A stretch of DNA of 64,000 nucleotides from Nitratireductor soli (GTDB lineage: Bacteria > Pseudomonadota > Alphaproteobacteria > Rhizobiales > Rhizobiaceae). Location of the stretch: assembly GCF_001050155.1 (NCBI RefSeq), contig NZ_LFVY01000018.1:1-64000 (forward strand). The letters are read 5' to 3'. Positions 1 through 64,000 of this stretch are shown one piece after another. The notes beneath the pieces are model-generated. The model was given only the letters and a program-made list of their open reading frames with translations, was not told the origin of the DNA and did not search any database. The translations under genes were made by a program, and so were the position numbers. The number at the start of each line of letters is the position of its first letter. Position 1 is the first letter of the stretch.

Positions 1-1
1 G

Positions 2-292
2 CTCGACCTGACAAGCGAGGCGTTCGAGGAGGGACTGTATGCCCTGCGGCCCGAATGGCAGATGCAACTCGTGCAGTTGATGGCAATTCTGGAGAAGGAA
101 CCGTCAATACTGCGAATGGTCTATACCGAGGAAAGCGGCAGCAAAGCGCTGGCGCGTCGACGCATCGGCCTCCTGCAGCGACAGATCGCCGAGGAATGGC
201 GCAGTATCGGCGGCCGCTACCGCCTCGACATCGAGACCAGGATCGAGACGAAGCGGCGGATCGCAAGAAAGACGCGTCCGATCTACAAATAG
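2..292 (+). CDS. C-terminal end of an unrecognised protein (partial)
   Basis: The frame is open from the window edge to a TAG at 290-292, so only the last 96 residues are visible. The visible part is charged and probably helical, with many Arg, Glu and Leu, and ends in a basic tail (RKTRPIYK). I do not recognise a family. An internal ATG at 62 could be called as a start, but the coding-like frame continues upstream without a stop, so a truncated view of a longer gene is more likely. A short gap and a palindromic repeat separate it from the convergent protease gene. Function unknown. Confidence 0.6.
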   Translation, partial: LDLTSEAFEEGLYALRPEWQMQLVQLMAILEKEPSILRMVYTEESGSKALARRRIGLLQRQIAEEWRSIGGRYRLDIETRIETKRRIARKTRPIYK

Positions 293-383
293 GCCGGGAC
301 TGGGAATGTTGAGCAGCAGGCGTGGAAACGAGCGTGCCGCTTGCAGGGCTGTCGACCGGGTCGATGCATAGATTGAAAACGTT

Positions 384-425
384 AGAGCGTCCTTGTGTAG
401 CGTCCAAATGGACGCACGGCGCTCT
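384..425 (-). repeat. Mosaic palindromic repeat, module A (reverse orientation)
   Basis: Both ends carry the AGAGCG/CGCTCT inverted pair with a smaller inverted repeat between them. It matches, in reverse, the A modules at 26696, 44470 and 57711. Its edge runs directly into the TAG stop (424-426) of the protease gene. Confidence 0.75.
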
Positions 426-1122
426 AATCCCTGAGGATGATCCGGTCGCCGCGCAGGTCGAATCCTGACAGCGTGTTGATGAAACTCATGCCGAGCAAGC
501 TTTGGGCAAGTCGCCCCGGCTGGGCGACGTGCACCTGCACATTGTGGCGGATGATCGATCCGACGCGGATTTCACCGGCCCGCACCGCGGCCACCATGGT
601 GATACCATTGGCCGTCGATACGGGGATGCGGAAGTCGAGAGCCTGGACGTCATAGCCGGAACGAAGTGCATCCTCGGCCGACAGCACCACGCTGCTCGCG
701 CCTGTGTCGATCAGCATGCGCAACGACGCACCGTTGATATCGGCAAGCACCTCGAAATGCCCGCCCGAGGACCGGTCCACGAAAACCCGGGCACCGGCGT
801 CGTCGGCAAGGGAGATCGGGCTGCCCGGCACCAGGCCGGCGGTGATGCGGGCGGCAACATCCTGCAACTCGTAGCGATACTGATAGACGGCGACGAGGGC
901 GAGCATGGCAAGCACCCAGAACGCCAGGGATCGGGCCATCTGGCCGAAATGCATGCCCGAGCCAAGCAGGCCAATAACGAGCACCGAAGCCCACACGCCA
1001 AGATACAAGGTGCGGGCGAAGGCCGTGTTCTCGATGCCGAGGACGCTGCCGGAATCATGATTGGCGACGAGCAGGATCAATCCGCCGCCGAGCACCGCCA
1101 TGATGACCCAGAACAGCCGCAT
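424..1122 (-). CDS. Membrane-anchored retropepsin-like aspartic protease (TIGR02281 type)
   Basis: 232 residues. Three or so hydrophobic segments fill the first ~105 residues (one at 1-20, one near 40-58, one near 68-85), followed by a retropepsin-like domain with the single catalytic motif DTGAS and a later hydrophobic-hydrophobic-Gly type strand (LLGMSFINTL). Families of this kind are single-domain aspartyl proteases that work as homodimers; the substrate here is unknown. The domain after the membrane part is predicted to face the periplasm. The gene lies 3 nt downstream of the DUF1289 gene on the same strand, so they are likely co-transcribed. Its TAG stop is shared with the edge of a palindromic repeat. 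Confidence 0.8.
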   Translation of the reverse strand: MRLFWVIMAVLGGGLILLVANHDSGSVLGIENTAFARTLYLGVWASVLVIGLLGSGMHFGQMARSLAFWVLAMLALVAVYQYRYELQDVAARITAGLVPGSPISLADDAGARVFVDRSSGGHFEVLADINGASLRMLIDTGASSVVLSAEDALRSGYDVQALDFRIPVSTANGITMVAAVRAGEIRVGSIIRHNVQVHVAQPGRLAQSLLGMSFINTLSGFDLRGDRIILRD

Positions 1123-1125
1123 CGG

Positions 1126-1356
1126 TCAGCCGCCCGTGCGCATGCGGGCAAGCCGCGCGCGCCTGGTCTCGCGCCGCGGACGCCGCTCGACCGTTTCGAG
1201 ACGTGCCGCCAGCGCCTCCATGACCGCGTGGCGCTCGCCCGGCTGCATGGTGAGCCAGGAGGCGATCTCCTCGCGCGTGCGGCCGCAGCCGAAGCAATAG
1301 CCGGTCTTCATATCGATGGAGCACACGAGGATGCAGGGAGATTCGATTTCAGCCAT
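1126..1356 (-). CDS. DUF1289 small cysteine-rich protein
   Basis: 76 residues with the DUF1289 pattern: ESPCILVCSID, then TGYCFGCGRTREEI and W-x8-R in the first 45 residues. The four Cys suggest a metal or Fe-S site. The rest is an Arg-rich tail. I chose the ATG at 1356 because the domain begins four residues later; an in-frame ATG at 1383 is possible, and the longer frame to 1539 overlaps the divergent CobT-like gene and has no domain. It precedes the retropepsin gene with a 3-nt gap. The role of the family is not established. Confidence 0.75.
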   Translation of the reverse strand: MAEIESPCILVCSIDMKTGYCFGCGRTREEIASWLTMQPGERHAVMEALAARLETVERRPRRETRRARLARMRTGG

Positions 1357-1517
1357 GATCCGTCCAGCCGTTTGGCCTGACATGGGATATCCGCCGGCCA
1401 TACGCAAGGGGATTTGCGTCACGGACGGGTCTCTTCGCCCGTTTCGGCCGAAGCCATTGCGTCGGGCGCGCCTGCCCGTTATGCCGTTGCCCGTCTCCAA
1501 TCGGGAACTTTTCTTCC

Positions 1518-2474
1518 ATGACCGTTTCGGGAATGCCATTCGACGATGTGCGCGGCCTGCTGCAGCAGGTCAGGGGGCCGGACCAGGCTGCGGCGGCGGA
1601 TATGGCAAAGGCGTTTGCCAAAGCGGGCTACGGCGGAGACGAACTTGGGCGCCTCAAAACGCTGGCACTCTGGCTTGCCGCAACGCGCGGCCGCGTGCCG
1701 CCGCTGATCGGCCAGGCGGGCGTGGCGCTCTATGCCGCCACGCACGGATTTTCAGCCGGCGAGGACGATGTGCTGGCGGCGCAGCGCGCGCGCGTCGATG
1801 CGGTCGCGGCGGGTGCGGCGGCGGTTTCCCATTTATGCGTTGCCAATGATCTGTCGCTGAACGTTTTCGACCTGGCGCTCGACATGCCGTCGGGCGACAT
1901 CGCCGTTGAAGCGGCTCTCGACGAACGGGGCTGTGCGGCCACCATCGCCTTCGGCATGGAGGCGACGGCGGAGGGTGGCGATCTGCTCTGCCTCGGTGCT
2001 CTGGGGGTGCAGGCGGACATGGCCGCGGGCGCCGTCCTTGCGGCGCTTTACGGCTCGTGTGACGGCGCTTTTGCCGGCGAGACGATTGCCGGCGCGCTGG
2101 CGTGTCACGCCGGTCATTTGGACGATCCCCTCGAAGTGCTGCGCCGGCTGGGCGGCCGCGACATTGCCGCCCTGACAGGGGCGATCCTGGCGGCGCGGGC
2201 GCAGAACATACCTGTCGTGCTCGACGGCTTGCCGGCGCTGGCGGCGGCGGCGGTCTTGCACGGCCTGGCGCCGGGGGCGCTTTCCCATTGCCTGCTGGCC
2301 GGTGCCGACAGCTTTGCAGCGAAGCAGGCAGCCGCACGGCTGGAGCTCGAGCCGTTGCTGGACTTCGGGCTGACGCAGGGCGAAGGCTGCGCCGCGGCGC
2401 TGGCCGCCGCAATGGTCAAATCGGCTGCCGTCTTGGCTGGCGGCGTGGCGGAAATCGCCCGGCGCCTTGCCTAG
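1518..2474 (+). CDS. CobT-like nicotinate-nucleotide:dimethylbenzimidazole phosphoribosyltransferase homologue, divergent
   Basis: 318 residues, Ala/Gly-rich, clearly related to the CobT (DMB phosphoribosyltransferase) fold of the cobalamin lower-ligand pathway. Visible family blocks are YAATHGF near 72-78, FGMEATAEGGDLLCLG near 145-160, DPLEVLRRLGGRDIAALTGA near 203-222, IPVVLDG near 231-237 and GEG at 288-290, whose Glu matches the usual catalytic base. The highly conserved GEMGIGNTT-type loop is replaced by GALGVQADM at 160-168, so the acidic residue and the NTT of that loop are missing. The protein is also some 20 residues shorter than usual. It may be a paralogue with changed or lost activity. 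No cobS lies beside it; the divergent neighbour is DUF1289. Confidence 0.75.
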   Translation: MTVSGMPFDDVRGLLQQVRGPDQAAAADMAKAFAKAGYGGDELGRLKTLALWLAATRGRVPPLIGQAGVALYAATHGFSAGEDDVLAAQRARVDAVAAGAAAVSHLCVANDLSLNVFDLALDMPSGDIAVEAALDERGCAATIAFGMEATAEGGDLLCLGALGVQADMAAGAVLAALYGSCDGAFAGETIAGALACHAGHLDDPLEVLRRLGGRDIAALTGAILAARAQNIPVVLDGLPALAAAAVLHGLAPGALSHCLLAGADSFAAKQAAARLELEPLLDFGLTQGEGCAAALAAAMVKSAAVLAGGVAEIARRLA

Positions 2475-2483
2475 ACCGATGCT

Positions 2484-4013
2484 TCAGCGCCGCCCGCCCG
2501 AGGCGGTTCTCTTCTCCGGCGGCATGGCGGGCAACTCCTCCATGACGCGCGCGCGCGGAAAGGCCACGACGGTCTCCGTTCCCGAGCGCAGCTTCGACTT
2601 CAATTCGAACACGCCGCCATGCAATTCGGCCAGTCCCTGAACGATCGGCAGACCAAGCCCGGTGCCCTGTTCGGCGCTCTTGATGGCGATCGACCCCTGG
2701 CCGAACGCGGACAGCACGATGGCGAGCTCGTCCTCGGGTATTCCAGGGCCATTGTCCTTGATGGACAGATATTGCCCGCCGCCGGCGGTCCAGCCGACGC
2801 GGATGCGGATCTCGCCGCCGCTCGACGTGAACTTCACCGCATTGGAGAGCAGATTGAGGGTGATCTGGCGGATGGCGCGCTCGTCGGCAAACAGCCGCAG
2901 CAGGGTCGGCTCCATCTGCTGGGTGAGGCGAATGTTCTTGCTGCGCGCCTTGAGTTCCATCAGCCGGCAGCAATCCTCGACGACCGGCGCGAGAAACAGT
3001 GGTTCTTCGTTGAGCTGGTAGCGGCCGGCCTCGATGCGCGAGAGATCGAGAATCTCGTTGATCAGGTTCAGGAGGTGCTGGCCCGAATCGTGGATGTCGC
3101 CGGCATAGTCGCGGTAGGTCGGGTTGTCGAGCGGGCCCAGGACCTGGTTGGCCATCACTTCGGAGAAGCCGAGGATGGCGTTGAGCGGCGTCCTGAGTTC
3201 ATGGCTCATCGAGGCCAGGAAGCGTGACTTGGCAAGGTTGGCTTCCTCGGCGCGGCGGCGCGCCTCGTCGGACATGGATTTCGCCGTCTCCAACTCGCCG
3301 ATCAGGCCGACCTTCTCGCTGTTGAAGGACAGCAGCGTCAAGGCGGCCCGGTTTCGATGATGGGCCACATAGGCAAAGAACGGAAGAGACGCGGCAAGCA
3401 GCACGGCCATTGCGGCATAGGCCGGCACGGGCTGTCCGGAGATGCCGAGCGCGAACAGGCAGACGGGAGCGGCGAAGGCGGCGACCAGGGCGCCGCCAAG
3501 TGCTGCGGTGATCATCGCCGTTGCGGCAATCACCGAAAGGAGCACAGCCGCCTGCAGTGCCGGAAACTGCGTGATGCCGCAATCCCCGCAGCGCAAGGTA
3601 ACGAAGTAGGCCCAGCCGAGACCGCTGACGAAATGCGCCAGAAACAGCCAATGACGGGTGCGGGTCACTTCGATTTCATTGCGGCCGCGATTTGCGATGC
3701 GCCGTGCGACGAGATAGAGCGGCGCATAGCAAAGGGTCGCGGCAAGCGCCCACAAGGCGATCTGCTCGTCCATCCCGATGTAAAAGCCCGCCAGGCAAAG
3801 CGCGATGGCGAGAACCGGCAGGGCGGGCGCGCTTTGCAGAATGGCGCGGGCATGGATCTTCAGCATGTCGCGGTCGAAATCGGGATTGCCGGCGGTTTGC
3901 GACAGCCGGTCGCGCGTGCGGCGCACGGCCCGGCCGACATTGCTGTTGCGATGCGGCTTGGTGCGGTCCACAATGAACTTGTCGGCCGTTTTTGAAGGTT
4001 GCGGCACCATCAC
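2484..4013 (-). CDS. Membrane sensor histidine kinase
   Basis: 509 residues. About 50 soluble N-terminal residues are followed by roughly six hydrophobic segments in pairs (60-82, 86-104, 120-140, 152-185, 187-216), then a helical linker and a HisKA domain with phospho-acceptor His271 in the H-box SHELRTPLN. The ATPase domain has an N-box (LNLLSNAVKF), G1 (DNGPGIP) and G2 (GTGLGLPI). No PAS or HAMP domain is evident. It should autophosphorylate and pass phosphate to a response regulator, but none is encoded nearby, so it is an orphan kinase here. It converges on the CobT-like gene with a gap of 9 nt. The signal is unknown. Confidence 0.9.
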   Translation of the reverse strand: MMVPQPSKTADKFIVDRTKPHRNSNVGRAVRRTRDRLSQTAGNPDFDRDMLKIHARAILQSAPALPVLAIALCLAGFYIGMDEQIALWALAATLCYAPLYLVARRIANRGRNEIEVTRTRHWLFLAHFVSGLGWAYFVTLRCGDCGITQFPALQAAVLLSVIAATAMITAALGGALVAAFAAPVCLFALGISGQPVPAYAAMAVLLAASLPFFAYVAHHRNRAALTLLSFNSEKVGLIGELETAKSMSDEARRRAEEANLAKSRFLASMSHELRTPLNAILGFSEVMANQVLGPLDNPTYRDYAGDIHDSGQHLLNLINEILDLSRIEAGRYQLNEEPLFLAPVVEDCCRLMELKARSKNIRLTQQMEPTLLRLFADERAIRQITLNLLSNAVKFTSSGGEIRIRVGWTAGGGQYLSIKDNGPGIPEDELAIVLSAFGQGSIAIKSAEQGTGLGLPIVQGLAELHGGVFELKSKLRSGTETVVAFPRARVMEELPAMPPEKRTASGGRR

Positions 4014-4078
4014 CTGTTATGAATTCCCGCTATTCGCCTATGACGCTATCAAGGAATGATTAAGAGACCCTTCAGCAG

Positions 4079-4705
4079 ATGAGTCGCCGCCGTTTCAGGA
4101 AACGCGGGCGACGCCGGTTCGGGGGCTTGTGGGACATGCTTCTGGCGCTGTGCGTCCTGGCGGCGGTCGCGCTGGCGATCGAGCGCCTCAACCGGTCGAA
4201 CACGCTCAGCCTGTCGGGCGCCGTTACGGTGCACGATGGCGACACGATCACCCTGTCAGGCGAACGCATCCGGCTGAAGGGGCTCGACGCGCCGGAATAT
4301 ACGCAGACGTGCAGTCGGCAGGGCGTGACCTATGCCTGCGGCCGGCAGGCGCGCGACATGTTGCGCAGGCTGGCCAGCAACGGACCGGTGACTTGTCAGG
4401 GGCATGAGCGGGACCGTTATGACCGGTTGCTTGCTGTCTGCAGCGTGAACGGCACGGATGTCGGCCGGGCGCTGGTCGAGGCCGGTTGGGCCGTCGCCTA
4501 TGGCGATTATGACGATGTCGAGGCAGAGGCGCGCCGCGCGCGCAAGGGCATGTGGGATGGCGCCTTCGACGCGCCGCGCGACTGGCGCGCGCAGCACGGA
4601 GAGACGGCCGGGGCGGAGGAGGCCGATCTGCTCGGGCGGGCGTTAAATCTCGCCAAAAGCCTGTTCCGGCGCCTGTTCGGAAATCTGTCGGGGAACGAGC
4701 AATGA
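4079..4705 (+). CDS. Thermonuclease-family (SNase-like) nuclease, membrane-anchored or secreted
   Basis: 208 residues. A very basic N-terminus (RRRFRKRGRRR) precedes one hydrophobic segment (about 18-34), which fits an N-terminal anchor or uncleaved signal. The SNase domain follows with VHDGDTI near 50-56, RLKGLDAPE near 64-72 (metal-binding Asp and the active-site Arg region), ERDRYDRLLA near 102-112 with the second Arg, and EARRARKGMWDG near 142-153. These are the hallmarks of staphylococcal-nuclease-type phosphodiesterases. A C-terminal extension of ~40 residues is unlike the core family. The GST gene starts 10 nt downstream, suggesting co-transcription through the UDG-like gene. Confidence 0.88.
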   Translation: MSRRRFRKRGRRRFGGLWDMLLALCVLAAVALAIERLNRSNTLSLSGAVTVHDGDTITLSGERIRLKGLDAPEYTQTCSRQGVTYACGRQARDMLRRLASNGPVTCQGHERDRYDRLLAVCSVNGTDVGRALVEAGWAVAYGDYDDVEAEARRARKGMWDGAFDAPRDWRAQHGETAGAEEADLLGRALNLAKSLFRRLFGNLSGNEQ

Positions 4706-4715
4706 GGATCATCCG

Positions 4716-5327
4716 ATGAAACTGTTCGACGGCGGCCGGGCGCCGAACCCGCGCCGCGTGCGCATCTTTCTGGCCGAGAAAGGCATCGAGGTTCCGCTGC
4801 AACCGGTGGACATGGGCGCCATGGGGCATCGATCCGAGGCGCTGACCAAACGCAATCCGTTGCGGCGCCTGCCGGTGCTCGAGCTGGATGACGGAACCGT
4901 CCTGACCGAGACGATCGCCATCTGCCGCTATTTCGAGGCGCTGCATCCGGAGCCGCCGCTGTTCGGCAAGGGCGCGCTCGGCACGGCGCTGGTGGAGATG
5001 TGGCAACGGCGGATGGAAATGCATCTTTTCATGCCAGTGGCGCAGGTGTTTCGCCATCTGCACCCGGCGATGCAGGAGTGGGAAGTGCCGCAGGTGCCGG
5101 CCTGGGGCGAGGCCAACAAGCCGAAAGTCATGGAGTTCCTGCAATTCCTCGATGGAGAACTGGCGGATCGGCCATTCGTTGCCGGCGATGATTATACGGT
5201 CGCCGACATTACGGGTCTCGTCAGCATCGATTTCATGAAACCGGCGAAACTGACGGTCCCCGACGGGCTCGCCCATCTGGCGCGCTGGTATCACGCCGTG
5301 TCCGGCCGCCCGAGCGCCAAGGCTTAG
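4716..5327 (+). CDS. Glutathione S-transferase family protein
   Basis: 203 residues. The N-terminal thioredoxin-like domain (about 1-78) holds KRNPLRRLPVLELDDG with the cis-Pro region and TETIAICRYFE, whose Glu-Thr/Ser-like pair binds the glutathione gamma-glutamyl moiety. An all-helical C-terminal domain follows with the conserved FVAGDDYTVADI N-capping motif near 155-166. No obvious catalytic Cys is seen at the N-terminus; Pro-Asn-Pro lies in the active-site loop (RAPNPRRVRI). The substrate cannot be predicted. It sits between the nuclease and UDG-like genes with gaps of about 10 nt, consistent with one transcript. Confidence 0.9.
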   Translation: MKLFDGGRAPNPRRVRIFLAEKGIEVPLQPVDMGAMGHRSEALTKRNPLRRLPVLELDDGTVLTETIAICRYFEALHPEPPLFGKGALGTALVEMWQRRMEMHLFMPVAQVFRHLHPAMQEWEVPQVPAWGEANKPKVMEFLQFLDGELADRPFVAGDDYTVADITGLVSIDFMKPAKLTVPDGLAHLARWYHAVSGRPSAKA

Positions 5328-5336
5328 GCGCTTCTC

Positions 5337-5960
5337 ATGGAGCCGCCGCTGAACCAGCTCCTGTCGCGCATTCGCGCCTGCCGCATCTGCGTCGAGCAAC
5401 CCGCAGGCAAGCCCTTGCCGCATGAGCCGCGGCCGGTGGTGGTGGCATCGCGCCGGGCGCGAATCCTGATCGCCGGACAGGCGCCCGGAACCCGGGTTCA
5501 TGCTTCGGGTATCCCGTTCGATGACCGTTCCGGCGACCGGTTGCGCGATTGGCTGCAGGTGGATCGGCCGACCTTCTACAACCCCGATTGCTTCGCCATC
5601 GCACCCATGGGCTTCTGCTTTCCTGGCCTCGACGCCAAGGGCGGCGACCTGCCGCCACGCAAGGAATGCGCGCCCGCCTGGCGCAGCGAACTGATGAGGC
5701 TGATGCCGCAGATCGCGCTGGTGCTGGTGATCGGCCAGTACGCGCAGGCCTGGCACCTGGGCGATGCGCGTTCGGCCACACTCACCGAGACGGTGCGCGA
5801 CTGGCGGCGGCTGTTCGACAGCGGGGCAGAGCCGCGCGTCCTGCCCTTGCCGCATCCATCCTGGCGCAACACCGGTTGGCTGAAGAAGAATCCCTGGTTC
5901 GAACGCGACCTGCTGCCGGTTCTGCGGGAGGAAATTCAACGGCATTTGATCGCTGAATGA
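5337..5960 (+). CDS. Uracil-DNA glycosylase family protein
   Basis: 207 residues with the UDG-superfamily layout: two Cys near the start (ACRICVEQ), an active-site strand IAGQAPGTRVHASGIPFDD near 47-65, and a C-terminal LPLPHPSWRN motif near 164-173 matching the H-P-S loop of UDGs. The first motif has GQAPG followed by a polar loop rather than the family 1 GQDPYH. Related proteins remove uracil or act on other lesions, but some members lack glycosylase activity, so the exact reaction is open. Cys pairs could bind Fe-S only partly: I do not see a clear set of four. It ends the nuclease-GST-UDG run. Confidence 0.85.
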   Translation: MEPPLNQLLSRIRACRICVEQPAGKPLPHEPRPVVVASRRARILIAGQAPGTRVHASGIPFDDRSGDRLRDWLQVDRPTFYNPDCFAIAPMGFCFPGLDAKGGDLPPRKECAPAWRSELMRLMPQIALVLVIGQYAQAWHLGDARSATLTETVRDWRRLFDSGAEPRVLPLPHPSWRNTGWLKKNPWFERDLLPVLREEIQRHLIAE

Positions 5961-6059
5961 GGGTTATTCGACCGGAATTTTGCCTTCTGAAGAAAAATAT
6001 TTCTTGTTCTGGCCGCGTGCCGCTGGCATTTTAGGAAATCATTTTCTTCGGAGCTCATC

Positions 6060-6551
6060 ATGGACCGCCTCGACCGCAAGATCCTGCGCCTGTTGCAAGA
6101 AAATTCGACCCTCGCCGTAGCCGATGTGGCGAAAAAGGTCGGGCTTTCGACGACGCCCTGCTGGCGGCGCATTCAGAAACTCGAGGAAGAGGGCGTCATT
6201 CGCCGGCGCGTCGCCGTGCTCGATCCTGAAAGGGTCAACGCCAAGGTGAATGTGTTCGTGTCGATCCGCACGAACATGCACAGCCATGAGTGGCTGAAGC
6301 GCTTTTCCGAGGTGATCCAGCAGTTTCCCGAAGTGGTCGAGTTCTACCGCATGAGCGGTGATGTCGACTATCTGCTGCGTGTGGTGGTGCCGGACATTGC
6401 CGCCTATGACGGCTTCTACAAACGGCTGATCGCCAAGATCGAGATCCGCGACGTGTCATCGACGTTTGCCATGGAGCAGATCAAGTACACGACCGAATTG
6501 CCGCTGGATTACCTGGTGCTCGACAAGGAATCCGGTTCCTCCGCTGCCTGA
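6060..6551 (+). CDS. Lrp/AsnC family transcriptional regulator
   Basis: 163 residues. An N-terminal winged HTH (about 1-60; LDRKILRLLQENSTLAVADVA then GLSTTPCWRRIQKLEEEGVI) is followed by an RAM ligand-binding domain (about 70-150; VVEFYRMSGDVDYLLRVV). Such proteins form dimers to octamers and sense amino acids or small effectors. A good SD (GGAG at 6051) lies ahead of the ATG. The 3' end overlaps the convergent AlkD-like gene by 43 nt. The target is unknown; the 99-nt upstream gap is AT-rich compared with its neighbours and probably holds its promoter and autoregulatory site. Confidence 0.93.
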   Translation: MDRLDRKILRLLQENSTLAVADVAKKVGLSTTPCWRRIQKLEEEGVIRRRVAVLDPERVNAKVNVFVSIRTNMHSHEWLKRFSEVIQQFPEVVEFYRMSGDVDYLLRVVVPDIAAYDGFYKRLIAKIEIRDVSSTFAMEQIKYTTELPLDYLVLDKESGSSAA

Positions 6552-7258
6552 TCCCGCCGTGGGCCGCCGATCCGGGCGAGCGTCCTTTCGGCCGTCAGTT
6601 CGCGCACGGCGTCCTTGCCGATCCAGCGTTGCGTCTTGTCCTGGGAAGCTGCGAGCGCTTCGGCGAGCGCCAGTGCCGGACCGTGGCAGGCCGGGCTGCG
6701 CTTGCCGATGTTGCGCAGAGCCCAGTTGACCGCCTTCTTGACGAAATTGCGCCCGTCGGCCGCGTGGCGCTCGATCAGCGGCAGAAAGCCGAGCAGCGTC
6801 GCGTCGGGTTCCTTCTTCAGGTGAACGGCGGCGCCGGCGATCATGGCGAATGCCGCGCGGCGTACGAATTCGCGCTCATCCTCGGCGAATTCCGGTATCA
6901 ATTCTGCGCCCAGCTCCGCTTTCAAGAACAGGTCCGCCGCCGCGTCGACGATCTCCCACGAATCGAAATCGGCCGCCCAGTGCCGCGCGGTGTCGGCCGT
7001 CAACCGGTTGGGCTCGGTGGTGTAGAGCGCCAGAATCCGGGCTTCCCGGATGCCGGTCTCCCACAGGGCCTGTGCCCTGGCGCCGTCACCGCCGATCTGG
7101 CGGGCGACTTTCCGCAGATCGGGATTGGAGATGCCGAGGGCCGACTCGGTGCGAATGCCGAAGCGCGCCATTTCGGCGGCCGTCATGGCCGAACGAAGGC
7201 CTTGCAGATGCACAACGATCTCCACAGCGGAGGAGGCGTTCGATAGCTCCGGCGCCAT
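6509..7258 (-). CDS. DNA alkylation repair protein (AlkD-like HEAT-repeat protein)
   Basis: 249 residues with the AlkD family signature: GISNPDLRKVARQIG near 42-56, ALWETGIREARILALY near 64-80, FDSWEIVDAAADL near 97-109, and RNFVKKAVNWALRNIG near 173-188. AlkD-type glycosylases remove bulky or cationic alkylpurines using HEAT-like repeats and trap the lesion against the DNA backbone; W, D and R residues in these blocks fit that. The start overlaps the stop of the upstream dehydrogenase as TGATG, so the two are translationally coupled, and the 3' end overlaps the convergent Lrp gene by 43 nt. Function in repair is inferred from family only. Confidence 0.85.
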   Translation of the reverse strand: MAPELSNASSAVEIVVHLQGLRSAMTAAEMARFGIRTESALGISNPDLRKVARQIGGDGARAQALWETGIREARILALYTTEPNRLTADTARHWAADFDSWEIVDAAADLFLKAELGAELIPEFAEDEREFVRRAAFAMIAGAAVHLKKEPDATLLGFLPLIERHAADGRNFVKKAVNWALRNIGKRSPACHGPALALAEALAASQDKTQRWIGKDAVRELTAERTLARIGGPRRDQAAEEPDSLSSTR

Positions 7259-8133
7259 CAGGTCCGGCGCGCCAGGCGCGCGAGCAGCGAGGACGTGTCC
7301 CAGCGGCCGCCGCCCATGGCCTGCACGTCCTTGTAGAACTGGTCGACGAGGGCGGTGACCGGCAGGCTGGCGCCGTTGCGATCGGCCTCCGCCAGGCAGA
7401 TGCCGAGATCCTTGCGCATCCAGTCGACGGCGAAGCCGAAATCGTAGCGGCTCTCATTCATGGTCTTGTGGCGGTTCTCCATTTGCCAGGAGCCTGCCGC
7501 GCCCTTGGAGATCACATCGATGACCTTCTCGATGTCGAGGCCGGCCTTCTTGCCGAAATGAATGCCTTCGGCGAGCCCCTGGACCAGACCGGCAATGCAG
7601 ATCTGGTTGATCATCTTGGTGAGTTGGCCGGCGCCGGCCGGTCCCATCAGGCCGACCATGCGCGCATAGGCTTCGATGACGGGCCTGGCCTTGTCGAACA
7701 CGTCCTGTGTGCCGCCGCACATCACCGTCAGCACACCGTTTTCGGCGCCCGCCTGGCCGCCGGAAACCGGAGCGTCGATGAAGCCGAAGCCGTGCTCCTG
7801 CGCTTCGCCGGCCAATTCGCGTGCCACCTCGGCGGAGGCGGTGGTGTTGTCGATGAAGACGGAGCCGCTTTCCATGCCATGGAACGCGCCCTGTTCACCG
7901 AGCGTCACGGAGCGCAGATCGTCATCATTGCCGACGCAGGCAAAGACGAAATCCTTGCCGCGCGCGGCTTCCATCGGGGTTGCCGCCTTCTGCCCGCCAT
8001 GCTCCGCGACCCATTGCTCGGCCCTGGCTGCGCTGCGGTTGTAGACGGTGACCTTGTGGCCGCCCTTGTTCTGCAAATGGGCTGCCATCGGATATCCCAT
8101 GACGCCCAGCCCGATGAATGCGACTTCTGACAT
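7258..8133 (-). CDS. 3-hydroxyisobutyrate dehydrogenase-family NAD(P)-dependent oxidoreductase
   Basis: 291 residues. The Rossmann motif FIGLGVMGYPMAAHL (5-19) is typical of beta-hydroxyacid dehydrogenases. The substrate-binding motif FIDAPVSGGQAGAENG lies near 116-131, and the catalytic Lys region GAGQLTKMINQ near 165-175. The family includes 3-hydroxyisobutyrate dehydrogenase, tartronate semialdehyde reductase and imine reductases, so the substrate is not set by sequence alone. It lies 48 nt after the ABC permease on the same strand and is coupled to the AlkD-like gene by TGATG. An SD-like GGAGAATT precedes the ATG. Confidence 0.9.
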   Translation of the reverse strand: MSEVAFIGLGVMGYPMAAHLQNKGGHKVTVYNRSAARAEQWVAEHGGQKAATPMEAARGKDFVFACVGNDDDLRSVTLGEQGAFHGMESGSVFIDNTTASAEVARELAGEAQEHGFGFIDAPVSGGQAGAENGVLTVMCGGTQDVFDKARPVIEAYARMVGLMGPAGAGQLTKMINQICIAGLVQGLAEGIHFGKKAGLDIEKVIDVISKGAAGSWQMENRHKTMNESRYDFGFAVDWMRKDLGICLAEADRNGASLPVTALVDQFYKDVQAMGGGRWDTSSLLARLARRT

Positions 8134-8181
8134 TCGGTATAATTCTCCTGATGGTTTCGCGCTATTGGCCGCTGGCCGGAT

Positions 8182-9006
8182 TCAGCGCTTCAGATGGCGC
8201 GTTATGCGGCGCTCGATCCAGTCGACCAGATTGCGCAGCACCTCGACCATGGCAAGATAGATGACCGCGGCCCAGATGTAAGTCTGGAAATCGAAGGTCT
8301 GGGAATAGGCGCGCCGGGTCTCGCCCATCAGATCGTAGATGGTGATGATGGCGACGATGGCCGAGCCCTTGATCATCAGGATGATCTCGTTGCCATAGGG
8401 GCGCAACGCGACGATCATCGCCTGCGGAATGATGATCTTGCGGATCGTCTGCAGCTTCGACAGGCCAAGTGCCGCGGCTGCCTCCCACTGGCCGCGCCTG
8501 ACGCTTTCAATGGCGCCGCGCAGGATTTCCGCCTGATAGGCGGCGGTGTTCAGCGTGAAGGCGAAGACGGCGCAGTACCAGGCCTCTCGGAAGAAGGTCC
8601 AAAGCCCGACGGCCTGCAGTTCGGGGCGGAACGAGCCGAGCCCGTAATAGACGAGAAAGGTCTGGGCCAGGAGCGGCGTGCCGCGGAAAAAGTAGACATA
8701 GGCATAGGCAATCGCCGAGACGATGCCGTTGCGCGAGGTGCGGCCATAGGCAATCGGGATCGACAGGAGGGCGCCGAGCAGCACCGAGACGACGACCAGC
8801 TTGACGGTGATCCACAGGCCCGACAAATAGCGTGGCAGATAGCGCTGGAAGATCGCCGGATCCCATGCATCGACCATGAAGACCAGCACGGCGAGCGCAA
8901 GGGCCGCCCAGACGCACAACAGAACGACGCCGATGGTGCGCTGATGCGTCCAGCGGGGTTTCTCGACGGGCGGTCGGTCGACCGTCAGGGTCTGTTCGGC
9001 GCTCAT
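8182..9006 (-). CDS. Polar amino-acid ABC transporter permease (HisM-like)
   Basis: 274 residues from the ATG at 9006, which overlaps the stop of the upstream permease as ATGA. About 30 soluble residues precede a first TM segment (around 34-55), then the HisM/GlnP-type domain with segments near 72-97, 103-125 and 140-160 and the EAA loop EAAAALGLSKLQTIRKIIIPQ near 178-198 that contacts the ATPase. It is the second inner-membrane subunit of a histidine/lysine/arginine/ornithine or opine-type importer. The open frame runs further upstream to 9213 but that part is shadow of the first permease. Confidence 0.93.
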   Translation of the reverse strand: MSAEQTLTVDRPPVEKPRWTHQRTIGVVLLCVWAALALAVLVFMVDAWDPAIFQRYLPRYLSGLWITVKLVVVSVLLGALLSIPIAYGRTSRNGIVSAIAYAYVYFFRGTPLLAQTFLVYYGLGSFRPELQAVGLWTFFREAWYCAVFAFTLNTAAYQAEILRGAIESVRRGQWEAAAALGLSKLQTIRKIIIPQAMIVALRPYGNEIILMIKGSAIVAIITIYDLMGETRRAYSQTFDFQTYIWAAVIYLAMVEVLRNLVDWIERRITRHLKR

Positions 9007-9731
9007 CGCGACACCCCGCTGCGTTCGGTCCAGCGTTCGATGGCGTTGAGGACGATGGAAGAGAGCATGGCCAGAACCAGATAGATCAGGCAGGCAATGC
9101 CGAAAAAGAGGAAGGCCTCCTTGGTCACGCGTGCGGCGATGCCGCTCTGGCGCAGAATGTCGGCAAGGCCGATCACGGAGACGAGCGCGGTGTCCTTGAG
9201 CAGGATCAGCCACAGATTGGACAGGCCGGGCAGGGCAAGGCGCACGAGCTGCGGCAGGATGATCAGCCGCATGGTCTGCAAGCTGGAAAGGCCGACGGCG
9301 ATACTGCCCTCATACTGCCCCTGCGGGATGGCGCGAAAGGCGGCCAGAAACACCTCGCTGGCATAGGAGGAGAACACCGCGCCCAACGCCACCATGCCGG
9401 CGACGAACGCATTGACCTCGATGTTGGCTGTCGGATCGAACAGGTGCAGCAGGCGCTGCAAGCCGATCTGCACACCGTAAAACACGAGGAACAGCGTCAG
9501 GAGTTCCGGCAGGCCGCGAAACAGGGTCGTGTAGATGTTCGCCGCCAGCCGCAGGTAACGGTCGCTTGACCGTTTGCCGAGCGCAATCAAAAAACCGATG
9601 ACCAATCCAAGCGGCAGGGTGGCAAGCGCCAGCGAGACCGTCACCACGACGCCCGCCGCGATATCGTCGCCCCAGCCTTCCGGGCCGAAGCTCAACAGGG
9701 TCAAGACCCTTTCCATCGCCGAATTCCCCAT
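9003..9731 (-). CDS. Polar amino-acid ABC transporter permease (HisQ-like)
   Basis: 242 residues. TM segments lie near 20-48, 64-82, 96-122 and at the C-terminal end (165-225). The EAA motif is YEGSIAVGLSSLQTMRLIILPQ-like near 140-160, followed by GLSNLWLILLKDTALVSVIG. It pairs with the 9006 permease (ATGA overlap) and the binding protein encoded at 9901-10686. An alternative ATG lies five codons in (9716). No ATP-binding subunit is encoded in this cluster, so the motor must be supplied from elsewhere. Confidence 0.93.
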   Translation of the reverse strand: MGNSAMERVLTLLSFGPEGWGDDIAAGVVVTVSLALATLPLGLVIGFLIALGKRSSDRYLRLAANIYTTLFRGLPELLTLFLVFYGVQIGLQRLLHLFDPTANIEVNAFVAGMVALGAVFSSYASEVFLAAFRAIPQGQYEGSIAVGLSSLQTMRLIILPQLVRLALPGLSNLWLILLKDTALVSVIGLADILRQSGIAARVTKEAFLFFGIACLIYLVLAMLSSIVLNAIERWTERSGVSR

Positions 9732-9765
9732 CCGGGCTCGTTCCCGGGGTTGCTGAAGCCTCCTT

Positions 9766-9799
9766 CATGCATCTATCCGGACGCACAAAGGACGCTCTA
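9766..9799 (+). repeat. Mosaic repeat, partial module A
   Basis: The 3' half of module A (ATCCGGACGC through GGACGCTCT) sits between the binding-protein and first permease genes. The left AGAGCG end is lost. Related copies are listed at 26696, 44470 and 57711. Confidence 0.6.
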
Positions 9800-9838
9800 T
9801 CTCATTGTCTTTCCGTGCGGCTGGGCTCCCTTGCACAA

Positions 9839-9867
9839 CAGGCGGCCGCGCTGTATCGGGCCGCCTG
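9839..9867 (-). terminator. Hairpin between binding-protein and permease genes
   Basis: CAGGCGGCC pairs with GGCCGCCTG around an 11-nt loop, 34 nt after the stop of the binding-protein gene on the minus strand. There is no long U-run, so it probably acts as a partial terminator or mRNA-stabilising stem that keeps binding-protein message more abundant than permease message, as is common in such operons. Confidence 0.5.
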
Positions 9868-9900
9868 CGTGAGGTTCTGCTCAGGACATAGTCTTGCCGT

Positions 9901-10686
9901 TCAGTCGCCGTAGGCGTCGAAGGAGAAATACTTGTCGTTGACCTCTTTGTACTTTCCGTTCGCGCGGATGGCTGTGATGGCGGCATTGAGCTTTTCGCGC
10001 AACGCGTCCTCGCCCTTGCGAATGGCGATGCCGATACCGGGTCCATAGATGGACTCCACCGGCGTGACGGTGCCGATCTGCTTGCAGCAGGCGCCTTCAT
10101 CGCTCTTGAGGAATTCCTCGAGCACGATGACATCGTCTATGACCGCGTCGAGACGGCCGCTGATGATGTCGAGCTTGTATTCCTCGGCCGTCGGATAGAG
10201 CTTTACGTCGCTGTCGGCGAAGGTTTGCTCGGCATAGGTCGAATGGGTGGTCGAGCCCTGCGCACCAATGGTTTTGCCGGCCAGGTCTTCCTTGGTGACG
10301 CCCTTGATGTCGGAGTCTTTCGGGGCAACGATGGCTGGCGGCGTGTTGTAGTATTTGTCGGTGAAATCGACTTCCTTCTTGCGGTCCTCGGTGATCGACA
10401 TGGAGGCGATGATGGCGTCGAACTTGCCGGCTTGCAGGGCAGGGATGATGCCGTCCCAATCCTGCGTGACGAACTCGCAATCGGCCTTCATCTCCTCGCA
10501 AAGCGCCCGGGCGATATCGACATCGAAACCTTCCAGCGTGCCGTCAGCCGTCAGATTGTTGAAGGGCGGATAGGCGCCTTCCGTGCCGATCTTCAGCTTC
10601 ATCGTGTCCTGGGCATTTGCCGCTCCCACGGCCAGGGCCAAAGCCGCTGCCGGCAGCGCGAGCGCGATACGCCTTGAAATACGCAT
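9901..10686 (-). CDS. Periplasmic amino-acid-binding protein of the ABC transporter (HisJ/ArtJ-like)
   Basis: 261 residues. A clear signal peptide (about 1-25, AAALALAVGAANAQ) precedes a type 3 solute-binding domain: IGTEGAYPPFNN, GTLEGFDVDIARALCEEM, FVTQDWDGIIPALQAGKFD, IIASMSITEDRKKEVDFTDKYY. The IAxMSIT-x-ER/RK block and the DxD-type FDVDI motif are typical for lysine/arginine/ornithine or histidine binders. Cys pairs near 66/73 and in the GACCKQIG block may form disulfides. An SD (GAGAGGA) lies ahead of the ATG. It is first in the operon with the two permeases downstream, and a hairpin follows its stop. Confidence 0.93.
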   Translation of the reverse strand: MRISRRIALALPAAALALAVGAANAQDTMKLKIGTEGAYPPFNNLTADGTLEGFDVDIARALCEEMKADCEFVTQDWDGIIPALQAGKFDAIIASMSITEDRKKEVDFTDKYYNTPPAIVAPKDSDIKGVTKEDLAGKTIGAQGSTTHSTYAEQTFADSDVKLYPTAEEYKLDIISGRLDAVIDDVIVLEEFLKSDEGACCKQIGTVTPVESIYGPGIGIAIRKGEDALREKLNAAITAIRANGKYKEVNDKYFSFDAYGD

Positions 10687-10816
10687 TCGTGTTCCTCTCT
10701 TTTATTCTTCTCCGTCGCCGGGCTGGAGCCTTGGGACGGGACTTGAAACCGGATATTCCCATCGTTTCGCGCAGAATTGCAACCGTAAAGGTTTCGTGAT
10801 CCAGTGCGATGATGGG

Positions 10817-11335
10817 CTATGCGGTTGTGTTCGCCAGTCCGGTTTGGTGAAGAATGAAATCGGCGATCGCCTCGATATCGTCGAGTGCGAAACGCGGCAG
10901 CCCGCCGCTGTCGGCGTCGTGGTCGGCCGCTACGGCCACGATGGCGGGATCGCCTGCCGCCAGGGAGGCGCTGTCTTTCGCGTCGCGGCGACGGCACTCG
11001 ATCTTGGCATGGCGGCCGCGCTTGTATCCTTCGACCAGGACGAGGTCGCAGGGCGACAGGCGCGCGAGCATCGTCTCGAGGTCCGGCTCCTCGGCCTCCT
11101 GCAGTTCATGGATGATCGCCCAGCGCCGGCTGGAGACAATGGCCACCTCGGCCGCTCCGGCGCTGCGATGGCGAAACGAGTCCGTGCCCTCATGGTCGAT
11201 GTCGAACGCGTGGTGAGCGTGTTTCAGCGCGGCGATGCGCAATCCGCGCCGGGTCATCTCGGCGATGAGACGGGAGGTCAAGGTGGTCTTGCCGGAGTTC
11301 TTCCAGCCGACAATGCCGAAGACGCGATGGCTCAT
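10817..11335 (-). CDS. mobB: Molybdopterin-guanine dinucleotide biosynthesis protein MobB
   Basis: 172 residues with a Walker A motif GWKNSGKTTL near 10-19, then LKHAHHAFDIDHEGTDSFRHR near 37-57 and VLVEGYKRGRHAKIE near 98-112, all standard for MobB. It binds GTP and assists MobA in attaching GMP to molybdopterin. The ATG overlaps the mobA stop as ATGA, so translation is coupled. It is the last gene of the MFS-mobA-mobB run. Confidence 0.95.
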   Translation of the reverse strand: MSHRVFGIVGWKNSGKTTLTSRLIAEMTRRGLRIAALKHAHHAFDIDHEGTDSFRHRSAGAAEVAIVSSRRWAIIHELQEAEEPDLETMLARLSPCDLVLVEGYKRGRHAKIECRRRDAKDSASLAAGDPAIVAVAADHDADSGGLPRFALDDIEAIADFILHQTGLANTTA

Positions 11336-11952
11336 TCCTTCTCCCTTCGCACCATGGTGCGGGCCTTGGCCAGATCGCCCGGCGTGTTGATGTTGAAGAA
11401 CGGGTCGATTTCGCCGTCGGCGGCGAAATCGACCAGCGCGACGCGGCGGCGCTCGCCGGCATAGGCGGTCACGCGCCGCTTTCCACCTTCGGCGATGTGG
11501 GCGGCGAGATCGTCGGCAAGCGCCGTCGGCCAGAGACCGAACACCGGATGCACCCGGCCCATCGAGCGGGCCAGCGCGATGTCTTGCGCATCGACAACCG
11601 CCACGCCAAGACGGGTGACCAGATCGGCAGGGAAAAAGGGCGTGTCGGCGGCAACGGTAACGATGTGGGTCAGCGATTCTTGCCGTGCTGCCCAGCGCAG
11701 GCCGGCCAGAATGCCGCCAAGCGGACCGAGACGCTCGGGAAGCGGGTCGGCAATGACTTCAAGACCAAAGGAGGCGAACCGGTGCGGGTCGCCATTGGCA
11801 TTGAGGACGACATGCGTGACCTGGGGAGCGAGGCGCGCCGCGACAAGTTCGAGAAGCGTCGCGTCGCCGATGCTTGCCAACCCCTTGTCGCCACCGCCAA
11901 GGCGGGTTGCTTCGCCTCCCGCGAGAATCACGCCGGCAATGGTGGTGACCAT
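11332..11952 (-). CDS. mobA: Molybdenum cofactor guanylyltransferase MobA
   Basis: 206 residues. The nucleotidyltransferase signature LAGGEATRLGGGDKGLASIG lies near 10-29, with the conserved G-G-x-D-K arrangement; VLNANGDPHRF and GPLGGILAGLRWA follow, and VAADTPFFPADLV holds the metal-binding Asp. The reaction joins GMP from GTP to Mo-molybdopterin to give the MGD cofactor used by DMSO-reductase-type enzymes. The gap to the upstream MFS gene is 12 nt, and mobB overlaps its 3' end. moaA lies 2.5 kb upstream on the same strand. Confidence 0.95.
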   Translation of the reverse strand: MVTTIAGVILAGGEATRLGGGDKGLASIGDATLLELVAARLAPQVTHVVLNANGDPHRFASFGLEVIADPLPERLGPLGGILAGLRWAARQESLTHIVTVAADTPFFPADLVTRLGVAVVDAQDIALARSMGRVHPVFGLWPTALADDLAAHIAEGGKRRVTAYAGERRRVALVDFAADGEIDPFFNINTPGDLAKARTMVRREKE

Positions 11953-11964
11953 GGTGCGCTCCCG

Positions 11965-13170
11965 TCAGATATCGCCCGCCTGGCGCGCGACGCGGATGAC
12001 ATAGAGCGAGGCGACAACCGCCAGCGACGATGAAATCAGCATCACCCAAAGCAGCGGAAAGGGACCGGACTCGGCCGTCAGCAACGCCCCGGCAACCACC
12101 GCAAGTGCGGCGCCTCCACCGATCTGCAGCGCACCGCCCAGCCCGGATGCCGTGCCGGCCAGATGCGGCCTGACGCTGACCAGGCCGGCATTGGCGTTCG
12201 GCATGGTCATGCCGTTGCCGATGCCGACGAACATGGACGGCCCGAACAGCGACAGGGGATGGAAATAACCGGCCGAAAAGAGGGCCAGCGACAAAATCAG
12301 GCCGAGGGCCGCGGTGATGTTGCCGGCCAGCATCATGCGGTTGATGCCGAAGGTGCGCGAAAAACGGCCGGACAGGAAATTGCCCAGCATGTAACCGACC
12401 GAGATCAGAACGAAATACAGGCCGTAGCCCGACGGCGTCAGATTCAGCATGGTCGTCGCAACATAGGGGCCGCCGCCGAGAAAGGCGAAGAAGGCGCCGG
12501 AGGCCAGCGCCGCCGTCGCGGTGTAGCCCCAGAAGCGGCGCGAGCGGAACAATTCGGGGTAGTGCTTCAATTGCGATGTCATGCTCGCTGAGCGATTGTG
12601 ATTGGTCTCTCCCAGGTCGAGATAGACGACGGTGAAGGAGATGACGCCGAAAGCGAGGATCAGGTAGAAGGTCGCGTGCCAGCCATATAATTCGTCGAGG
12701 ATGCCGCCGATCAACGGGCCGATCATCGGCGCCAGCGTCATGCCCATGGTGATGTAACCGATGCGGCTGGCCGCTTCGTCCGCACCGACCGTGTCGCGCA
12801 CGATGGCGCGCGACAGTACCATGCCGGCGGCTGAAAACGCCTGCAGCACGCGACAGACCAGGAAGACCGTGATGTTCGGCGCGGCGAGGGCGGCGATGGT
12901 GCTGAGGATGAAGATGGCAAAGCAGACAAGCATCACCGGCCGCCGGCCCAACCGGTCGGAAGCCGGGCCGATGCCGAGCTGAAGGATCGCCGTTGCCGCC
13001 AGATAGAGCGAGACGGCGAGCTGGACGACGCCATAATCCGCATTGAAATAGACCGCCATACCCGGCAGGGACGGGAGGAACACATTCATCGATACGGCAG
13101 CCGTCGCGGTCGCGACGACAAGCGTCAGTATGTGTGGGGGCGTGGTTCGGTCGAGCAGGGGATTTGCCAT
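11965..13170 (-). CDS. Bcr/CflA-family multidrug efflux MFS transporter
   Basis: 401 residues, 12 predicted TM helices. The DHA1-type motif A appears as GPASDRLGRRPVML near 68-81 after TM2, and motif C-like VLSRAIVRDTVGADEA near 118-133 matches Bcr/CflA proteins, which export bicyclomycin, chloramphenicol or sulfonamides by proton antiport. The actual substrate is unknown. It lies 12 nt ahead of mobA on the same strand, so it may drive mobAB transcription, though a functional link is not evident. Confidence 0.9.
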   Translation of the reverse strand: MANPLLDRTTPPHILTLVVATATAAVSMNVFLPSLPGMAVYFNADYGVVQLAVSLYLAATAILQLGIGPASDRLGRRPVMLVCFAIFILSTIAALAAPNITVFLVCRVLQAFSAAGMVLSRAIVRDTVGADEAASRIGYITMGMTLAPMIGPLIGGILDELYGWHATFYLILAFGVISFTVVYLDLGETNHNRSASMTSQLKHYPELFRSRRFWGYTATAALASGAFFAFLGGGPYVATTMLNLTPSGYGLYFVLISVGYMLGNFLSGRFSRTFGINRMMLAGNITAALGLILSLALFSAGYFHPLSLFGPSMFVGIGNGMTMPNANAGLVSVRPHLAGTASGLGGALQIGGGAALAVVAGALLTAESGPFPLLWVMLISSSLAVVASLYVIRVARQAGDI

Positions 13171-13265
13171 TGTGTCCTAGAAATGTTGCCGCATCAACAA
13201 CCTCGTCCGAGGCGCAAAGTCAAACCGGGAGTTGGCCGGCCATGCCAAGTGAACCGGTCGCTCGA

Positions 13266-14186
13266 TCAGGTTCCTTCCGGCGCCATGCTTGGGCTGGTGC
13301 TCTTTGCCGCCGGCTTGAGATTGCCGCGGAAACGCTCGCGATACAGCGTGTAGAGGCCGGAGCAGACGACGATTGTCGCACCGACGATCATCGGCAGATC
13401 GGGCCTGTCGCCGAACAGCAGGAAACCGAGCGCCAGCGCCCACAACAGCGCCATGTAGCGAAACGGCGCAATGAAGGACAGGTCGCCGACCCGCAGCGCC
13501 TGGATGATGAAGTGATAGCCGCAGACGACGCAGAGCGCGGCTATGGCCAGCATGCCGAACGACATGCCGTCCATCGGCGACCAGCCGCCATAGGGCACGA
13601 TGAGCAGCGCGCCTCCCAGGGTGACGGCAGCCGATGTGGCGGTCGAGATCAGCGCTGTCGGCACATTGTCGGGGATGCGGCGCGTCGTCAGGTCGCGCAT
13701 GGTGGCGAAGGTGACGGCGGCGAGCCCGTAGAGCGAGTAGGCGTTGAAACCATCGAAGCCGGGGCGGATGATGATCAGGATGCCGACGAAGCCGGCGATG
13801 ATGGCGCTCCAGCGCCGCCAGCCGACCGGCTCGGAGAGGAAGAATGCCGCGCCCATCGTCACCGTCAGCGGCAGGACCTGCAGCACGGCGGAGATGTTGG
13901 CGATCGGCATGTTCTTCAGCGCCGCCAGGAAGCAGATGGTGGCGCCGGTCTCGCCAAGGACGCGCAGGCCGATCATCGGGTGAAGCATGGAGCGCGGCCG
14001 GACGAAGGCGCCCCAGCGCCAGGCCAGGAAGCCGATCAGCAGCGTTGCCATGATGCCGCGGATGAGCATCACCTGGCCCATGTTCATCGACACGGAGATG
14101 AGCTTGGTCAACGCGTCGTTGATGGTGAAGACGGCCATCGCAACCGACATGAAGAGCGCACCGCGCAGATTGGGTGAAAGAGGCAA
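13266..14186 (-). CDS. DMT-superfamily (EamA) transporter
   Basis: 306 residues made of two EamA repeats with ten predicted TM helices. The first repeat begins LRGALFMSVAMAVFTINDAL, and the second near 155 after a short basic loop. RGIMATLLIG and LNPxxx-like ends (PFRYMALLWALALGFLLFGD) are typical of the RhaT/EamA permease set. Such proteins export metabolites or amino acids. It is flanked by the MFS gene (95 nt) and by the 120-bp miniature element in front of moaA. Substrate unknown. Confidence 0.9.
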   Translation of the reverse strand: MPLSPNLRGALFMSVAMAVFTINDALTKLISVSMNMGQVMLIRGIMATLLIGFLAWRWGAFVRPRSMLHPMIGLRVLGETGATICFLAALKNMPIANISAVLQVLPLTVTMGAAFFLSEPVGWRRWSAIIAGFVGILIIIRPGFDGFNAYSLYGLAAVTFATMRDLTTRRIPDNVPTALISTATSAAVTLGGALLIVPYGGWSPMDGMSFGMLAIAALCVVCGYHFIIQALRVGDLSFIAPFRYMALLWALALGFLLFGDRPDLPMIVGATIVVCSGLYTLYRERFRGNLKPAAKSTSPSMAPEGT

Positions 14187-14281
14187 GGACGCTCCACGAC
14201 GCTGAATGATTCTTGAGCGTAACTGTTGCCCGGCGGCATTGGCAATCAGGCCAATGCCTTAAATGCGCTGGCGCTGGCCGC

Positions 14282-14401
14282 TAGTGGTCTGACCGAAACA
14301 GATGGTACCCATCTGTTTCGACAAGTCAGCCCACAAGCTATTGATCTGGTGGGGCGATTTTTCCTAACAGATGGGGACCATCTGTTAGGATCGCACCACT
14401 A
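14282..14401 (+). mobile_element. 120-bp miniature inverted-repeat element, copy 1
   Basis: The element runs from TAGTGGTCTGA to CGCACCACTA; the terminal 7 bases TAGTGGT/ACCACTA are inverted. It contains two nearly perfect hairpins, at 14294-14320 (CGAAACAGATGG arms) and 14363-14389 (CCTAACAGATGG arms), joined by a 42-nt spacer. An almost identical 120-bp copy lies at 46867-46986 in the opposite orientation, and a deleted relic at 43371-43421. It has no coding capacity. The outer TA could be a duplicated target, which fits MITEs of Tc1/mariner or IS630-type transposases, but no transposase gene is in the window. Confidence 0.7.
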
Positions 14402-14427
14402 GGCACGGGACTGCCACCGCTAAGGGC

Positions 14428-15435
14428 TTATCCGCCGGTCACGCTCATATGGCGGGAAACCGAGGGGCGGTTGGTGCGCCGGTCGATGACGAAGTCATGG
14501 CCCTTGGGCTTGCGCGTGATCGCATCGTCGATGGCCGACGCCAGCAACTCATTGCCCTCGGAGGCGCGCAGCGCGGCGCGCAGGTCGGCCGAATCGTCCT
14601 GGCCGAGGCACATATAGAGCATGCCCGTGCAGGTGATGCGCACGCGGTTGCAGCTTTCGCAGAAATTATGCGTCATCGGCGTGATGAAGCCCAGCTTGCC
14701 GCCGGTTTCGCTCACTTCAACGTAGCGTGCCGGCCCGCCGGTCTTGAAGGGAATGTCGGTCAGCGTGAACTGTTGCTCGAGTTGCGCGCGCAGCAATGAC
14801 AGCGGCAGATACTGGTCGGTTCGGTCGGCGTCGATCTCGCCCATGGGCATGGTCTCGATGACGGTCATGTCCATGCCGCGGCCATGCGCCCAGCGCAGCA
14901 TTTCGGGAATTTCGTCCTCGTTGAAGCCTTTCAGCGCCACCGCATTGAGCTTGACGTGCAGGCCGGCGGCTTCGGCGGCGTCGATGCCGCGCATCACCTT
15001 GTCGAGATTGCCCCAGCGCGTGATGGCGCGGAATTTTTCCGCATCGAGCGTGTCGATCGACACGTTGATGCGGCGGACGCCGCAATCGGCGAGTTCGGCT
15101 GCGAAGCGTTCCAGCTGCGAACCGTTGCTGGTCAGCGTCAGCTCCTGCAGCGCTCCCGATTTCAGGTGGCGGGAAAGCTGGCGCACCAGATGCATGATGT
15201 TCTTGCGCACCAGCGGCTCGCCGCCGGTCAGCCGCAGCCGCCGGACGCCTTTTTCAATGAAGACCGTGCACAGGCGGTCGAGCTCTTCGAGGCTCAACAG
15301 GTCGCGCTTGGGCAGGAAGGTCATGTCTTCCGCCATGCAGTAGACACAGCGAAAATCGCAGCGATCGGTCACCGACACGCGCAAATAGTCGATGGCGCGG
15401 CCAAACGGGTCGATCATGTTGCTGTGCTGCGTCAT
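14428..15435 (-). CDS. moaA: GTP 3',8-cyclase MoaA (molybdenum cofactor step 1)
   Basis: 335 residues. The radical-SAM cluster motif is [11 protein letters not shown] near 26-36 and the second 4Fe-4S cluster that binds GTP uses C-x2-C with a distant Cys ([20 protein letters not shown] near 258-277). The chain ends in Gly-Gly, which the family requires. It converts GTP to 3',8-cyclo-7,8-dihydro-GTP, which MoaC turns into cPMP. moaC is not in the window. The 241-nt region downstream holds the 120-bp miniature element. The divergent DUF971 gene starts 181 nt away. Confidence 0.97.
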
Positions 15436-15616
15436 CGAGGCTTGCTTCCGCTTGCGGTCTCCGGCTGGACCTGCTGCATACTATGTCGTTCGTTTGGGCC
15501 GGCAATTCAAGCACGGCAAGCTAGCATCACGCCGCGCTGTTGGGCAATCGGTCCAGACCGGGGTTTTCTCCGGGGCAAAAGCTGAATAGTGCTGTGGGCG
15601 AAAGGCGGTGCCACTC

Positions 15617-15988
15617 ATGAACCCATCCTCCAATGTAAAGCCACCGAAGGAACTGCGTATTTCGAAAGACCGCATGACGATGACCGTGCTGTTCGCCGCA
15701 ATGGAGCCCGCCGCGCTCTCGGCCGAAATGCTGCGCGTTCTGTCGCCTTCGGCGGAAGTGCAGGGGCATTCGCCCGACCAGCGCGTCACCGTGCCTGGCA
15801 AGAAAAGCGTCAGCATCGCGCGCGTCGATCCCGTCGGCAATTATGCGGTGCGCGTCGTTTTCAGCGATGGGCACCAGAGCGGCATCTTCACCTGGCCCTA
15901 CCTTCATGAACTTGTCATCGAAAAGGACAAGAAATGGCAGGGCTATCTGGATGAATTGCAGGAAAAGGGATTGAGCCGTGGCGACTGA
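15617..15988 (+). CDS. DUF971 (gamma-butyrobetaine hydroxylase-like N-terminal domain) protein
   Basis: 123 residues from the ATG at 15617, which has AGGCGG eight nt ahead; a GTG at 15608 is an alternative. The DUF971 domain covers about 12-105: PKELRISKDRMTMTVLF, LSAEMLRVLSPSAEVQGH, and a C-terminal block with VRVVFSDGHQSGIFTWPYLHEL, the most conserved part of the family. Such stand-alone domains occur near Fe-S and cofactor genes but their biochemical role is not settled. The stop overlaps the following PPOX gene by 11 nt. Confidence 0.87.
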   Translation: MNPSSNVKPPKELRISKDRMTMTVLFAAMEPAALSAEMLRVLSPSAEVQGHSPDQRVTVPGKKSVSIARVDPVGNYAVRVVFSDGHQSGIFTWPYLHELVIEKDKKWQGYLDELQEKGLSRGD

Positions 15989-16607
15989 CGACGGCAGTCA
16001 CATCATCGCCTCGCTCGAGGCGCTGGAAGCGCTCTACGGCGAACCGGGCGAAGCGTCGCTGGTCAAGGTGACGGAGCGGGTGATACCGGAATATGCGGCG
16101 CTGATCGCGGCGTCGCCCTTCGCCGCCCTGGCAACGGTCGGACCGGAGGGCATCGATTGCTCGCCGCGCGGCGACCAGCCGGGTTTTGTCCGCATCCATG
16201 ATGAGCGGACGCTGATGATGCCAGACCGGCGGGGCAACAACAGGACGGATTCGCTGCGCAACATCGTCCGTGACGCCCGCGCGGCCTTCCTGTTCCTGAT
16301 CCCCGGATCGGGCACGACGCTCAGGGTCAATGGCAGGGCGCATCTGACGGTCGACCCGGAACTGTGCGCTTCGTTTGCCGTGGCAGGAGCTCAGCCGCGC
16401 TCGGTGATCGTGCTGTCGATTGAAGAGGTCTATTTCCAGTGTGCCCGCGCCATCGTCCGCTCCGATCTGTGGAACGCCGAAAAGCATGCCGATGCGAAGC
16501 AATTGCCGACGCCTGGCAAGATCCTGGCGGCGACCAGCCGGCAGGCGATCGACGGCGCGGCCTATGACGGCGAATGGCCGGAGCGCGCCGCCAGAACCAT
16601 GTGGTGA
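15978..16607 (+). CDS. Pyridoxamine 5'-phosphate oxidase-like FMN-binding protein
   Basis: 209 residues with the split-barrel fold of the MSMEG_1061/DR2398-type PPOX group: FAALATVGPEGIDCSPRGDQPGF near 49-71, the FMN-contacting MPDRRGNNRTDSLRNI near 81-96, and FLIPGSGTTLRVNGRA near 113-128. These proteins bind FMN (or F420 in some groups) and reduce unknown substrates; they are not PdxH itself. The start overlaps the DUF971 gene by 11 nt, so the two are coupled. It converges on the VOC gene with a gap of 13 nt. Confidence 0.88.
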   Translation: MATDDGSHIIASLEALEALYGEPGEASLVKVTERVIPEYAALIAASPFAALATVGPEGIDCSPRGDQPGFVRIHDERTLMMPDRRGNNRTDSLRNIVRDARAAFLFLIPGSGTTLRVNGRAHLTVDPELCASFAVAGAQPRSVIVLSIEEVYFQCARAIVRSDLWNAEKHADAKQLPTPGKILAATSRQAIDGAAYDGEWPERAARTMW

Positions 16608-16620
16608 AACCTGCCGGTGT

Positions 16621-16971
16621 TCAACGGTGGGAGAGGATGTTGACCAGCTTGCCGAATGGATCGCGCACATAGAATCGACGCACGCCCCAGGGTTCGTCCG
16701 CCGGACCATACTCGATATCGATTCCCGCCGCGACGAATTTTTCCAGCGCTGCATCGACGTCGTCGACCTCGATCGACAGGTCGGGCACCGGCGTTCCCGA
16801 GCCGCCTTCCGTGGCAAAGCTGATCTGCACGGTCATTTGGGCCGCGCTGCCGTAGGTGGCGATCCAGCCGAGATCCATAAGCAGATCGAGGCCGAGCAGG
16901 TCGCCGTAAAAGCGCCGCGCGGCCTCGATGTCGGTGGCCTGCACGTTGCTGACGATCCGCTTGACGTTCAT
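16621..16971 (-). CDS. VOC-family (glyoxalase/bleomycin-resistance-like) protein
   Basis: 116 residues from the ATG at 16971, behind a strong GGAGGA site. One VOC domain is seen: VSNVQATDIEAARRFYGDLL at the start and a C-terminal GVRRFYVRDPFGKLVNIL, the usual end motif of the beta-alpha-beta-beta-beta repeat. Candidate metal residues are few (E67-like, H115), so it may be a non-catalytic binder. The long open frame running on to 17631 is a shadow of the upstream MFS gene. It follows that MFS gene by 20 nt on the same strand and is probably in its operon. Confidence 0.87.
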   Translation of the reverse strand: MNVKRIVSNVQATDIEAARRFYGDLLGLDLLMDLGWIATYGSAAQMTVQISFATEGGSGTPVPDLSIEVDDVDAALEKFVAAGIDIEYGPADEPWGVRRFYVRDPFGKLVNILSHR

Positions 16972-16991
16972 GGTTTTCCTCCGCCTGTCGA

Positions 16992-18236
16992 TCAACCGGC
17001 CTTTTTCAGGTTGGGCAGGAATACGGTCAAGAGGCCGAGCACCGGCAGGAAGGAACAGGCGCGATAAACATACTCGATGCCCTTCACGTCCGCCACCACG
17101 CCGAGCACCGCAGCGCCGATGCCGCCGAGCCCGAAGGCGAAGCCGAAAAACATGCCGGCGACCATGCCGACGCGGCCGGGCAGCAACTCCTGGCCATAGA
17201 CGATGATCTGCGGAAAGGCTGAGGCCATGATCAGGCCGATCGCCACCGTCAACACCGGTGTCCAGAAGAGATCGGCGTAGGGCAGGGCGAGGGTGAAGGG
17301 CAGGACGCCGAGGATGGAGAACCAGATCACCGTCTTTGAGCCGACGCGGTCGCCGATCAGGCCGCCGAGTATCGTTCCTGCCGCCACTGCGCCAAGGAAG
17401 ACGAACAGCAGCACTTGCGAATGCTGAACCGAAACGCCGAATTTCTCGATGAGATAGAACGTGTAGTAGCTGGCGATGCCGGCCATGTAGACGTTCTTGG
17501 CAAAAACCAGCGCAATGAGGATGGCAAGCGATACCGCAACCTTTCGGCGCGGCAGGGTGAGCGTCCTGGCGACGGCGGGACGCGAGGCGGTGCGGATGCG
17601 GTACTGGCTGTACCAGCGGCTGACGCGCCACAGGACGATCATGCCGACCAGTGCTGCTAGCGAGAACCAGCCGACACTGCCCTGACCGCGCGGCACGACG
17701 ATGAAGGCGGCCAGCAACGGCCCGATGGCGGTCCCGACATTGCCGCCGACCTGGAACAGGGCCTGGGCCATGCCGTAGCGGCCGCCGGAAGCCAGCCGCG
17801 CGACGCGCGAGGATTCGGGATGGAAGATCGCCGAACCGAGGCCGACGAACATGGCGCCGATGAGCAGCATGGGATAATTGGCCGCCATTGCCAGAAGCAG
17901 CAGCCCGACCAGGGTGGAGCCCATGCCGACCGGCAGCGAATAGGGCATCGGCTTCTTGTCGGTGACCAGGCCGATGGCCGGCTGCAACAGGGAGGCCGTC
18001 ACCTGGAAAGCCATGGTCAAGAGACCGATCTGCCAGAAATCCAGTCCGTAATCGCTCTTCAGCATCGGATAGATGGCTGCCAGCATCGACTGCATGATGT
18101 CGTTCAGCATATGGCCGAAGCTGACGGCGAGAAGCACCGCATAGGCGGTCTTTTCAGCGATTGCCGAATTCTGGGATGCCGGAATCTGGCTGGCGGTGGT
18201 GTCGGTCAAGGGAGTGCTCCGTCGCATTGCCGCCAA
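16992..18236 (-). CDS. MFS transporter of the fosmidomycin-resistance (Fsr) type
   Basis: 414 residues, 12 predicted TM helices with a central cytoplasmic loop (about 205-230, rich in Arg). Features of Fsr-like proteins are FGHMLNDIMQSMLAAIYPML in TM1, PAIGLVTDKKPMPYSLPVGM in the A motif and GSAIFHPESSRVARLASGGR near 140-159. Relatives export fosmidomycin or other drugs by proton antiport. It is divergent from the AraC-type regulator at 18326, 89 nt away, which may control it, and the VOC gene follows it. Substrate not determinable. Confidence 0.9.
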   Translation of the reverse strand: MAAMRRSTPLTDTTASQIPASQNSAIAEKTAYAVLLAVSFGHMLNDIMQSMLAAIYPMLKSDYGLDFWQIGLLTMAFQVTASLLQPAIGLVTDKKPMPYSLPVGMGSTLVGLLLLAMAANYPMLLIGAMFVGLGSAIFHPESSRVARLASGGRYGMAQALFQVGGNVGTAIGPLLAAFIVVPRGQGSVGWFSLAALVGMIVLWRVSRWYSQYRIRTASRPAVARTLTLPRRKVAVSLAILIALVFAKNVYMAGIASYYTFYLIEKFGVSVQHSQVLLFVFLGAVAAGTILGGLIGDRVGSKTVIWFSILGVLPFTLALPYADLFWTPVLTVAIGLIMASAFPQIIVYGQELLPGRVGMVAGMFFGFAFGLGGIGAAVLGVVADVKGIEYVYRACSFLPVLGLLTVFLPNLKKAG

Positions 18237-18325
18237 GTCTCAGCAGCACAGGCGCTTATACGCGGGTTGCCAATGACCTTCCTTGGTGATTTGGTCTAGT
18301 TTCTTTGCAACTGGGCCAAATCGTG

Positions 18326-19174
18326 ATGAAGGAATTCCAGCCGGAAGCGGTGCGCTCGTCGCGCGAGATGGGACAGGTGGACGTGCGCCGCCGGGCCTGG
18401 CTCGAGGAGGCGGACGGCGATGTGGTGGTCTGGCAAAGCGTTTATCCGTACGGGTTTCAGGTAGCGCCGCATCAGCACAGCCGCTCGCAGCTCCTGCATG
18501 CGCGGTCCGGCGTCGTCCTGGTGAAGACCGTTTTCGGCCGCTGGATGGTGCCGGCGGGCCACGCGATCTGGATTCCAGCGCATGTCGAGCATGCGGTCGA
18601 CATGCTGGGCGGGGTGCGGATGCAATCGGCGTATGTCTTGCCGGGGGCGATCGAAGGCCTGCCCGAGACCCTGCGTGTCGTCGGCATGACCGATTTGATG
18701 CGCAGTCTTCTGGACGAGGCGGTTCCGCTGCCGCATGAGGCGCAGCCTTCGGGCCGCAGCGGTCTGCTGCACAGCCTGATCCTGCACGAGGTCCCGCGGC
18801 TGCGCGAAATGCCGCTCGGCCTGCCTTTCCCCGCCGATCCACGGCTGGCGGGATTGTGCCTGCGTTTTCTCGAAGCGCCGTCGAGCCACGTCACCATCGA
18901 TGCCTGGGCGGAGGCGATCGGCATGAGCCGGCGCAGTTTTACGCGCAAATTCCAGCAGGAAACGGGGATCAGCCTGTCGTTGTGGCGCCAGCAGGCCAGC
19001 CTGTTTGCCGCGCTGCCGCGCCTGACAGGCGGCGAATCGGTCACCAATGTGGCGCTCGATCTGGGCTATGAGAGCGTGGCGGCCTTCACCACCATGTTCA
19101 AGCGCATGCTGGGCGCCTCGCCGCGCGCCTATCTGCGTGCCGCGCCGGTCAATCCTCCGCCAGCGCCTCGCTGA
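18326..19174 (+). CDS. AraC-family transcriptional regulator
   Basis: 282 residues from the ATG at 18326; GTG 18323 and TTG 18305 are in frame. An N-terminal cupin (about 25-100) has HQHSRSQLLHARSGVV and MVPAGHAIWIPAHVEHAV, which resembles metal/ligand-binding AraC cupins. The C-terminal domain has two HTH units: TIDAWAEAIGMSRRSFTRKF and SVTNVALDLGYESVAAFTTMFKRMLGASP. It is divergent from the Fsr-type exporter and likely regulates it. The last 26 nt overlap the convergent MarR gene. Confidence 0.92.
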   Translation: MKEFQPEAVRSSREMGQVDVRRRAWLEEADGDVVVWQSVYPYGFQVAPHQHSRSQLLHARSGVVLVKTVFGRWMVPAGHAIWIPAHVEHAVDMLGGVRMQSAYVLPGAIEGLPETLRVVGMTDLMRSLLDEAVPLPHEAQPSGRSGLLHSLILHEVPRLREMPLGLPFPADPRLAGLCLRFLEAPSSHVTIDAWAEAIGMSRRSFTRKFQQETGISLSLWRQQASLFAALPRLTGGESVTNVALDLGYESVAAFTTMFKRMLGASPRAYLRAAPVNPPPAPR

Positions 19175-19601
19175 TGCGGCGCATCTGCTCGCCCATGGCC
19201 TCGCACTGCGCCGGCGTCGACTGGGCCAGCACACGGTCGATCAGGTCGGTGTAGACAGCCAGCGCTTTCATCAGGCGGGACTCGCCTTCCGGCGTCAGAT
19301 AGAGGCGCAGCACGCGTTTGTCGGTCGCATCGCCTTCGCGTCGGACGAGCCCCTGCGTCTCCATCTGCGGCAGGAGCATGGTGATGTTCGAGCGCCCGAC
19401 CAGAAGGCGGCGCGCCAGATCGTGCTGCGACTGGCCCGGATGACGATAGAGGTTCATCAGCATATCGAGCTGGGCGAGTTTCAGCCCAAGCGGCTCCAAC
19501 CCCCTGCTCAGCGCCCGTACAATGGCCTTCTCGGCACGGGCGACGGCAATCCACGTGCGAAAGCGCGGATTGTCCCAGGGGAGGTCTTGTTTTTTGTTCA
19601 T
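19149..19601 (-). CDS. MarR-family transcriptional regulator
   Basis: 150 residues from the ATG at 19601; an upstream in-frame ATG at 19622 adds seven residues that nearly repeat the start (MNKVSSS then MNKKQ). The winged HTH spans about 45-115: LKLAQLDMLMNLYRHPGQSQHDLA, VGRSNITMLLPQMETQGLV and RREGDATDKRVLRLYLTPEG, the wing with the conserved D-x-R. It should be a dimeric repressor. Two GTTCA-N4-TGAAC palindromes lie over and next to the start, 21 bp apart, and the divergent hydrolase gene starts at 19650, so autoregulation and control of the hydrolase are likely. The 3' end overlaps the AraC gene by 26 nt. Confidence 0.9.
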   Translation of the reverse strand: MNKKQDLPWDNPRFRTWIAVARAEKAIVRALSRGLEPLGLKLAQLDMLMNLYRHPGQSQHDLARRLLVGRSNITMLLPQMETQGLVRREGDATDKRVLRLYLTPEGESRLMKALAVYTDLIDRVLAQSTPAQCEAMGEQMRRISEALAED

Positions 19602-19631
19602 GCTTGAACTAACTTTGTTCATCGTTGAACA
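19595..19631. promoter_or_regulatory. Tandem palindromic operator, likely MarR sites
   Basis: Two inverted repeats are present: TGTTCATGCTTGAACT (19595-19610; GTTCA/TGAAC exact) and TGTTCATCGTTGAACA (19616-19631; TGTTCA/TGAACA exact). Their matching bases are offset by 21 bp, two turns of the helix, so dimers would bind on the same DNA face. They lie in the divergent region between marR and the hydrolase. Confidence 0.6.
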
Positions 19632-19649
19632 TTATTGCGGAACGTCGGC

Positions 19650-20606
19650 ATGGACACCCTCAGCTTGCGGATCATACGCAGCCTTTTTGGCACAATCGAA
19701 CATGTCGCGCCAAGACTTGCCGGACGCTTTGCATTCGAGTTGTTCTGTCGGACACCAGATCCGCTGCGGCAGTCGGCCAAGGAGCGGCGCGTGCTCGCCC
19801 AGGCCGACGCCTTCATGAAACGGGCGCGCCGGCATCGGCTGACGACTGCCTATGGCGATTTCACGGCTTATGAATTCACCAACTGGGGCGCGCGGCGCGA
19901 TGGACCGGCAGTGCTCGTTCTGCATGGCTGGCGCTCGCGCACCGAGCATATGCGACCTGTGATAGAAGCGCTCCTGGCGCGCGGCTTCCGCGTCGTCGCC
20001 GTGGACCTGCCGGGGCATGGAAGGGCGACGGGACGCAAGCTGCACATGCCGAACGCGGTTGCGGCCGTGCACGCGGCGGCGCTGTGGCTCGGGCCCTTCG
20101 ATACGGCCGTCGGCCACTCCTTCGGCGGCGCCGTGGCGCTCAACGCGGCGACCGGTTCCGTGCGGCAGGTTCCGCCGATCGGTCTGCGCCGGCTGGTGAT
20201 GATTGCCTCGCCCAACTCCCTGCCGCGGTTGTTCTGCGAGTTCGGCGCCGCCGTCGGCCTTGGCCCGCGCACGCAAGCGGCGCTCGAAGGCATGGTGCAG
20301 AGATTGGCCGGCACCCCGCTGGCGGCATTCGAGGGCGCGCTGCAGTTGAAGGCTTTCGCCGCGCCGACCTTGATCATTCATGCGCCCGAGGACAAGGAAG
20401 TGCCGGCGGATGATGCGGAGGCCATGGCAGCCGCGGGCGATCATGTTTCTCTGGCCTGGGCGCCGGGCCTCGGCCACCGGCGCATTCTGGGCGATGCAGC
20501 GGTTGCCGCACGGGCAGCGGAATTCGCCGCCAGCCGTCCGGAACGCCCGCTGACCGGCGCGATCGGCGACAAATCAGATCCGTTAAGGCTTCATTCACCA
20601 AGCTGA
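19650..20606 (+). CDS. Alpha/beta hydrolase
   Basis: 318 residues from the ATG at 19650; a TTG at 19635 is possible. About 85 residues precede the core fold: VLVLHGWRSRTEHM (oxyanion region), VVAVDLPGHGRATG, then the nucleophile elbow GHSFGG with the catalytic Ser. The acid is probably the Asp/Glu in APTLIIHAPEDKEVPADDA, and the His lies in APGLGHRRILGD, as in the family. The substrate is unknown. The gene is divergent from marR across the palindromic operator, which suggests induction by the compound MarR senses. Confidence 0.88.
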   Translation: MDTLSLRIIRSLFGTIEHVAPRLAGRFAFELFCRTPDPLRQSAKERRVLAQADAFMKRARRHRLTTAYGDFTAYEFTNWGARRDGPAVLVLHGWRSRTEHMRPVIEALLARGFRVVAVDLPGHGRATGRKLHMPNAVAAVHAAALWLGPFDTAVGHSFGGAVALNAATGSVRQVPPIGLRRLVMIASPNSLPRLFCEFGAAVGLGPRTQAALEGMVQRLAGTPLAAFEGALQLKAFAAPTLIIHAPEDKEVPADDAEAMAAAGDHVSLAWAPGLGHRRILGDAAVAARAAEFAASRPERPLTGAIGDKSDPLRLHSPS

Positions 20607-20815
20607 AACCGATCGCGCGTTTCAAGACAATTTTATCGATCGTCCGGCGACCGATCGGTTGTGAAGTGTTATCCTTGTGGCGATTCATCAGGCTGGCGTC
20701 GTTCAAGCACAACTCAGACCGTGCCGGAGCGTCGCTGATCGCCGGGGCAGCGCGCATGCATAAGCAGCGTTCCGGAGAGACGATATGAGCTGGCAGATTC
20801 GGGTGGGGATGATCG

Positions 20816-22705
20816 ATGATTTTGTTTTCTTTTCAAAAGGCTGGCCTTGCCTGCGCCACCGTTGCCTTACTCGCTGGCGGCGCGTCGCAAGCGCAGGCAG
20901 ACAATCTGTTCGACATGCTGTTCGGCGGTGGCAACCGCGCCACGAGCAATGCACGTGTCGAGCCGCAGCGTGGCGTGGTGCCGGCGGAACCGGTTCGGCG
21001 TAAATCACCGCGTGCTCCGGCGCCGAAGATTGCCGCGCCGTCCTATTACACCTACAGGCCCGCCGAACCTGTGCATGTGGATTTCTCGCGCATCGCGCCG
21101 CCGGCGCTGGAATCTGCGTTCGAGCCGAGGCTCGACGGCGCAGCGTTTCGCGAGGCGCTGCCGAAGCTTGCCGGTTTCGAACTGTTTGCCGAGAAGGGCA
21201 TCGCCGAGGCGCTGACCGACTACTATTCGAAGAATCCGGATTTCCTCTGGGTGTCCGGCTATCATGCCAACAAGCGCGCCGAGCAGGCGCTGCGCGTTCT
21301 GGCCGAGGCCGGCCAGTTCGGCCTGTCGGAGGCGGACTATACGGTCGGCGTGCCGAGCGCCGATTTCCGGTACGACCAGATCGCCGAGCGGCAAAAGGAA
21401 CTGATCCGCTTTGAGATGATTCTGTCGGCGCGCGTCCTGCGTTATGTGCGCGATGCCCATGGGGGGCGTGTCGATCCCAACAAATTGTCGGGCTATCACG
21501 ATTTTCCCGTGAAGCCGCTCGACCTGGTGCAAAGCCTCGGTTTCATGGCGCGCGCCTCGGATGTCGCCATCTATCTGAATCAGCAGCACCCGCAGAACAG
21601 CGATTATCGTGCACTGCGGGCCGAACTCGAAACGTTGCGGGCGGCTGCCGAGCGGGAGATCGTCGTCGATCCGAAAACCTTCGTGAGGCCGGGCGGCAGC
21701 AATCCGGAATTCGCCAAGCTGCTGAAGATCATCGAGCGCGACGGAGATGCGGATCTTCTGGCGGAATACGGACCGCTTCTGAAAAGCCATGCAGACAGCG
21801 CGCTCTATGCCGATGAATTGGTGCCACTCATCAAGGCCACGCAAGAACAGCATGGCTTGAAGCCCGACGGCGTCATCGGCCCGCGCACGGTCAGGGCGAT
21901 AGCCGGCGAATCAAAGGCGGCGCGCATCGAGAAGGTGCTGCTCGCGCTGGAGCGGTTGCGCTGGCATCCTTCGGATATGGGTGAGACGCGCGTGGTCATC
22001 AACGCGGCTTCGTACATGGTCGATTTCTTCGACAAGGGAAGCCTCCGGCTTTCGATGCGCACGGTGGTCGGCAGCCCCTCTAACCAGACCAGCTTCTTCC
22101 ATGACACGCTGGAAACGGTGGAGTTCAATCCCTATTGGGGCGTGCCGCGCTCGATCCTGGTCAATGAGATGCTGCCGAAGCTGCTGCGCGATTCGAGTTA
22201 TCTCGACCGCAATGGCTATGAAGTAGTCAATGGGAGCGGCCGGCAGGTCTCCTCGACCGCCGTCAATTGGGGCCAGTATGGCAGCAATATTCCCTTCAAC
22301 GTGCGGCAGAAACCTGGTCCGGGCAATTCGCTCGGCGAGCTGAAGATCCTGTTTCCGAACCGGCACGCCATCTACATGCATGACACGCCGTCGAAAAGCC
22401 TGTTCCAGCGCGACACGCGCGCCTTCAGCCATGGCTGTGTGCGCCTGGCTGATCCACGGGCGATGGCGGCGGCCGTTCTCGACATTCCTGTCGAGGAGGT
22501 GGCGGCCAGCATCAATCGCGGCGGCGGGCAGCCGACGCGGCGCAAGATCGAGCGCGATATCCCGGTCTATGTCGCCTATTTCACTGCCTGGCCCGATGCG
22601 GAGGCGGATGGCAAGATCGCCTATCACGGCGACGTCTACGGCCGCGACGAGCGGCTGAAAATCGCTCTGGAGAAGGTTGCCGACACGCGCGCGCCGAGCA
22701 GCTGA
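20816..22705 (+). CDS. L,D-transpeptidase (YcbB/LdtD-like), periplasmic
   Basis: 629 residues. A signal peptide (about 1-29, CATVALLAGGASQAQA) precedes a linker, a scaffold domain, a peptidoglycan-binding region with KPDGVIGPRTVRAIAGE near 345-361, and the YkuD catalytic domain near 395-560. The active-site block is YMHDTPSKSLFQRDTRAFS then HGCVRLADP, with the nucleophilic Cys in SHGCVRL. These enzymes form 3-3 meso-DAP cross-links and attach proteins to peptidoglycan; rhizobia use many of them in polar growth. GGTGGGG lies before the ATG. A hairpin follows the stop, ahead of the convergent trkH. Confidence 0.92.
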   Translation: MILFSFQKAGLACATVALLAGGASQAQADNLFDMLFGGGNRATSNARVEPQRGVVPAEPVRRKSPRAPAPKIAAPSYYTYRPAEPVHVDFSRIAPPALESAFEPRLDGAAFREALPKLAGFELFAEKGIAEALTDYYSKNPDFLWVSGYHANKRAEQALRVLAEAGQFGLSEADYTVGVPSADFRYDQIAERQKELIRFEMILSARVLRYVRDAHGGRVDPNKLSGYHDFPVKPLDLVQSLGFMARASDVAIYLNQQHPQNSDYRALRAELETLRAAAEREIVVDPKTFVRPGGSNPEFAKLLKIIERDGDADLLAEYGPLLKSHADSALYADELVPLIKATQEQHGLKPDGVIGPRTVRAIAGESKAARIEKVLLALERLRWHPSDMGETRVVINAASYMVDFFDKGSLRLSMRTVVGSPSNQTSFFHDTLETVEFNPYWGVPRSILVNEMLPKLLRDSSYLDRNGYEVVNGSGRQVSSTAVNWGQYGSNIPFNVRQKPGPGNSLGELKILFPNRHAIYMHDTPSKSLFQRDTRAFSHGCVRLADPRAMAAAVLDIPVEEVAASINRGGGQPTRRKIERDIPVYVAYFTAWPDAEADGKIAYHGDVYGRDERLKIALEKVADTRAPSS

Positions 22706-22719
22706 CGCATCGATTTTCC

Positions 22720-22740
22720 GAAGGCTCCCGGGTCGGGAGC
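22720..22740. terminator. Hairpin between convergent L,D-transpeptidase and trkH genes
   Basis: AGGCTCCC and GGGAGCCT pair perfectly around a 5-nt loop in the 48-nt gap between two convergent stop codons. There is only a modest A/T run nearby, so it may work as a bidirectional terminator or as a 3' stabilising stem. Confidence 0.55.
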
Positions 22741-22753
22741 CTGCTCAGCGCCG

Positions 22754-24208
22754 TCAACTGCGCCAGAAGGTCGGGACGAACAGGACCAGAACGGCCAGGA
22801 TTTCCAGGCGGCCAAGCAGCATCGTCGCCGCCAGGACCCATTTGGCGAAGTCCCCCAGAGACGTGAAATTACCGGCGGGTCCGACAACGGAGCCAAGGCC
22901 AGGCCCGACATTGGTCAAGGCCGTGAGCGAGGCCGTGACCGATGTCAGGAGATCAAGCCCCGTCAGCGACAAAAGCAGGGTCGAGACGACCCATGAGGCG
23001 AGAAATGCCGTCAGAAACAGGACGACGGAGCGCTGCATCTCCTCATCGACCACGCGATTGCCGTAGCGCAGCGACTGGACCGAATGCGGGTGGATCAGGA
23101 GTTTAAGACCGTTCAACAACATGCTGCCGAGAATCAGGAACCGGTAGGATTTGATGCCGCCCGAGGTCGAGCCCGAGCAACCGCCGAGGAAGGTGGCGAA
23201 AAACGCCAGCGCGACGGCGAATGGCCCCCACAGCGTATAGTCCTCGCTGGCATAGCCTGTGGTGGTGATGATCGAGGTGAAATTGAAGGCGGTGGTGGCC
23301 AGCGCCTCGTCGAAAGGCAGACCGGTGGTGATGCGCCGTTCAACCGCCAGGGCCAGGACGATGGCGGTCACATAGGCAAGAAACAGGCGGATTTGCGGAT
23401 CCTGCAACGCGTCGAGGCGGCCACGGACGAACAGCAGCACGAGGATCGAGAACGGCAATGCGGCCAGGAGCATGAAGACCGTGCCGACCCAGAGCACGGT
23501 CATGCCTTCGAAATATCCGAAGGACGCGTCATGTGTCGAAAACCCGCCGGTGGCGATTGTGGTCAATGCGTGGTTCAAGGCATCGAAATTGCTCATGCCG
23601 CCGGCGGCGTAGCCAAGGGCGCATAGCGCCGTCAAAAGGCAGTAAATGCCGATCAGGGCGATCAGGAAGCTGATGAAGCGCTCGAAGGGTCGGTTCTCGA
23701 TGTCCGACGATTCGACGCGGAAATAGGAAAAGCCGCCGACTTTAAGCAAGGGCAGAAGGAACAGGCCGAGGGCCACGACGCCGATGCCGCCAATCCATTG
23801 CAGCAGGGAGCGCCACAGAAGGAGGCCGGGCGGCAAGCCATCGAGGCCGGTGATGACGGTGGAACCCGTGGTGGTGATCGCCGACACCGATTCGAACACT
23901 GCCTCGGCCAGGTCGAGTTTCAACGACGCCGCATAAAAGGGCACAGCGCCGATGGCGCCCAGCGTCACCCAGAGAACGACCACGACAAGGAAGGTGGTCT
24001 GCGTCGACCCACGGGGCAGCGAACCCCGCGTTGCCGCGGCGATGGTCAGAGCAACCGCACCGGTGGCCAGGGCGCAAACGACAAAAACCTGCCAGTCATC
24101 ATTGCCGTAATAAAGGTCGACGGCGGCCGGAAACAGCATGGAGGCTGCGACATAGACGGCAAAGATCGCTGCTGGATAGGTGGCGGTGCGGATCGCTGAT
24201 GGCTGCAA
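22754..24208 (-). CDS. trkH: Trk-type potassium uptake protein TrkH
   Basis: 484 residues with four repeated membrane-pore-membrane units. The selectivity segments are visible: SAITTTGST near 110-118, TTIATGGFST near 217-226, SIITTTGYASEDY near 315-327 and LTNVGPGLGSV near 431-441. A stretch GGCSGSTSGGIKSYR near 346-360 is the conserved post-filter loop. It is the K+-translocating subunit that works with the NAD-binding TrkA protein, which is not in this window. The gene converges with the L,D-transpeptidase and is followed upstream by the tRNA-Val gene. Confidence 0.95.
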   Translation of the reverse strand: MQPSAIRTATYPAAIFAVYVAASMLFPAAVDLYYGNDDWQVFVVCALATGAVALTIAAATRGSLPRGSTQTTFLVVVVLWVTLGAIGAVPFYAASLKLDLAEAVFESVSAITTTGSTVITGLDGLPPGLLLWRSLLQWIGGIGVVALGLFLLPLLKVGGFSYFRVESSDIENRPFERFISFLIALIGIYCLLTALCALGYAAGGMSNFDALNHALTTIATGGFSTHDASFGYFEGMTVLWVGTVFMLLAALPFSILVLLFVRGRLDALQDPQIRLFLAYVTAIVLALAVERRITTGLPFDEALATTAFNFTSIITTTGYASEDYTLWGPFAVALAFFATFLGGCSGSTSGGIKSYRFLILGSMLLNGLKLLIHPHSVQSLRYGNRVVDEEMQRSVVLFLTAFLASWVVSTLLLSLTGLDLLTSVTASLTALTNVGPGLGSVVGPAGNFTSLGDFAKWVLAATMLLGRLEILAVLVLFVPTFWRS

Positions 24209-24294
24209 TGGATGGCTCTCACCAATTGACGGTCAGTCCGTGTGCAGGAGCCAGCCGAAAGGAAGCCCCCGCGTCACCACCTGATTCTCGCGAA

Positions 24295-24369
24295 TGGTGG
24301 GCGCGGCAGGGATTGAACCTGCGACCCCACCCGTGTGAAGGGTGTGCTCTCCCGCTGAGCTACGCGCCC
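24295..24369 (-). tRNA. tRNA-Val (anticodon CAC)
   Basis: On the minus strand the gene begins GGGCGCG and closes with CGCGCCC plus discriminator A and an encoded CCA (24295-24297). D-arm TAGCTCAGCGGGAGAGC, anticodon stem CACCC/GGGTG with loop TTCACAC (anticodon at 24335-24337), and T-arm GCAGGTTCAATCCCTGC all fold correctly. It reads GUG codons. It lies between trkH and gph; no integrase or attachment duplication is seen beside it. Confidence 0.97.
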
Positions 24370-24440
24370 GCTCGCAAACCATCATCGAGCGAGCCGCGAT
24401 ATAAGGGGCGGCGCGGGGCCGAGTCAAGGTGGGTATCGGG

Positions 24441-24511
24441 GCGCTCAATTTCTTTGTTTTTCCGCGTTCATGCGGACGTCAGGTGATTCCACCTGACTGC
24501 AAAATGCCCTA
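24441..24511 (+). repeat. Mosaic repeat, module B1 with remnant of A
   Basis: The copy has the end of module A (GCGCTC) and then B1: a CCGC-x-GCGG hairpin followed by the CAGGTG-ATTC-CACCTG hairpin and a TGCAAAATGCCCTA end. Its last three bases (24509-24511) are the complement of the TAG stop codon of gph. Confidence 0.75.
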
Positions 24512-25192
24512 TGCGGCCGTTGCAGCGATCAGGCCTTCAGCCATTTCGACACTCAGTTCATCGAAATGCGAGATGATGCGCGATGGCTCGAACTCGCGCA
24601 CATGGCGGTCCGTGTAGCCGAAATCGACGGCGACGACGGGAATGCCGGCCGCCTTTGCCGTGTCGATGTCGGTGCGCGAATCACCGATCATCACGGCGCG
24701 GTTGGGATCGGCGCCCGCCATGGCGATGGTGTTGAGCAGATGGCCCGGGTCCGGCTTGCGCATGGGGAAGGTGTCGGCGCCGCAGATCGCCTCGAAATGG
24801 TGCGAGATGCCGAGGGCGGAAAGCAGCGACTTCGACATGCCCTCGAGCTTGTTGGTGCAGATCGCCGTGATATAGCCGGCGGAGCGGAAGCGGCCGATCG
24901 CCTCGATCACACCGGGGTAGGGACGCGAGCGGCCCGGCACATTGGCCGTGTAATGGTCGAGGAACAGGGCTTGCAGCGCGTCCAGTTGCCCTTCGGCCAG
25001 TTGGCGTTGGCGCACGGCAAAGGCCCGCTCGATCATGACGCGGCTGCCGAAGCCGACAATGCGGTTGATCTCGCTCTCCTGCACCGGCGCGATGCCGACG
25101 CTCGCCAGGCAATGGTTCAGGCTGTCCAGCAGGTCCGGTGCGGTGTCGACCAGCGTTCCGTCCAGATCGAAGACGATGATTGGCGCTGACAT
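24509..25192 (-). CDS. gph: Phosphoglycolate phosphatase (HAD superfamily)
   Basis: 227 residues. HAD motif I is FDLDGTLVDT (8-17) with the nucleophile and acid-base Asp; motif II is CTNK near 113-116; motif III is the Lys of RKPDPGHL near 145-152; and motif IV is MIGDSRTDIDTAKAA near 167-181. A helical cap lies between motifs I and II. This matches Gph, which clears 2-phosphoglycolate made during DNA repair and oxygen metabolism. It is divergent from rpiA by 147 nt. The TAG stop falls on the edge of a B1 repeat. Other HAD phosphatases cannot be fully excluded. Confidence 0.9.
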   Translation of the reverse strand: MSAPIIVFDLDGTLVDTAPDLLDSLNHCLASVGIAPVQESEINRIVGFGSRVMIERAFAVRQRQLAEGQLDALQALFLDHYTANVPGRSRPYPGVIEAIGRFRSAGYITAICTNKLEGMSKSLLSALGISHHFEAICGADTFPMRKPDPGHLLNTIAMAGADPNRAVMIGDSRTDIDTAKAAGIPVVAVDFGYTDRHVREFEPSRIISHFDELSVEMAEGLIAATAA

Positions 25193-25339
25193 GATGTCCC
25201 CTTTACAATCCTGTTGGGATAACCCGCCGGACCGGGCGGCGCAAGTTAACGCGCAAGTGGGTCAACGCGCATTTGCGAGCCGCGTCAAAACGGGTTAGGA
25301 ACCGCAGATGAACAGACCCGGGCTATATTTGGGGGTACG

Positions 25340-26044
25340 ATGTCGGGCGATATGCGCGAACTGAAGATCGAGGCGGCGCGGGCAGCGCTGGGCCAGGTCA
25401 CCGACGGCATGCGCCTGGGGATCGGCACCGGCTCGACCGCCGAGGAGTTCGTTCGCCTGCTGGCGGCGCGCGTCGCCGAGGGTCTGTCGGTGATCGGCGT
25501 GCCGACCTCCGAGCGCACGGCGCGGCTCTGCGAGGAACTGGGCGTGCCGCTGACGACGCTCGATGAAACGCCCGCCCTCGACCTGACGATCGACGGCGCT
25601 GATGAGATCGGCCCCGGCCTCGCCTTGATCAAGGGCGGTGGCGGGGCGCTGTTGCGCGAAAAGATCGTCGCGGCCGCCTCCCAGCGCATGATCGTCATTG
25701 CCGACAAGAGCAAGATGGTCGAGACGCTGGGACAGTTTCCGCTGCCCATCGAGGTCAATGTGTTCGGCCTGCGCGCCACGATTCTGGCAATAGAATCGGT
25801 GGCGCGCGAACTCGGTCTCAGCGGGAGGCTTGCGGTTCGCCAGGACGGCGAAAAACCCTTTGTGACCGACGGTGGACATCTTATCGTCGATGCATCATTT
25901 GGCCGCATTCGCGATCCAAGAGCATTGGCAAACGCGCTGCACGCCATACCGGGCGTTGTGGAACATGGCCTGTTTCTCGACCTTGCCGACACCGCCTTCA
26001 TCGCGGGCGATGGCGAGGTGCGAACAGTCGGGCTGTCTGATTAG
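25340..26044 (+). CDS. rpiA: Ribose-5-phosphate isomerase A
   Basis: 234 residues with every RpiA block: [13 protein letters not shown] near 26-38, GVPTSERT near 51-58, [20 protein letters not shown] with the catalytic Asp pair near 84-103, [12 protein letters not shown] with the catalytic Glu near 103-114, and [11 protein letters not shown] near 123-133. It interconverts ribose 5-phosphate and ribulose 5-phosphate in the pentose phosphate pathway. The DUF2059 gene begins 18 nt downstream, suggesting one transcript. Confidence 0.97.
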
Positions 26045-26062
26045 AAATGGAGTGTGAATAAC

Positions 26063-26626
26063 ATGACTTTGGCAACTCGCGTCCGTCTCTTCGCAGCCTC
26101 CGCCGCAGTGGCGGCGACGGTCGCCTTCACTCCGGCTTTGGCGCAGGATATTTCCGAAACGCATCTTTCGGCGGCGCGTGCGGCGATCGCGGCGATCAAC
26201 GCTACCGGCGATTTCGACGGCGTTCTGCCGCAGGCCGCCGGCGCGCTCAAGTCCGAGCTCATCCGCAAGAATCCCGACCTGGTTCAGCTGATCAACGCAG
26301 CCGTCGACGAGAAGGCCATCGAGCTTGCCAGCCGCCGGGTCGATCTGGAGCGCGAGGCGGCGCAAGCCTATGCGCGCGTGTTCAGCGAGCCGGAATTGAA
26401 GGAGATCGCCGCCTTCTACGAATCGCCGACCGGCCGGAAACTGATCGCCGACGGACCGATCGTCACGCGGGAAGTGCTGAAGGCCGGCGAGATCTGGCGC
26501 CGTGGCATTGCCCGCGACCTGGCACAGATGGTCGGACAGCAGATGGAGGCGGCGTCCGAAGCCACGGGTACCCAGCCTGCTCCGGCAGAGTCTGCCCCGG
26601 CCGAATCCGCGCCGGCAAACCAGTAG
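26063..26626 (+). CDS. DUF2059 secreted protein
   Basis: 187 residues from the ATG at 26063, which has GGAG ten nt ahead; GTG 26054 is too close to that site. A signal peptide (about 1-28, ending TPALAQ) precedes a helical DUF2059 domain with ARVFSEPELKEIAAFYESPTGRKLIADGP near 107-135, the family's hallmark. The tail is rich in Ala-Pro-Glu (three PAES-type repeats). Function unknown; many such genes follow rpiA in rhizobia as far as I recall. A strong intrinsic terminator lies 24 nt after the stop. Confidence 0.88.
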   Translation: MTLATRVRLFAASAAVAATVAFTPALAQDISETHLSAARAAIAAINATGDFDGVLPQAAGALKSELIRKNPDLVQLINAAVDEKAIELASRRVDLEREAAQAYARVFSEPELKEIAAFYESPTGRKLIADGPIVTREVLKAGEIWRRGIARDLAQMVGQQMEAASEATGTQPAPAESAPAESAPANQ

Positions 26627-26649
26627 ACGCTGTTTTCTGGATTGTCTCG

Positions 26650-26678
26650 AAGCCCGGCCGTCGTGCCGGGCTTTTATT
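26650..26678 (+). terminator. Intrinsic terminator after rpiA-DUF2059
   Basis: AAGCCCGGC pairs with GCCGGGCTT around a 6-nt loop, and TTTTATTTT follows. It is a classical rho-independent terminator that should end the rpiA transcript. Confidence 0.9.
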
Positions 26679-26695
26679 TTGGCCTCCGGATTTCT

Positions 26696-26800
26696 AGAGC
26701 GCCATGCGTCTATTCGGACGCATAAAGGACGCTCTATCTCTTTGATTTTCCGCATTTATGCGGACGTCAGGTGATTCCACCTGACTGCAAAAATGCTATA
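26696..26800 (+). repeat. Mosaic repeat, modules A + B1 (best complete copy)
   Basis: Module A at 26696-26735 has AGAGCG and CGCTCT ends and an inner ATGCGTC/GACGCAT inverted repeat. Module B1 at 26736-26800 has two hairpins, TCCGCAT-TT-ATGCGGA and CAGGTG-ATTC-CACCTG, and ends AAATGCTATA. It lies between the terminator and gor. Confidence 0.8.
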
Positions 26801-26881
26801 AGTCTATGGCGGTTGCTGGCGCCAATAGGCCTGAGAACCTGATGCAGGATGTGACAAGGCCGTTCGGGCCGAGGGATTGAG

Positions 26882-28267
26882 ATGACGAAATTCGATTACG
26901 ATCTGTTTGTGATTGGCGGCGGCTCGGGCGGCGTGCGCGCGGGGCGGCTGGCGGCGGGGCTGGGCAAGCGCGTGGCGATCGCCGAGGAATATCGCTTTGG
27001 CGGCACCTGCGTCATTCGCGGTTGCGTGCCGAAAAAACTGTTCGTCTACGCCTCGCAGTTTCCCGAGCATTTCGAAGACGCCGCCGGTTATGGCTGGACC
27101 GTGCCCGAGGCCAGCTTCAACTGGCGTGACCTAGTCGACAACAAGGACCGCGAGATCGCCCGGCTGGAAGGCCTGTACCGCAAGGGGCTGGAAAACGCCG
27201 GGGCCGAGATTTTCGAGGCGCGGGCAACGCTGGTCGACCGGCACACGGTCGAGGTCGGCGGCAGGCGGGTGACGGCGGACAAGATCCTGATCGCGGTCGG
27301 CGGGCGGCCCAATCCGCATGCCGCGCTGCCGGGCCATGAGCATTGCATCTTCTCCAATGAGGCGTTCGACTTGGCCGAGCTGCCGTCTGCCATCATCATC
27401 GAGGGCGGTGGCTACATCGCCGTGGAATTCGCCAACATCTTCCATGGCCTGGGCGTCGATACGACGCTGGTCTACCGCGGCAAGGAAATCCTCTCGCGCT
27501 TCGACGTCGATCTGCGTCGCGAACTGCACGCGACGATGGAGGCCAAGGGCATCAAGATCCTCTGCCATGACGTGCTGACCGCCGTCGACAAAGGCAGCGA
27601 TGGGACGCTCATGGCATATCTCAAATCGGGCAAGGTGCTGGAGGCGGGCCAGGTGATGCTGGCCATCGGCCGCATTCCCAACACGGACAATCTCGGCCTC
27701 GATGCGGCGGGTGTTGAGACCGGCAAGACCGGCGAAATCATCGTCGACGACTATTCGCGTACCAATGTCGACAACATCTGGGCGCTGGGCGACGTGACCA
27801 ACCGGGTGCAATTGACGCCGGTTGCGATCCATGAGGCGATGGGCTTCGTCGATACGGAGTTTCGCGGCAAGCCGACGAAGGTCGATCACGACACGATCGC
27901 CACCGCCGTGTTCTCGCAACCGGAGATCGGCACGGTCGGCCTGTCGGAGGACGAGGCGACACACCGTTTCGACAGGCTGGAAATCTACCGTGCCAGCTTC
28001 CGGCCGATGCGCCACACGCTGTCGGGACGCCAGGAAAAGATGCTGATGAAGCTGGTGGTGGATGCGGACAGCCGCGTCGTCGTCGGGGCGCATGTGCTGG
28101 GTCCCGACGCCGGCGAGATGGCGCAGATTCTCGGGATCGCGCTCAAGGCCCGGCTGACCAAGGACGATTTCGACCGCACCATGGCGGTGCATCCATCGGC
28201 GGCGGAGGAGCTGGTCACCATGTACCAGCCGAGCTATCGGGTCGAAAAGGGCAAACGGATCGACTGA
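26882..28267 (+). CDS. gor: Glutathione-disulfide reductase
   Basis: 461 residues. An FAD-binding GGGSGGVRAGR motif lies near 13-23, and the redox-active disulfide GGTCVIRGCVPKKL near 41-54. The NADP domain has IEGGGYIAVEFANI near 176-189 and the C-terminal interface ends with HPSAAEELV, whose His-Glu pair completes the active site. It keeps glutathione reduced using NADPH. The GGCT-like gene begins one nt after the stop, which ties glutathione reduction to a second glutathione-related enzyme. A B1 repeat sits 81 nt ahead. Confidence 0.95.
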   Translation: MTKFDYDLFVIGGGSGGVRAGRLAAGLGKRVAIAEEYRFGGTCVIRGCVPKKLFVYASQFPEHFEDAAGYGWTVPEASFNWRDLVDNKDREIARLEGLYRKGLENAGAEIFEARATLVDRHTVEVGGRRVTADKILIAVGGRPNPHAALPGHEHCIFSNEAFDLAELPSAIIIEGGGYIAVEFANIFHGLGVDTTLVYRGKEILSRFDVDLRRELHATMEAKGIKILCHDVLTAVDKGSDGTLMAYLKSGKVLEAGQVMLAIGRIPNTDNLGLDAAGVETGKTGEIIVDDYSRTNVDNIWALGDVTNRVQLTPVAIHEAMGFVDTEFRGKPTKVDHDTIATAVFSQPEIGTVGLSEDEATHRFDRLEIYRASFRPMRHTLSGRQEKMLMKLVVDADSRVVVGAHVLGPDAGEMAQILGIALKARLTKDDFDRTMAVHPSAAEELVTMYQPSYRVEKGKRID

Positions 28268-28268
28268 G

Positions 28269-28865
28269 ATGGACGGGAACGGCGACGGGCTGGTGGCCTA
28301 TTTCGGCTATGGCTCTCTGGTCAATCGCGCCACGCACCGCACCGAGATCATTGGTGCGGTGCCGGCACGGCTGATGGGCTGGCGGCGCCAATGGGTGCGT
28401 CGGGACGATGAAACCGAGCGCGCGCTGTTGAGCGTTCGCTGCGACGCGGACGCCTTCATCGACGGGCTGCTGATCGTCGACCGGGTCGAAAACCTGCCGA
28501 GCGTCGATCTGCGCGAAGCGCATTACGCGCGCGTGGCGCTCGATCCCGGCGCGGTGAAGGCCGCCGAGGCTTTGCCGGTCAATTGTCCGATCCATGTCTA
28601 TCAGGCGAAGCGATCCGTCGAGCCGATCCGGTTGCAGATCATTCAATCCTATCTCGATGCGGTTCTGCAGGGGTTTCTGCGCGAATTCGGTGAAGAAGGC
28701 GCAGCACGCTTTATCGCGGAGACGGACGGGTTTGACGCTGCGATCCTGGCCGATCGCGCCGCGCCGCAATATCCGCGTGCCGTCGCGCTCGAGCCGAGCG
28801 AACAGGCATTTCTCGACGCGCTGCTCGCCCAGTGCGGGCTGCGCATCGTGCCCGCTGCGGGATAA
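28269..28865 (+). CDS. Gamma-glutamylcyclotransferase-like protein
   Basis: 198 residues. The start has the GGCT-fold loop YFGYGSLVNRATH near 13-25 that binds the gamma-glutamyl group, and then ARLMGWRRQWV near 35-45. The catalytic Glu of the family is expected in the central beta-barrel near LREAHYARV (86-94). Members release 5-oxoproline from gamma-glutamyl compounds. The gene follows gor by one nt, so coupled expression and a glutathione role are likely. A hairpin follows it. Confidence 0.83.
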   Translation: MDGNGDGLVAYFGYGSLVNRATHRTEIIGAVPARLMGWRRQWVRRDDETERALLSVRCDADAFIDGLLIVDRVENLPSVDLREAHYARVALDPGAVKAAEALPVNCPIHVYQAKRSVEPIRLQIIQSYLDAVLQGFLREFGEEGAARFIAETDGFDAAILADRAAPQYPRAVALEPSEQAFLDALLAQCGLRIVPAAG

Positions 28866-28901
28866 GCCTTCGCCATCACCGTGATTCCGGGGTAGTATCG
28901 T

Positions 28902-28930
28902 GCCCGCGCTTTCGTTAATAAGCGGGCTTT
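28902..28930 (+). terminator. Hairpin between GGCT-like gene and DAHP synthase
   Basis: GCCCGC pairs with GCGGGC around a 14-nt AT-richer loop, and TTTC follows. It could terminate the gor transcript, or act in the leader of the aromatic-amino-acid gene. The short U-run leaves this open. Confidence 0.5.
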
Positions 28931-28999
28931 CGGTATCCGTGAACGGCTGTCGCCGCGGACCGAGGGCATGATTCCTGAAGCCAAAGTCGAGTAAGCAAG

Positions 29000-30376
29000 A
29001 TGACGAAGTGGTCGCCGAATTCGTGGAGAAACAAGCCCATCCAGCAGGTTCCGGCCTATCCGGACCTGAACGCCCTGGCCGAGGTCGAGGCGCGCATGGC
29101 CACCTATCCGCCACTCGTTTTTGCAGGTGAAGCGCGCAAGCTGAAGAAGCAGCTCGCCGCCGTTGCCGAGGGCAATGGCTTTCTCCTGCAGGGCGGTGAT
29201 TGCGCGGAAAGCTTTGCCGAGCATGGCGCCGACAACATTCGCGATTTCTTCCGCGCCTTCCTGCAGATGGCCGTTGTCCTGACCTTTGCCGGGTCGCAGC
29301 CGGTGGTGAAGGTCGGGCGCATCGCCGGCCAGTTCGCCAAGCCGCGCTCCTCCGACACGGAGGCCAAGGGCGATGTGATCCTGCCGAGCTACCGTGGCGA
29401 CATCATCAACGGCATCGAGTTCGAGGCCGCCTCGCGCACGCCCGATCCGGCGCGCCAGGAAATGGCCTACCGGCAGTCGGCGGCGACGCTGAACCTCTTG
29501 CGCGCTTTCGCCCAGGGCGGTTTCGCCAATCTGGAGAACGTGCACAAATGGATGCTCGGCTTCCTGTCGGACAGCCCGCAGGCCGAGCGCTACCAGGAAC
29601 TGGCCAACCGCATCACCGAGACGATCGACTTCATGCGCGCCGTCGGCATCACCGGCGAGAGCTCGCATGCGCTGCGCGAGACCGATTTCTACACCAGCCA
29701 CGAGGCGTTGCTTCTGGGCTATGAAGAAGCGCTGACGCGCGTCGATTCGACGTCGGGCGACTGGTACGCCACGTCCGGCCACATGATCTGGATCGGCGAC
29801 CGGACGCGCCAGGCCGACCATGCGCATGTGGAATTCTGCCGTGGCATCAAGAACCCGCTCGGCCTGAAATGCGGACCGTCGATGACGCCTGACGGACTGA
29901 TCGAGCTGATCGACCTGCTCAATCCGGAAAACGAGCCGGGCCGGCTGACGCTGATCGCCCGTTTCGGAGCCGACAAGGTGGGCGAGCACCTGCCGAAGCT
30001 GGTGCGCGCCGTGGAGCGGGAAGGGCGCAAGGTGGTCTGGTCGTGCGATCCGATGCACGGCAACACGATCACGGCCGCCGGCTACAAGACGCGGCCCTTC
30101 GACCGCATCCTGAAGGAGGTGCAGACCTTCTTCGAGGTGCATCGCGCCGAAGGCACGCATCCCGGCGGCATGCATGTGGAGATGACCGGCAAGAACGTCA
30201 CCGAATGCACGGGCGGTGCGCGCGCCATTCGCGACGAGGAATTGCAGGACCGCTACCACACCCATTGCGATCCGCGGCTCAATGCCGACCAGGCGCTGGA
30301 ACTGTCTTTCCTGGTGGCCGAGCTGTTGAAGAAGGATCGCGCGGCGCAGCCGGCCGGCAAGGTCGCCAACGCTTGA
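29000..30376 (+). CDS. Class II 3-deoxy-7-phosphoheptulonate (DAHP) synthase
   Basis: 458 residues of the plant-like class II enzyme: [18 protein letters not shown] near 35-52, [12 protein letters not shown] near 60-71 with the metal Cys, [17 protein letters not shown] near 97-113, and a metal/PEP-binding CDPMHGNTI near 352-360. [17 protein letters not shown] near 380-396 gives further conserved His/Glu residues. It joins PEP and erythrose 4-phosphate as the first step to chorismate. It is not of the AroFGH class. The upstream hairpin could relate to control. Confidence 0.95.
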
Positions 30377-30476
30377 ACGGGGTTGAAGCTTAACTTCAGC
30401 CTTTGGCAATGCCCTGTTGGGTGTTGAGATGGTAGTCATGGCTCCTGCAAGGAACCAGTTGGGATCGGAGGGAACC

Positions 30477-30902
30477 ATGACCAATCATCACGACGGATCG
30501 TGCCTGTGCGGCGCGGTCCGTTTTCACACCAGCGGAGATCTGCGTGGCGTCGTCTATTGCCATTGCTCGCAATGCCGCAAGCAGACCGGCCTGTACTATG
30601 CGGCGACCGACGTCAGCGATGCGGACCTGAGGGTCGAGGGCGGCGAGAACCTGACATGGTATGCCGCATCGGACTTCGCCAGGCGCGGCTTCTGCAGGGT
30701 TTGCGGCTCGGCGCTGTTCTGGAAACGAAACGGCGCCGATAAGGTGTCGATTATGGCCGGCGCTTTCGAGGCGCCGAGCGGGCTTGTGGCCGACAGCCAC
30801 ATCTTCGTCGCCGACAAGGGCGATTTCTACACGATCGACGATGGCCTGCCGCAATATGCGCGCTCGTCGGCGGCGGTTGCGGTTGCCGGGAACGATGACT
30901 GA
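30477..30902 (+). CDS. GFA/CENP-V-family zinc protein
   Basis: 141 residues from the ATG at 30477, behind GGAGGG. The GFA-fold zinc ligands are visible: GSCLCGAVRF near 8-17, CHCSQCRKQTG near 30-40, and FCRVCGSALFWKR near 70-82. The fold is shared with the so-called glutathione-dependent formaldehyde-activating enzyme, although most members are only related folds without proven activity. The end overlaps the hemerythrin gene start (ATGACTGA), so they are coupled. Confidence 0.9.
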   Translation: MTNHHDGSCLCGAVRFHTSGDLRGVVYCHCSQCRKQTGLYYAATDVSDADLRVEGGENLTWYAASDFARRGFCRVCGSALFWKRNGADKVSIMAGAFEAPSGLVADSHIFVADKGDFYTIDDGLPQYARSSAAVAVAGNDD

Positions 30903-31500
30903 CGCGATGGCCGATCTGCCGGACAGTTTGCGGATCGAGACGCGGCAGGGCCTGCCGCCCGATCTGCGCTATCTGGTGGAGAAATATCCGCGCGATACGT
31001 GGCAGGGGCATGCCAATCTTGGCGGCATGGCGCAATTCTGGCTGCAGCGGCACGACATGTTCCGCGAGCTCGGCGGCCTGCTGCAGGGCAGCGTCACCGA
31101 CTATCGCGAGGGGCGGTTGGCGCCGCATGATTTCGCCGCCTGGTTCGCACCGCGCCTGCGGTTTTTCCTGCAGCAATTGCATGGGCATCACCAGATCGAG
31201 GACATGCACTATTTTCCCGTCTTCGCCGCTGCCGAGGAGCGCCTGAAGCGCGGCTTCGACCTTCTCGATGCCGATCACCACACCATCCATGACGCGCTGG
31301 AGCGCAACGCGCAGACCGGGTCGGCATTCCTCCAGGCGCTCGGCGCTGCGCGCGACACGCGGCTGTTCGCCGCCGACGCCTATGCGGACGAGAACACGAA
31401 GCTGCTGTCGATGCTGCTCAGGCACCTGCACGACGAGGAGGATCTGATCATCCCGCTCATTCTGGACAGGACCGAGGAAGGGCTTGGCGTCGGCGGTTGA
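30895..31500 (+). CDS. Hemerythrin-like (HHE domain) protein
   Basis: 201 residues. After about 50 residues an HHE cation-binding four-helix bundle is seen: QRHDMFRELGG near 50-60, HGHHQIEDMHYFPVF near 94-110, LLDADHHTIHDALE near 122-135, and LLRHLHDEEDLIIPLI near 175-190. His and Glu residues at these places could bind a di-iron centre that senses O2, NO or metals. It starts inside the end of the GFA gene, so the two proteins are likely made together. Role unknown. Confidence 0.87.
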   Translation: MTDAMADLPDSLRIETRQGLPPDLRYLVEKYPRDTWQGHANLGGMAQFWLQRHDMFRELGGLLQGSVTDYREGRLAPHDFAAWFAPRLRFFLQQLHGHHQIEDMHYFPVFAAAEERLKRGFDLLDADHHTIHDALERNAQTGSAFLQALGAARDTRLFAADAYADENTKLLSMLLRHLHDEEDLIIPLILDRTEEGLGVGG

Positions 31501-31593
31501 GCCGGCCGATCATGTTGCAAGCCGCCCGTGCGCGGGCTAAACGCAACGGGTCAGCAGCCTGGATCGGTTCATCGTTTCACGGAAACGCCGCTC

Positions 31594-31662
31594 CGCTCTA
31601 TCTGCTTGTTTTCCGCATTTGTGCGGGCGCCAGGTGAAGTCACCTGACTGCAAAATGCTATA
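31594..31662 (+). repeat. Mosaic repeat, module B1 with trace of A, upstream of nadE
   Basis: CGCTCT (end of A) is followed by B1 hairpins (CCGCATTTGTGCGG and CAGGTGAAGTCACCTG) and AAATGCTATA. The module ends 14 nt before the nadE ATG, exactly as the folB copy does. Confidence 0.75.
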
Positions 31663-31676
31663 GGAACAGGAACGCC

Positions 31677-33362
31677 ATGGCCCGCAAATCACACGCCCCC
31701 GACATCCTGCGCATTGCCACCGCCCAGCTCAATCCGGTGGTCGGCGACGTGGCCGGCAATCTGGCCAAGGCGCGCGAGGCACGGGCCGATGCCGCCAGGC
31801 AAGGCGCCGATCTCATCCTGTTCACCGAATTGTTCATCGCCGGCTATCCGCCCGAGGATCTGGTGCTGAAACCGGCCTTCCTCGAGGCCTGCGAGGGCGC
31901 CATGGCCGATCTGGCCGCCGATACGAAGGATGGCGGACCCGGCATCATCATCGGTACGCCGCTGCGCCGCGACAGCGGGCTGCATAACGCCGTCATGGTG
32001 ATGGACGGCGGCAAGATCGTCGCTGAACGCTTCAAGCTCGACCTGCCGAATTACGGCGAGTTCGACGAGAAACGCGTGTTCCAGCCGGGACCGGATATGC
32101 CCGGTCCGGTGAATTTTCGCGGCGTGCGGCTTGGCATTCCGATCTGCGAGGACATTTGGGGCGAGCTTGGCGTCTGCGAGACGCTGGCTGAATCCGGCGC
32201 GGAAATCCTGCTCGTGCCAAACGGCTCGCCCTATTATCGCGGCAAGGTGGACGTGCGCCACCAGGTGGTGATCGCCCAGGTGATCGAGAGCGGTCTGCCG
32301 ATGTTGTATGCCAACCAGCTCGGCGGGCAGGACGAACTGGTGTTCGACGGCGCGTCTTTTGCGATCTCGGCCGACAAGTCGCTGGCCTTCCAGATGAGCC
32401 AGTTCGAGGAATCCGTGTCGGTTTCCACCTGGAAACGGGATGGCGAGGGCTGGCGCTGCGATGACGGGCCGATGTCGAAGATTCCCGAGAAGGAAGAGGC
32501 CGATTACCGGGCCTGCCTGCTTGGCCTGCGCGATTATGTGAACAAGAACGGCTTCAAGAATGTCGTGCTCGGCCTTTCGGGCGGCATCGATTCGGCGATC
32601 TGCGCAGCCCTCGCCGTCGATGCGCTGGGCGAGGAGCGGGTGCGCTGCATCATGATGCCGTATCGCTACACGTCGAAGGATTCGCTGCAGGACGCCGAGG
32701 CCTGCGCGCGGGCGCTCGGCTGCCGCTACGACATCGTGCCGATCTCCGAGCCGGTTGAAGGGTTCTCGCATGCGCTGACACAGCTTTTCGAGGGCACGAA
32801 GGAAGGTGTGACCGAGGAAAACCTGCAAAGCCGCACGCGCGGCACCATCCTGATGGCGGTCTCCAACAAGTTCGGCTCGATGGTGGTCACCACCGGCAAC
32901 AAGTCGGAGATGTCGGTCGGCTACGCGACGCTCTATGGCGACATGAATGGCGGCTTCAATCCAATCAAGGATGTCTACAAGATGCAGGTCTACGCGCTGT
33001 CGGCCTGGAGAAACACCACCGTGCCGCCCAGCGCGCTTGGCCCATCGGGCGCGGTGATCCCGCAAAACATCATCGACAAGGCGCCGTCTGCCGAATTGCG
33101 CCCCGACCAGACCGACCAGGATTCGCTGCCGCCCTATCCGGTGCTCGACGACATCCTGGAATGCCTGGTCGAGGGCGAGATGGGCGTCGACGCCATTGTC
33201 GCGCGCGGCCACGACCGCGAGACCGTGCACCGGATCGAGCATCTGCTCTACATCGCCGAATACAAGCGCCGGCAGGCCGCGCCAGGCGTGAAGATCACGC
33301 GCAAGAATTTTGGCCGTGACCGGCGTTATCCGATCACAAACAGATTCCGGGATCGGACATAA
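31677..33362 (+). CDS. nadE: Glutamine-dependent NAD+ synthetase
   Basis: 561 residues. An N-terminal nitrilase-like glutaminase domain (about 10-260) has the catalytic Glu/Lys/Cys region: LFTELFIAGYPPEDL near 49-63, FKLDLPNYGEFDEKR near 118-132, and GIPICEDIWGE near 151-161. The C-terminal synthetase has a P-loop GLSGGIDSAICAALA near 300-314 and TTGNKSEMSVGYATLYGD near 405-422. It makes NAD+ from NaAD, ATP and glutamine. The B1 repeat ends 14 nt upstream, so leader RNA is probably mostly repeat. Confidence 0.96.
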   Translation: MARKSHAPDILRIATAQLNPVVGDVAGNLAKAREARADAARQGADLILFTELFIAGYPPEDLVLKPAFLEACEGAMADLAADTKDGGPGIIIGTPLRRDSGLHNAVMVMDGGKIVAERFKLDLPNYGEFDEKRVFQPGPDMPGPVNFRGVRLGIPICEDIWGELGVCETLAESGAEILLVPNGSPYYRGKVDVRHQVVIAQVIESGLPMLYANQLGGQDELVFDGASFAISADKSLAFQMSQFEESVSVSTWKRDGEGWRCDDGPMSKIPEKEEADYRACLLGLRDYVNKNGFKNVVLGLSGGIDSAICAALAVDALGEERVRCIMMPYRYTSKDSLQDAEACARALGCRYDIVPISEPVEGFSHALTQLFEGTKEGVTEENLQSRTRGTILMAVSNKFGSMVVTTGNKSEMSVGYATLYGDMNGGFNPIKDVYKMQVYALSAWRNTTVPPSALGPSGAVIPQNIIDKAPSAELRPDQTDQDSLPPYPVLDDILECLVEGEMGVDAIVARGHDRETVHRIEHLLYIAEYKRRQAAPGVKITRKNFGRDRRYPITNRFRDRT

Positions 33363-33404
33363 ACTGCTGATTTAGCAGATTTTTCCGCGCTTCACGGGGC
33401 GGCT

Positions 33405-34040
33405 TTAGTCCTCGGCGGGTTTCTTCCTGTTTCGTTCCTCGAGTTCGGCCCGGTTGGAATAGACGTGATCGACCAGGCCCCAGTCGCGCGCTTCCTGCGC
33501 GGTCATGAAATAGTCGCGGTCGAGCGTTCGTTCGACGTCTTCCTCGGTGCGTCCGCAATGCTCGGCATAAAGCCTGATCATGCGGCGCTTGACCTTGACG
33601 ATGTCCTCCGCATGCCGCTCGATGTCCGATGCCTGGCCGCGAAAACCACCCGATGGCTGGTGCAGGACGATGCTCGAATTGGCGAGGGACGCCCGCCGGC
33701 CCGGCGCACCCGCCATCAGCAGGAACGAGCCCATCGAACCGGCCGTGCCCATGCAGACGGTCGCCACCGGGCATTTGATGAAATGCATCGTGTCGTAGAC
33801 GGCAAAGCCACTCGATACCACGCCGCCGGGCGAGTTGATGTAGAAGGAAATCTCCCTGTCGGGGTTTTCCGATTCGAGGAACAGCAGCTGGGCGCAGATC
33901 AGCGCGGCGGACTCGTCGTTCACCTCGCCGTTGAGGAAGATGATCCGTTCGCGCAACAGCCTGGAAAAAATGTCGAACGAGCGTTCGCCTCTCGGCGATT
34001 GCTCGACGACCATGGGGATGAGCGCCATCGTGTCGCGCAT
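33405..34040 (-). CDS. ATP-dependent Clp protease proteolytic subunit (ClpP paralogue)
   Basis: 211 residues. Catalytic triad is in place: Ser102 in [11 protein letters not shown], His127 in [10 protein letters not shown] and Asp176 in LDRDYFM. It is an SDS-like ClpP fold ([18 protein letters not shown]). No clpX or clpA gene is nearby, which suggests one of the additional ClpP copies that rhizobia carry rather than the one in the tig-clpP-clpX set. The tail after the core (residues ~190-211) is polar and highly charged. It converges on nadE with 42 nt between stops. Confidence 0.93.
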
Positions 34041-34079
34041 GGGCGAAATCTCCTGTTCAAAGATGGTGATGTTGTCTGG

Positions 34080-34436
34080 CTAGGCGGCGCGCGCCAAAGG
34101 CGGGCCGTTGAAATTGGCGGCGGGGCGCGGCACCTTTTCGGCGCTGTGCGTCAGGCGAAACCAGGTGCCGCCGTCGGGTTGCGGCGACAATTCGACCGTC
34201 ACCAGCGTGTCGGGCTCGTTTGCCCCGGCATCGTGCCAGGCATAGCGCACCCGCGAAAAGGGCAGGGCGTCGAGCACCTCATAGCTTGCGTCGGGCGCAT
34301 CGCCGCCCGGTGCATCCAGCCATGCGGCGGCCAGTTCCGGAACGGTCAGCGCGCGCCAGACCTTCTCCAGTGGCGCTTCCAACACGCATTCCACGACGAT
34401 GGTTTCGCTCTCTTTTTGCTCGTCGGCGGGCGTCAT
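34080..34436 (-). CDS. SRPBCC (AHSA1-like) domain protein
   Basis: 118 residues from the ATG at 34436, whose ATGA overlaps the arsR stop. The START-like SRPBCC fold begins VVECVLEAPLEKVWRALTVPELAAAW near 15-40 and has a WHDAGANEPDTLVTVELSP strand and FRLTHSAEKVP. Pairs of an ArsR repressor and an SRPBCC protein are frequent in bacteria. The ligand and partner are unknown. The longer open frame to 34787 is the shadow of arsR. Confidence 0.88.
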   Translation of the reverse strand: MTPADEQKESETIVVECVLEAPLEKVWRALTVPELAAAWLDAPGGDAPDASYEVLDALPFSRVRYAWHDAGANEPDTLVTVELSPQPDGGTWFRLTHSAEKVPRPAANFNGPPLARAA

Positions 34437-34747
34437 TGGTCCATCTCCTTGAGCAGCGTTTTCAGCTTGTCGACCCGGCTGGGCCAGAAGGCGCGATAGC
34501 GTGTCAGCCAGTCGACCAGCGGCCGCATGCCGTCCGGATCGACCCGGTATGTCACGTGACGGCCGGTCTTCTGCTCGGCGATCAGGCCGACGCCGCGCAG
34601 GACCGCAATATGCTGCGAGATCGCCGGCTGCGAAACCGCCAGTCCCTCGCGCAATTCGGTCGCGTTGCGCGCGCCTGCGCTCAGCCGTTCGAGAAGGAGG
34701 CGCCGCGTGGGGTCGGCGAGCGCGCGAAAAATATCCGTTTCGTTCAT
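34433..34747 (-). CDS. ArsR-family transcriptional regulator
   Basis: 104 residues from the ATG at 34747; another ATG two codons upstream (34753) is possible. The winged HTH is clear: DIFRALADPTRRLLLERLSAG, ATELREGLAVSQPAISQHIAVL and AEQKTGRHVTYRVDPDGM (wing). No ELCVCDL metal-binding motif is seen, so metals are unlikely inducers. The perfect inverted repeat at 34755-34774 lies just ahead of the start and should be its operator. It is coupled to the SRPBCC gene. Confidence 0.92.
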   Translation of the reverse strand: MNETDIFRALADPTRRLLLERLSAGARNATELREGLAVSQPAISQHIAVLRGVGLIAEQKTGRHVTYRVDPDGMRPLVDWLTRYRAFWPSRVDKLKTLLKEMDQ

Positions 34748-34754
34748 GCACAAT

Positions 34755-34774
34755 AGATAAGCACAGACTTATCT
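34755..34774. promoter_or_regulatory. ArsR operator-like palindrome
   Basis: AGATAAG and CTTATCT are perfect inverted arms separated by 6 nt, placed a few bases upstream of the arsR start. Its position and size suit an ArsR dimer and autorepression. Confidence 0.65.
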
Positions 34775-34911
34775 GTCGCGCAAGCAAGCGCTGGAGCAGG
34801 AGATGGCGCCGCTGCGGCCATTGCGCCGCTTCGGCCGATGGCTACGATGGGTGGACGTAGTCTTTCGCCTGCAATTCCAGGCGGCTTTCACAGCATGATG
34901 GACGCTTGGCG

Positions 34912-36129
34912 ATGTCGTTCCTGTCTTTCCTTCGCGAGAATGCGCGCTGGCTTGCCGGCGGTTTTCTGCTGACGCTGTTCTCGTCGTTCGGCCAGACCTT
35001 CTTCATCTCGCTGTCGGCAGGCGACATCCGCGCCGAATACGGCCTGTCGCACGGCGCGTTCGGCACGCTCTACATGCTGGCGACGCTGGCCAGCGCCTTC
35101 ACCCTGCCGCGGCTCGGGCAGATCGTCGATCGCTATTCGGCGCGCACCGTCACCTGCATCATCGTGCCGATGCTGGCGCTGGCGGCGGTGTCGATGGCGC
35201 TGTCCCATTCGATCATCCTCCTGGTGGTGACCATCTATCTGCTGCGCCTGTTCGGGCAGGGGATGATGACGCACAATTCGCTGACGGCGATGGGGCGCTG
35301 GTTTTCCGCGCAACGCGGGCGCGCCGTGTCAATCGCCACATTGGGGCACAATGCCGGCGAGGCGCTGTTGCCGCTGGCTTTCGTCGCGGTCGCCGGCGCG
35401 GTCGGCTGGCGCAACAGCTGGCTGATCGCCGCCGCGTTGCTGCTCGTCGTGGCGCTGCCGGTGATCAGCGGCCTGATGGCCGTCGAGCGCGCGCCGCGCG
35501 CCAGCGATCCGGCGCCGCGGTCGAGCAAGGCGCGCGACTGGACGCGCGGCGAGGTGGTGCGCGACCCGGCGTTTTATCTGACGCTGATGGGCGTGATGGC
35601 GCCCGGTTTCATCGGCACCACGGTGTTCTTCCACCAGATCTACCTGGTCGATCTGCGCGGCTGGTCGCTGGAGGTGTTCGCCTCGTCATTCACCTTCATG
35701 GCGTCGATGACGGTGATCTTTGCGCTGGTCGCCGGCCAGCTCATCGACCGCTTCTCCGCCGTCGCGCTGCTTCCCGGCTTTCTGATCCCGCTGGCGGCGG
35801 CCTGTCTGGTGCTGGCCGGCTTCGAGGCGCAGTGGAGCGCCTTCGCCTTCATGGGGCTGATGGGCGTTTCCTACGGCTTTTCGTCGACCCTGTTCGGCTC
35901 GCTATGGCCGGAAGTGTACGGGACCAGGCATCTGGGCTCGATCCGCGCCCTGACGGTGGCGATCATGGTGTTCGCCACGGCGATGGGGCCGGGCCTGACG
36001 GGGTTCCTCATCGACCGCGGTGTCAGCTACCCGCTGCAGATCGGCCTGATGGGGGCCTATTGCCTGCTGGCCAGCGCCGTGCTGCTGTTCGTTTCAAGGC
36101 GCTTGGCCGTGCGCCTGCAGGCGGCGTGA
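34912..36129 (+). CDS. MFS transporter
   Basis: 405 residues from the ATG at 34912; a TTG at 34906 is in frame. Twelve TM helices are predicted with a central loop near 195-215 rich in Arg/Ser. A motif-A-like LGQIVDRYSARTV lies near 66-78 after TM2. Similarity to a specific drug or metabolite family is not clear to me. The region between this gene and arsR is divergent and holds the ArsR operator, so ArsR might also affect it. Confidence 0.85.
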   Translation: MSFLSFLRENARWLAGGFLLTLFSSFGQTFFISLSAGDIRAEYGLSHGAFGTLYMLATLASAFTLPRLGQIVDRYSARTVTCIIVPMLALAAVSMALSHSIILLVVTIYLLRLFGQGMMTHNSLTAMGRWFSAQRGRAVSIATLGHNAGEALLPLAFVAVAGAVGWRNSWLIAAALLLVVALPVISGLMAVERAPRASDPAPRSSKARDWTRGEVVRDPAFYLTLMGVMAPGFIGTTVFFHQIYLVDLRGWSLEVFASSFTFMASMTVIFALVAGQLIDRFSAVALLPGFLIPLAAACLVLAGFEAQWSAFAFMGLMGVSYGFSSTLFGSLWPEVYGTRHLGSIRALTVAIMVFATAMGPGLTGFLIDRGVSYPLQIGLMGAYCLLASAVLLFVSRRLAVRLQAA

Positions 36130-36160
36130 ACGGCGGTTGAAAATTTTGCGGTTGAAGGGG

Positions 36161-36189
36161 TTGGCGAAGCAAATCCGGTTCGTTATAAA
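36161..36189 (+). promoter_or_regulatory. Candidate sigma-70 promoter of the ABC exporter leader
   Basis: TTGGCG (36161-36166) and TATAAA (36184-36189) are spaced 17 bp, a good vegetative-type promoter. It is located about 35 nt ahead of the leader ORF, and gives a 5' leader of about 270 nt to the ABC gene. Confidence 0.5.
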
Positions 36190-36223
36190 CGCGCTCTTGT
36201 TTTCGCTCTCTCGGGAGGTCTGA

Positions 36224-36265
36224 ATGCCAGCTTTCGCCAATTCCATCCAAGGCAGCGCCCGCTGA
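36224..36265 (+). CDS. Possible 13-codon leader peptide ORF
   Basis: A strong SD (GGGAGGT, 36213-36219) stands before an ATG opening a 13-codon ORF, MPAFANSIQGSAR, ended by TGA. A GC-rich inverted repeat follows (GGCCGC near 36282-36298, as GCGGCCGCCATTGCGGCC-type arms). The arrangement resembles translation-dependent attenuation leaders that control resistance exporters. No regulatory codons such as a Trp or Arg run are seen. It is inference only; no family is known to me. Confidence 0.4.
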   Translation: MPAFANSIQGSAR

Positions 36266-36439
36266 CCGACTGACTTGCTGCGGCCGCCATTGCGGCCTCC
36301 AAAGCCGGCGGTTCATCGCGCGACTGCGTGTGGCTCCAACCCGCTTCGCAGCGGCTGGATGCCGTTCCGATTGCCGGCGCAATCCTCTCGACAATCCGTT
36401 CCATTTTTCGCGCCAGCACCCGTAATCCTTTTTTCGGGA

Positions 36440-36460
36440 CCGGAAGCATGCCGCTTCCGG
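36440..36460 (+). promoter_or_regulatory. Stem-loop just ahead of ABC exporter start
   Basis: CCGGAAGC and GCTTCCGG form a perfect 8-bp stem with a loop ATGCC. The upstream in-frame ATG (36448) lies in the loop, and the preferred ATG (36469) is eight nt beyond. It may affect translation initiation. Confidence 0.5.
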
Positions 36461-36468
36461 AATGCATC

Positions 36469-38271
36469 ATGTTTCTTTTGCGCAAGGCCCTCAAGGGCAA
36501 TGCTTTTCGCAGCGTGTTCGGTTTCACCTTCCAGCACTGGCGCCGCCAGCCCGTGCGGCTGAGCTTCATCATCCTGCTGGTCCTCGTCGCCACCATGGCC
36601 GACGTCCTGACGCCACTCTATTCGGGCCGCCTGGTGGATGCGGTGGCCAGTGGCGTGGCGAGCGACGAGGTGGCCTGGAATGCGGCGCTTTCGGCGTTCT
36701 TCATGCTGCTCGGCCTGTCCGCCAGCGCCATCGTCGCACGGCATTTCGCCTTTGTCGGCATCATCGACCTGACCATGAAGATGATGGTCGACATCGCCGC
36801 CGACGCGTTCGCCCATGTGCAGCGCTTTTCGACCGAGTGGCACGCCAACAGCTTCGCCGGCTCGACCGTGCGCAAGGTGACGCGCGGCATGTGGGCGCTG
36901 GACCTTTTGAACGACACGATCCTGGTGGCGCTGTTGCCCTCGGCGGTGATGCTGATCGGCTCGACCATCCTGCTTGGCTGGTACTGGCCGATGATGGGCG
37001 TCATCATCGCCACCGGCACGGTCATCTATGTGGTGATGACCGTCGCCCTGTCGCTGTTCTACGTGGCGCCGGCGGCCAGTCTCGCCAATGGCTGGGACAC
37101 GCGGCTGGGCGGCGCGCTGGCCGACGCCATCTCGTGCAATTCGGTGGTCAAGGCGTTTGGCGCCGAGGCGCGCGAGGACGGGCGGTTGGCGGGCGTCACG
37201 GCCAAATGGAGCGGCCGCACGCGGCGCGCCTGGATGCGCGGCACCTATAACGGCACCGGGCAGGGCGTGACGCTGCTCGTCCTGCGGGCGGCGGTGATCG
37301 GTTTTGCGGTGCTCTTGTGGACGCGCGGCCAGGCGAGCGCCGGCGACATCACCTTCGTGCTGACCGCGTTCTTCGTCCTGCAGGGCTATCTTCGCGATGT
37401 CGGCATGCATGTGCGCAATGTGCAGCGTTCGGTCAACGAGATGGAAGAGCTGGTCGACATCCAGGCAGAGCCCGTCGGCGTCGAGGACAAGCCGGGTGCA
37501 AAACCGGCCACGATCGGCGCGGGGCGGATCGACTTCGAAAACGTCACCTTCCACTATGGCGGGCACGACGAGCCGTTGTACAAGGATTTTCCGGTGTCGA
37601 TCCCGGCCGGCCAACGGGTCGGATTGGTGGGCCATTCCGGTTCCGGCAAGACGACCTTCGTCAAGCTGATCCAGCGGCTCTACGACCTGACGGACGGGCA
37701 AATCCTGATCGACGGGCAGAACATTGCCGATGTCGCGCAGGCTTCGCTGCGCTCGCAGATCGCCATCGTTCAGCAGGAGCCGATTCTGTTTCACCGGTCG
37801 CTGGCCGAAAACATCGCCTATGCCCGGCCGGGCGCCAGCCAGGCGGAGATCGAGCACGCGGCCAGCCTGGCCAGCGCCGACGATTTCATCCGCCGGCTGC
37901 CGAAGGGTTATGGCACGCTGGTCGGCGAGCGCGGCGTAAAATTGTCGGGCGGCGAGCGCCAGCGTGTGGCCATCGCCCGGGCGTTCCTCGCCGATGCGCC
38001 GATCCTGATCCTCGACGAGGCCACATCGAGCCTCGATTCGGAATCGGAGGTGCTGATACAGCAGGCGATGGAGCGGCTGATGGTCGGCCGCACGACGCTG
38101 GTGATCGCCCATCGCCTGTCGACGGTGCGGGCGCTCGACCGGCTCCTGGTGTTCGACAAGGGGCAGATTGTCGAGGAGGGCGACCATGCGGCGCTGATCC
38201 GGCTCGAGGGTGGCATCTACCGCCGGCTTTTCGAGCGGCAGGCGCTTGAACTGACGAAGGGTTTCGTCTGA
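36469..38271 (+). CDS. ABC transporter, fused permease/ATPase (exporter type)
   Basis: 600 residues from the ATG at 36469; ATGs at 36448 and 36328 are in frame but encode no recognisable sequence. Six TM helices (about 25-300) are followed by an ATPase domain: Walker A GHSGSGKTTF near 388-397, Q-loop QQEPILF, signature LSGGERQRVAIARA near 485-498, Walker B ILILDEATSS and a switch His in IAHRLSTVR. This is the B-family half-transporter layout that dimerises for lipid, drug or peptide export. A long structured leader with a short ORF lies upstream. Cargo unknown. Confidence 0.93.
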   Translation: MFLLRKALKGNAFRSVFGFTFQHWRRQPVRLSFIILLVLVATMADVLTPLYSGRLVDAVASGVASDEVAWNAALSAFFMLLGLSASAIVARHFAFVGIIDLTMKMMVDIAADAFAHVQRFSTEWHANSFAGSTVRKVTRGMWALDLLNDTILVALLPSAVMLIGSTILLGWYWPMMGVIIATGTVIYVVMTVALSLFYVAPAASLANGWDTRLGGALADAISCNSVVKAFGAEAREDGRLAGVTAKWSGRTRRAWMRGTYNGTGQGVTLLVLRAAVIGFAVLLWTRGQASAGDITFVLTAFFVLQGYLRDVGMHVRNVQRSVNEMEELVDIQAEPVGVEDKPGAKPATIGAGRIDFENVTFHYGGHDEPLYKDFPVSIPAGQRVGLVGHSGSGKTTFVKLIQRLYDLTDGQILIDGQNIADVAQASLRSQIAIVQQEPILFHRSLAENIAYARPGASQAEIEHAASLASADDFIRRLPKGYGTLVGERGVKLSGGERQRVAIARAFLADAPILILDEATSSLDSESEVLIQQAMERLMVGRTTLVIAHRLSTVRALDRLLVFDKGQIVEEGDHAALIRLEGGIYRRLFERQALELTKGFV

Positions 38272-38280
38272 TGTGAAATG

Positions 38281-38307
38281 GGCGGGCCGTCAATCTGGCG
38301 GCCCGCC
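38281..38307 (+). terminator. Hairpin after ABC exporter gene
   Basis: GGCGGGCCG pairs with CGGCCCGCC around a 9-nt loop, 9 nt after the TGA. Only TTG follows, so termination may be weak, and gltX could receive some read-through. Confidence 0.55.
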
Positions 38308-38342
38308 TTGCCAAGGAGAAGGGCTTCGGCTACGCCGCAATC

Positions 38343-39716
38343 ATGACAGTCACCGTTCGTTTCGCGCCGTCCCCGACCGGCCACATCCATATCGGCAATG
38401 CGCGCACCGCGCTGTTCAACTGGCTTTATGCGAAAAAGCATGGCGGCCGCTTCATCCTGCGTTTTGACGATACGGACAGGGAGCGCTCGAAAACCGCCTA
38501 TGCGGAAGGCATCGCGCGCGACCTGACCTGGCTCGGCATCCGGCCCGACGACACGGTTTCGCAGTCGGCGCGCTTCGGCAAATACGACGCGGCGGCCCAG
38601 ACGCTGAGGGCGGCCGGGCTGCTGTATGCGTGCTACGAGACGCCGGAGGAACTGGAGCGGCGGCGCAAGATCCGCCTGACGCGCCGCCTGCCACCGGTCT
38701 ATGGGCGGGAGGCGCTGAAGCTTTCGGACGAGGAAAAGGCAGCTTTCGAAGCCGAGGGCCGAAAGCCGCATTGGCGCTTCCTGCTGCCCAACTTCGCCGA
38801 GACGCCATTCGAGCCGCAGCGCACGGAGGTGCATTGGGACGATGTGGTGCGCGGACCGCAGACCGTCGACCTGGCGTCGATGTCGGACCCGGTGCTGATC
38901 CGCGCCGACGGCACCTATCTCTATACGCTGCCCTCGGTGGTGGACGACATCGACCTCGGTGTCAGCCATGTCATTCGCGGTGACGACCATGTCACCAACA
39001 CCGGCGCGCAGATCTCGCTGTTCAGGGCGCTGGGCGCCGAGCCACCGGCCTTCGGCCACCACAATCTGCTGACCACGGTTTCCGGCGAGGGGCTCTCCAA
39101 GCGGACGGGCGCGCTGTCCATCGCCAGCCTGCGCGACGACGGCATCGAGCCGATGGCAGTTGCCTCGCTGGCCGTGCTGATCGGCACTTCGGAGAACGTT
39201 TCGCCGGTGGCGACGATGCCGGATCTCGCCGACCGCTTCGAGCCGACGGCCACCTCCAAATCTGCGGCAAAATTCGATCCGGCCGAACTGGCCGCGCTCA
39301 GCCGTCACCTGATCCAGGCAATGCCGTTTTCAGAAGTCGCCGAGCGATTGGCCGGGCTTGGCATCGCCGGCGACAAGGCAGAGGCATTCTGGCTGGCGGT
39401 GCGCGGCAATCTCGATCGGCTGGAAGACGCCGCCGCCTGGTGGCGGATCGTCATGGACGGGCCCGATCCGGAAGGCAGGGTTTCACCTGAGGACCAGGAA
39501 TTCGTCAGCGAAGCGATGCGGCATCTGCCACCCGAACCCTGGGACGGCGAGACATGGCGCGTGTGGACCGATGCGGTGAAGGCCGCCACGGGCCGCAAGG
39601 GGCGGGCGCTGTTCATGCCGCTCCGGCTCGCGCTTACTGGACGCGATTCTGGACCGGAGCTCGCAGGTCTATTGCCTCTTCTGGGTCGGGAAGAAACTCT
39701 GGCCCGACAATCCTGA
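38343..39716 (+). CDS. gltX: Glutamyl-tRNA synthetase (GltX)
   Basis: 457 residues. The class I signatures are [20 protein letters not shown] (HIGH as HIGN, 8-27), DDTDRERS near 42-49, and [10 protein letters not shown] for KMSKS near 252-261. Alphaproteobacteria often carry two GluRS copies, one of which may charge tRNA-Gln for the amidotransferase route; which type this is cannot be set from here. The 3' end overlaps the convergent DUF2865 gene by 83 nt, an unusually long overlap. Confidence 0.93.
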
Positions 39717-40746
39717 CGCGGCGTGGCTCGCTCGGCACAGAGGGCGCCGGCACGGCTTCCGGTTCCGCTTTGAGCGTTTCGGCGTTTACGTCGATCGCCT
39801 TGGCCAGCATCTCGGGATCGGGACGTGGGGTCGGCCTGTAGAAGCTTCCGCTGTCTGTATCGCCGACGGAAGCCGTTGCCTCTTCCGTCACGGGTGCGGC
39901 TGAACCGCCGATTGCCGGGCTTCCGGCGGCCGGCGGTTCTCCGGCGATCACCGAAAAATTCCTGGTCGGCTGGCATCCGCAGACTTTCTTGCTGACGCCA
40001 TCGCGCCGGTAGCTGAACGCCTTCGGCAGGTCGCGATAGGGCGTACCGCTCGCAACGGACACCATGTCCTCCGATTCCTCATTCAGCACGTCATGGGCGT
40101 AAAGCGCGACCTCGGCGCCTGGACAGCGTGCCTGGCAGGTTTTCTCGTCGCGGCCGAACATGTCCTTCGACACGGAGAAGGAGATCGGAAAATAATATCC
40201 ATCGCATGTGCGCACGCACATGGTCTGGTAGACGTTGCCGGAGCGCCGCAGGGGCTTGTCGGCTTCTCGCGCCTGACGCGCTGCTCTGGCCTTGGCCGGT
40301 GCCGAGACAGCCTTAACGGCGGGCTCGTCGTTGCAGCGGTTGGCGCGCATCGAGGCCAGGATGCGGGCGCGATCGCGGCCTGCGCTTGAGCGGCCCTGCC
40401 CATCCAATTGCATCTGCAGCTTCCAGATATTGTTCTCCATGCTCGACGCTGATTTTCTGAGCGTGGCGCACTGCGCGATGTTGTTGCCGAAAATGCCGAA
40501 GCCGCACTGCGCCTGCCGGATCTGCGCGCGGACCTTGCCAAGCTGGGCATTCTGCTTGGCAATGGCGTTCTGCAACTTTCGGGCCTGGGAATTCGAACCC
40601 CGACCTGTCGCAACCTTGAGCTCGGCGGCGAGATTGCGGCAGACGCTGGACTGGCCAAAGGCTTCGTCGGCCGAGACGACCAGCCCGGCGCTCAAACCGA
40701 GAACCAGACACAATGCACGAAAGACCGTTCCGCCGCCCGTACCCAT
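39634..40746 (-). CDS. DUF2865 secreted Cys-rich protein
   Basis: 370 residues. A signal peptide (about 1-31, ending ADEAFGQ) is followed by a helical N-terminal half with coiled-coil ([21 protein letters not shown]), then [16 protein letters not shown] near 175-190, the hallmark of DUF2865, with [14 protein letters not shown] and VCGCQPTR. The Cys are expected to pair in the periplasm. The tail (~260-370) is Pro/Ala-rich and low-complexity. The start region lies 269 nt from maeB's end. It overlaps gltX antisense by 83 nt. Confidence 0.9.
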
Positions 40747-41015
40747 ATTGCCCCCAGAACGCGCGATCCCGCTAAAGACGGCACGTCGATAAAATCTTCG
40801 ATAGAAATGCCAAGCGTCAATTCAACCATATCGCGAATTGAATTTCCACCCTAAGGCGTGCAGGTTAAATCGTGGTTAGAAAAGTATGGTAAATTTCCCG
40901 GGCCGGGTGCGATTGTTTCGCGGCGAAGGAAACTGCTGATGCAGCTCATCGACTCAATGCAAGTGCGGCCGCTTGCTCCTCACGGAAACCGGCGGCCGCT
41001 TTGTGCCGAGCCGGG

Positions 41016-43331
<2,316 letters not shown>

Positions 43332-43370
43332 GCGAACGGCTCCCCCATCATGGCTACTCGGCGGCCGCCC

Positions 43371-43421
43371 TGGTGGTCTGATCGAAACGGATGGGCATCA
43401 TCTGTCAGGATCGCACCATCT
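43371..43421 (+). mobile_element. Internally deleted relic of the 120-bp miniature element
   Basis: TGGTGGTCTGATCGAAAC and the end AGGATCGCACCATCT match both ends of the elements at 14282 and 46867, but the central 70 nt are missing so that the left arm of the first hairpin joins the right arm of the second. It lies 40 nt upstream of maeB. Confidence 0.65.
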
Positions 43422-43630
43422 GGGCGGTCAGGGGGTAGTGATTAGGCTTTCGCAGGGCCTTTTTCCAGCACGGAATGGCCGGTTGCGTCATTCCGCTCGG
43501 AAATTTCGGGCCGTCACGCCGCGCCGGTCCGCCAATGCCCGGCTTTGCCTCATCGTGAGGCGGGCCGTCACACGGCTGTGACATGAATCGGGCCATAGAG
43601 TGCGCGATTTAGGCAGGCTTGGACGTGATC

Positions 43631-44458
43631 ATGGACGGCGCCGGACACCGCAGCTTTCGGGCACTCTTCATCTCCGACATCCACCTTGGATCAAAACCGG
43701 CCAAGGCGGAGTTCCTGATCGACTTTCTGCGCCATCACGATGCGGAGAAAATCTATCTGGTCGGCGATATCGTCGACGGCTGGCGGCTGCGGCGTTCCTG
43801 GCACTGGCCGGAAAGCCACAACGACGTGGTGCAGAAATTGCTGCGCAAGGCGCGCAAGGGTGCCGAGATCGTCTATATCGCCGGCAATCACGATGAATTT
43901 CTGCGCGCTTTCCAGGGGGTGCATTTCGGCGGCATCGTGGTCGCCGACCGGGCCATCCATCAGGCGGCCGACGGGCGCACATTCCTCGTCATTCATGGCG
44001 ACCAGTTCGACCAGGTGGTGCACAATGTGCGCTGGCTCGCCTATCTCGGCGACAAGGCCTATGACTTCGCCATCGTCGTCAACCGGGTGATCGCCCGCGT
44101 GCGACGCCTGTTCGGCCGGCCCTACTGGTCGTTCTCCTCCTGGGCCAAGATCAAGGTGAAGAAAGCCGTCAAGTTCATCAGCTCGTTCCAGGACGTGCTG
44201 GCGCAGGAGGCACAGCGCGCCGAGGTCGACGGGGTGATCTGCGGCCACATCCATCACGCGGCGATCGAGGACATCCGCGGCGTCAGTTACATGAACACCG
44301 GCGATTGGGTCGAGAGCTGCACGGCGCTGGCGGAGAATTTCGACGGAACGTTCGAGATCATCACCTGGGCGCAGGTCCTGAATGCCGAACCGGTGGTGGC
44401 GGAAGCCAAGCCGCGCCTGGTCGCCGCTTTCCAGCGCGAACGGGAAGAAGCCGCTTGA
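43631..44458 (+). CDS. UDP-2,3-diacylglucosamine diphosphatase-like metallophosphoesterase (LpxH-like)
   Basis: 275 residues from the ATG at 43631; a TTG at 43619 is also in frame. A calcineurin-like dimetal site is visible: FISDIHLGS (D and H), VGDIVDGW, GNHDE, IHGDQFD and GHIHH near 200-205. This pattern matches LpxH-type enzymes that cut UDP-diacylglucosamine to lipid X in lipid A synthesis. A later basic stretch (KIKVKKAVKFISSF) may bind membranes. A second LpxH-like gene could exist elsewhere. It is followed by a mosaic repeat. Confidence 0.85.
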   Translation: MDGAGHRSFRALFISDIHLGSKPAKAEFLIDFLRHHDAEKIYLVGDIVDGWRLRRSWHWPESHNDVVQKLLRKARKGAEIVYIAGNHDEFLRAFQGVHFGGIVVADRAIHQAADGRTFLVIHGDQFDQVVHNVRWLAYLGDKAYDFAIVVNRVIARVRRLFGRPYWSFSSWAKIKVKKAVKFISSFQDVLAQEAQRAEVDGVICGHIHHAAIEDIRGVSYMNTGDWVESCTALAENFDGTFEIITWAQVLNAEPVVAEAKPRLVAAFQREREEAA

Positions 44459-44469
44459 GAAACACGATT

Positions 44470-44574
44470 AGAGCGCCGTGCGTCCATTCGGGCGCACAAA
44501 GGACGCTCCAATTCTCTAAATCCACACATCGTGCTTTCCGAAAATCGGTTCCGATTTTCGGGCCGATGCTGTAG
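44470..44574 (+). repeat. Mosaic repeat, modules A + B2
   Basis: Module A (44470-44508) is followed by a different partner, B2 (44509-44574), with the palindromic CCGAAAATCGGTTCCGATTTTCGG hairpin in 44538-44561 and an ATGCTGTAG end. It lies between convergent genes. The copy at 55177 is B2 plus A in reverse. Confidence 0.75.
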
Positions 44575-44579
44575 GTCCG

Positions 44580-45563
44580 TCAGCCCCAAAGCTGCGGGTG
44601 GGGCGGCGAGACCAGCGAGCCGGAATAGCTGAGGCCGTGCGGCCGGTCGCGGGCCAGAAGCAGCGGCCCGTCGAGATCGACGAAGTCGGCGCCTTGCGCC
44701 AGCAGGACCGCCGGCGCCATGGCCAGCGACGTGCCGACCATGCAGCCGACCATCACGCCGAAACCCATGTCGCGTGCCCGGTCGCGCAATTCGAGGGCCG
44801 CGGTGAGGCCGCCGGTCTTGTCGAGCTTGATGTTGACGAAATCATAGAGGCCGGCGATCTCAGCCAGATTGTCGGCCGTATGCAGGCTTTCATCGGCGCA
44901 GATGGGCACGGGGTGCGGGATCGTGCGCAGGATTTCGTCCTTGCCGGCCGGCAGCGGCTGCTCGATCAGGGCGACGTGAAACTCGGCGGCCGCAAGCATG
45001 TTTTCGCGGATGTTCTGCTCGGTCCATCCTTCATTGGCGTCGAGAATGAGGCGGCTTTCAGGGGCCGCGCCGGCCACGGCGTGGATGCGCGCCACGTCGT
45101 TGTCGCTGCCCAGCTTGACCTTCAGCAGGGGACGGGCGGCATGGGCGCGCGCCTGGGCGGCCATCTCCTCGGGTGCCGCCAGCGAAATCGTGTAGGCGGT
45201 GGACACCGGGCGCGGGGGAATGCTGCAGGCGAGGACGGCCGCGCGATTGCCCGACAGCTTGGCTTCCAGGTCCCACAGGGCGCAGTCGATCGCATTGCGC
45301 GCAGCACCCGCCGCCATATGCGTCAACAGATCGGCGCGGCCCATGCCGTTGACCAGGTCCTGGCGCGCAGCCTCGATCTCTTCGACGACGCTCTCCACCG
45401 TCTCGCCATAGCGTGGGTAGGGAACACACTCGCCGTGACCCCGGGTCTCGCCCTGTCGCAGCGTGCAGGTCACCACCCGCGCTTCGGTGCGCGAGCCGCG
45501 CGATATGGTGAAAACACCGGCGATGGGAAAGCTTTCGACCTCGGTGACCAGTTCGCGTGTCAT
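44580..45563 (-). CDS. Dipeptide epimerase-like enolase-superfamily enzyme (DgcA/YcjG-type)
   Basis: 327 residues. The capping domain (about 1-105) precedes the barrel with catalytic KVKLG (Lys of K-x-K) near 148-152, metal ligands ILDANEGW near 171-178, EQPLP near 196-200 and ADESLHT near 220-226, and a second base NIKLDKTGGL near 242-251. This matches L-Ala-D/L-Glu epimerase-like or N-acyl-amino acid racemase-like enzymes; which substrate is used is not clear. It could recycle murein peptides. The divergent Mla-type operon begins 43 nt upstream. Confidence 0.87.
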   Translation of the reverse strand: MTRELVTEVESFPIAGVFTISRGSRTEARVVTCTLRQGETRGHGECVPYPRYGETVESVVEEIEAARQDLVNGMGRADLLTHMAAGAARNAIDCALWDLEAKLSGNRAAVLACSIPPRPVSTAYTISLAAPEEMAAQARAHAARPLLKVKLGSDNDVARIHAVAGAAPESRLILDANEGWTEQNIRENMLAAAEFHVALIEQPLPAGKDEILRTIPHPVPICADESLHTADNLAEIAGLYDFVNIKLDKTGGLTAALELRDRARDMGFGVMVGCMVGTSLAMAPAVLLAQGADFVDLDGPLLLARDRPHGLSYSGSLVSPPHPQLWG

Positions 45564-45606
45564 TTCCGCCCTTCTTTTGCATCATGTCCAATTATCGGAG
45601 GATAAC

Positions 45607-46869
45607 ATGCCTTATAGGGCGGCCGACCAAGCCGACAAACGGTTCCCTTTGGGCCTGCTCCACACTAATGATGGTGCCATGTTGACCAATTCACAGGGCG
45701 AAGCAAGCGGCGCGCCGCACCGGGCAGGAGAGAACGGCGAACCGCGCGTCGAGGTGCGCGAGGACGGCGGGGCGATCGCTTGCCGGCTGAGCGGCGCCTG
45801 GAACACACGCACCGTCGCCCATGTGGATGCGCAGATGCGCGCGCTGCAGGCGCGGGGCGATGTCCAGCGCATCGAGCTCGACCTGTCGGGGGTCACCAGC
45901 CTGGATACGGCAGGTGCCTGGCTGATCGAAAGGCTGATCCATGCGCATGAGGCGCGCGGCGCGGCGGTAGCGGTGTCGGGTCGATCCGAGGCGGCGACCA
46001 TCCTGCTGGCCGCCGTGCGCGACGCCGCCGCGCAGGACGGCGAACCCAAAACGCGTCCGCGCCGGGCCTGGATATTGAACCTGCTCGAACGCATCGGCCG
46101 CGCCATGTATGAGGCGCGCGACGACCTCGTCTATGGTGCGAACATCCTTGGTGCGACCATCGGCGGCGCGCAGATGAAGCTTGGCCGGGCGCACGCGGTC
46201 AATCCGGCGGCGATCGTCAACCAGATCGACCGAATGGGCGTCGGCGCGGTGCCGATCATCGTTCTGATGTCGGCCATTGTCGGGGCCATCATTGCCCAGC
46301 AGGGCGCTTTTCAGCTGCGCTATTTCGGCGCTGAAATCTTCGTCGTCGATCTGGTCGGCATCCTGATCCTGCGCGAACTCGGTGTGCTGATGACGGCGAT
46401 CATGATCGCTGGCCGTTCGGGCAGCGCCATCACGGCGGAAATCGGCTCGATGAAGATGCGCGAGGAGGTCGACGCGCTGACGGTCATCGGCCTCAATCCT
46501 GTAGGCGTTCTGGTTTTCCCGCGCCTGGTCGCTCTCATGATCGCCGTGCCCTGCCTGACCATCGTCGCCAATTTCGCAGCTCTCGGCGGGGCAATGCTGA
46601 TCACCTGGCTCTATTCGGGGATTCCGCCAACCGCCTTTATCGACCGGCTGCGCGATTCCATCGATCTCTCGACGATCTTCGCCGGGCTGATCAAGGCGCC
46701 TTTCATGGCGCTGATCGTCGGCATCATCGCCTCGATCGAGGGCATGAAGGTCGGCGGCAGCGCCGAATCGCTCGGCAATCACGTTACTGCTTCGGTGGTG
46801 AAGGCGATCTTCATCGTCATTGTCGTCGACGGCATGTTCGCGATCTTCTATGCAGCAATCGATTTCTAG
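45607..46869 (+). CDS. MlaE-family permease with N-terminal STAS domain
   Basis: 420 residues from the ATG at 45607, behind GGAGGATAAC. The N-terminal part (about 48-135) looks like an STAS domain (IELDLSGVTSLDTAGAWLIERL), which in the family is a separate MlaB protein; here it is fused. The MlaE core has MSAIVGAIIAQQGAFQLRYFGA, REEVDALTVIGLNPV near 291-306 and several TM helices. It is the inner-membrane channel for phospholipid movement with MlaF and MlaD. The stop TAG (46867-46869) is the first three bases of the 120-bp miniature element. Confidence 0.92.
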   Translation: MPYRAADQADKRFPLGLLHTNDGAMLTNSQGEASGAPHRAGENGEPRVEVREDGGAIACRLSGAWNTRTVAHVDAQMRALQARGDVQRIELDLSGVTSLDTAGAWLIERLIHAHEARGAAVAVSGRSEAATILLAAVRDAAAQDGEPKTRPRRAWILNLLERIGRAMYEARDDLVYGANILGATIGGAQMKLGRAHAVNPAAIVNQIDRMGVGAVPIIVLMSAIVGAIIAQQGAFQLRYFGAEIFVVDLVGILILRELGVLMTAIMIAGRSGSAITAEIGSMKMREEVDALTVIGLNPVGVLVFPRLVALMIAVPCLTIVANFAALGGAMLITWLYSGIPPTAFIDRLRDSIDLSTIFAGLIKAPFMALIVGIIASIEGMKVGGSAESLGNHVTASVVKAIFIVIVVDGMFAIFYAAIDF

Positions 46870-46986
46870 TGGCGCGATCCCAACAGATGCTACCCATCTG
46901 TTGGGCAAGATCGCCCCACCAGACCAATAGTTTGTGGGCTGACTTTTCGAAACAGATGGGTAGCATCTGTTTCGGTCAGACCACCA
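46867..46986 (-). mobile_element. 120-bp miniature inverted-repeat element, copy 2
   Basis: The reverse complement matches the copy at 14282-14401 along its entire length: two hairpins (CAACAGATG-type and GAAACAGATG-type arms) with the same spacer. The first three bases TAG form the stop codon of the permease gene. It fills the gap ahead of the ATPase gene (12 nt left), so both hairpins are transcribed inside the operon. Confidence 0.72.
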
Positions 46987-46998
46987 AGGCGGGCGCGG

Positions 46999-47811
46999 AT
47001 GGAGTTGCTGACGGAGCGGAAGGATTTGCAGGCGGAGGCGGCGCGCGACGTGGTGCTGTCGGTGCGCGATGTGTCGGTCGCCTTCGGCGAGACCACGGTT
47101 CTCGACCACCTTTCGCTCGATGTCTATCGTGGCGAGATCCTCGGTTTTGTCGGCGCATCCGGTTCAGGAAAATCCGTCTTGCTGCGGACGATCCTCGGCC
47201 TCGTGCGCAAGCGTTCGGGGACGATCCGGCTGCTCGGACAGGATCTCGACAAGGCGACGGACGAACAGCGTATGCGCATCGACATGCGGCAAGGGGTCCT
47301 GTTCCAACATGGCGCCCTGTTTTCCGCGCTGACCGTGCTGGAGAACATACAGGTGCCGATGCGCGAATATCTCGACCTGCCGCGGTCCCTCATGGACGAA
47401 CTCGCCTATCTGAAGCTGGAACTGGTCGGTCTGCCACGCGACGCAGCGCCCAAATTCCCCTCGGAACTGTCCGGCGGCATGATCAAGCGGGCGGCGCTTG
47501 CCCGTGCCCTGGCGCTCGATCCGGACATCGTCTTCCTCGACGAGCCGACCTCGGGTCTCGACCCGATCGGCGCCGCCGAATTCGACGAACTGGTGGGGAA
47601 ACTGCGCGATACGATGGGATTGACCGTGTATATGGTGACCCATGATCTGGACAGCCTGTTGACCGCGTGCGACCGCATCGCCGTGCTTGGCGGCAAGCGG
47701 GTGCTGGTGGAAGGCACGGTGGACGATATGCTGGAATGCGACGATCCCTGGGTAAAAGCGTACTTTAGAGGAAAGCGGGCACGGCAGATCGACCGGTCCA
47801 TACGAGGTTAG
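46999..47811 (+). CDS. MlaF-type ABC transporter ATPase
   Basis: 270 residues. Walker A GASGSGKSVLLRTILG near 51-66, Q-loop FQHGALFSALTV near 100-111, signature LSGGMIKRAALARALALDPD near 154-173, Walker B IVFLDEPTSGLDP and a switch His in VTHDLDSL. The Q-loop sequence with HGALFS and the long helical insertion after it are typical of Mla ATPases. It powers lipid transport with the permease. It lies right behind the miniature element, and mlaD starts 11 nt after its stop. Confidence 0.93.
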   Translation: MELLTERKDLQAEAARDVVLSVRDVSVAFGETTVLDHLSLDVYRGEILGFVGASGSGKSVLLRTILGLVRKRSGTIRLLGQDLDKATDEQRMRIDMRQGVLFQHGALFSALTVLENIQVPMREYLDLPRSLMDELAYLKLELVGLPRDAAPKFPSELSGGMIKRAALARALALDPDIVFLDEPTSGLDPIGAAEFDELVGKLRDTMGLTVYMVTHDLDSLLTACDRIAVLGGKRVLVEGTVDDMLECDDPWVKAYFRGKRARQIDRSIRG

Positions 47812-47821
47812 CAAGCGTATT

Positions 47822-49195
47822 ATGGAAACCAAAGCCAACTACGTTCTCGTCGGGTTTTTCACCGTCCTGGTCCTTCTGGCGGCGTTCGGCTTTGTCTACT
47901 GGACGGCGGCGCTGGGCGATCGCGGCGAGACGGCGCTGCTGCGCTTTCGCATTCCCGGGTCGGCGTCGGGTCTGTCGCGCGGCAGCGCGGTCCTGTTCAA
48001 TGGCGTGAAGGTGGGCGATGTGCGGCGCGTCTATCTGGATCTCAACAACCCGACAGTCGCCATCGCCGATGCGGACATCGACCGCCTGACGCCGATCACC
48101 CATTCGACCAAGGCCGATGTCGGCCTGGCGGGCTTGACGGGGCAGGCGAACATTGAGCTGCGCGGCGGCAATCCCAGCGAACCCAACCTGCTCGACGTGG
48201 CGGAGGAGAATGACACGGTGGCCGAGATCGAGGCCAGTCCCTCGGCGGTCACCAATTTGCTGCAGACAGCACAAAGCCTGTTGACGCGCGCCGATTCCGT
48301 GGTCTCGCAGCTTGAGGGCTTCACCACCGATGCCCGCCAGCCGCTGACCGACACGGTCAAGAATATCGAGCAGTTCTCCGCAGCCCTGTCGCGCAATGCC
48401 GACGGTATCGACACGTTCCTGGCGAATGTCGGCGCGCTGTCGGAAACGATCGCCGGTGTTTCGGGACAGTTGGACAGCACGCTTAAGGCAGCCGAGGAAC
48501 TGATCACCGCCGTCGATCGCGACAAGGTCGCCTCAGTGGTCGGCAATTTCGAGCAGTTCTCGCAGCGCCTCGAGAAAGCCAGCCAGAGCATCGACACGGT
48601 GGTGGCGGGCGTCGACCAGACGGTGCGCTCGATCGGTACCTTCTCCGACAATGCCAACCAGACGCTGGCCAAGCTCGACGGCGTGCTCGACGGCGTCGAT
48701 CCAGCGGCGGTCAAATCGGCGATCGGCAATTTCGAGGAAGCCAGCACATCGGTCAACCGGGCGGCCAAAAGCATCGCCGACGTCAGCGACACGGTCGACA
48801 AGCGCAAGGACGACATCGACAAGTTCATCACCGATGCGAGCCAACTGGCCGACCAGCTCAACCGGGCTTCCGTCAAGCTGGACAGCGTGCTGGCCAAGGT
48901 CGACGGCATGATCGGCGAGGCGGATGGCGAAGGGATCGTCACGGAAGCACGGGCGACGCTGAAATCCTTCCGTGAGATGGCCGAGACGCTGAGCGCCCGC
49001 GTCAACACCATTTCCGGCGGCCTGGAGCGCTTCTCCGGCCAGGGGCTGCGCGAAGTGGAGGCGCTGGTGCGCGACGCGCGGCGCTCGATCAACCGCATCG
49101 AAGGGGCGGTCACCGATTTCGAACAGAATCCGCAGCGCATCATCACCGGCGGCGAAGGCAGCATTCGTCGCTATGACGGGCGTGCGCGGCGCTGA
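47822..49195 (+). CDS. MlaD-type MCE substrate-binding protein
   Basis: 457 residues. One N-terminal TM helix (about 6-28) is followed by an MCE domain (about 38-118; GLSRGSAVLFNGVKVGDVRRVYLD and TKADVGLAGLTGQANIELRGG). A long helical C-terminal region with coiled-coil potential (about 140-440) contains several D/N-S-A-x-Q-type periods and is much longer than in E. coli MlaD (183 residues). It is the periplasmic lipid-binding hexamer subunit, and the extended helices may form a tunnel as in other MCE proteins. Confidence 0.92.
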   Translation: METKANYVLVGFFTVLVLLAAFGFVYWTAALGDRGETALLRFRIPGSASGLSRGSAVLFNGVKVGDVRRVYLDLNNPTVAIADADIDRLTPITHSTKADVGLAGLTGQANIELRGGNPSEPNLLDVAEENDTVAEIEASPSAVTNLLQTAQSLLTRADSVVSQLEGFTTDARQPLTDTVKNIEQFSAALSRNADGIDTFLANVGALSETIAGVSGQLDSTLKAAEELITAVDRDKVASVVGNFEQFSQRLEKASQSIDTVVAGVDQTVRSIGTFSDNANQTLAKLDGVLDGVDPAAVKSAIGNFEEASTSVNRAAKSIADVSDTVDKRKDDIDKFITDASQLADQLNRASVKLDSVLAKVDGMIGEADGEGIVTEARATLKSFREMAETLSARVNTISGGLERFSGQGLREVEALVRDARRSINRIEGAVTDFEQNPQRIITGGEGSIRRYDGRARR

Positions 49196-49253
49196 GGGCG
49201 CGGCGGAGGAACGGCGATGCAGACCGGCGGGGTGCGTTGATTTGGCCACACTG

Positions 49254-49321
49254 CCTCTATCTCTTTGTTTTCCCGCGCCTATGCGACCGGCGGGAGATTC
49301 CCCTTGCCGGTAAAATACGTT
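49254..49321 (+). repeat. Mosaic repeat, degenerate B1
   Basis: TCTATCTCTTTGTTTTCCCGC matches B1, but the hairpin arms have diverged (CCGGCGGGAGATTCCCCTTGCCGG-like). It lies in the gap between mlaD and the lipoprotein gene. Confidence 0.5.
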
Positions 49322-49389
49322 AAGGGTTCGTTGATGTTTGAGGGGCAGAGCCAGCCGCCTTGCCAGGAGTTCGGCTTGAGGAGCATTTG

Positions 49390-49992
49390 TTGAGAACGGG
49401 GGCGAGTTTTTGCGCGGCGCTGCTCTTCGGCGTCGCCTTGGCGGGGTGCGCGGCATTGCCAGGGGGCGGGCCGCCGCCGGTGGATGCGTTCGACCTGACG
49501 ACGCCGTCGGTTGCGCAGGCTGGCCGCCGTGCGTCACGGACGCAATTGCTCATCACCGAGCCGACGGCGATCAAGGCGCTCGACGGACAGGACATCGTTA
49601 TCAAGACGAATAGCGGGGCGATCCAGTTTCTCGGCGGGGCGCGCTGGGCAGACCGGTTGCCGCGCATCGTGCAGGCGAGGCTTGCCGATCTTTATCAGCG
49701 CTCCGGCCGGTTCAGCGGTGTCGGAAAACCGGGCGAGGGCCTGGCGATCGACTATCAGGTGCTGGCTGATTTGCGTGCCTTCGACATCCGCGTCGGCGGG
49801 CAGGATCGCGCCGAGGTGGAGATTTTCGTCCGCCTCCTCAACGACCGCACCGGCGTGGTCCGCGCTTCGCAAAGCTTCACGGGTTCTTCTCCCGTCAGCG
49901 GCAGTGGCGGGCAGGCCTTCGCCGCGGCGCTCGACCGGGCCTTTGCCAATGCCGTTGCCGATCTGGTCGATTGGACCGGCTCGCACATCTGA
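49390..49992 (+). CDS. ABC-type transport auxiliary lipoprotein (PqiC/ABC_trans_aux-like)
   Basis: 200 residues from a TTG start at 49390, chosen because GAGGAG (49378-49383) lies 6 nt ahead; TTG 49360 and 49387 are also in frame. A lipobox LFGVALAGC ends the signal peptide near residue 20. The rest has a beta-rich fold like the outer membrane partner lipoproteins of MCE systems (IVQARLADLYQRSGRF and a C-terminal LADLVDWTG-like helix). As last gene of the Mla-type operon it is likely to complete the bridge to the outer membrane. A degenerate B1 repeat lies ahead. Confidence 0.85.
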   Translation: MRTGASFCAALLFGVALAGCAALPGGGPPPVDAFDLTTPSVAQAGRRASRTQLLITEPTAIKALDGQDIVIKTNSGAIQFLGGARWADRLPRIVQARLADLYQRSGRFSGVGKPGEGLAIDYQVLADLRAFDIRVGGQDRAEVEIFVRLLNDRTGVVRASQSFTGSSPVSGSGGQAFAAALDRAFANAVADLVDWTGSHI

Positions 49993-50091
49993 TTTCCATC
50001 ATCGATCGTTTCATGAGGCCGCCGACGGTCGGCTCATGCGTGCCGTCGCCGGGGCTGCCGGCAGATCCACACGGCAATTCCTGACAAAGCA

Positions 50092-50124
50092 ATGGCCCGA
50101 AAACCGGCTGTGTTTTCGGGCCAT
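50092..50124. terminator. Bidirectional hairpin between lipoprotein and gpr-like genes
   Basis: ATGGCCCGAAAA pairs perfectly with TTTTCGGGCCAT around a 9-nt loop, in the gap between two convergent genes. U-runs are inside the arms, so it could stop transcription from both sides, though it is not a canonical terminator. Confidence 0.55.
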
Positions 50125-50200
50125 CGGGTGGTTTCAGCGATGGAATGTCCGCGTGGACTCCCCATTCAAGACCGGTTCAGCGTTTCCATGAAGCGTTGCA

Positions 50201-53200
50201 CTAGCGCAGCCGGCCGCTGGCATGCGCCAGCATCGTGTAGACCTTGCCGGTGTCGGAGGTCAGATAGGTCTGCGTCATCATGTTGTCCCGGTCCGAACGG
50301 GACACGTCGCGCAGCAGCTTCTCGAAATCCCGGCAGTAGAGATCGACCGCCGCATGGAAGTCGGCGTCGGAACGGTACTTGCGCTGGATTTCGTCAAACG
50401 TCTGCTGTCCCTTCAGCGTGTAGAGGCGGCGCGTGAAGACGTTGCGCTCGCCGCGCCGATAGCGCTCCCACAAATCGATGGAGGCCTCGTGGTCGATGGC
50501 GCGGGCGATGTCGACCGACAGCGAGTTCAATGATTCGACCACGTGCAGCGCCGAGCGGTCTTCCCTTTCGGCCAGAACGTTGCCGTGCTTCTGCACCTCT
50601 TCCTCATCGTTCGAGGCGCTGCGCAGCAGGTCGCGGATCCAGCCGCCGGTCGGCTGCTGCTGGGCCGGCTTGGCCTGCGCCACGGGAGACGGCTCGCGGC
50701 GCTCGACAGGCCGGGCGGCGGGTGCCGCACGCGGCTTCTCGATCACCGGAGGGATCATCGATGCGGCGGGCATGCGGCTTGGCTCGGGTTGCGGAGCGAT
50801 CGGTGCCGGCGCCGGTGCGCGCGGTTCGGCCACCTGATCCGCGCCATACATGCGGCCGGATTTCGAAACGATGTCCGAAAGCTCTTTCAGAGCGTTCACC
50901 TGTTCGGTGATGGCGCTGCGCATCGCCGAGGTCGATTGCTTGGCTTCCGCAGGCAGTTCGGCGATGCCACGCTTCACGTCGTTGCGGGTCTCTTCCAACT
51001 CGCTGCGGATGGCCGAGGCGGTACGGCGAATCTCGTCGGTCGCGCCGGTGAAGCGGCTGGTCGCCGATTCGACGACCTCGGAAATCGCTTCGCGAATGCC
51101 GTCGACGGACTGCTTGGTGCGCCCTTCGGCCTTGACGAGAACGCGGTCGATGAAATCTTCGAACGAGCTCATCGTCTTTTCGATGTGCTCGGACTTCTCG
51201 ACCAGGCCCTGGGCAAGCGCCTGCAGGGCCTCCTGGCGGCCGTCCATGTTTCCGGAAAGGCCAGCCTGCGCCTTCTCAAGCAACTCGGAGGCGCTTTCGA
51301 GAACCTTGCTGTGGTCCTCGAACCGGCTGGCGATGGCCGAGATTTCACGCAGCGTGCGGTCGGAGAAGTCGGCAAGGCGGCCGGAGTTGGCGTTGATCAG
51401 GCTTGCCGAGTTGGAGAAGGTTTCCGCAGCCTTCTCGGCGTTCTCGGCAAAAGCGCTGGCCGTCCCGCTGAGACGTTCATCGACTTCCGACAGATTACGC
51501 GACGCGGTGGTGATCAAGGCGCCAAGCCGTTGCCCCGAAACGCCGAGCTTCTGCAGCAGGCCGTCGACATTGCCGGTCAGGCTGGCGTGGGCATTTTCGA
51601 TCGCCGACAGGGTCTCGGCGGTGCGGCTGGTGAGGGCTTGCACCAGTGCCGCGTTTTCCGACTGGAGGCGCTGGGACGTCTCCTCCGTGAGTGCCTCGAT
51701 GTTCTGGCGCAGCTCGCCGCCGCTGGCAGCGAAGCGATCGACCAGGGGACGTGCTGTTTCATCGAGAATGCGGGTGATCTCGGATGTCCGGCCGGCCAGC
51801 ATGGCGTTCAGCTCGCGGGTACGCTCTTCAAGCGTCGAGACCGTGTCATGGGTGCGCTTGCCGATGTGCTCGTCGACCGAGGCAAAGGTCTGGGCGATGG
51901 TATCGGCCGTCGAAACCAGGCGCGCCTGCGTGGTCGAGAGCTGCTGGTTGACGTGTTGGGCGACCGATTCGGCGCTATCGCGCAGGCGGGATTCCGCATC
52001 CTCCAGCCCACCGGCGATGGCGCTGGCGACCAGGCCGGCGCTCGTCGACAACCGCTCCTGCAGCCCGTCGAGCGAGCCGCTGATGGCAGCGGCGCGGGCG
52101 TCGAGCTCGGCCGAGGTCTGATGCGTGCGGGCCATGACCTGGTGATCGAAATCCTCGAAGGTCTTGGCCAGTTCGCGCGTCCTGGCGGTGAGTTGCTCCG
52201 CTGTCTCGTCGACGCGGATGACCAGATTGCGGTCGGCGTTCTCGAACGTGTCGGCAATGGCCCTGGTGTGCTGCGACAGGGTTTCGGCGGTGGTGGCAAG
52301 GCGGCTGGCGATGCGGCCGTCCACTTCGGCGAAGGTCTGGGCGAAAACCCCGGCACGCTCGGTGAAGCGGGCGGAGGCGTCGTCAAAGGTGCGGTCGATG
52401 TCGCCGATCCTGGCGCCCAGGGTTTCCGCCGTCTGCTCGGCGCGCGCGGCGATGCGCTGGTCGGCATCCTCGAACAGCTTGCCGGCCTCGTCATGCAGCG
52501 TGGTCGTGGCCTCGATGACCTTGTCGCGCAACGCGCCGGCAACGACGACGGCGCTGTTTTCCAGGGTCGAACGCACATTCTCGACGCCCATGGAAAGCGC
52601 TTTCTCCATGGTCTGCGTGCGTTCCTCGATGATGCCGGTTTGCCTGGCGAACATCTCGTTCACCCGCGCTGCGTCGGCGTCGATCACTGCGTTCAGCGCT
52701 TCGCGGCGCTCGTCGATCTTGGCGATGTTGATGTCCAGCGCCTGGGCGAAACCATCGCGCGTCTGGGCCAGTTGCTCGACCTGCGCGCCAATGCCGGCCT
52801 CGAAGGCGGCACGCGCTTCGCCCAGCCGTTCCATATCGTCGTGCAGTGCGCCCGACAGCCGCTGATGGGTCTCGGCAAAGGCGCCGATCTGGGTTTCCAC
52901 GGCGTTGCCCAGGCGTGCCTGTGCGTCGTCGAGGCGATCGATGCCTGTATCGAACTGCGCGCTGACCTGCGCCCAGCCCCGGTCGAGGCTCTTGCCGAAT
53001 TCGCCGGCCGTGTTTTCCAGCATGATGCTGGTCGAGGCGACGAGATCGGCCAGTTCCGTGTCGAGTGCCGCTTTCCCGGCCTCGACGGCGGCAGAAACGT
53101 CGTCCTTGCCGCGGGCGAACGTGCTGGCGATCTCGCGTGTACGCTCGACGAGGGATTCGTTGATGCTGCGCGCGCGCGCTTCCAGCGCGGTGTTGAGTTT

Positions 53201-54928
53201 CTGCGTTCCGGCGTCGAGCGCCTCGGCGCGCGTGGTGAATTCCGAGATCAACGCATGGCCGCGCTCCGTGAGCGTCGTTTCCAACTGACCCAGGCGCGTG
53301 TCGAACGCGCCGTTCAAGGCGTCGCTCGCCTCGTTCAGCGACGAGATCAGCGTCGATGTGCGGGTTTCAAACAGGGAACCCAGTGCACGCGTCGTCTGGT
53401 CCGACCGTTCGGCGAGCGTCGCCAGACGCGTGTCGAACAGATTGCTGAGCGTCTCTTTTGCTTCTTCAGTGCCTTTCGACAAGGTCGAGAGGCGCGAATC
53501 GAGGACATCGCCGATGGCCCGCGTGGCCTGCTCGGTGTCCGTTGAAAGCGCGGCAATCCTGCTGTCGAGAAGGCTGCCGATCGTCTGGGTCGCGTTCTCG
53601 GTGTGCTGCGTCAGCGTCGTCAGTCGGGTGTCGAACAGGCTGCCAAGTGTCTGAGACGCTTCTTCGGTGCCTTTCGTCAGGCTGGCAATGCGCGTGTCGA
53701 GCAGGTTGGCGACGGCATCGCCGGAGGTGGTGATGCGCAGCGAAATGTTTTCCAGGCGCTCATCGATGCCGCGATGCAAGAGGCCGCCGGTGCCTTCGAG
53801 CTGCTTCAGCAGTGCCTGGCTGGATTCGCTCATGGTCGTGGCGAGCTGCCGCGAAGCATCGGCAATGGTCGAGCGGATGAGGTTGCCGGCCGTGTCCAGT
53901 TCCTCCTTGAGGATCTCGTGGGCGCCGGCAATCGAGGCGCGAACCCGCTCGGCGTGGCCGACAATGCCTTCGCGCTCGCTGCCCAGTCCATCGACCAGGT
54001 GGCGAATGCGGGTTTCGTTTTCCGAATAGGCGCGCTCGAGTTCGCTGACCTCCGTGTGAACGAGGGATTCCAGCTCCACGGCGCGGGCGAGCGTGCGGTC
54101 CATGCCGTCGCCCATGGCCTGGACTTCGCGGCGCACGGCCTGGCCAACCGTCATGACGCGCTCATGGGCAAGGTTTTCCGGTTCGGCGAGGCGGAAGGCC
54201 ATCTCGGCCATGGATTGCGCCGCAAGGCGCATTTCCTGGGCGCGGCGCACCATCACGGCAAAGCCCCAGAAAAGGATCACCGGGACGACAATGCCGACCA
54301 GAAGGGCGATCGCGTAGGGGGCGCTCATGAAGGCCTCGGCGGAGCGAATGTTCCACAGCGTCGAGCCATACATCAGGTTGCCGAGCAGCAGGCCGCCACC
54401 GATCCACAGGACAGACAGGGCAGCCACCAGCCAGTAGGCGGTGTTGGGCGCGCGGCGGTTCAGTTTGCGCACCAGCAAGCTGAAATCGCCGGCACGATCG
54501 TCGTTCGCTGGGGCAAAGGGTTGCGTGCCAGGGTCTTTCGGTGCCGGATTGGCGAGAGTAAGGTCGTTGCGGTCGATCGGCGCGACCGCCGGGCGGCGCG
54601 CTGGTTTCTCATCCGGTGTGTCGGGTTGCTTGGCCATCTGGGCTACGGTCGGCTCGGCCGCAAGGGCGCCGTTTGCCGGAGCGCCGGTTGCTTGCGCGCT
54701 GGCTGCCGGGGTCTGCGCGGCAACGACGTTCCCGCCGTTCTTTTCACGGCCTTCGCGCGCCAGCTCTTCAGCGGCCAGGGAAATCTGCGCCTCCAGGTCC
54801 TCCATGGATGCGGCGATGTCGAGATCGCCGCTGTCCATACCCTCCGAGAGCTCAAGGTCGAGGGCATCCTCGAGTTCCTTCGCAAAATCGCGTTTCGGTT
54901 GAGTCTTCTTCGTTACTGTACGCGCCAT
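50201..54928 (-). CDS. Giant coiled-coil membrane protein, growth-pole-ring (GPR/RgsE)-like candidate
   Basis: 1575 residues. An acidic N-terminus (KELEDALDLELSEG, MEDLEAQISLAAEELARE) and a Pro/Ala linker precede two TM helices (about 163-185 and 204-227). From about 230 to 1400 it is helical and coiled-coil with an apolipoprotein-like heptad/hendecad flavour. Residues 409-562 form seven 22-residue repeats of the form LxDTRxxxLxxxTExAxxxLGS. A compact C-terminal region (about 1430-1575) follows a Pro-rich linker. GPR of Agrobacterium and RgsE of Sinorhizobium have this layout at the growing pole, though they are longer (over 2000 residues in Agrobacterium). Identity as orthologue is inferred. 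It has a long intergenic region upstream. Confidence 0.7.
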   Translation of the reverse strand: MARTVTKKTQPKRDFAKELEDALDLELSEGMDSGDLDIAASMEDLEAQISLAAEELAREGREKNGGNVVAAQTPAASAQATGAPANGALAAEPTVAQMAKQPDTPDEKPARRPAVAPIDRNDLTLANPAPKDPGTQPFAPANDDRAGDFSLLVRKLNRRAPNTAYWLVAALSVLWIGGGLLLGNLMYGSTLWNIRSAEAFMSAPYAIALLVGIVVPVILFWGFAVMVRRAQEMRLAAQSMAEMAFRLAEPENLAHERVMTVGQAVRREVQAMGDGMDRTLARAVELESLVHTEVSELERAYSENETRIRHLVDGLGSEREGIVGHAERVRASIAGAHEILKEELDTAGNLIRSTIADASRQLATTMSESSQALLKQLEGTGGLLHRGIDERLENISLRITTSGDAVANLLDTRIASLTKGTEEASQTLGSLFDTRLTTLTQHTENATQTIGSLLDSRIAALSTDTEQATRAIGDVLDSRLSTLSKGTEEAKETLSNLFDTRLATLAERSDQTTRALGSLFETRTSTLISSLNEASDALNGAFDTRLGQLETTLTERGHALISEFTTRAEALDAGTQKLNTALEARARSINESLVERTREIASTFARGKDDVSAAVEAGKAALDTELADLVASTSIMLENTAGEFGKSLDRGWAQVSAQFDTGIDRLDDAQARLGNAVETQIGAFAETHQRLSGALHDDMERLGEARAAFEAGIGAQVEQLAQTRDGFAQALDINIAKIDERREALNAVIDADAARVNEMFARQTGIIEERTQTMEKALSMGVENVRSTLENSAVVVAGALRDKVIEATTTLHDEAGKLFEDADQRIAARAEQTAETLGARIGDIDRTFDDASARFTERAGVFAQTFAEVDGRIASRLATTAETLSQHTRAIADTFENADRNLVIRVDETAEQLTARTRELAKTFEDFDHQVMARTHQTSAELDARAAAISGSLDGLQERLSTSAGLVASAIAGGLEDAESRLRDSAESVAQHVNQQLSTTQARLVSTADTIAQTFASVDEHIGKRTHDTVSTLEERTRELNAMLAGRTSEITRILDETARPLVDRFAASGGELRQNIEALTEETSQRLQSENAALVQALTSRTAETLSAIENAHASLTGNVDGLLQKLGVSGQRLGALITTASRNLSEVDERLSGTASAFAENAEKAAETFSNSASLINANSGRLADFSDRTLREISAIASRFEDHSKVLESASELLEKAQAGLSGNMDGRQEALQALAQGLVEKSEHIEKTMSSFEDFIDRVLVKAEGRTKQSVDGIREAISEVVESATSRFTGATDEIRRTASAIRSELEETRNDVKRGIAELPAEAKQSTSAMRSAITEQVNALKELSDIVSKSGRMYGADQVAEPRAPAPAPIAPQPEPSRMPAASMIPPVIEKPRAAPAARPVERREPSPVAQAKPAQQQPTGGWIRDLLRSASNDEEEVQKHGNVLAEREDRSALHVVESLNSLSVDIARAIDHEASIDLWERYRRGERNVFTRRLYTLKGQQTFDEIQRKYRSDADFHAAVDLYCRDFEKLLRDVSRSDRDNMMTQTYLTSDTGKVYTMLAHASGRLR
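53243..53704 (-). repeat. Seven tandem 22-codon repeats in the gpr-like gene
   Basis: Units begin LLDTRIASLT, LFDTRLTTLT, LLDSRIAALS, VLDSRLSTLS, LFDTRLATLA, LFETRTSTLI and AFDTRLGQLE, each exactly 22 residues (66 nt). 22 equals two 11-residue coiled-coil periods. The following sequence keeps the spacing weakly for a few more units. Confidence 0.85.
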
Positions 54929-55284
54929 ACCGCAAAACCTCAGCTACTCACCGTCGGAACCTCACACACACGAGGCCTCGTACTCCGACACTATGCCCAA
55001 ATTGAGCCAAGCGTATCGTAGTGGGACAGAAGCCTGTTGAAAACACGCATTCGCCCGGATACGTAAAAGTTTAAACATAAGGTTAACGACGATTGTGCCC
55101 GGCGTGTCATTTTCGACCGTCCGCGTTAACCCCCTGTCCATTCGGGATTAATAGTCTGTGAAGCGCAGGCGCTCGCGCATCGGCCCGAAAACCGGAATCG
55201 GTTTTGCGAAACACGATGCGCGGATTCAAACTTGCAGCGTCCTTTGTGCGTCCCAAAGGACGCTGTAGCGGGACGGGCCAGTCG
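54929..55284. promoter_or_regulatory. 356-nt divergent region between gpr-like and Hpt genes
   Basis: The region holds AT-rich stretches near 55060-55090 with GTTTAAAC and GGTTAACG, and CGTTAACC near 55122-55132; TTAACC-type half sites resemble CtrA boxes, but the paired TTAA motifs at 55071 and 55083 are 8 nt apart rather than 7. A B2+A mosaic repeat covers 55177-55267. No ORF is evident in the remaining part. Promoters for both genes must be here. Confidence 0.4.
55177..55267 (-). repeat. Mosaic repeat, B2 + A in reverse
   Basis: Reading the minus strand gives A followed by B2 as at 44470. The palindrome CCGAAAACCGGAATCGGTTTTGCG corresponds to the B2 hairpin, and AGCGTCCTTTGTGCGTCC to A. 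It ends 17 nt before the Hpt gene start. Confidence 0.7.
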
Positions 55285-55644
55285 ATGTCGAAGCTTCACA
55301 AACATGTTTGGCATGAAACCGGCGAGTGCGCACCGGCACGCGGCATGCCTCTCGATATGACACATCTTTCGCGGCAGACCATGGGCGACAAGCACATCGA
55401 AAGGGAGGTGCTGGCCATGTTCCTGCGGCAGATCGAGGCGGTCTCGGGCGAGATCGCCATGGCCGGTCCCAATGCCCGGCGTGAACTTGCCCACGCCTTG
55501 ACTGGTGCTGCGCGCGGCATCGGCGCGTTCGCGCTGGCCGACTGTGCCACGGCGCTGGAGGCCGACCCATCGGACGAGACCAGGGTCGTGATCTTGTCAA
55601 AGTTAGCGGCCGAAGTGCATGATTTTATTTCGAAGTTGCCTTGA
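55285..55644 (+). CDS. Histidine phosphotransfer (Hpt) domain protein
   Basis: 119 residues from the ATG at 55285; an ATG at 55345 (MTHLS is a little later) would also work. The Hpt four-helix domain is seen with the phospho-acceptor block RRELAHALTGAARGIGAF, where the His of LAHALTG is expected to be phosphorylated. Rhizobial Hpt proteins of this short type often work in phosphorelays. Partners are not in the window. It is divergent from the gpr-like gene, so a shared cell-cycle link is possible but unproven. Confidence 0.8.
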   Translation: MSKLHKHVWHETGECAPARGMPLDMTHLSRQTMGDKHIEREVLAMFLRQIEAVSGEIAMAGPNARRELAHALTGAARGIGAFALADCATALEADPSDETRVVILSKLAAEVHDFISKLP

Positions 55645-55747
55645 GCGAAGGCTGCTTTGTCAAACCTGATTGAGTTTTCCACGCAAAATATCTAAGTGAA
55701 TGCTGGCGCCATGATACGGCGCTCTCCACAGCGTTTTCGGGAAATCC

Positions 55748-56068
55748 ATGACCAAGATCACCTATATCGTGCCGAACGGCAGCCAGTTCGACGTAGATGC
55801 CGAGAACGGTTCGACGGTCATGGAGAATGCCATCCGCAACGCGGTGCCGGGCATCGAGGCCGAGTGCGGCGGTGCCTGCGCCTGCGCCACCTGCCACGTT
55901 TATGTCGATCCCGAATGGGCCGACACGGTCGGCGAACCGGAGGCGATGGAAGAGGACATGCTGGATTTCGCATTCGACGTCCAGCCGACCTCGCGCCTGT
56001 CCTGCCAGATCATCGTCCGCGACGAACTCGACGGGCTGGTGGTGCGCATTCCCGAACGGCAGGCCTGA
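55748..56068 (+). CDS. Adrenodoxin-type [2Fe-2S] ferredoxin
   Basis: 106 residues. Cluster ligands are Cys40, Cys46, Cys49 and Cys86 (C-x5-C-x2-C-x36-C), as in vertebrate-type ferredoxins; another Cys44 lies inside the loop. [13 protein letters not shown] and [17 protein letters not shown] are the diagnostic segments. It carries electrons to cytochrome P450 or Fe-S assembly. No isc or P450 gene is close, so its partner is unknown. Confidence 0.95.
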
Positions 56069-56088
56069 GGCAACCGGGGAAACCCGGT

Positions 56089-56703
56089 TCAGCCCGGTAT
56101 GCGGCCGCTCTCGATCTGTTCCAGGCGGTATTGAAGAAGGCGCAGCAGGCGTCTCTCGAAATTGCCGCTTTCGACGCGGTCGAACTCTTCCTGCGCGGCG
56201 TCGTGTTCCTGCAGGATTTTGGCCGTGGTCTGCTCGGCAAGTTTTTGCAACGGAGCGCAGGACGACCGGGTGGAAAGTGCCTCCACCGTGTCCTCGATCT
56301 TGCGCGCATACTGCTTGGCGATGCCCAGATGGCTCTCTTCATGGCGCTTGATGTCGCGCGACAGCGTATCCCAGATCAGCGCCGTTTCACGCTCGGCGGT
56401 GCGGCGGTTGCGCCAGCGCGGCAAGTAGACCTGCGCCTTCACCGACACATTCACCTGGGTGACGCGGCAGCGGTTTCGCGTCTCGGCATAGCTGACCTTG
56501 GTGGTGAATTCCATGCGGGTGGCGCCGGGATGGCGCTGCCCGGTGCTTTGCACATGCGGTCCACGGGTGCGCAATTGCTCTTCGATGTCGCTCAGCGTCT
56601 TGCCGCCGATGGAGAAGTAGCTGTAGCTGCGCGCGACGGTGGCACCGTTGCTCGGAGCGCTGGCCACGGCAAGCAGGATGAATGTCAGAAGAATGCGTCT
56701 CAT
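56089..56703 (-). CDS. DUF922 predicted secreted zinc protease
   Basis: 204 residues from the ATG at 56703, behind GGAGAG; an ATG at 56748 is in frame. A signal peptide (about 1-20, ending APSNGA) is followed by a domain with SYSYFSIGGKTLSDIEEQL, and a metal-binding IKRHEESHLGIAKQYA near 118-133, HExxH being visible. The rest is helical with two Cys likely paired. The family is predicted to be a periplasmic peptidase of unknown target. It converges on the ferredoxin gene with 20 nt between stops. Confidence 0.87.
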   Translation of the reverse strand: MRRILLTFILLAVASAPSNGATVARSYSYFSIGGKTLSDIEEQLRTRGPHVQSTGQRHPGATRMEFTTKVSYAETRNRCRVTQVNVSVKAQVYLPRWRNRRTAERETALIWDTLSRDIKRHEESHLGIAKQYARKIEDTVEALSTRSSCAPLQKLAEQTTAKILQEHDAAQEEFDRVESGNFERRLLRLLQYRLEQIESGRIPG

Positions 56704-56875
56704 GGGCTCTCCGTGCTCCACCCTGCAGTCTTGCGTCGGGTCTGGCAACCGGGTTTGAGCATGATCTCGGGGCGACGGATCGACTCATGCACAACTACCA
56801 GACATTGCCATTGATTTTGGCGGCAATGCGCCGCAGAAACGGTTCGGCTTGAAAATCGATCCGTGGACACCGCCA

Positions 56876-57712
56876 ATGCAGACCCGCTCCTGGACCCTCG
56901 CGCACGGGCGCACTGTTACGCTCGGCGCGCGCTCCGTTGTGATGGGGATCCTCAACGTTACGCCCGACAGTTTTTCCGATGGCGGAGCCTTTTTCAGCCG
57001 CGAGCGGGCGCTGGAGCAGGCGCGGCGGATGATCGCCGAGGGAGCGGATATCATCGATATCGGCGGCGAATCGACCAGGCCCGGCGGCGCGGCAATCTCG
57101 GCGGCGGAGGAGCAGGAGCGGATTCTTCCCGTTTTTGAAGCCCTGGCGGGCGATGCGGACGTGCTCCTGTCGGTCGATACCTACCGCGAGGAGACGGCGC
57201 GGCTGGCGGTCGCCGCCGGCGCGCACATCGTCAACGACGTCTGGGGCCTGCAGCGCCAGCCGGGCATTGCACGCGTGGCGGCAGAGACCGGAGCCGGGCT
57301 CGTCATCATGCATACGGGGCGCGAGCGGCAGAAATTGCCCGACGTGATCGCCGATCAGTTCGCCTTCCTGCGGCGCTCGCTGGAGATCGCGGCACACGCC
57401 GGCGTCGCCGACACGCAGATCATGCTCGACCCCGGTTTCGGCTTCGCCAAGGACACGGATGAGAATATCGAGATCATGAATCGGTTTTCCGAACTCGCCG
57501 GTCTCGGTTTTCCGCTGGCCGTCGGCACGTCGCGCAAGCGTTTTGTCGGCGCCATGAGCGGACACGAGGATGCGACGCTGCGCGGGCCGGCGACGGCCGC
57601 CACCAGCGCGGTGCTGCGTTTGGCGGGGGCAGCCGTTTTTCGCGTGCATGATGTCGCAATCAACAGGGATGCGCTGAAGGTTGCCGATGCTATGCTGGCG
57701 GCCGCGAGATAG
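56876..57712 (+). CDS. folP: Dihydropteroate synthase
   Basis: 278 residues from the ATG at 56876; a TTG at 56849 is an alternative. Conserved blocks: MGILNVTPDSFSDGG near 23-37, IGGESTRPGG near 61-70, SVDTYREETAR near 97-107, NDVWG near 120-124, MHTGRE near 145-150, LDPGFGFAKD near 183-192 and GTSRKRFVG near 218-226. It joins pABA to dihydropterin pyrophosphate in folate synthesis. It is first of folP-folB-folK. Its TAG stop (57710-57712) overlaps the first bases of the mosaic repeat that follows. Confidence 0.95.
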   Translation: MQTRSWTLAHGRTVTLGARSVVMGILNVTPDSFSDGGAFFSRERALEQARRMIAEGADIIDIGGESTRPGGAAISAAEEQERILPVFEALAGDADVLLSVDTYREETARLAVAAGAHIVNDVWGLQRQPGIARVAAETGAGLVIMHTGRERQKLPDVIADQFAFLRRSLEIAAHAGVADTQIMLDPGFGFAKDTDENIEIMNRFSELAGLGFPLAVGTSRKRFVGAMSGHEDATLRGPATAATSAVLRLAGAAVFRVHDVAINRDALKVADAMLAAAR

Positions 57713-57814
57713 AGCGCCATGCGACCATTCGGACGCATAAAAGACGCTCTGTCTCTTTGTTTTCCGCATTTTATGCGGGCATCGGGTGGAACCATCTGAT
57801 TGCAAAATACTCTA
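57711..57814 (+). repeat. Mosaic repeat, modules A + B1 in folP-folB gap
   Basis: Module A (57711-57750) begins within the folP stop codon; module B1 (57751-57814) follows with the two hairpins. B1 ends 14 nt before the folB ATG, and so does the B1 copy before nadE. Confidence 0.8.
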
Positions 57815-57828
57815 GGCCAGGTGGAACG

Positions 57829-58191
57829 ATGATGTATGTAATCCGCATGAAGAACTGCGCCTTCTTCGCGCGCCACGGCGTGCACGAGGAGGAGGAGCGG
57901 CTAGGCCAGCGCTTCTATGTGGACGCCGCCTTGACCGTTGAGCCCGGACGTTCCCTGAGTGACGATGCGCTCGATGGAACGGTGGATTACGGCGTGGCGT
58001 TCCGCGTCATCGAGGAGATCATCACCGGCCAGCGGCGTTTCCTGATCGAGGCCCTGGCGCTGGAAGTCGCCCAGGCGTTGACCGAGCGCTTCGCCGAGAT
58101 CGTCAAGGCCGAGATCACCGTGCGCAAGCCGAATGCGCCGGTTCCGGGCGTTCTCGATCATGTCGAGGTCACCGTCGTCTGGCCGCAATAG
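57829..58191 (+). CDS. folB: Dihydroneopterin aldolase
   Basis: 120 residues from the first of two ATGs at 57829, behind AGGTGG. Signature segments are NCAFFARHGVHEEEERLGQRF near 9-29, TVDYGVAF near 54-61, IEALALEVAQAL near 75-86 with the catalytic-site Glu and VRKPNAPVPG near 101-110. It makes 6-hydroxymethyl-dihydropterin from dihydroneopterin. folK begins one nt after its stop. Confidence 0.95.
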   Translation: MMYVIRMKNCAFFARHGVHEEEERLGQRFYVDAALTVEPGRSLSDDALDGTVDYGVAFRVIEEIITGQRRFLIEALALEVAQALTERFAEIVKAEITVRKPNAPVPGVLDHVEVTVVWPQ

Positions 58192-58192
58192 G

Positions 58193-58723
58193 ATGGCGCG
58201 CATGCACGAGGCCTTCTTGTGCCTGGGCGGCAATATCGGCGCGCCCGACGCGGCCATGCGGGCGGTTCTGGCGGCAATCGAGGCGCGCGCGGACAGCGCG
58301 GTCGTCGCCGTCTCGTCGCTCTACCGCACGCCGCCCTGGGGCAAGCTCGACCAACCCGATTTTCTCAACGCGGCGGTGCATATCCGCACGGCGCTCGATC
58401 CGCAGGGGCTGCTCGCCGTGTGCCTCGATATCGAACGCTCGCTGAAGCGCGTGCGCGACGAGCGGTGGGGACCGCGCACCATCGACATCGACATTCTGCT
58501 CTACGATGCGCTGTCGATCGACACGGATGGGCTGGTCATTCCGCATCCGCGCATGGCGGAGCGCGTTTTCGTGCTTGCGCCGCTGGCCGAGATCGCTCCC
58601 GACCGGCTGGTGGCGGGCGAAAGCGTCGGTGCGTTGCTGGACCGTCTGGACCGAACGGGCGTGAGGAAAATCACGCCGGACGGCACATGGTGGAAGCCCG
58701 CGTCGGATGGATCGGCGGTCTGA
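58193..58723 (+). CDS. folK: 2-amino-4-hydroxy-6-hydroxymethyldihydropteridine diphosphokinase
   Basis: 176 residues from the ATG at 58193; an ATG three codons on is also possible. HPPK blocks: FLCLGGNIGAPDAA near 7-20, VSSLYRTPPWG near 39-49, DFLNAAVHI near 54-62, and RWGPRTIDIDILLYD near 90-104 with the two Mg-binding Asp of DID. PHPRMAERVFVLAPL follows. It pyrophosphorylates hydroxymethyl-dihydropterin for FolP. It is the last folate gene of the trio. Confidence 0.95.
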   Translation: MARMHEAFLCLGGNIGAPDAAMRAVLAAIEARADSAVVAVSSLYRTPPWGKLDQPDFLNAAVHIRTALDPQGLLAVCLDIERSLKRVRDERWGPRTIDIDILLYDALSIDTDGLVIPHPRMAERVFVLAPLAEIAPDRLVAGESVGALLDRLDRTGVRKITPDGTWWKPASDGSAV

Positions 58724-58734
58724 GGCGGGCGGTT

Positions 58735-59277
58735 CTACTTCTTGGCGATCGCGCCGACCGCGCCCGAATCGACACGCTTCAGCTTCATGCCGATGACAGG
58801 CACCATATCGTCCTCGACGCGCACCGAAATCGTGATGTGCAGCGTGTCCCTGCCGGTGATCCGGGCGCGCATGGCGCCGCTCAAGGTTGAGCGGTTGAGG
58901 GCAAAGACCACGTCGTCGCCGGTCACCTTGCCGCTGGTCACGTCGAGCCCCTTGCCGGCCGCCCCATCGAGAAACGTGCCCGTGTAGCCCGATTTGCCGC
59001 GCACCACGCTGGCCTTCATCGGCTGCGTGAAGACACCGACGCGGCAGCTGCCGTCAAGCGCCATGCCGATGGCGTTGCTTGGCGTCCCGCCGTCGAAATT
59101 GCAGACGAATTTGGTGCCCTTGTATTTTCCGGCGACGATCTCGCCGGGTCCCGCCCAGGCGCCCTCGACGGTCTGAAAGAAGCGCTGTTCACGCTCGGAG
59201 GCCTCGGCCTTGGCGGCAAGGGTCGCTGGCGCCGATGCAATGACGAGAAGGGCGAGCTTGAGCACGGTTTTCAGCAT
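58735..59277 (-). CDS. Conserved secreted hypothetical protein
   Basis: 180 residues from the ATG at 59277 (another ATG at 59292 is possible). A signal peptide (about 1-21, LALLVIASAPATLAAKA) is followed by a beta-rich body with WAGPGEIVAGKYKGTKFVCNFDGG near 40-63, GSCRVGVFTQ near 76-85, GYTGTFLDGAAGKGLDV and a RITGRDTLHITISVRVEDD strand. The family is unknown to me. Two Cys could pair in the periplasm. It converges on folK with 11 nt between stops. Confidence 0.75.
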   Translation of the reverse strand: MLKTVLKLALLVIASAPATLAAKAEASEREQRFFQTVEGAWAGPGEIVAGKYKGTKFVCNFDGGTPSNAIGMALDGSCRVGVFTQPMKASVVRGKSGYTGTFLDGAAGKGLDVTSGKVTGDDVVFALNRSTLSGAMRARITGRDTLHITISVRVEDDMVPVIGMKLKRVDSGAVGAIAKK

Positions 59278-59417
59278 GAGGGCCAGGACCATTCGTGGTT
59301 GCGACAGGGATCGTCAGAAACCATGCCGGAGATTGGTTAACGCTTTGTCTACCATGGCGCCCGAGCAATTCGAAGGCCTGGTGTCGGAGGCGTGTCGGCG
59401 CGTGCGCGTCCGGTCGA

Positions 59418-60476
59418 TCAGCTTGCCGGCTTGTCGGGGTCCTTGGTGGACGCAAAACGCATCAATGCCTTGAGGAAATCGCCGACGCCCGGGCGCGGCA
59501 GCGCATTGAAGGCGAGGGGGCGGGCGGCCGCCATGGCGGCGATGCCGATCCGCGCCGTCATCATGCCGTTGACGACGCCCTCGCCGAGCTTGGCGGAAAG
59601 CCGGGCGGCGAGCCCGTGTCCGACCACCTGCTGGACGAGCGTCTCGCCGGCGGCCATCGTGCCGGTCACCGCCAGATGGGCAAGAATGCTGCGCACCAGA
59701 CGCAGGAAGCCGAGGAAACCCGGCCGCCCGCCATAAAGTTGGGCAATGCGCCGCGTCAGGCGGGCCGCCTCGAACACCACATAGGCAACATCGACCAGCG
59801 CGCGCGGCGAGATCGCCGTGACCACGGAGACGCGTTTGGCTGCATCGAGAACCTGCTTGCGGGCCAGCGCATCGAGCGGGGCAAGCAGTTCCCTTTCCGC
59901 CAGGAAGAGGAGGTCGGCGCCGTCGATGATGTCGTCGCTGATGCTTTCAAGCGCCTTGCGGCCGGCCGCGGTTTCGGGCTTGGACGCAAGGAGCGCGGTC
60001 AGATGCGCGACGCTTTTGCGTGCCGCCTTGGCATCGTCGCTGGCGATCGCCTGACTGGCGTCGCGGCGCAACTCCTCGATCGATGCGAGCCGCATCAAGG
60101 CCCAGGCCTCGCGGGCGATGATCGCCAGCAGAGCCAGAACGGCAATCACCGCGACGCCGAGCGCCAGCCAGCCCAGCCAGTCGGCGCGGGTGAACAGGTC
60201 GCGGATGAGGCGATCGGTCCACAGGCCGACGGCCAGCGAGAACAGGATGGCGAACGCGGCGAAGAAGATGCGCGCCAACCAGAAACGGCGCGGCTTCGGC
60301 ACCGGAGGCGGCGTGGCCAGAGCCATATCGGCTTCGGAAAAATAGTCCTCGGCATCGGCAACCACGGTCACGGCCTTGCCGGGATCGATCGCCTGCGGCT
60401 TGCGCCTGGAGGCGGGTTTTGGAGCCGGTTCGGCCTTCGGCTCCTCGATGCGGAACGATGCGGGGGCTCGGCTCAT
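59418..60476 (-). CDS. TIGR01620/DUF697 membrane protein (YcjF-like)
   Basis: 352 residues. A basic N-terminal cytoplasmic part (about 1-65) precedes two TM helices (about 68-92 and 98-120) and a DUF697 domain with VTAISPRALVDVAYVVFEAARL near 214-235 and LYGGRPGFLGFLRLVRSILAHLAVTG near 243-268. It overlaps the YcjX-like gene by ATGA, and the pair is common in proteobacteria as an envelope-stress-linked duo. Biochemical role unknown. Confidence 0.9.
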   Translation of the reverse strand: MSRAPASFRIEEPKAEPAPKPASRRKPQAIDPGKAVTVVADAEDYFSEADMALATPPPVPKPRRFWLARIFFAAFAILFSLAVGLWTDRLIRDLFTRADWLGWLALGVAVIAVLALLAIIAREAWALMRLASIEELRRDASQAIASDDAKAARKSVAHLTALLASKPETAAGRKALESISDDIIDGADLLFLAERELLAPLDALARKQVLDAAKRVSVVTAISPRALVDVAYVVFEAARLTRRIAQLYGGRPGFLGFLRLVRSILAHLAVTGTMAAGETLVQQVVGHGLAARLSAKLGEGVVNGMMTARIGIAAMAAARPLAFNALPRPGVGDFLKALMRFASTKDPDKPAS

Positions 60477-61924
60477 GCGAGATGATCTCCGATGAGGAAC
60501 TGCAGCGCGCGGTCAAGGCGGATGTGCGGCAATGACAGCGTGACGCCCTCGGCCGTGCGTTCCAGCTTCGGCGGACGAAAACGCACGAAGCGGATCGGCG
60601 TTTCAGGCGCGGCCGTCCCCTGGAAGAGCTGGCCGGGCTTTTCGGGCAGGTCACCTGGAAATATGGCGGTTTCCGTCTCACCGTCGAAGACGTCGCCGGC
60701 GATGGTTTCACCGGCAATCGGCGTGCCGATGATGACCGGCAGGGTCTCCTTGCCCTGGCGCACCGTGCCTTCGCGGGTCGCCCGGACGGCGGCCATCGCC
60801 AGGACGTCGACCGACGCGCCGGAGAAATCGGCGCGCGCGATGGCGCGGTCGGCCAGACGGCGGACAATGGCCTGCAGCCGGTCGTGGCTTTCGTGGTGAA
60901 TGTGGTCCGCCTTGGTGGCGGCGACCAGGATGCGGTCGATGCGGCGCGCCACCAGGCCTGTCAGAAAATTGCCCCGGCCCGGGCGAAAGCAGGAGAGAAT
61001 CTCGGTCAGCGAGCGTTCCAGGTCGGCGACCGCTTCCGGTCCGGCATTCATCGCCTGCATGGCGTCGATCAGCACGATCTGCCGGTCGAGCCGTGCGATA
61101 TGCTCGCGGAAGAAGGGGCGGACCACATGGGTTTTGTAGGCCTCGAAGCGCCGTTCCATCATGGCGTGCAGCGAGCCTGCCCGGCGTTTCCCGCCGGGCC
61201 TGAGCGGCGCGAAGGTCAGGGCCGGGGAGCCGTCCAGGTCGCCGGGCATCAGAAAGCGGCCGGGCGGCAGGGTGGAAAGCGCCCGGTGGTCGGCCTTGCA
61301 TGCCCTGAGATAGGCCGAGAAGGCATCGAACAGTTTGCGCGCGGCCATTTCGTCGGCGGGCGCGTCGGGATCGGTCGCAGCGGTTTGCGCGCGCCAATCG
61401 GCCGAGAGATCGGCGCGCGCCGGCAATGTCGCCAGCTCCAGCGCCTCGGTGGAAAATTCGTCGTAGCTCTTGCCCAGAAGGGGCAGGTCGAGCAGCCATT
61501 CGCCTGGATAATCAACAATATCGAAGGAAAGCTTGCCACGCGAGAACATGCGGTTCCAGGCAGACGCCGATTCATACTCGACCGTCAGGCGCAGTTCTGA
61601 GACGGCGCGTGTGGATTGCGGCCAGATGCGGGCGTCGACCAGCGCGGCGATATGATCCTCGTACTGGAAGCGTGGCACGGCATCGTCGGGTTGCTGTTCC
61701 AGATAGGCGCGCGCCAGCCGCCCCGATTTCTGCGCTTCGAACAGCGGCAACCGGCCGCCATGGATCAGATTGTGGACAAAGGCGGTGATGAAAACGGTCT
61801 TGCCGGCGCGGGACAGGCCGGTGACGCCGATGCGCAGCGATGGCGACACCAGGCCGGCGGCGCGCCCGGCCAGAGTGTCGAGCGCGATACGGGCTTCATC
61901 GGAAAAGGTGGTCAGTGATGCCAA
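60473..61924 (-). CDS. YcjX-family predicted P-loop GTPase/ATPase
   Basis: 483 residues. A P-loop GLSRAGKTVFITAF lies near 36-49, LSFDIVDYPGEWLLDLP near 128-144 looks like a D-x-x-G switch, and VAATKADHIHHESHDRLQ near 334-351 could be the guanine-specificity motif (TKAD for NKxD). IVLIDAMQAMNAGPEAV near 281-297 is family-typical. YcjX and YcjF are usually co-transcribed; here the downstream gene overlaps as ATGA. It may act in stress or envelope maintenance. Confidence 0.9.
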   Translation of the reverse strand: MASLTTFSDEARIALDTLAGRAAGLVSPSLRIGVTGLSRAGKTVFITAFVHNLIHGGRLPLFEAQKSGRLARAYLEQQPDDAVPRFQYEDHIAALVDARIWPQSTRAVSELRLTVEYESASAWNRMFSRGKLSFDIVDYPGEWLLDLPLLGKSYDEFSTEALELATLPARADLSADWRAQTAATDPDAPADEMAARKLFDAFSAYLRACKADHRALSTLPPGRFLMPGDLDGSPALTFAPLRPGGKRRAGSLHAMMERRFEAYKTHVVRPFFREHIARLDRQIVLIDAMQAMNAGPEAVADLERSLTEILSCFRPGRGNFLTGLVARRIDRILVAATKADHIHHESHDRLQAIVRRLADRAIARADFSGASVDVLAMAAVRATREGTVRQGKETLPVIIGTPIAGETIAGDVFDGETETAIFPGDLPEKPGQLFQGTAAPETPIRFVRFRPPKLERTAEGVTLSLPHIRLDRALQFLIGDHLA

Positions 61925-62003
61925 AAGGCGAATTCCTCAAACAGCGCAAGACCTTGCATATAGGAAGCGGAACCGGCGATTGAAGAGAGCGGAGCATCCT
62001 GCA

Positions 62004-62513
62004 TCACGCTCTCTCGGGCTTCAGGAAAGCCTGCAGGTGGCCGGTGCCGGGGGCGAGCGCGGCAAGCGGGTCGTCGAAACGAAGCACGGCCAGGCCACAG
62101 GTGGGGAAGCCGGCCGCCGCCAGCCTCATCGCGTTGGCGTCGCCGTCGGCGGGCAGGGCGAAGGCCAGATCCTCCATCATCGGGTTGTGCCCGACCACCA
62201 GCAGCGCCCGGCCGGGCTGGGCCCGGCGAATGGCCGCCACATAGTTTGTGGCGTCGGAATTGTACAGTTTCTCAACGTAGTTCGCCCGTGGAGCATCGGT
62301 GAACAAGGTCGAGGCGACGCGGTCGAAGGTTTGCACGGCCCGGCGCGCGGTGGAACACAGGACAATGTCGGGAATCAGCCCGGTTTCGCGCATGCGGCGG
62401 CCGAGCGCTTCGGCATCGGCGATTCCCGACGCACTCAACTGCCGGTCGAAATCCGTCATGCCGGGCGCCGCCCAGCCCGCCTTGGCGTGCCTGAGAAGAA
62501 AAAGCCTATGCAT
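62004..62513 (-). CDS. SixA-like phosphohistidine phosphatase
   Basis: 169 residues. LLRHAKAGW near 6-14 has the catalytic His of the RHG motif (as RHA), CSTARRAVQTFDRV near 53-66 gives the second Arg, and VVGHNPMMEDLA near 106-117 the second His. This is the SixA-type branch that removes phosphate from histidine phosphotransfer proteins. An Hpt gene is 6 kb away; a link is only conjecture. It lies downstream of the YcjX/F pair on the same strand, with an 80-nt gap. Confidence 0.9.
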   Translation of the reverse strand: MHRLFLLRHAKAGWAAPGMTDFDRQLSASGIADAEALGRRMRETGLIPDIVLCSTARRAVQTFDRVASTLFTDAPRANYVEKLYNSDATNYVAAIRRAQPGRALLVVGHNPMMEDLAFALPADGDANAMRLAAAGFPTCGLAVLRFDDPLAALAPGTGHLQAFLKPERA

Positions 62514-62697
62514 GGCCGCTCATCCAGGATGCGGTTTGCCGTGCGGCCCGCCAAACAGGCCGGGTTTGCTTCATGCCGCGCTCCAGGATGTCGTTTGTGG
62601 CGGGAAACAAATCTAATACGCATTTATGGCGTGCTGAAAAGCCTGTGTGCCTTTTCCACCCATATTAACAAAACCGTGAAGGAGGGGCGCTTTGCGC

Positions 62698-62726
62698 TTG
62701 TGGTTGTGGGGGTGCGCTAATATATA
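62698..62726 (+). promoter_or_regulatory. Candidate promoter of dksA
   Basis: TTGTGG (62698-62703) and TATATA (62721-62726) are spaced 17 bp and 33 nt ahead of the dksA ATG. The surrounding DNA is AT-richer than average. Confidence 0.45.
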
Positions 62727-62759
62727 GGCGCCGGCGTTAGAACATCTCAGGGTGACTCG

Positions 62760-63176
62760 ATGAATGAGCTCATGGATGCCAAGTACGTGCCCACCGAGGA
62801 CGAGCCCTTCATGAATGAGCGGCAGCGCTCCTATTTCCGCACGAAATTGTTGCGTTGGAAGAACGACATTCTGAAGGAAGCGCGCGAAACCCTCGATGCT
62901 TTGCAGCAGGAGAACGCGAACCACCCGGACCTGGCCGATCGGGCGTCGTCGGAGACGGACCGGGCGATCGAGCTTCGGGCGCGGGACCGGCAGCGGAAGC
63001 TGATTTCCAAGATCGATGCGGCTTTGCTGCGGATCGAGGAGGGCACTTACGGCTATTGCGAGGAGACCGGCGAGCCGATCTCGCTCAAGCGTCTCGACGC
63101 ACGGCCCATCGCAACCTTGTCGATCGAGGCGCAGGAACGCCACGAGCGGCGGGAAAAGGTTTATCGCGACGATTGA
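62760..63176 (+). CDS. dksA: RNA polymerase-binding protein DksA
   Basis: 138 residues. A coiled coil (about 25-95) carries the DxxDxA tip motif as DLADRA (57-62) and RARDRQRKLISKI. The C-terminal zinc-finger place has only one of the four usual Cys: Cys100, then Thr103, Ser121 and Ala124 (GYCEETGEP, ATLSIEAQ). The fold may thus be zinc-free, like DksA2-type proteins. It binds the RNA polymerase secondary channel and works with ppGpp. A perfect bidirectional terminator follows. Confidence 0.93.
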   Translation: MNELMDAKYVPTEDEPFMNERQRSYFRTKLLRWKNDILKEARETLDALQQENANHPDLADRASSETDRAIELRARDRQRKLISKIDAALLRIEEGTYGYCEETGEPISLKRLDARPIATLSIEAQERHERREKVYRDD

Positions 63177-63199
63177 GCCGCTGCGGCGGGTTCGGGAAC

Positions 63200-63235
63200 A
63201 AAAAAAGCGCCAGGCCTGGGCCTGGCGCTTTTTTT
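63200..63235. terminator. Bidirectional intrinsic terminator after dksA
   Basis: A-run, GCGCCAGGC, 4-nt loop CTGG, GCCTGGCGC and a T-run form a textbook terminator symmetrical for both strands. It separates dksA from the convergent FliO-like gene. Confidence 0.95.
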
Positions 63236-63283
63236 GTTGTCGTAAACCCTCCGGCCTCGCTGCCGCCGGCGGGCACGACGGGT

Positions 63284-64000
63284 TTACTTGCGCTCGTCGG
63301 ACAATTCCTCAAGCAGCTTGCTCATCTCGTCTTCAAGGGAATGATCGGCTTTGTCACGCTCTGTGCTGACCTGGTAGTCGAGCGCTTCCGACAATTCATC
63401 GAATGCTTCGTCCTCGAACTCGCCGGTGGGTTCGTGTTGCGACGCGCCTGCAAGGCCTTGGCTTGCGGCAAAGCCGGTTGCCGCTGCGGCGATGGTCACG
63501 GCGGGAGAGGGTGTGGGCGCTGCGCGGGGCGAAACGGATGGCGCCGGCGGCTGAACGGTTGCCGGAGGCTCATGGGCCGGGATCGGCGCTCGTTCTGCCG
63601 GAGCCCGGGCACTGGGCGCTTCGGCGATCTGGATTCTGGGTTCCGGCGGCAGGCGAGGCTCGATGGGCGGTGTCGGCCGGGATTGTGGCGGTTCGGGCTG
63701 CCTGACCGGCGCGGGTGCGGCCGGCCTCGCAATTGGCGCCGGGGGCGATGGAGGCGCTGGCGGCACCGGTGCGGGGGGTGCGATAGCGACAGGTTCCTGC
63801 CTTTCCGGACGGCCGCGCTGCTCGGCCGCGCCAACCGCCGTGATGTTGCTTTCGACGACCACGTCGCTCGGCCCGCCGATCAAAAGCAGATGCTCGACAT
63901 CGTCGCGCCGCACCAGAACCAGGCGGCGGTGGTTGTCGACCGGCGTCGCATCGGTCACGCCGAGCCGGGGCTGGCGTCCGCGTCCGCCGGAAACGAAGGT
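63284..64000 (-). CDS. FliO-like flagellar biosynthesis protein with long Pro-rich tail (partial)
   Basis: The frame is open to the window edge; a GTG at 63958 is internal because 14 further in-frame codons upstream encode RGRQPRLG-type sequence that continues the domain. The N-terminal visible part RLGVTDATPVDNHRRLVLVR then DDVEHLLLIGGPSDVVVE is a FliO/MopB-type C-domain. Then follows ~120 residues rich in Pro, Ala, Glu and a more acidic end (FEDEAFDELSEALDYQV). FliO is an export-gate chaperone normally with one TM helix, which would be outside the window. The tail is unusual for FliO. Confidence 0.6.
   Translation of the reverse strand, partial: TFVSGGRGRQPRLGVTDATPVDNHRRLVLVRRDDVEHLLLIGGPSDVVVESNITAVGAAEQRGRPERQEPVAIAPPAPVPPAPPSPPAPIARPAAPAPVRQPEPPQSRPTPPIEPRLPPEPRIQIAEAPSARAPAERAPIPAHEPPATVQPPAPSVSPRAAPTPSPAVTIAAAATGFAASQGLAGASQHEPTGEFEDEAFDELSEALDYQVSTERDKADHSLEDEMSKLLEELSDERK

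What the first reader, a model, noticed from the sequence alone, without database searches (positions are those of the whole stretch)
14282..46986. A 120-bp miniature element with two hairpins in opposite orientations, plus an internally deleted relic
Copies at 14282-14401 and 46867-46986 are the same length, match base for base except scattered changes when one is reverse-complemented, and each has inverted TAGTGGT/ACCACTA-like ends and two nearly perfect 27-nt hairpins (14294-14320 and 14363-14389). A third site (43371-43421) keeps only the two ends. This is the form of a MITE moved by a transposase in trans; no transposase is in the window.
Basis: partly seen in the sequence, partly recalled or inferred. 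Interest (0 to 1): 0.7.

Follow-up and report, generated by a model that had tools for sequence, protein, structure and literature searches.

The report
Double-hairpin miniature jumping DNA element
This is a gene-less, 116-base jumping DNA made of two back-to-back hairpins, present in dozens of copies in a Nitratireductor bacterium and patchily in its relatives, which inserts at the rare sequence CTAG and, having no gene, must borrow its moving enzyme from elsewhere.

Summary
In detail: window copies A and B match at 108 of 120 positions. Site C is one of about 20 short forms of 44-46 bp. The genome (taken as Nitratireductor by contig matches of congeners) holds 43 near-full-length copies. Site B is empty, with CTAG or CTAA, in 9 of 9 congeners. 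Two other sites and one sister-species site are also empty in the other genome.

Flank statistics and one dated site put the ends at GTGG...CCAC with a 2-bp TA duplication, usually in CTAG.

The element is patchy: 10 of 297 family genomes, 5 of 109 genera, own included. Its stems are kept by paired changes without strand preference.

The anatomy resembles a REPIN, but no Y1/RAYT transposase was found in the own genome and the target is duplicated. I read it as a MITE moved in trans by a TA/CTAG-targeting DDE transposase (IS630 or IS5/IS427 type). No autonomous partner was found, so that step is inferred. It is a new family of a known kind.

The parts
14284..14399 (+). long-form element, copy A (116 bp between TA duplications)
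   Evidence: 108/120 identical to copy B; ends inferred from flanks at 58 sites; lies between moaA-like and EamA-like genes
14282..14283 (.). TA target-site duplication, left, inside CTAG 14281-14284
14400..14401 (.). TA target-site duplication, right, inside CTAG 14399-14402
14294..14320 (+). hairpin 1 of copy A (12-bp stem, 3-nt loop), extended outward by TGG.CTGAC/GTCAG.CCA across a 4-nt bulge
14363..14389 (+). hairpin 2 of copy A (12-bp stem, 3-nt loop), extended outward by TGG.GCGAT/ATCGC.CCA across a 4-nt bulge
46869..46984 (-). long-form element, copy B (116 bp)
   Evidence: orthologous site empty in 9 of 9 congeners G001-G009
46866..46869 (+). CTAG target of copy B; TAG 46867-46869 is the stop codon of the mlaE-like ORF 45463-46869
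   Evidence: congeners have CTAG (4) or CTAA (5) here
43373..43418 (+). short-form element (left arm of hairpin 1 fused to right arm of hairpin 2), copy C; right boundary base damaged
   Evidence: lies between a malic-enzyme gene (41016-43331, -) and a phosphoesterase gene (43619-44458, +)

Best explanation
A non-autonomous miniature transposable element (MITE), 116 bp, with no gene. Each half is a bulged imperfect hairpin of about 50 nt, and the two halves lie inverted around a conserved spacer. It inserts mostly at CTAG (also CTAA, GTAG, ATAG, CTAC) with duplication of the central TA. It is inferred to be moved in trans by a DDE transposase with TA/CTAG target specificity, of the IS630 (Tc1/mariner) or IS5/IS427 (IS711-like) type. 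Recombination or slippage between the two identical palindromic cores (ACAGATGG..CCATCTGT) inside a long copy would give the 45-bp short form. Where the CTAG is a gene's stop, as at site B, insertion leaves a TAG stop in place. Shown: copies, empty sites, TA duplication by flank statistics plus one dated site, patchy spread, paired changes in the stems. Inferred: the transposase family and the origin of the short form.
For: Copies: 43 near-full-length matches, 86-100% identical, in the own genome; 79 left-end matches with 0 for the control pattern. Flanks: in 64 tabulated rows the left 4-mer is CTAG in 26 and the right in 24, although CTAG occurs only 14 times in the 64-kb window against 211 expected from base composition. 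TA duplication: in 58 rows (6 damaged or doubled rows dropped) the inner dinucleotide is equal on both sides in 30, shuffled mean 18.8, 0 of 20,000 shuffles as high. Where the outer left base is not C (8 rows) the inner right base is C in 8 of 8; where the outer right base is not G (8 rows) the inner left base is G in 5 of 8. Site L030 is CTAA in the sister species and CTAG...CCAA when filled, so the left G came with the element. Empty sites: B in 9 of 9 congeners; L030 in the sister; at L038/L269 the two species carry copies at different sites about 50 bp apart, the own genome showing an uninterrupted CTAG where the sister's copy sits, and the sister no copy where the own one sits. Patchiness: 10 of 297 family genomes, own included; the exact end in 2 of 397 order genomes, namely the own one and a genome with a lone 17-bp sequence (the sample held no other genome of the genus). 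Stems: 97.1% of cells paired, 11 of 40 pairs with two-sided changes, 74 such cells against 24.4 in shuffles. In G667, 15 of 15 hits read have C after TGACC and 13 of these 15 show the matching TTTGG; the other two are short forms lacking that arm. GT and AC mismatches are 39 and 57, no excess of GU on the strand read. IS630- and IS5/IS427-type elements at CTAG occur in these genomes. Published: IS630-type ISY100 duplicates TA, and a cited title names CTAG for IS630 (PMC2170065, passages and reference list); IS711 duplicates TA in YTAR and is associated with palindromic Bru-RS repeats (PMC2266754, passages).
Against: No autonomous element with these ends was found; IS630 was searched in only four genomes. 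G534 has at least 12 copies (the scoring cap) but no DUF4096 (IS5/IS427) match at E <= 0.001, and neither has G645, which speaks against that family as its present helper. The ends are no closer than shuffles to nine other IS or MITE ends, though this test is weak: the element's own two ends give only about 0.06. Only 30 of 58 rows keep equal inner dinucleotides. Spacer and stems are unusually conserved for a MITE interior (mean column identity 87%). Site A has no base-exact empty site because its intergenic region does not align in the three congeners compared. Insertion at gene stops is not enriched: 17 of 64 rows (one site read twice) end an open frame of 100 or more codons, about the 27% expected for any stop triplet read on two strands.
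Confidence: 0.8

Rival explanations
1. A REPIN: two inverted REP hairpins copied by a RAYT (HUH/Y1) transposase through single-stranded intermediates, the short forms being REP singlets.
For: Anatomy: two inverted imperfect hairpins, spacer, compensatory stem changes, high copy number, solo forms, occasional tandem runs; these match the REPIN description in PMC3116915 (passages). GTAG REPs providing TAG stops is described in PMC3733652 (passages).
Against: No Y1_Tnp (PF01797) match in the own genome at E <= 0.1 while 8 of 14 control genomes ring; TA duplication and CTAG empty sites; no GTAG tag; right arms of short forms no more decayed than those of long forms, unlike REP singlets in PMC3116915. 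RAYTs were not searched in the other carriers.
Confidence: 0.07
2. A fixed cis-acting RNA or regulatory element (terminator, mRNA stabiliser, sRNA) kept in place by selection rather than a mobile element.
For: Very stable hairpins, two-sided changes in stems, intergenic or gene-end positions of the three window sites.
Against: Empty sites and patchy distribution; the only Rfam match in the window at gathering scores is a tRNA; GT and AC mismatches show no GU excess on the strand read. Secondary effects on transcripts are not excluded.
Confidence: 0.06
3. The stems stay paired not by selection but by palindrome correction (template switching during replication) and recent amplification from few masters. 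This concerns the hairpins only and is compatible with the main reading.
For: Near-symmetric mismatches; high overall identity; same-arm palindromes at L203 and L048 look like arm conversion.
Against: Does not explain mobility. The persisting 4-nt bulges and mismatched pairs in both halves argue against complete correction.
Confidence: 0.35

Closest known systems
Bru-RS1/Bru-RS2 palindromic repeats of Brucella and their IS711 association
   Same: Dispersed palindromic repeats of a related alphaproteobacterium (about 100 bp, recalled); an associated IS duplicates TA in YTAR (PMC2266754, passages)
RIME elements of Rhizobium/Sinorhizobium
   Same: Intergenic repeats of rhizobia, dozens per genome, unknown function (PMC2573895, passages); two large palindromes (recalled)
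   Different: Original paper not held; no sequence comparison made; mobility and target of RIMEs not compared
REPINs with RAYT
   Same: Two inverted hairpins, compensatory changes, solo derivatives (PMC3116915, passages)
   Different: No Y1 transposase found in the own genome, TA duplication, CTAG target, no GTAG tag
MITEPsy1 of Pseudomonas syringae
   Same: 100-nt MITE that inserts at and duplicates CTAG or YTAA (PMC3189936, passages)
   Different: Different ends; a parent IS (ISPsy2) is proposed there, none found here
IS630 / ISY100 (Tc1/mariner) elements
   Same: TA duplication, CTAG preference of IS630 (PMC2170065, passages and a cited title); an IS630-type copy at CTAG in this genome
   Different: Ends differ; this element has no transposase gene

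Membership tests
MITE | short, no coding capacity, terminal inverted repeats | tested here: met
   116 bp; ends TGGTCTGACC.../TGGTGCGATCC...; the 120-bp unit is 73% identical to its own reverse complement
MITE | multiple dispersed copies | tested here: met
   43 near-full-length in 5.1 Mb
MITE | target-site duplication and empty sites | tested here: met
   TA duplication by statistics and site L030; empty sites
MITE | ends shared with an autonomous IS that supplies the transposase | tested here: inconclusive
   none found with the exact 14-mer end in own (10 of 28 places traced), G009, G667, G534 or beside half elements; genomes are drafts
REPIN | inverted pair of imperfect hairpins with spacer | tested here: met
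REPIN | cognate RAYT (Y1/HUH) in the genome | tested here: not met
   own genome only
REPIN | GTAG tag, no target duplication (the second is recalled) | tested here: not met
   flanks CTAG with TA duplication
IS630-derived MITE | TA duplication in CTAG | tested here: met
   but IS5/IS427-type elements with recognised ends here also sit at CTAG
IS630-derived MITE | ends like an IS630 element | tested here: not met
   no better than shuffles against three IS630-type ends; a weak test
IS5/IS427-derived MITE | IS5/IS427 transposase present in carriers | tested here: inconclusive
   DUF4096 found in 5 of 6 and 4 of 6 genomes searched; absent in G534 and G645, which carry the element
Bru-RS / RIME | sequence homology | not tested

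The most novel reading that the evidence does not exclude
The two bulged hairpins are themselves what the mobilising enzyme reads: a hybrid kind of mobile repeat with REPIN-like structure-recognised hairpins but DDE-like TA duplication at CTAG, able to move in both a double-hairpin (116 bp) and a single-hairpin (about 47 bp) form, with no surviving autonomous relative.
Probability: 0.12. Interest if true: 0.65.

Novelty: new member of a known kind. Interest (0 to 1): 0.4.

Why it matters
It adds a well-delimited element family to Nitratireductor, Hoeflea, Chelativorans and Xaviernesmea, with boundaries, target rule and empty sites defined. Its REPIN-like inside combined with a DDE-like target duplication makes a clean test of whether stem pairing is needed for transposition or is just palindrome correction. 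It also warns that double-hairpin repeats in rhizobial relatives should not be filed as REPINs by shape alone.

Tried and rejected
RAYT/REPIN: PF01797 search negative in the own genome. A 4-bp CTAG duplication: rejected in favour of TA, because outer bases change independently on the two sides and site L030 was CTAA. IS630 as partner: L119, L120 and the fragment in L122 have other ends; L126 matches only at its N-terminus and reads to me as an integrase-type IS (my reading, no family search). IS5/IS427 (DUF4096): 6 matches in the genus set and 15 in other carriers; paired ends were recognised for 4 of 6 and 4 of 15 (where only YTAR-flanked ends were sought), none matching. Half elements as IS ends: of 28 loci given, left ends without a nearby right end were listed; a right-type end further on was seen at L059 (a separate short copy), L087 (both halves around an IalB-family gene) and L204 (a chance match with 6 mismatches); 30 of the 54 open frames listed were scanned and none is a transposase. 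An odd end at C1:346723 (L159) lies beside a 348-aa ORF that reads as a membrane protein, not an IS. Insertion preferring gene stops: not enriched. Plasmid, phage and viral collections: no match. Rfam: only a tRNA. Literature: searches listed no paper that I recognised as describing this element; only eight papers were looked into, as passages. Short forms as decayed relics: not supported (right arms 0.902 against 0.910 mean identity; left arms 0.963 against 0.916, but the left arm was used to find short forms, so that number is biased).
Full report
Observation. Copies A (14282-14401) and B (46867-46986, reverse) are 120 nt and match at 108 positions. Each carries two 27-nt hairpins, extended outward across a 4-nt bulge, so that each half folds as a bulged hairpin of about 50 nt. 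Site C (43371-43421) fuses the outer left arm to the outer right arm.

Copies in the genome. The window is contig C10 of an unnamed 5.1-Mb draft. A search with copy A gives 43 near-full-length matches of 86-100% identity, including four copies in a row at C58:61650-62116 whose units are separated by one shared 4-mer. A search for the left 21 bases with up to 3 mismatches gives 79 sites and none for the control pattern. Reading the sites shows long forms, about 20 short forms of 44-46 bp between TGG and CCA, and several half or degraded elements.

Boundaries and target. In 64 tabulated rows (43 long, 21 short, one short site read twice) the 4-mers beside TGG...CCA are most often CTAG (26 left, 24 right). 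CTAG occurs 14 times in the window against 211 expected. After dropping 6 damaged or doubled rows, the inner dinucleotides agree on both sides in 30 of 58 against 18.8 by shuffling. The bases outside them vary while the inner C and G stay (8 of 8 and 5 of 8), which fits an element GTGG...CCAC with a TA duplication rather than a 4-bp duplication. Site L030 is CTAA in the sister species and CTAG...CCAA when filled, the same conclusion.

Stop codons. Of 11 CTAGs in the window that are not beside an element, 9 end an open frame of at least 100 codons, against 27% expected for any stop triplet read on both strands. But only 17 of the 64 site rows do, which is the background rate, so I claim no preference for stops. 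Site B is a confirmed case: its CTAG is the stop of an mlaE-like gene, and the stop is kept after insertion.

Empty and shared sites. Site B is empty in 9 of 9 congeners, with CTAG in 4 and CTAA in 5. At L038/L269 the own genome and ZSWI3 carry copies at two sites about 50 bp apart and each lacks the other's copy; the own genome keeps a plain CTAG where ZSWI3 has its copy. For copy A, the three congener loci aligned lack the element, but the intergenic DNA is too different to see the exact empty site. The copy at C5:76569 (L044) is present at the same place in ZSWI3 (L193), so not all copies are recent.

Distribution. Of 60 genomes searched by blastn, the own one and three congeners (G009, G007, G004) match. 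Of 397 genomes of the order, in which the own one was the only member of its genus, 2 have the exact 14-base end: the own one, and a genome with one isolated CTAG-TGGTCTGAC-CTAG. The search used strict filters, and G004 is not among the ten, whether unsampled or missed. A 20-base scan of named genome contigs (records near the window may be left out) gave 53 stretches, all in Nitratireductor, Hoeflea, Chelativorans intermedius and Xaviernesmea rhizosphaerae. Nothing was found in plasmid, phage or viral collections.

Hairpins. On the 73-copy alignment 97.1% of pair cells are standard, 11 of 40 pairs show two-sided changes, and there are 74 such cells against 24.4 in shuffles (relatedness of copies weakens this control, but sliding the partners gives at most 6 such cells). 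Two pairs of stem 2 and one of stem 1 supply most of them, and that stem-1 pair also has 16 unpaired cells. The G667 copies carry GACCCAAAC...GTTTGG where most others have GACCGAAAC...GTTTCG (15 of 15 hits read on the left, 13 of those 15 with the partner). GT and AC mismatches are 39 and 57 (39 and 42 without one pair), so there is no excess of GU on the strand read. DNA-level recognition and palindrome correction are the open alternatives.

Short forms. The two hairpins share the core ACAGATGG..CCATCTGT; deletion of the 69 bp between equivalent points turns 114 into 45 bp, the observed size. Short forms in G667 carry the G667-type left arm (L265, L291), so short forms seem to arise repeatedly from local long forms. 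They keep TA on both sides as often (9 of 20) as long forms (14 of 43), so movement of short forms themselves is also possible.

Transposase. No Y1/RAYT match in the own genome. IS630-type matches lie on C23 of the own genome and in G009 and G004, none in G007. DUF4096 (IS5/IS427-type) matches were found once in the own genome (C23:299.8 kb) and in 8 of 11 other genomes searched; G534 and G645, which carry the element, have none. The eight DUF4096 loci with recognised ends all sit at CTAG, but none has ends like this element. A second MITE family in the genome, 268-270 bp with ends GGGTCAGGACC, abuts an IS630 fragment with the same end, showing that CTAG-targeting MITE and IS pairs exist here; a hybrid of the two families lies at C7:16125. 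By analogy the first family is most likely served by an IS630 or IS5/IS427 transposase; this step is inferred.

Verdict.

Noticed in passing
own genome C23:175633-175900, C53:249742-250009, C58:166906-167175 (L135, L138, L147): A second MITE family of 268-270 bp with ends CTAG-GGTCAGGACCT and internal hairpins; its end equals that of an IS630 fragment in L122.
   Followed up: partly
L140, L141, L143, L144 (own C3:216546, C5:78941, C16:23896, C44:32474); L155 (G361): Minimal CTAG-GGTCAGGAC-CTAG and CTAG-TGGTCTGAC-CTAG sequences: 9 bp of an element end between two CTAGs, possibly excision footprints.
   Followed up: no
L131/L059 (own C7:16125): Hybrid element: left end of the second MITE family joined to the right half of the 116-bp element at a CTATTRATCT microhomology, CTAG on both sides.
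   Followed up: partly
L087 734-1732 (own C33): An intact IalB-family gene (PF06776) lies between a right half and an inverted left half of the element, about 1 kb in all: a possible captured gene, or two half elements by chance.
   Followed up: partly
own C58:61650-62116 (L053): Tandem run of four long copies with a single shared CTGG between units; three units look identical in score and printed ends, suggesting tandem duplication after insertion.
   Followed up: partly
window, whole: CTAG is about 15-fold under-represented (14 against 211 expected), and 9 of 11 CTAGs not beside an element end an open frame of 100 or more codons (27% expected).
   Followed up: partly
flanks of L003, L009, L047, L062, L071, L079: Other short palindromic repeats (GTTTCATGGAAAC-type, AGCATTTTGCAGTCAGGTGGAATCA-type, GAGCGGGATGAG-type) lie next to several copies.
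   Followed up: no
flanks in the 64-row table: When the duplicated TA is changed, the base next to the element changes more often (CTGG on the left, CCAG on the right) than the outer one; the cause is unknown.
   Followed up: no
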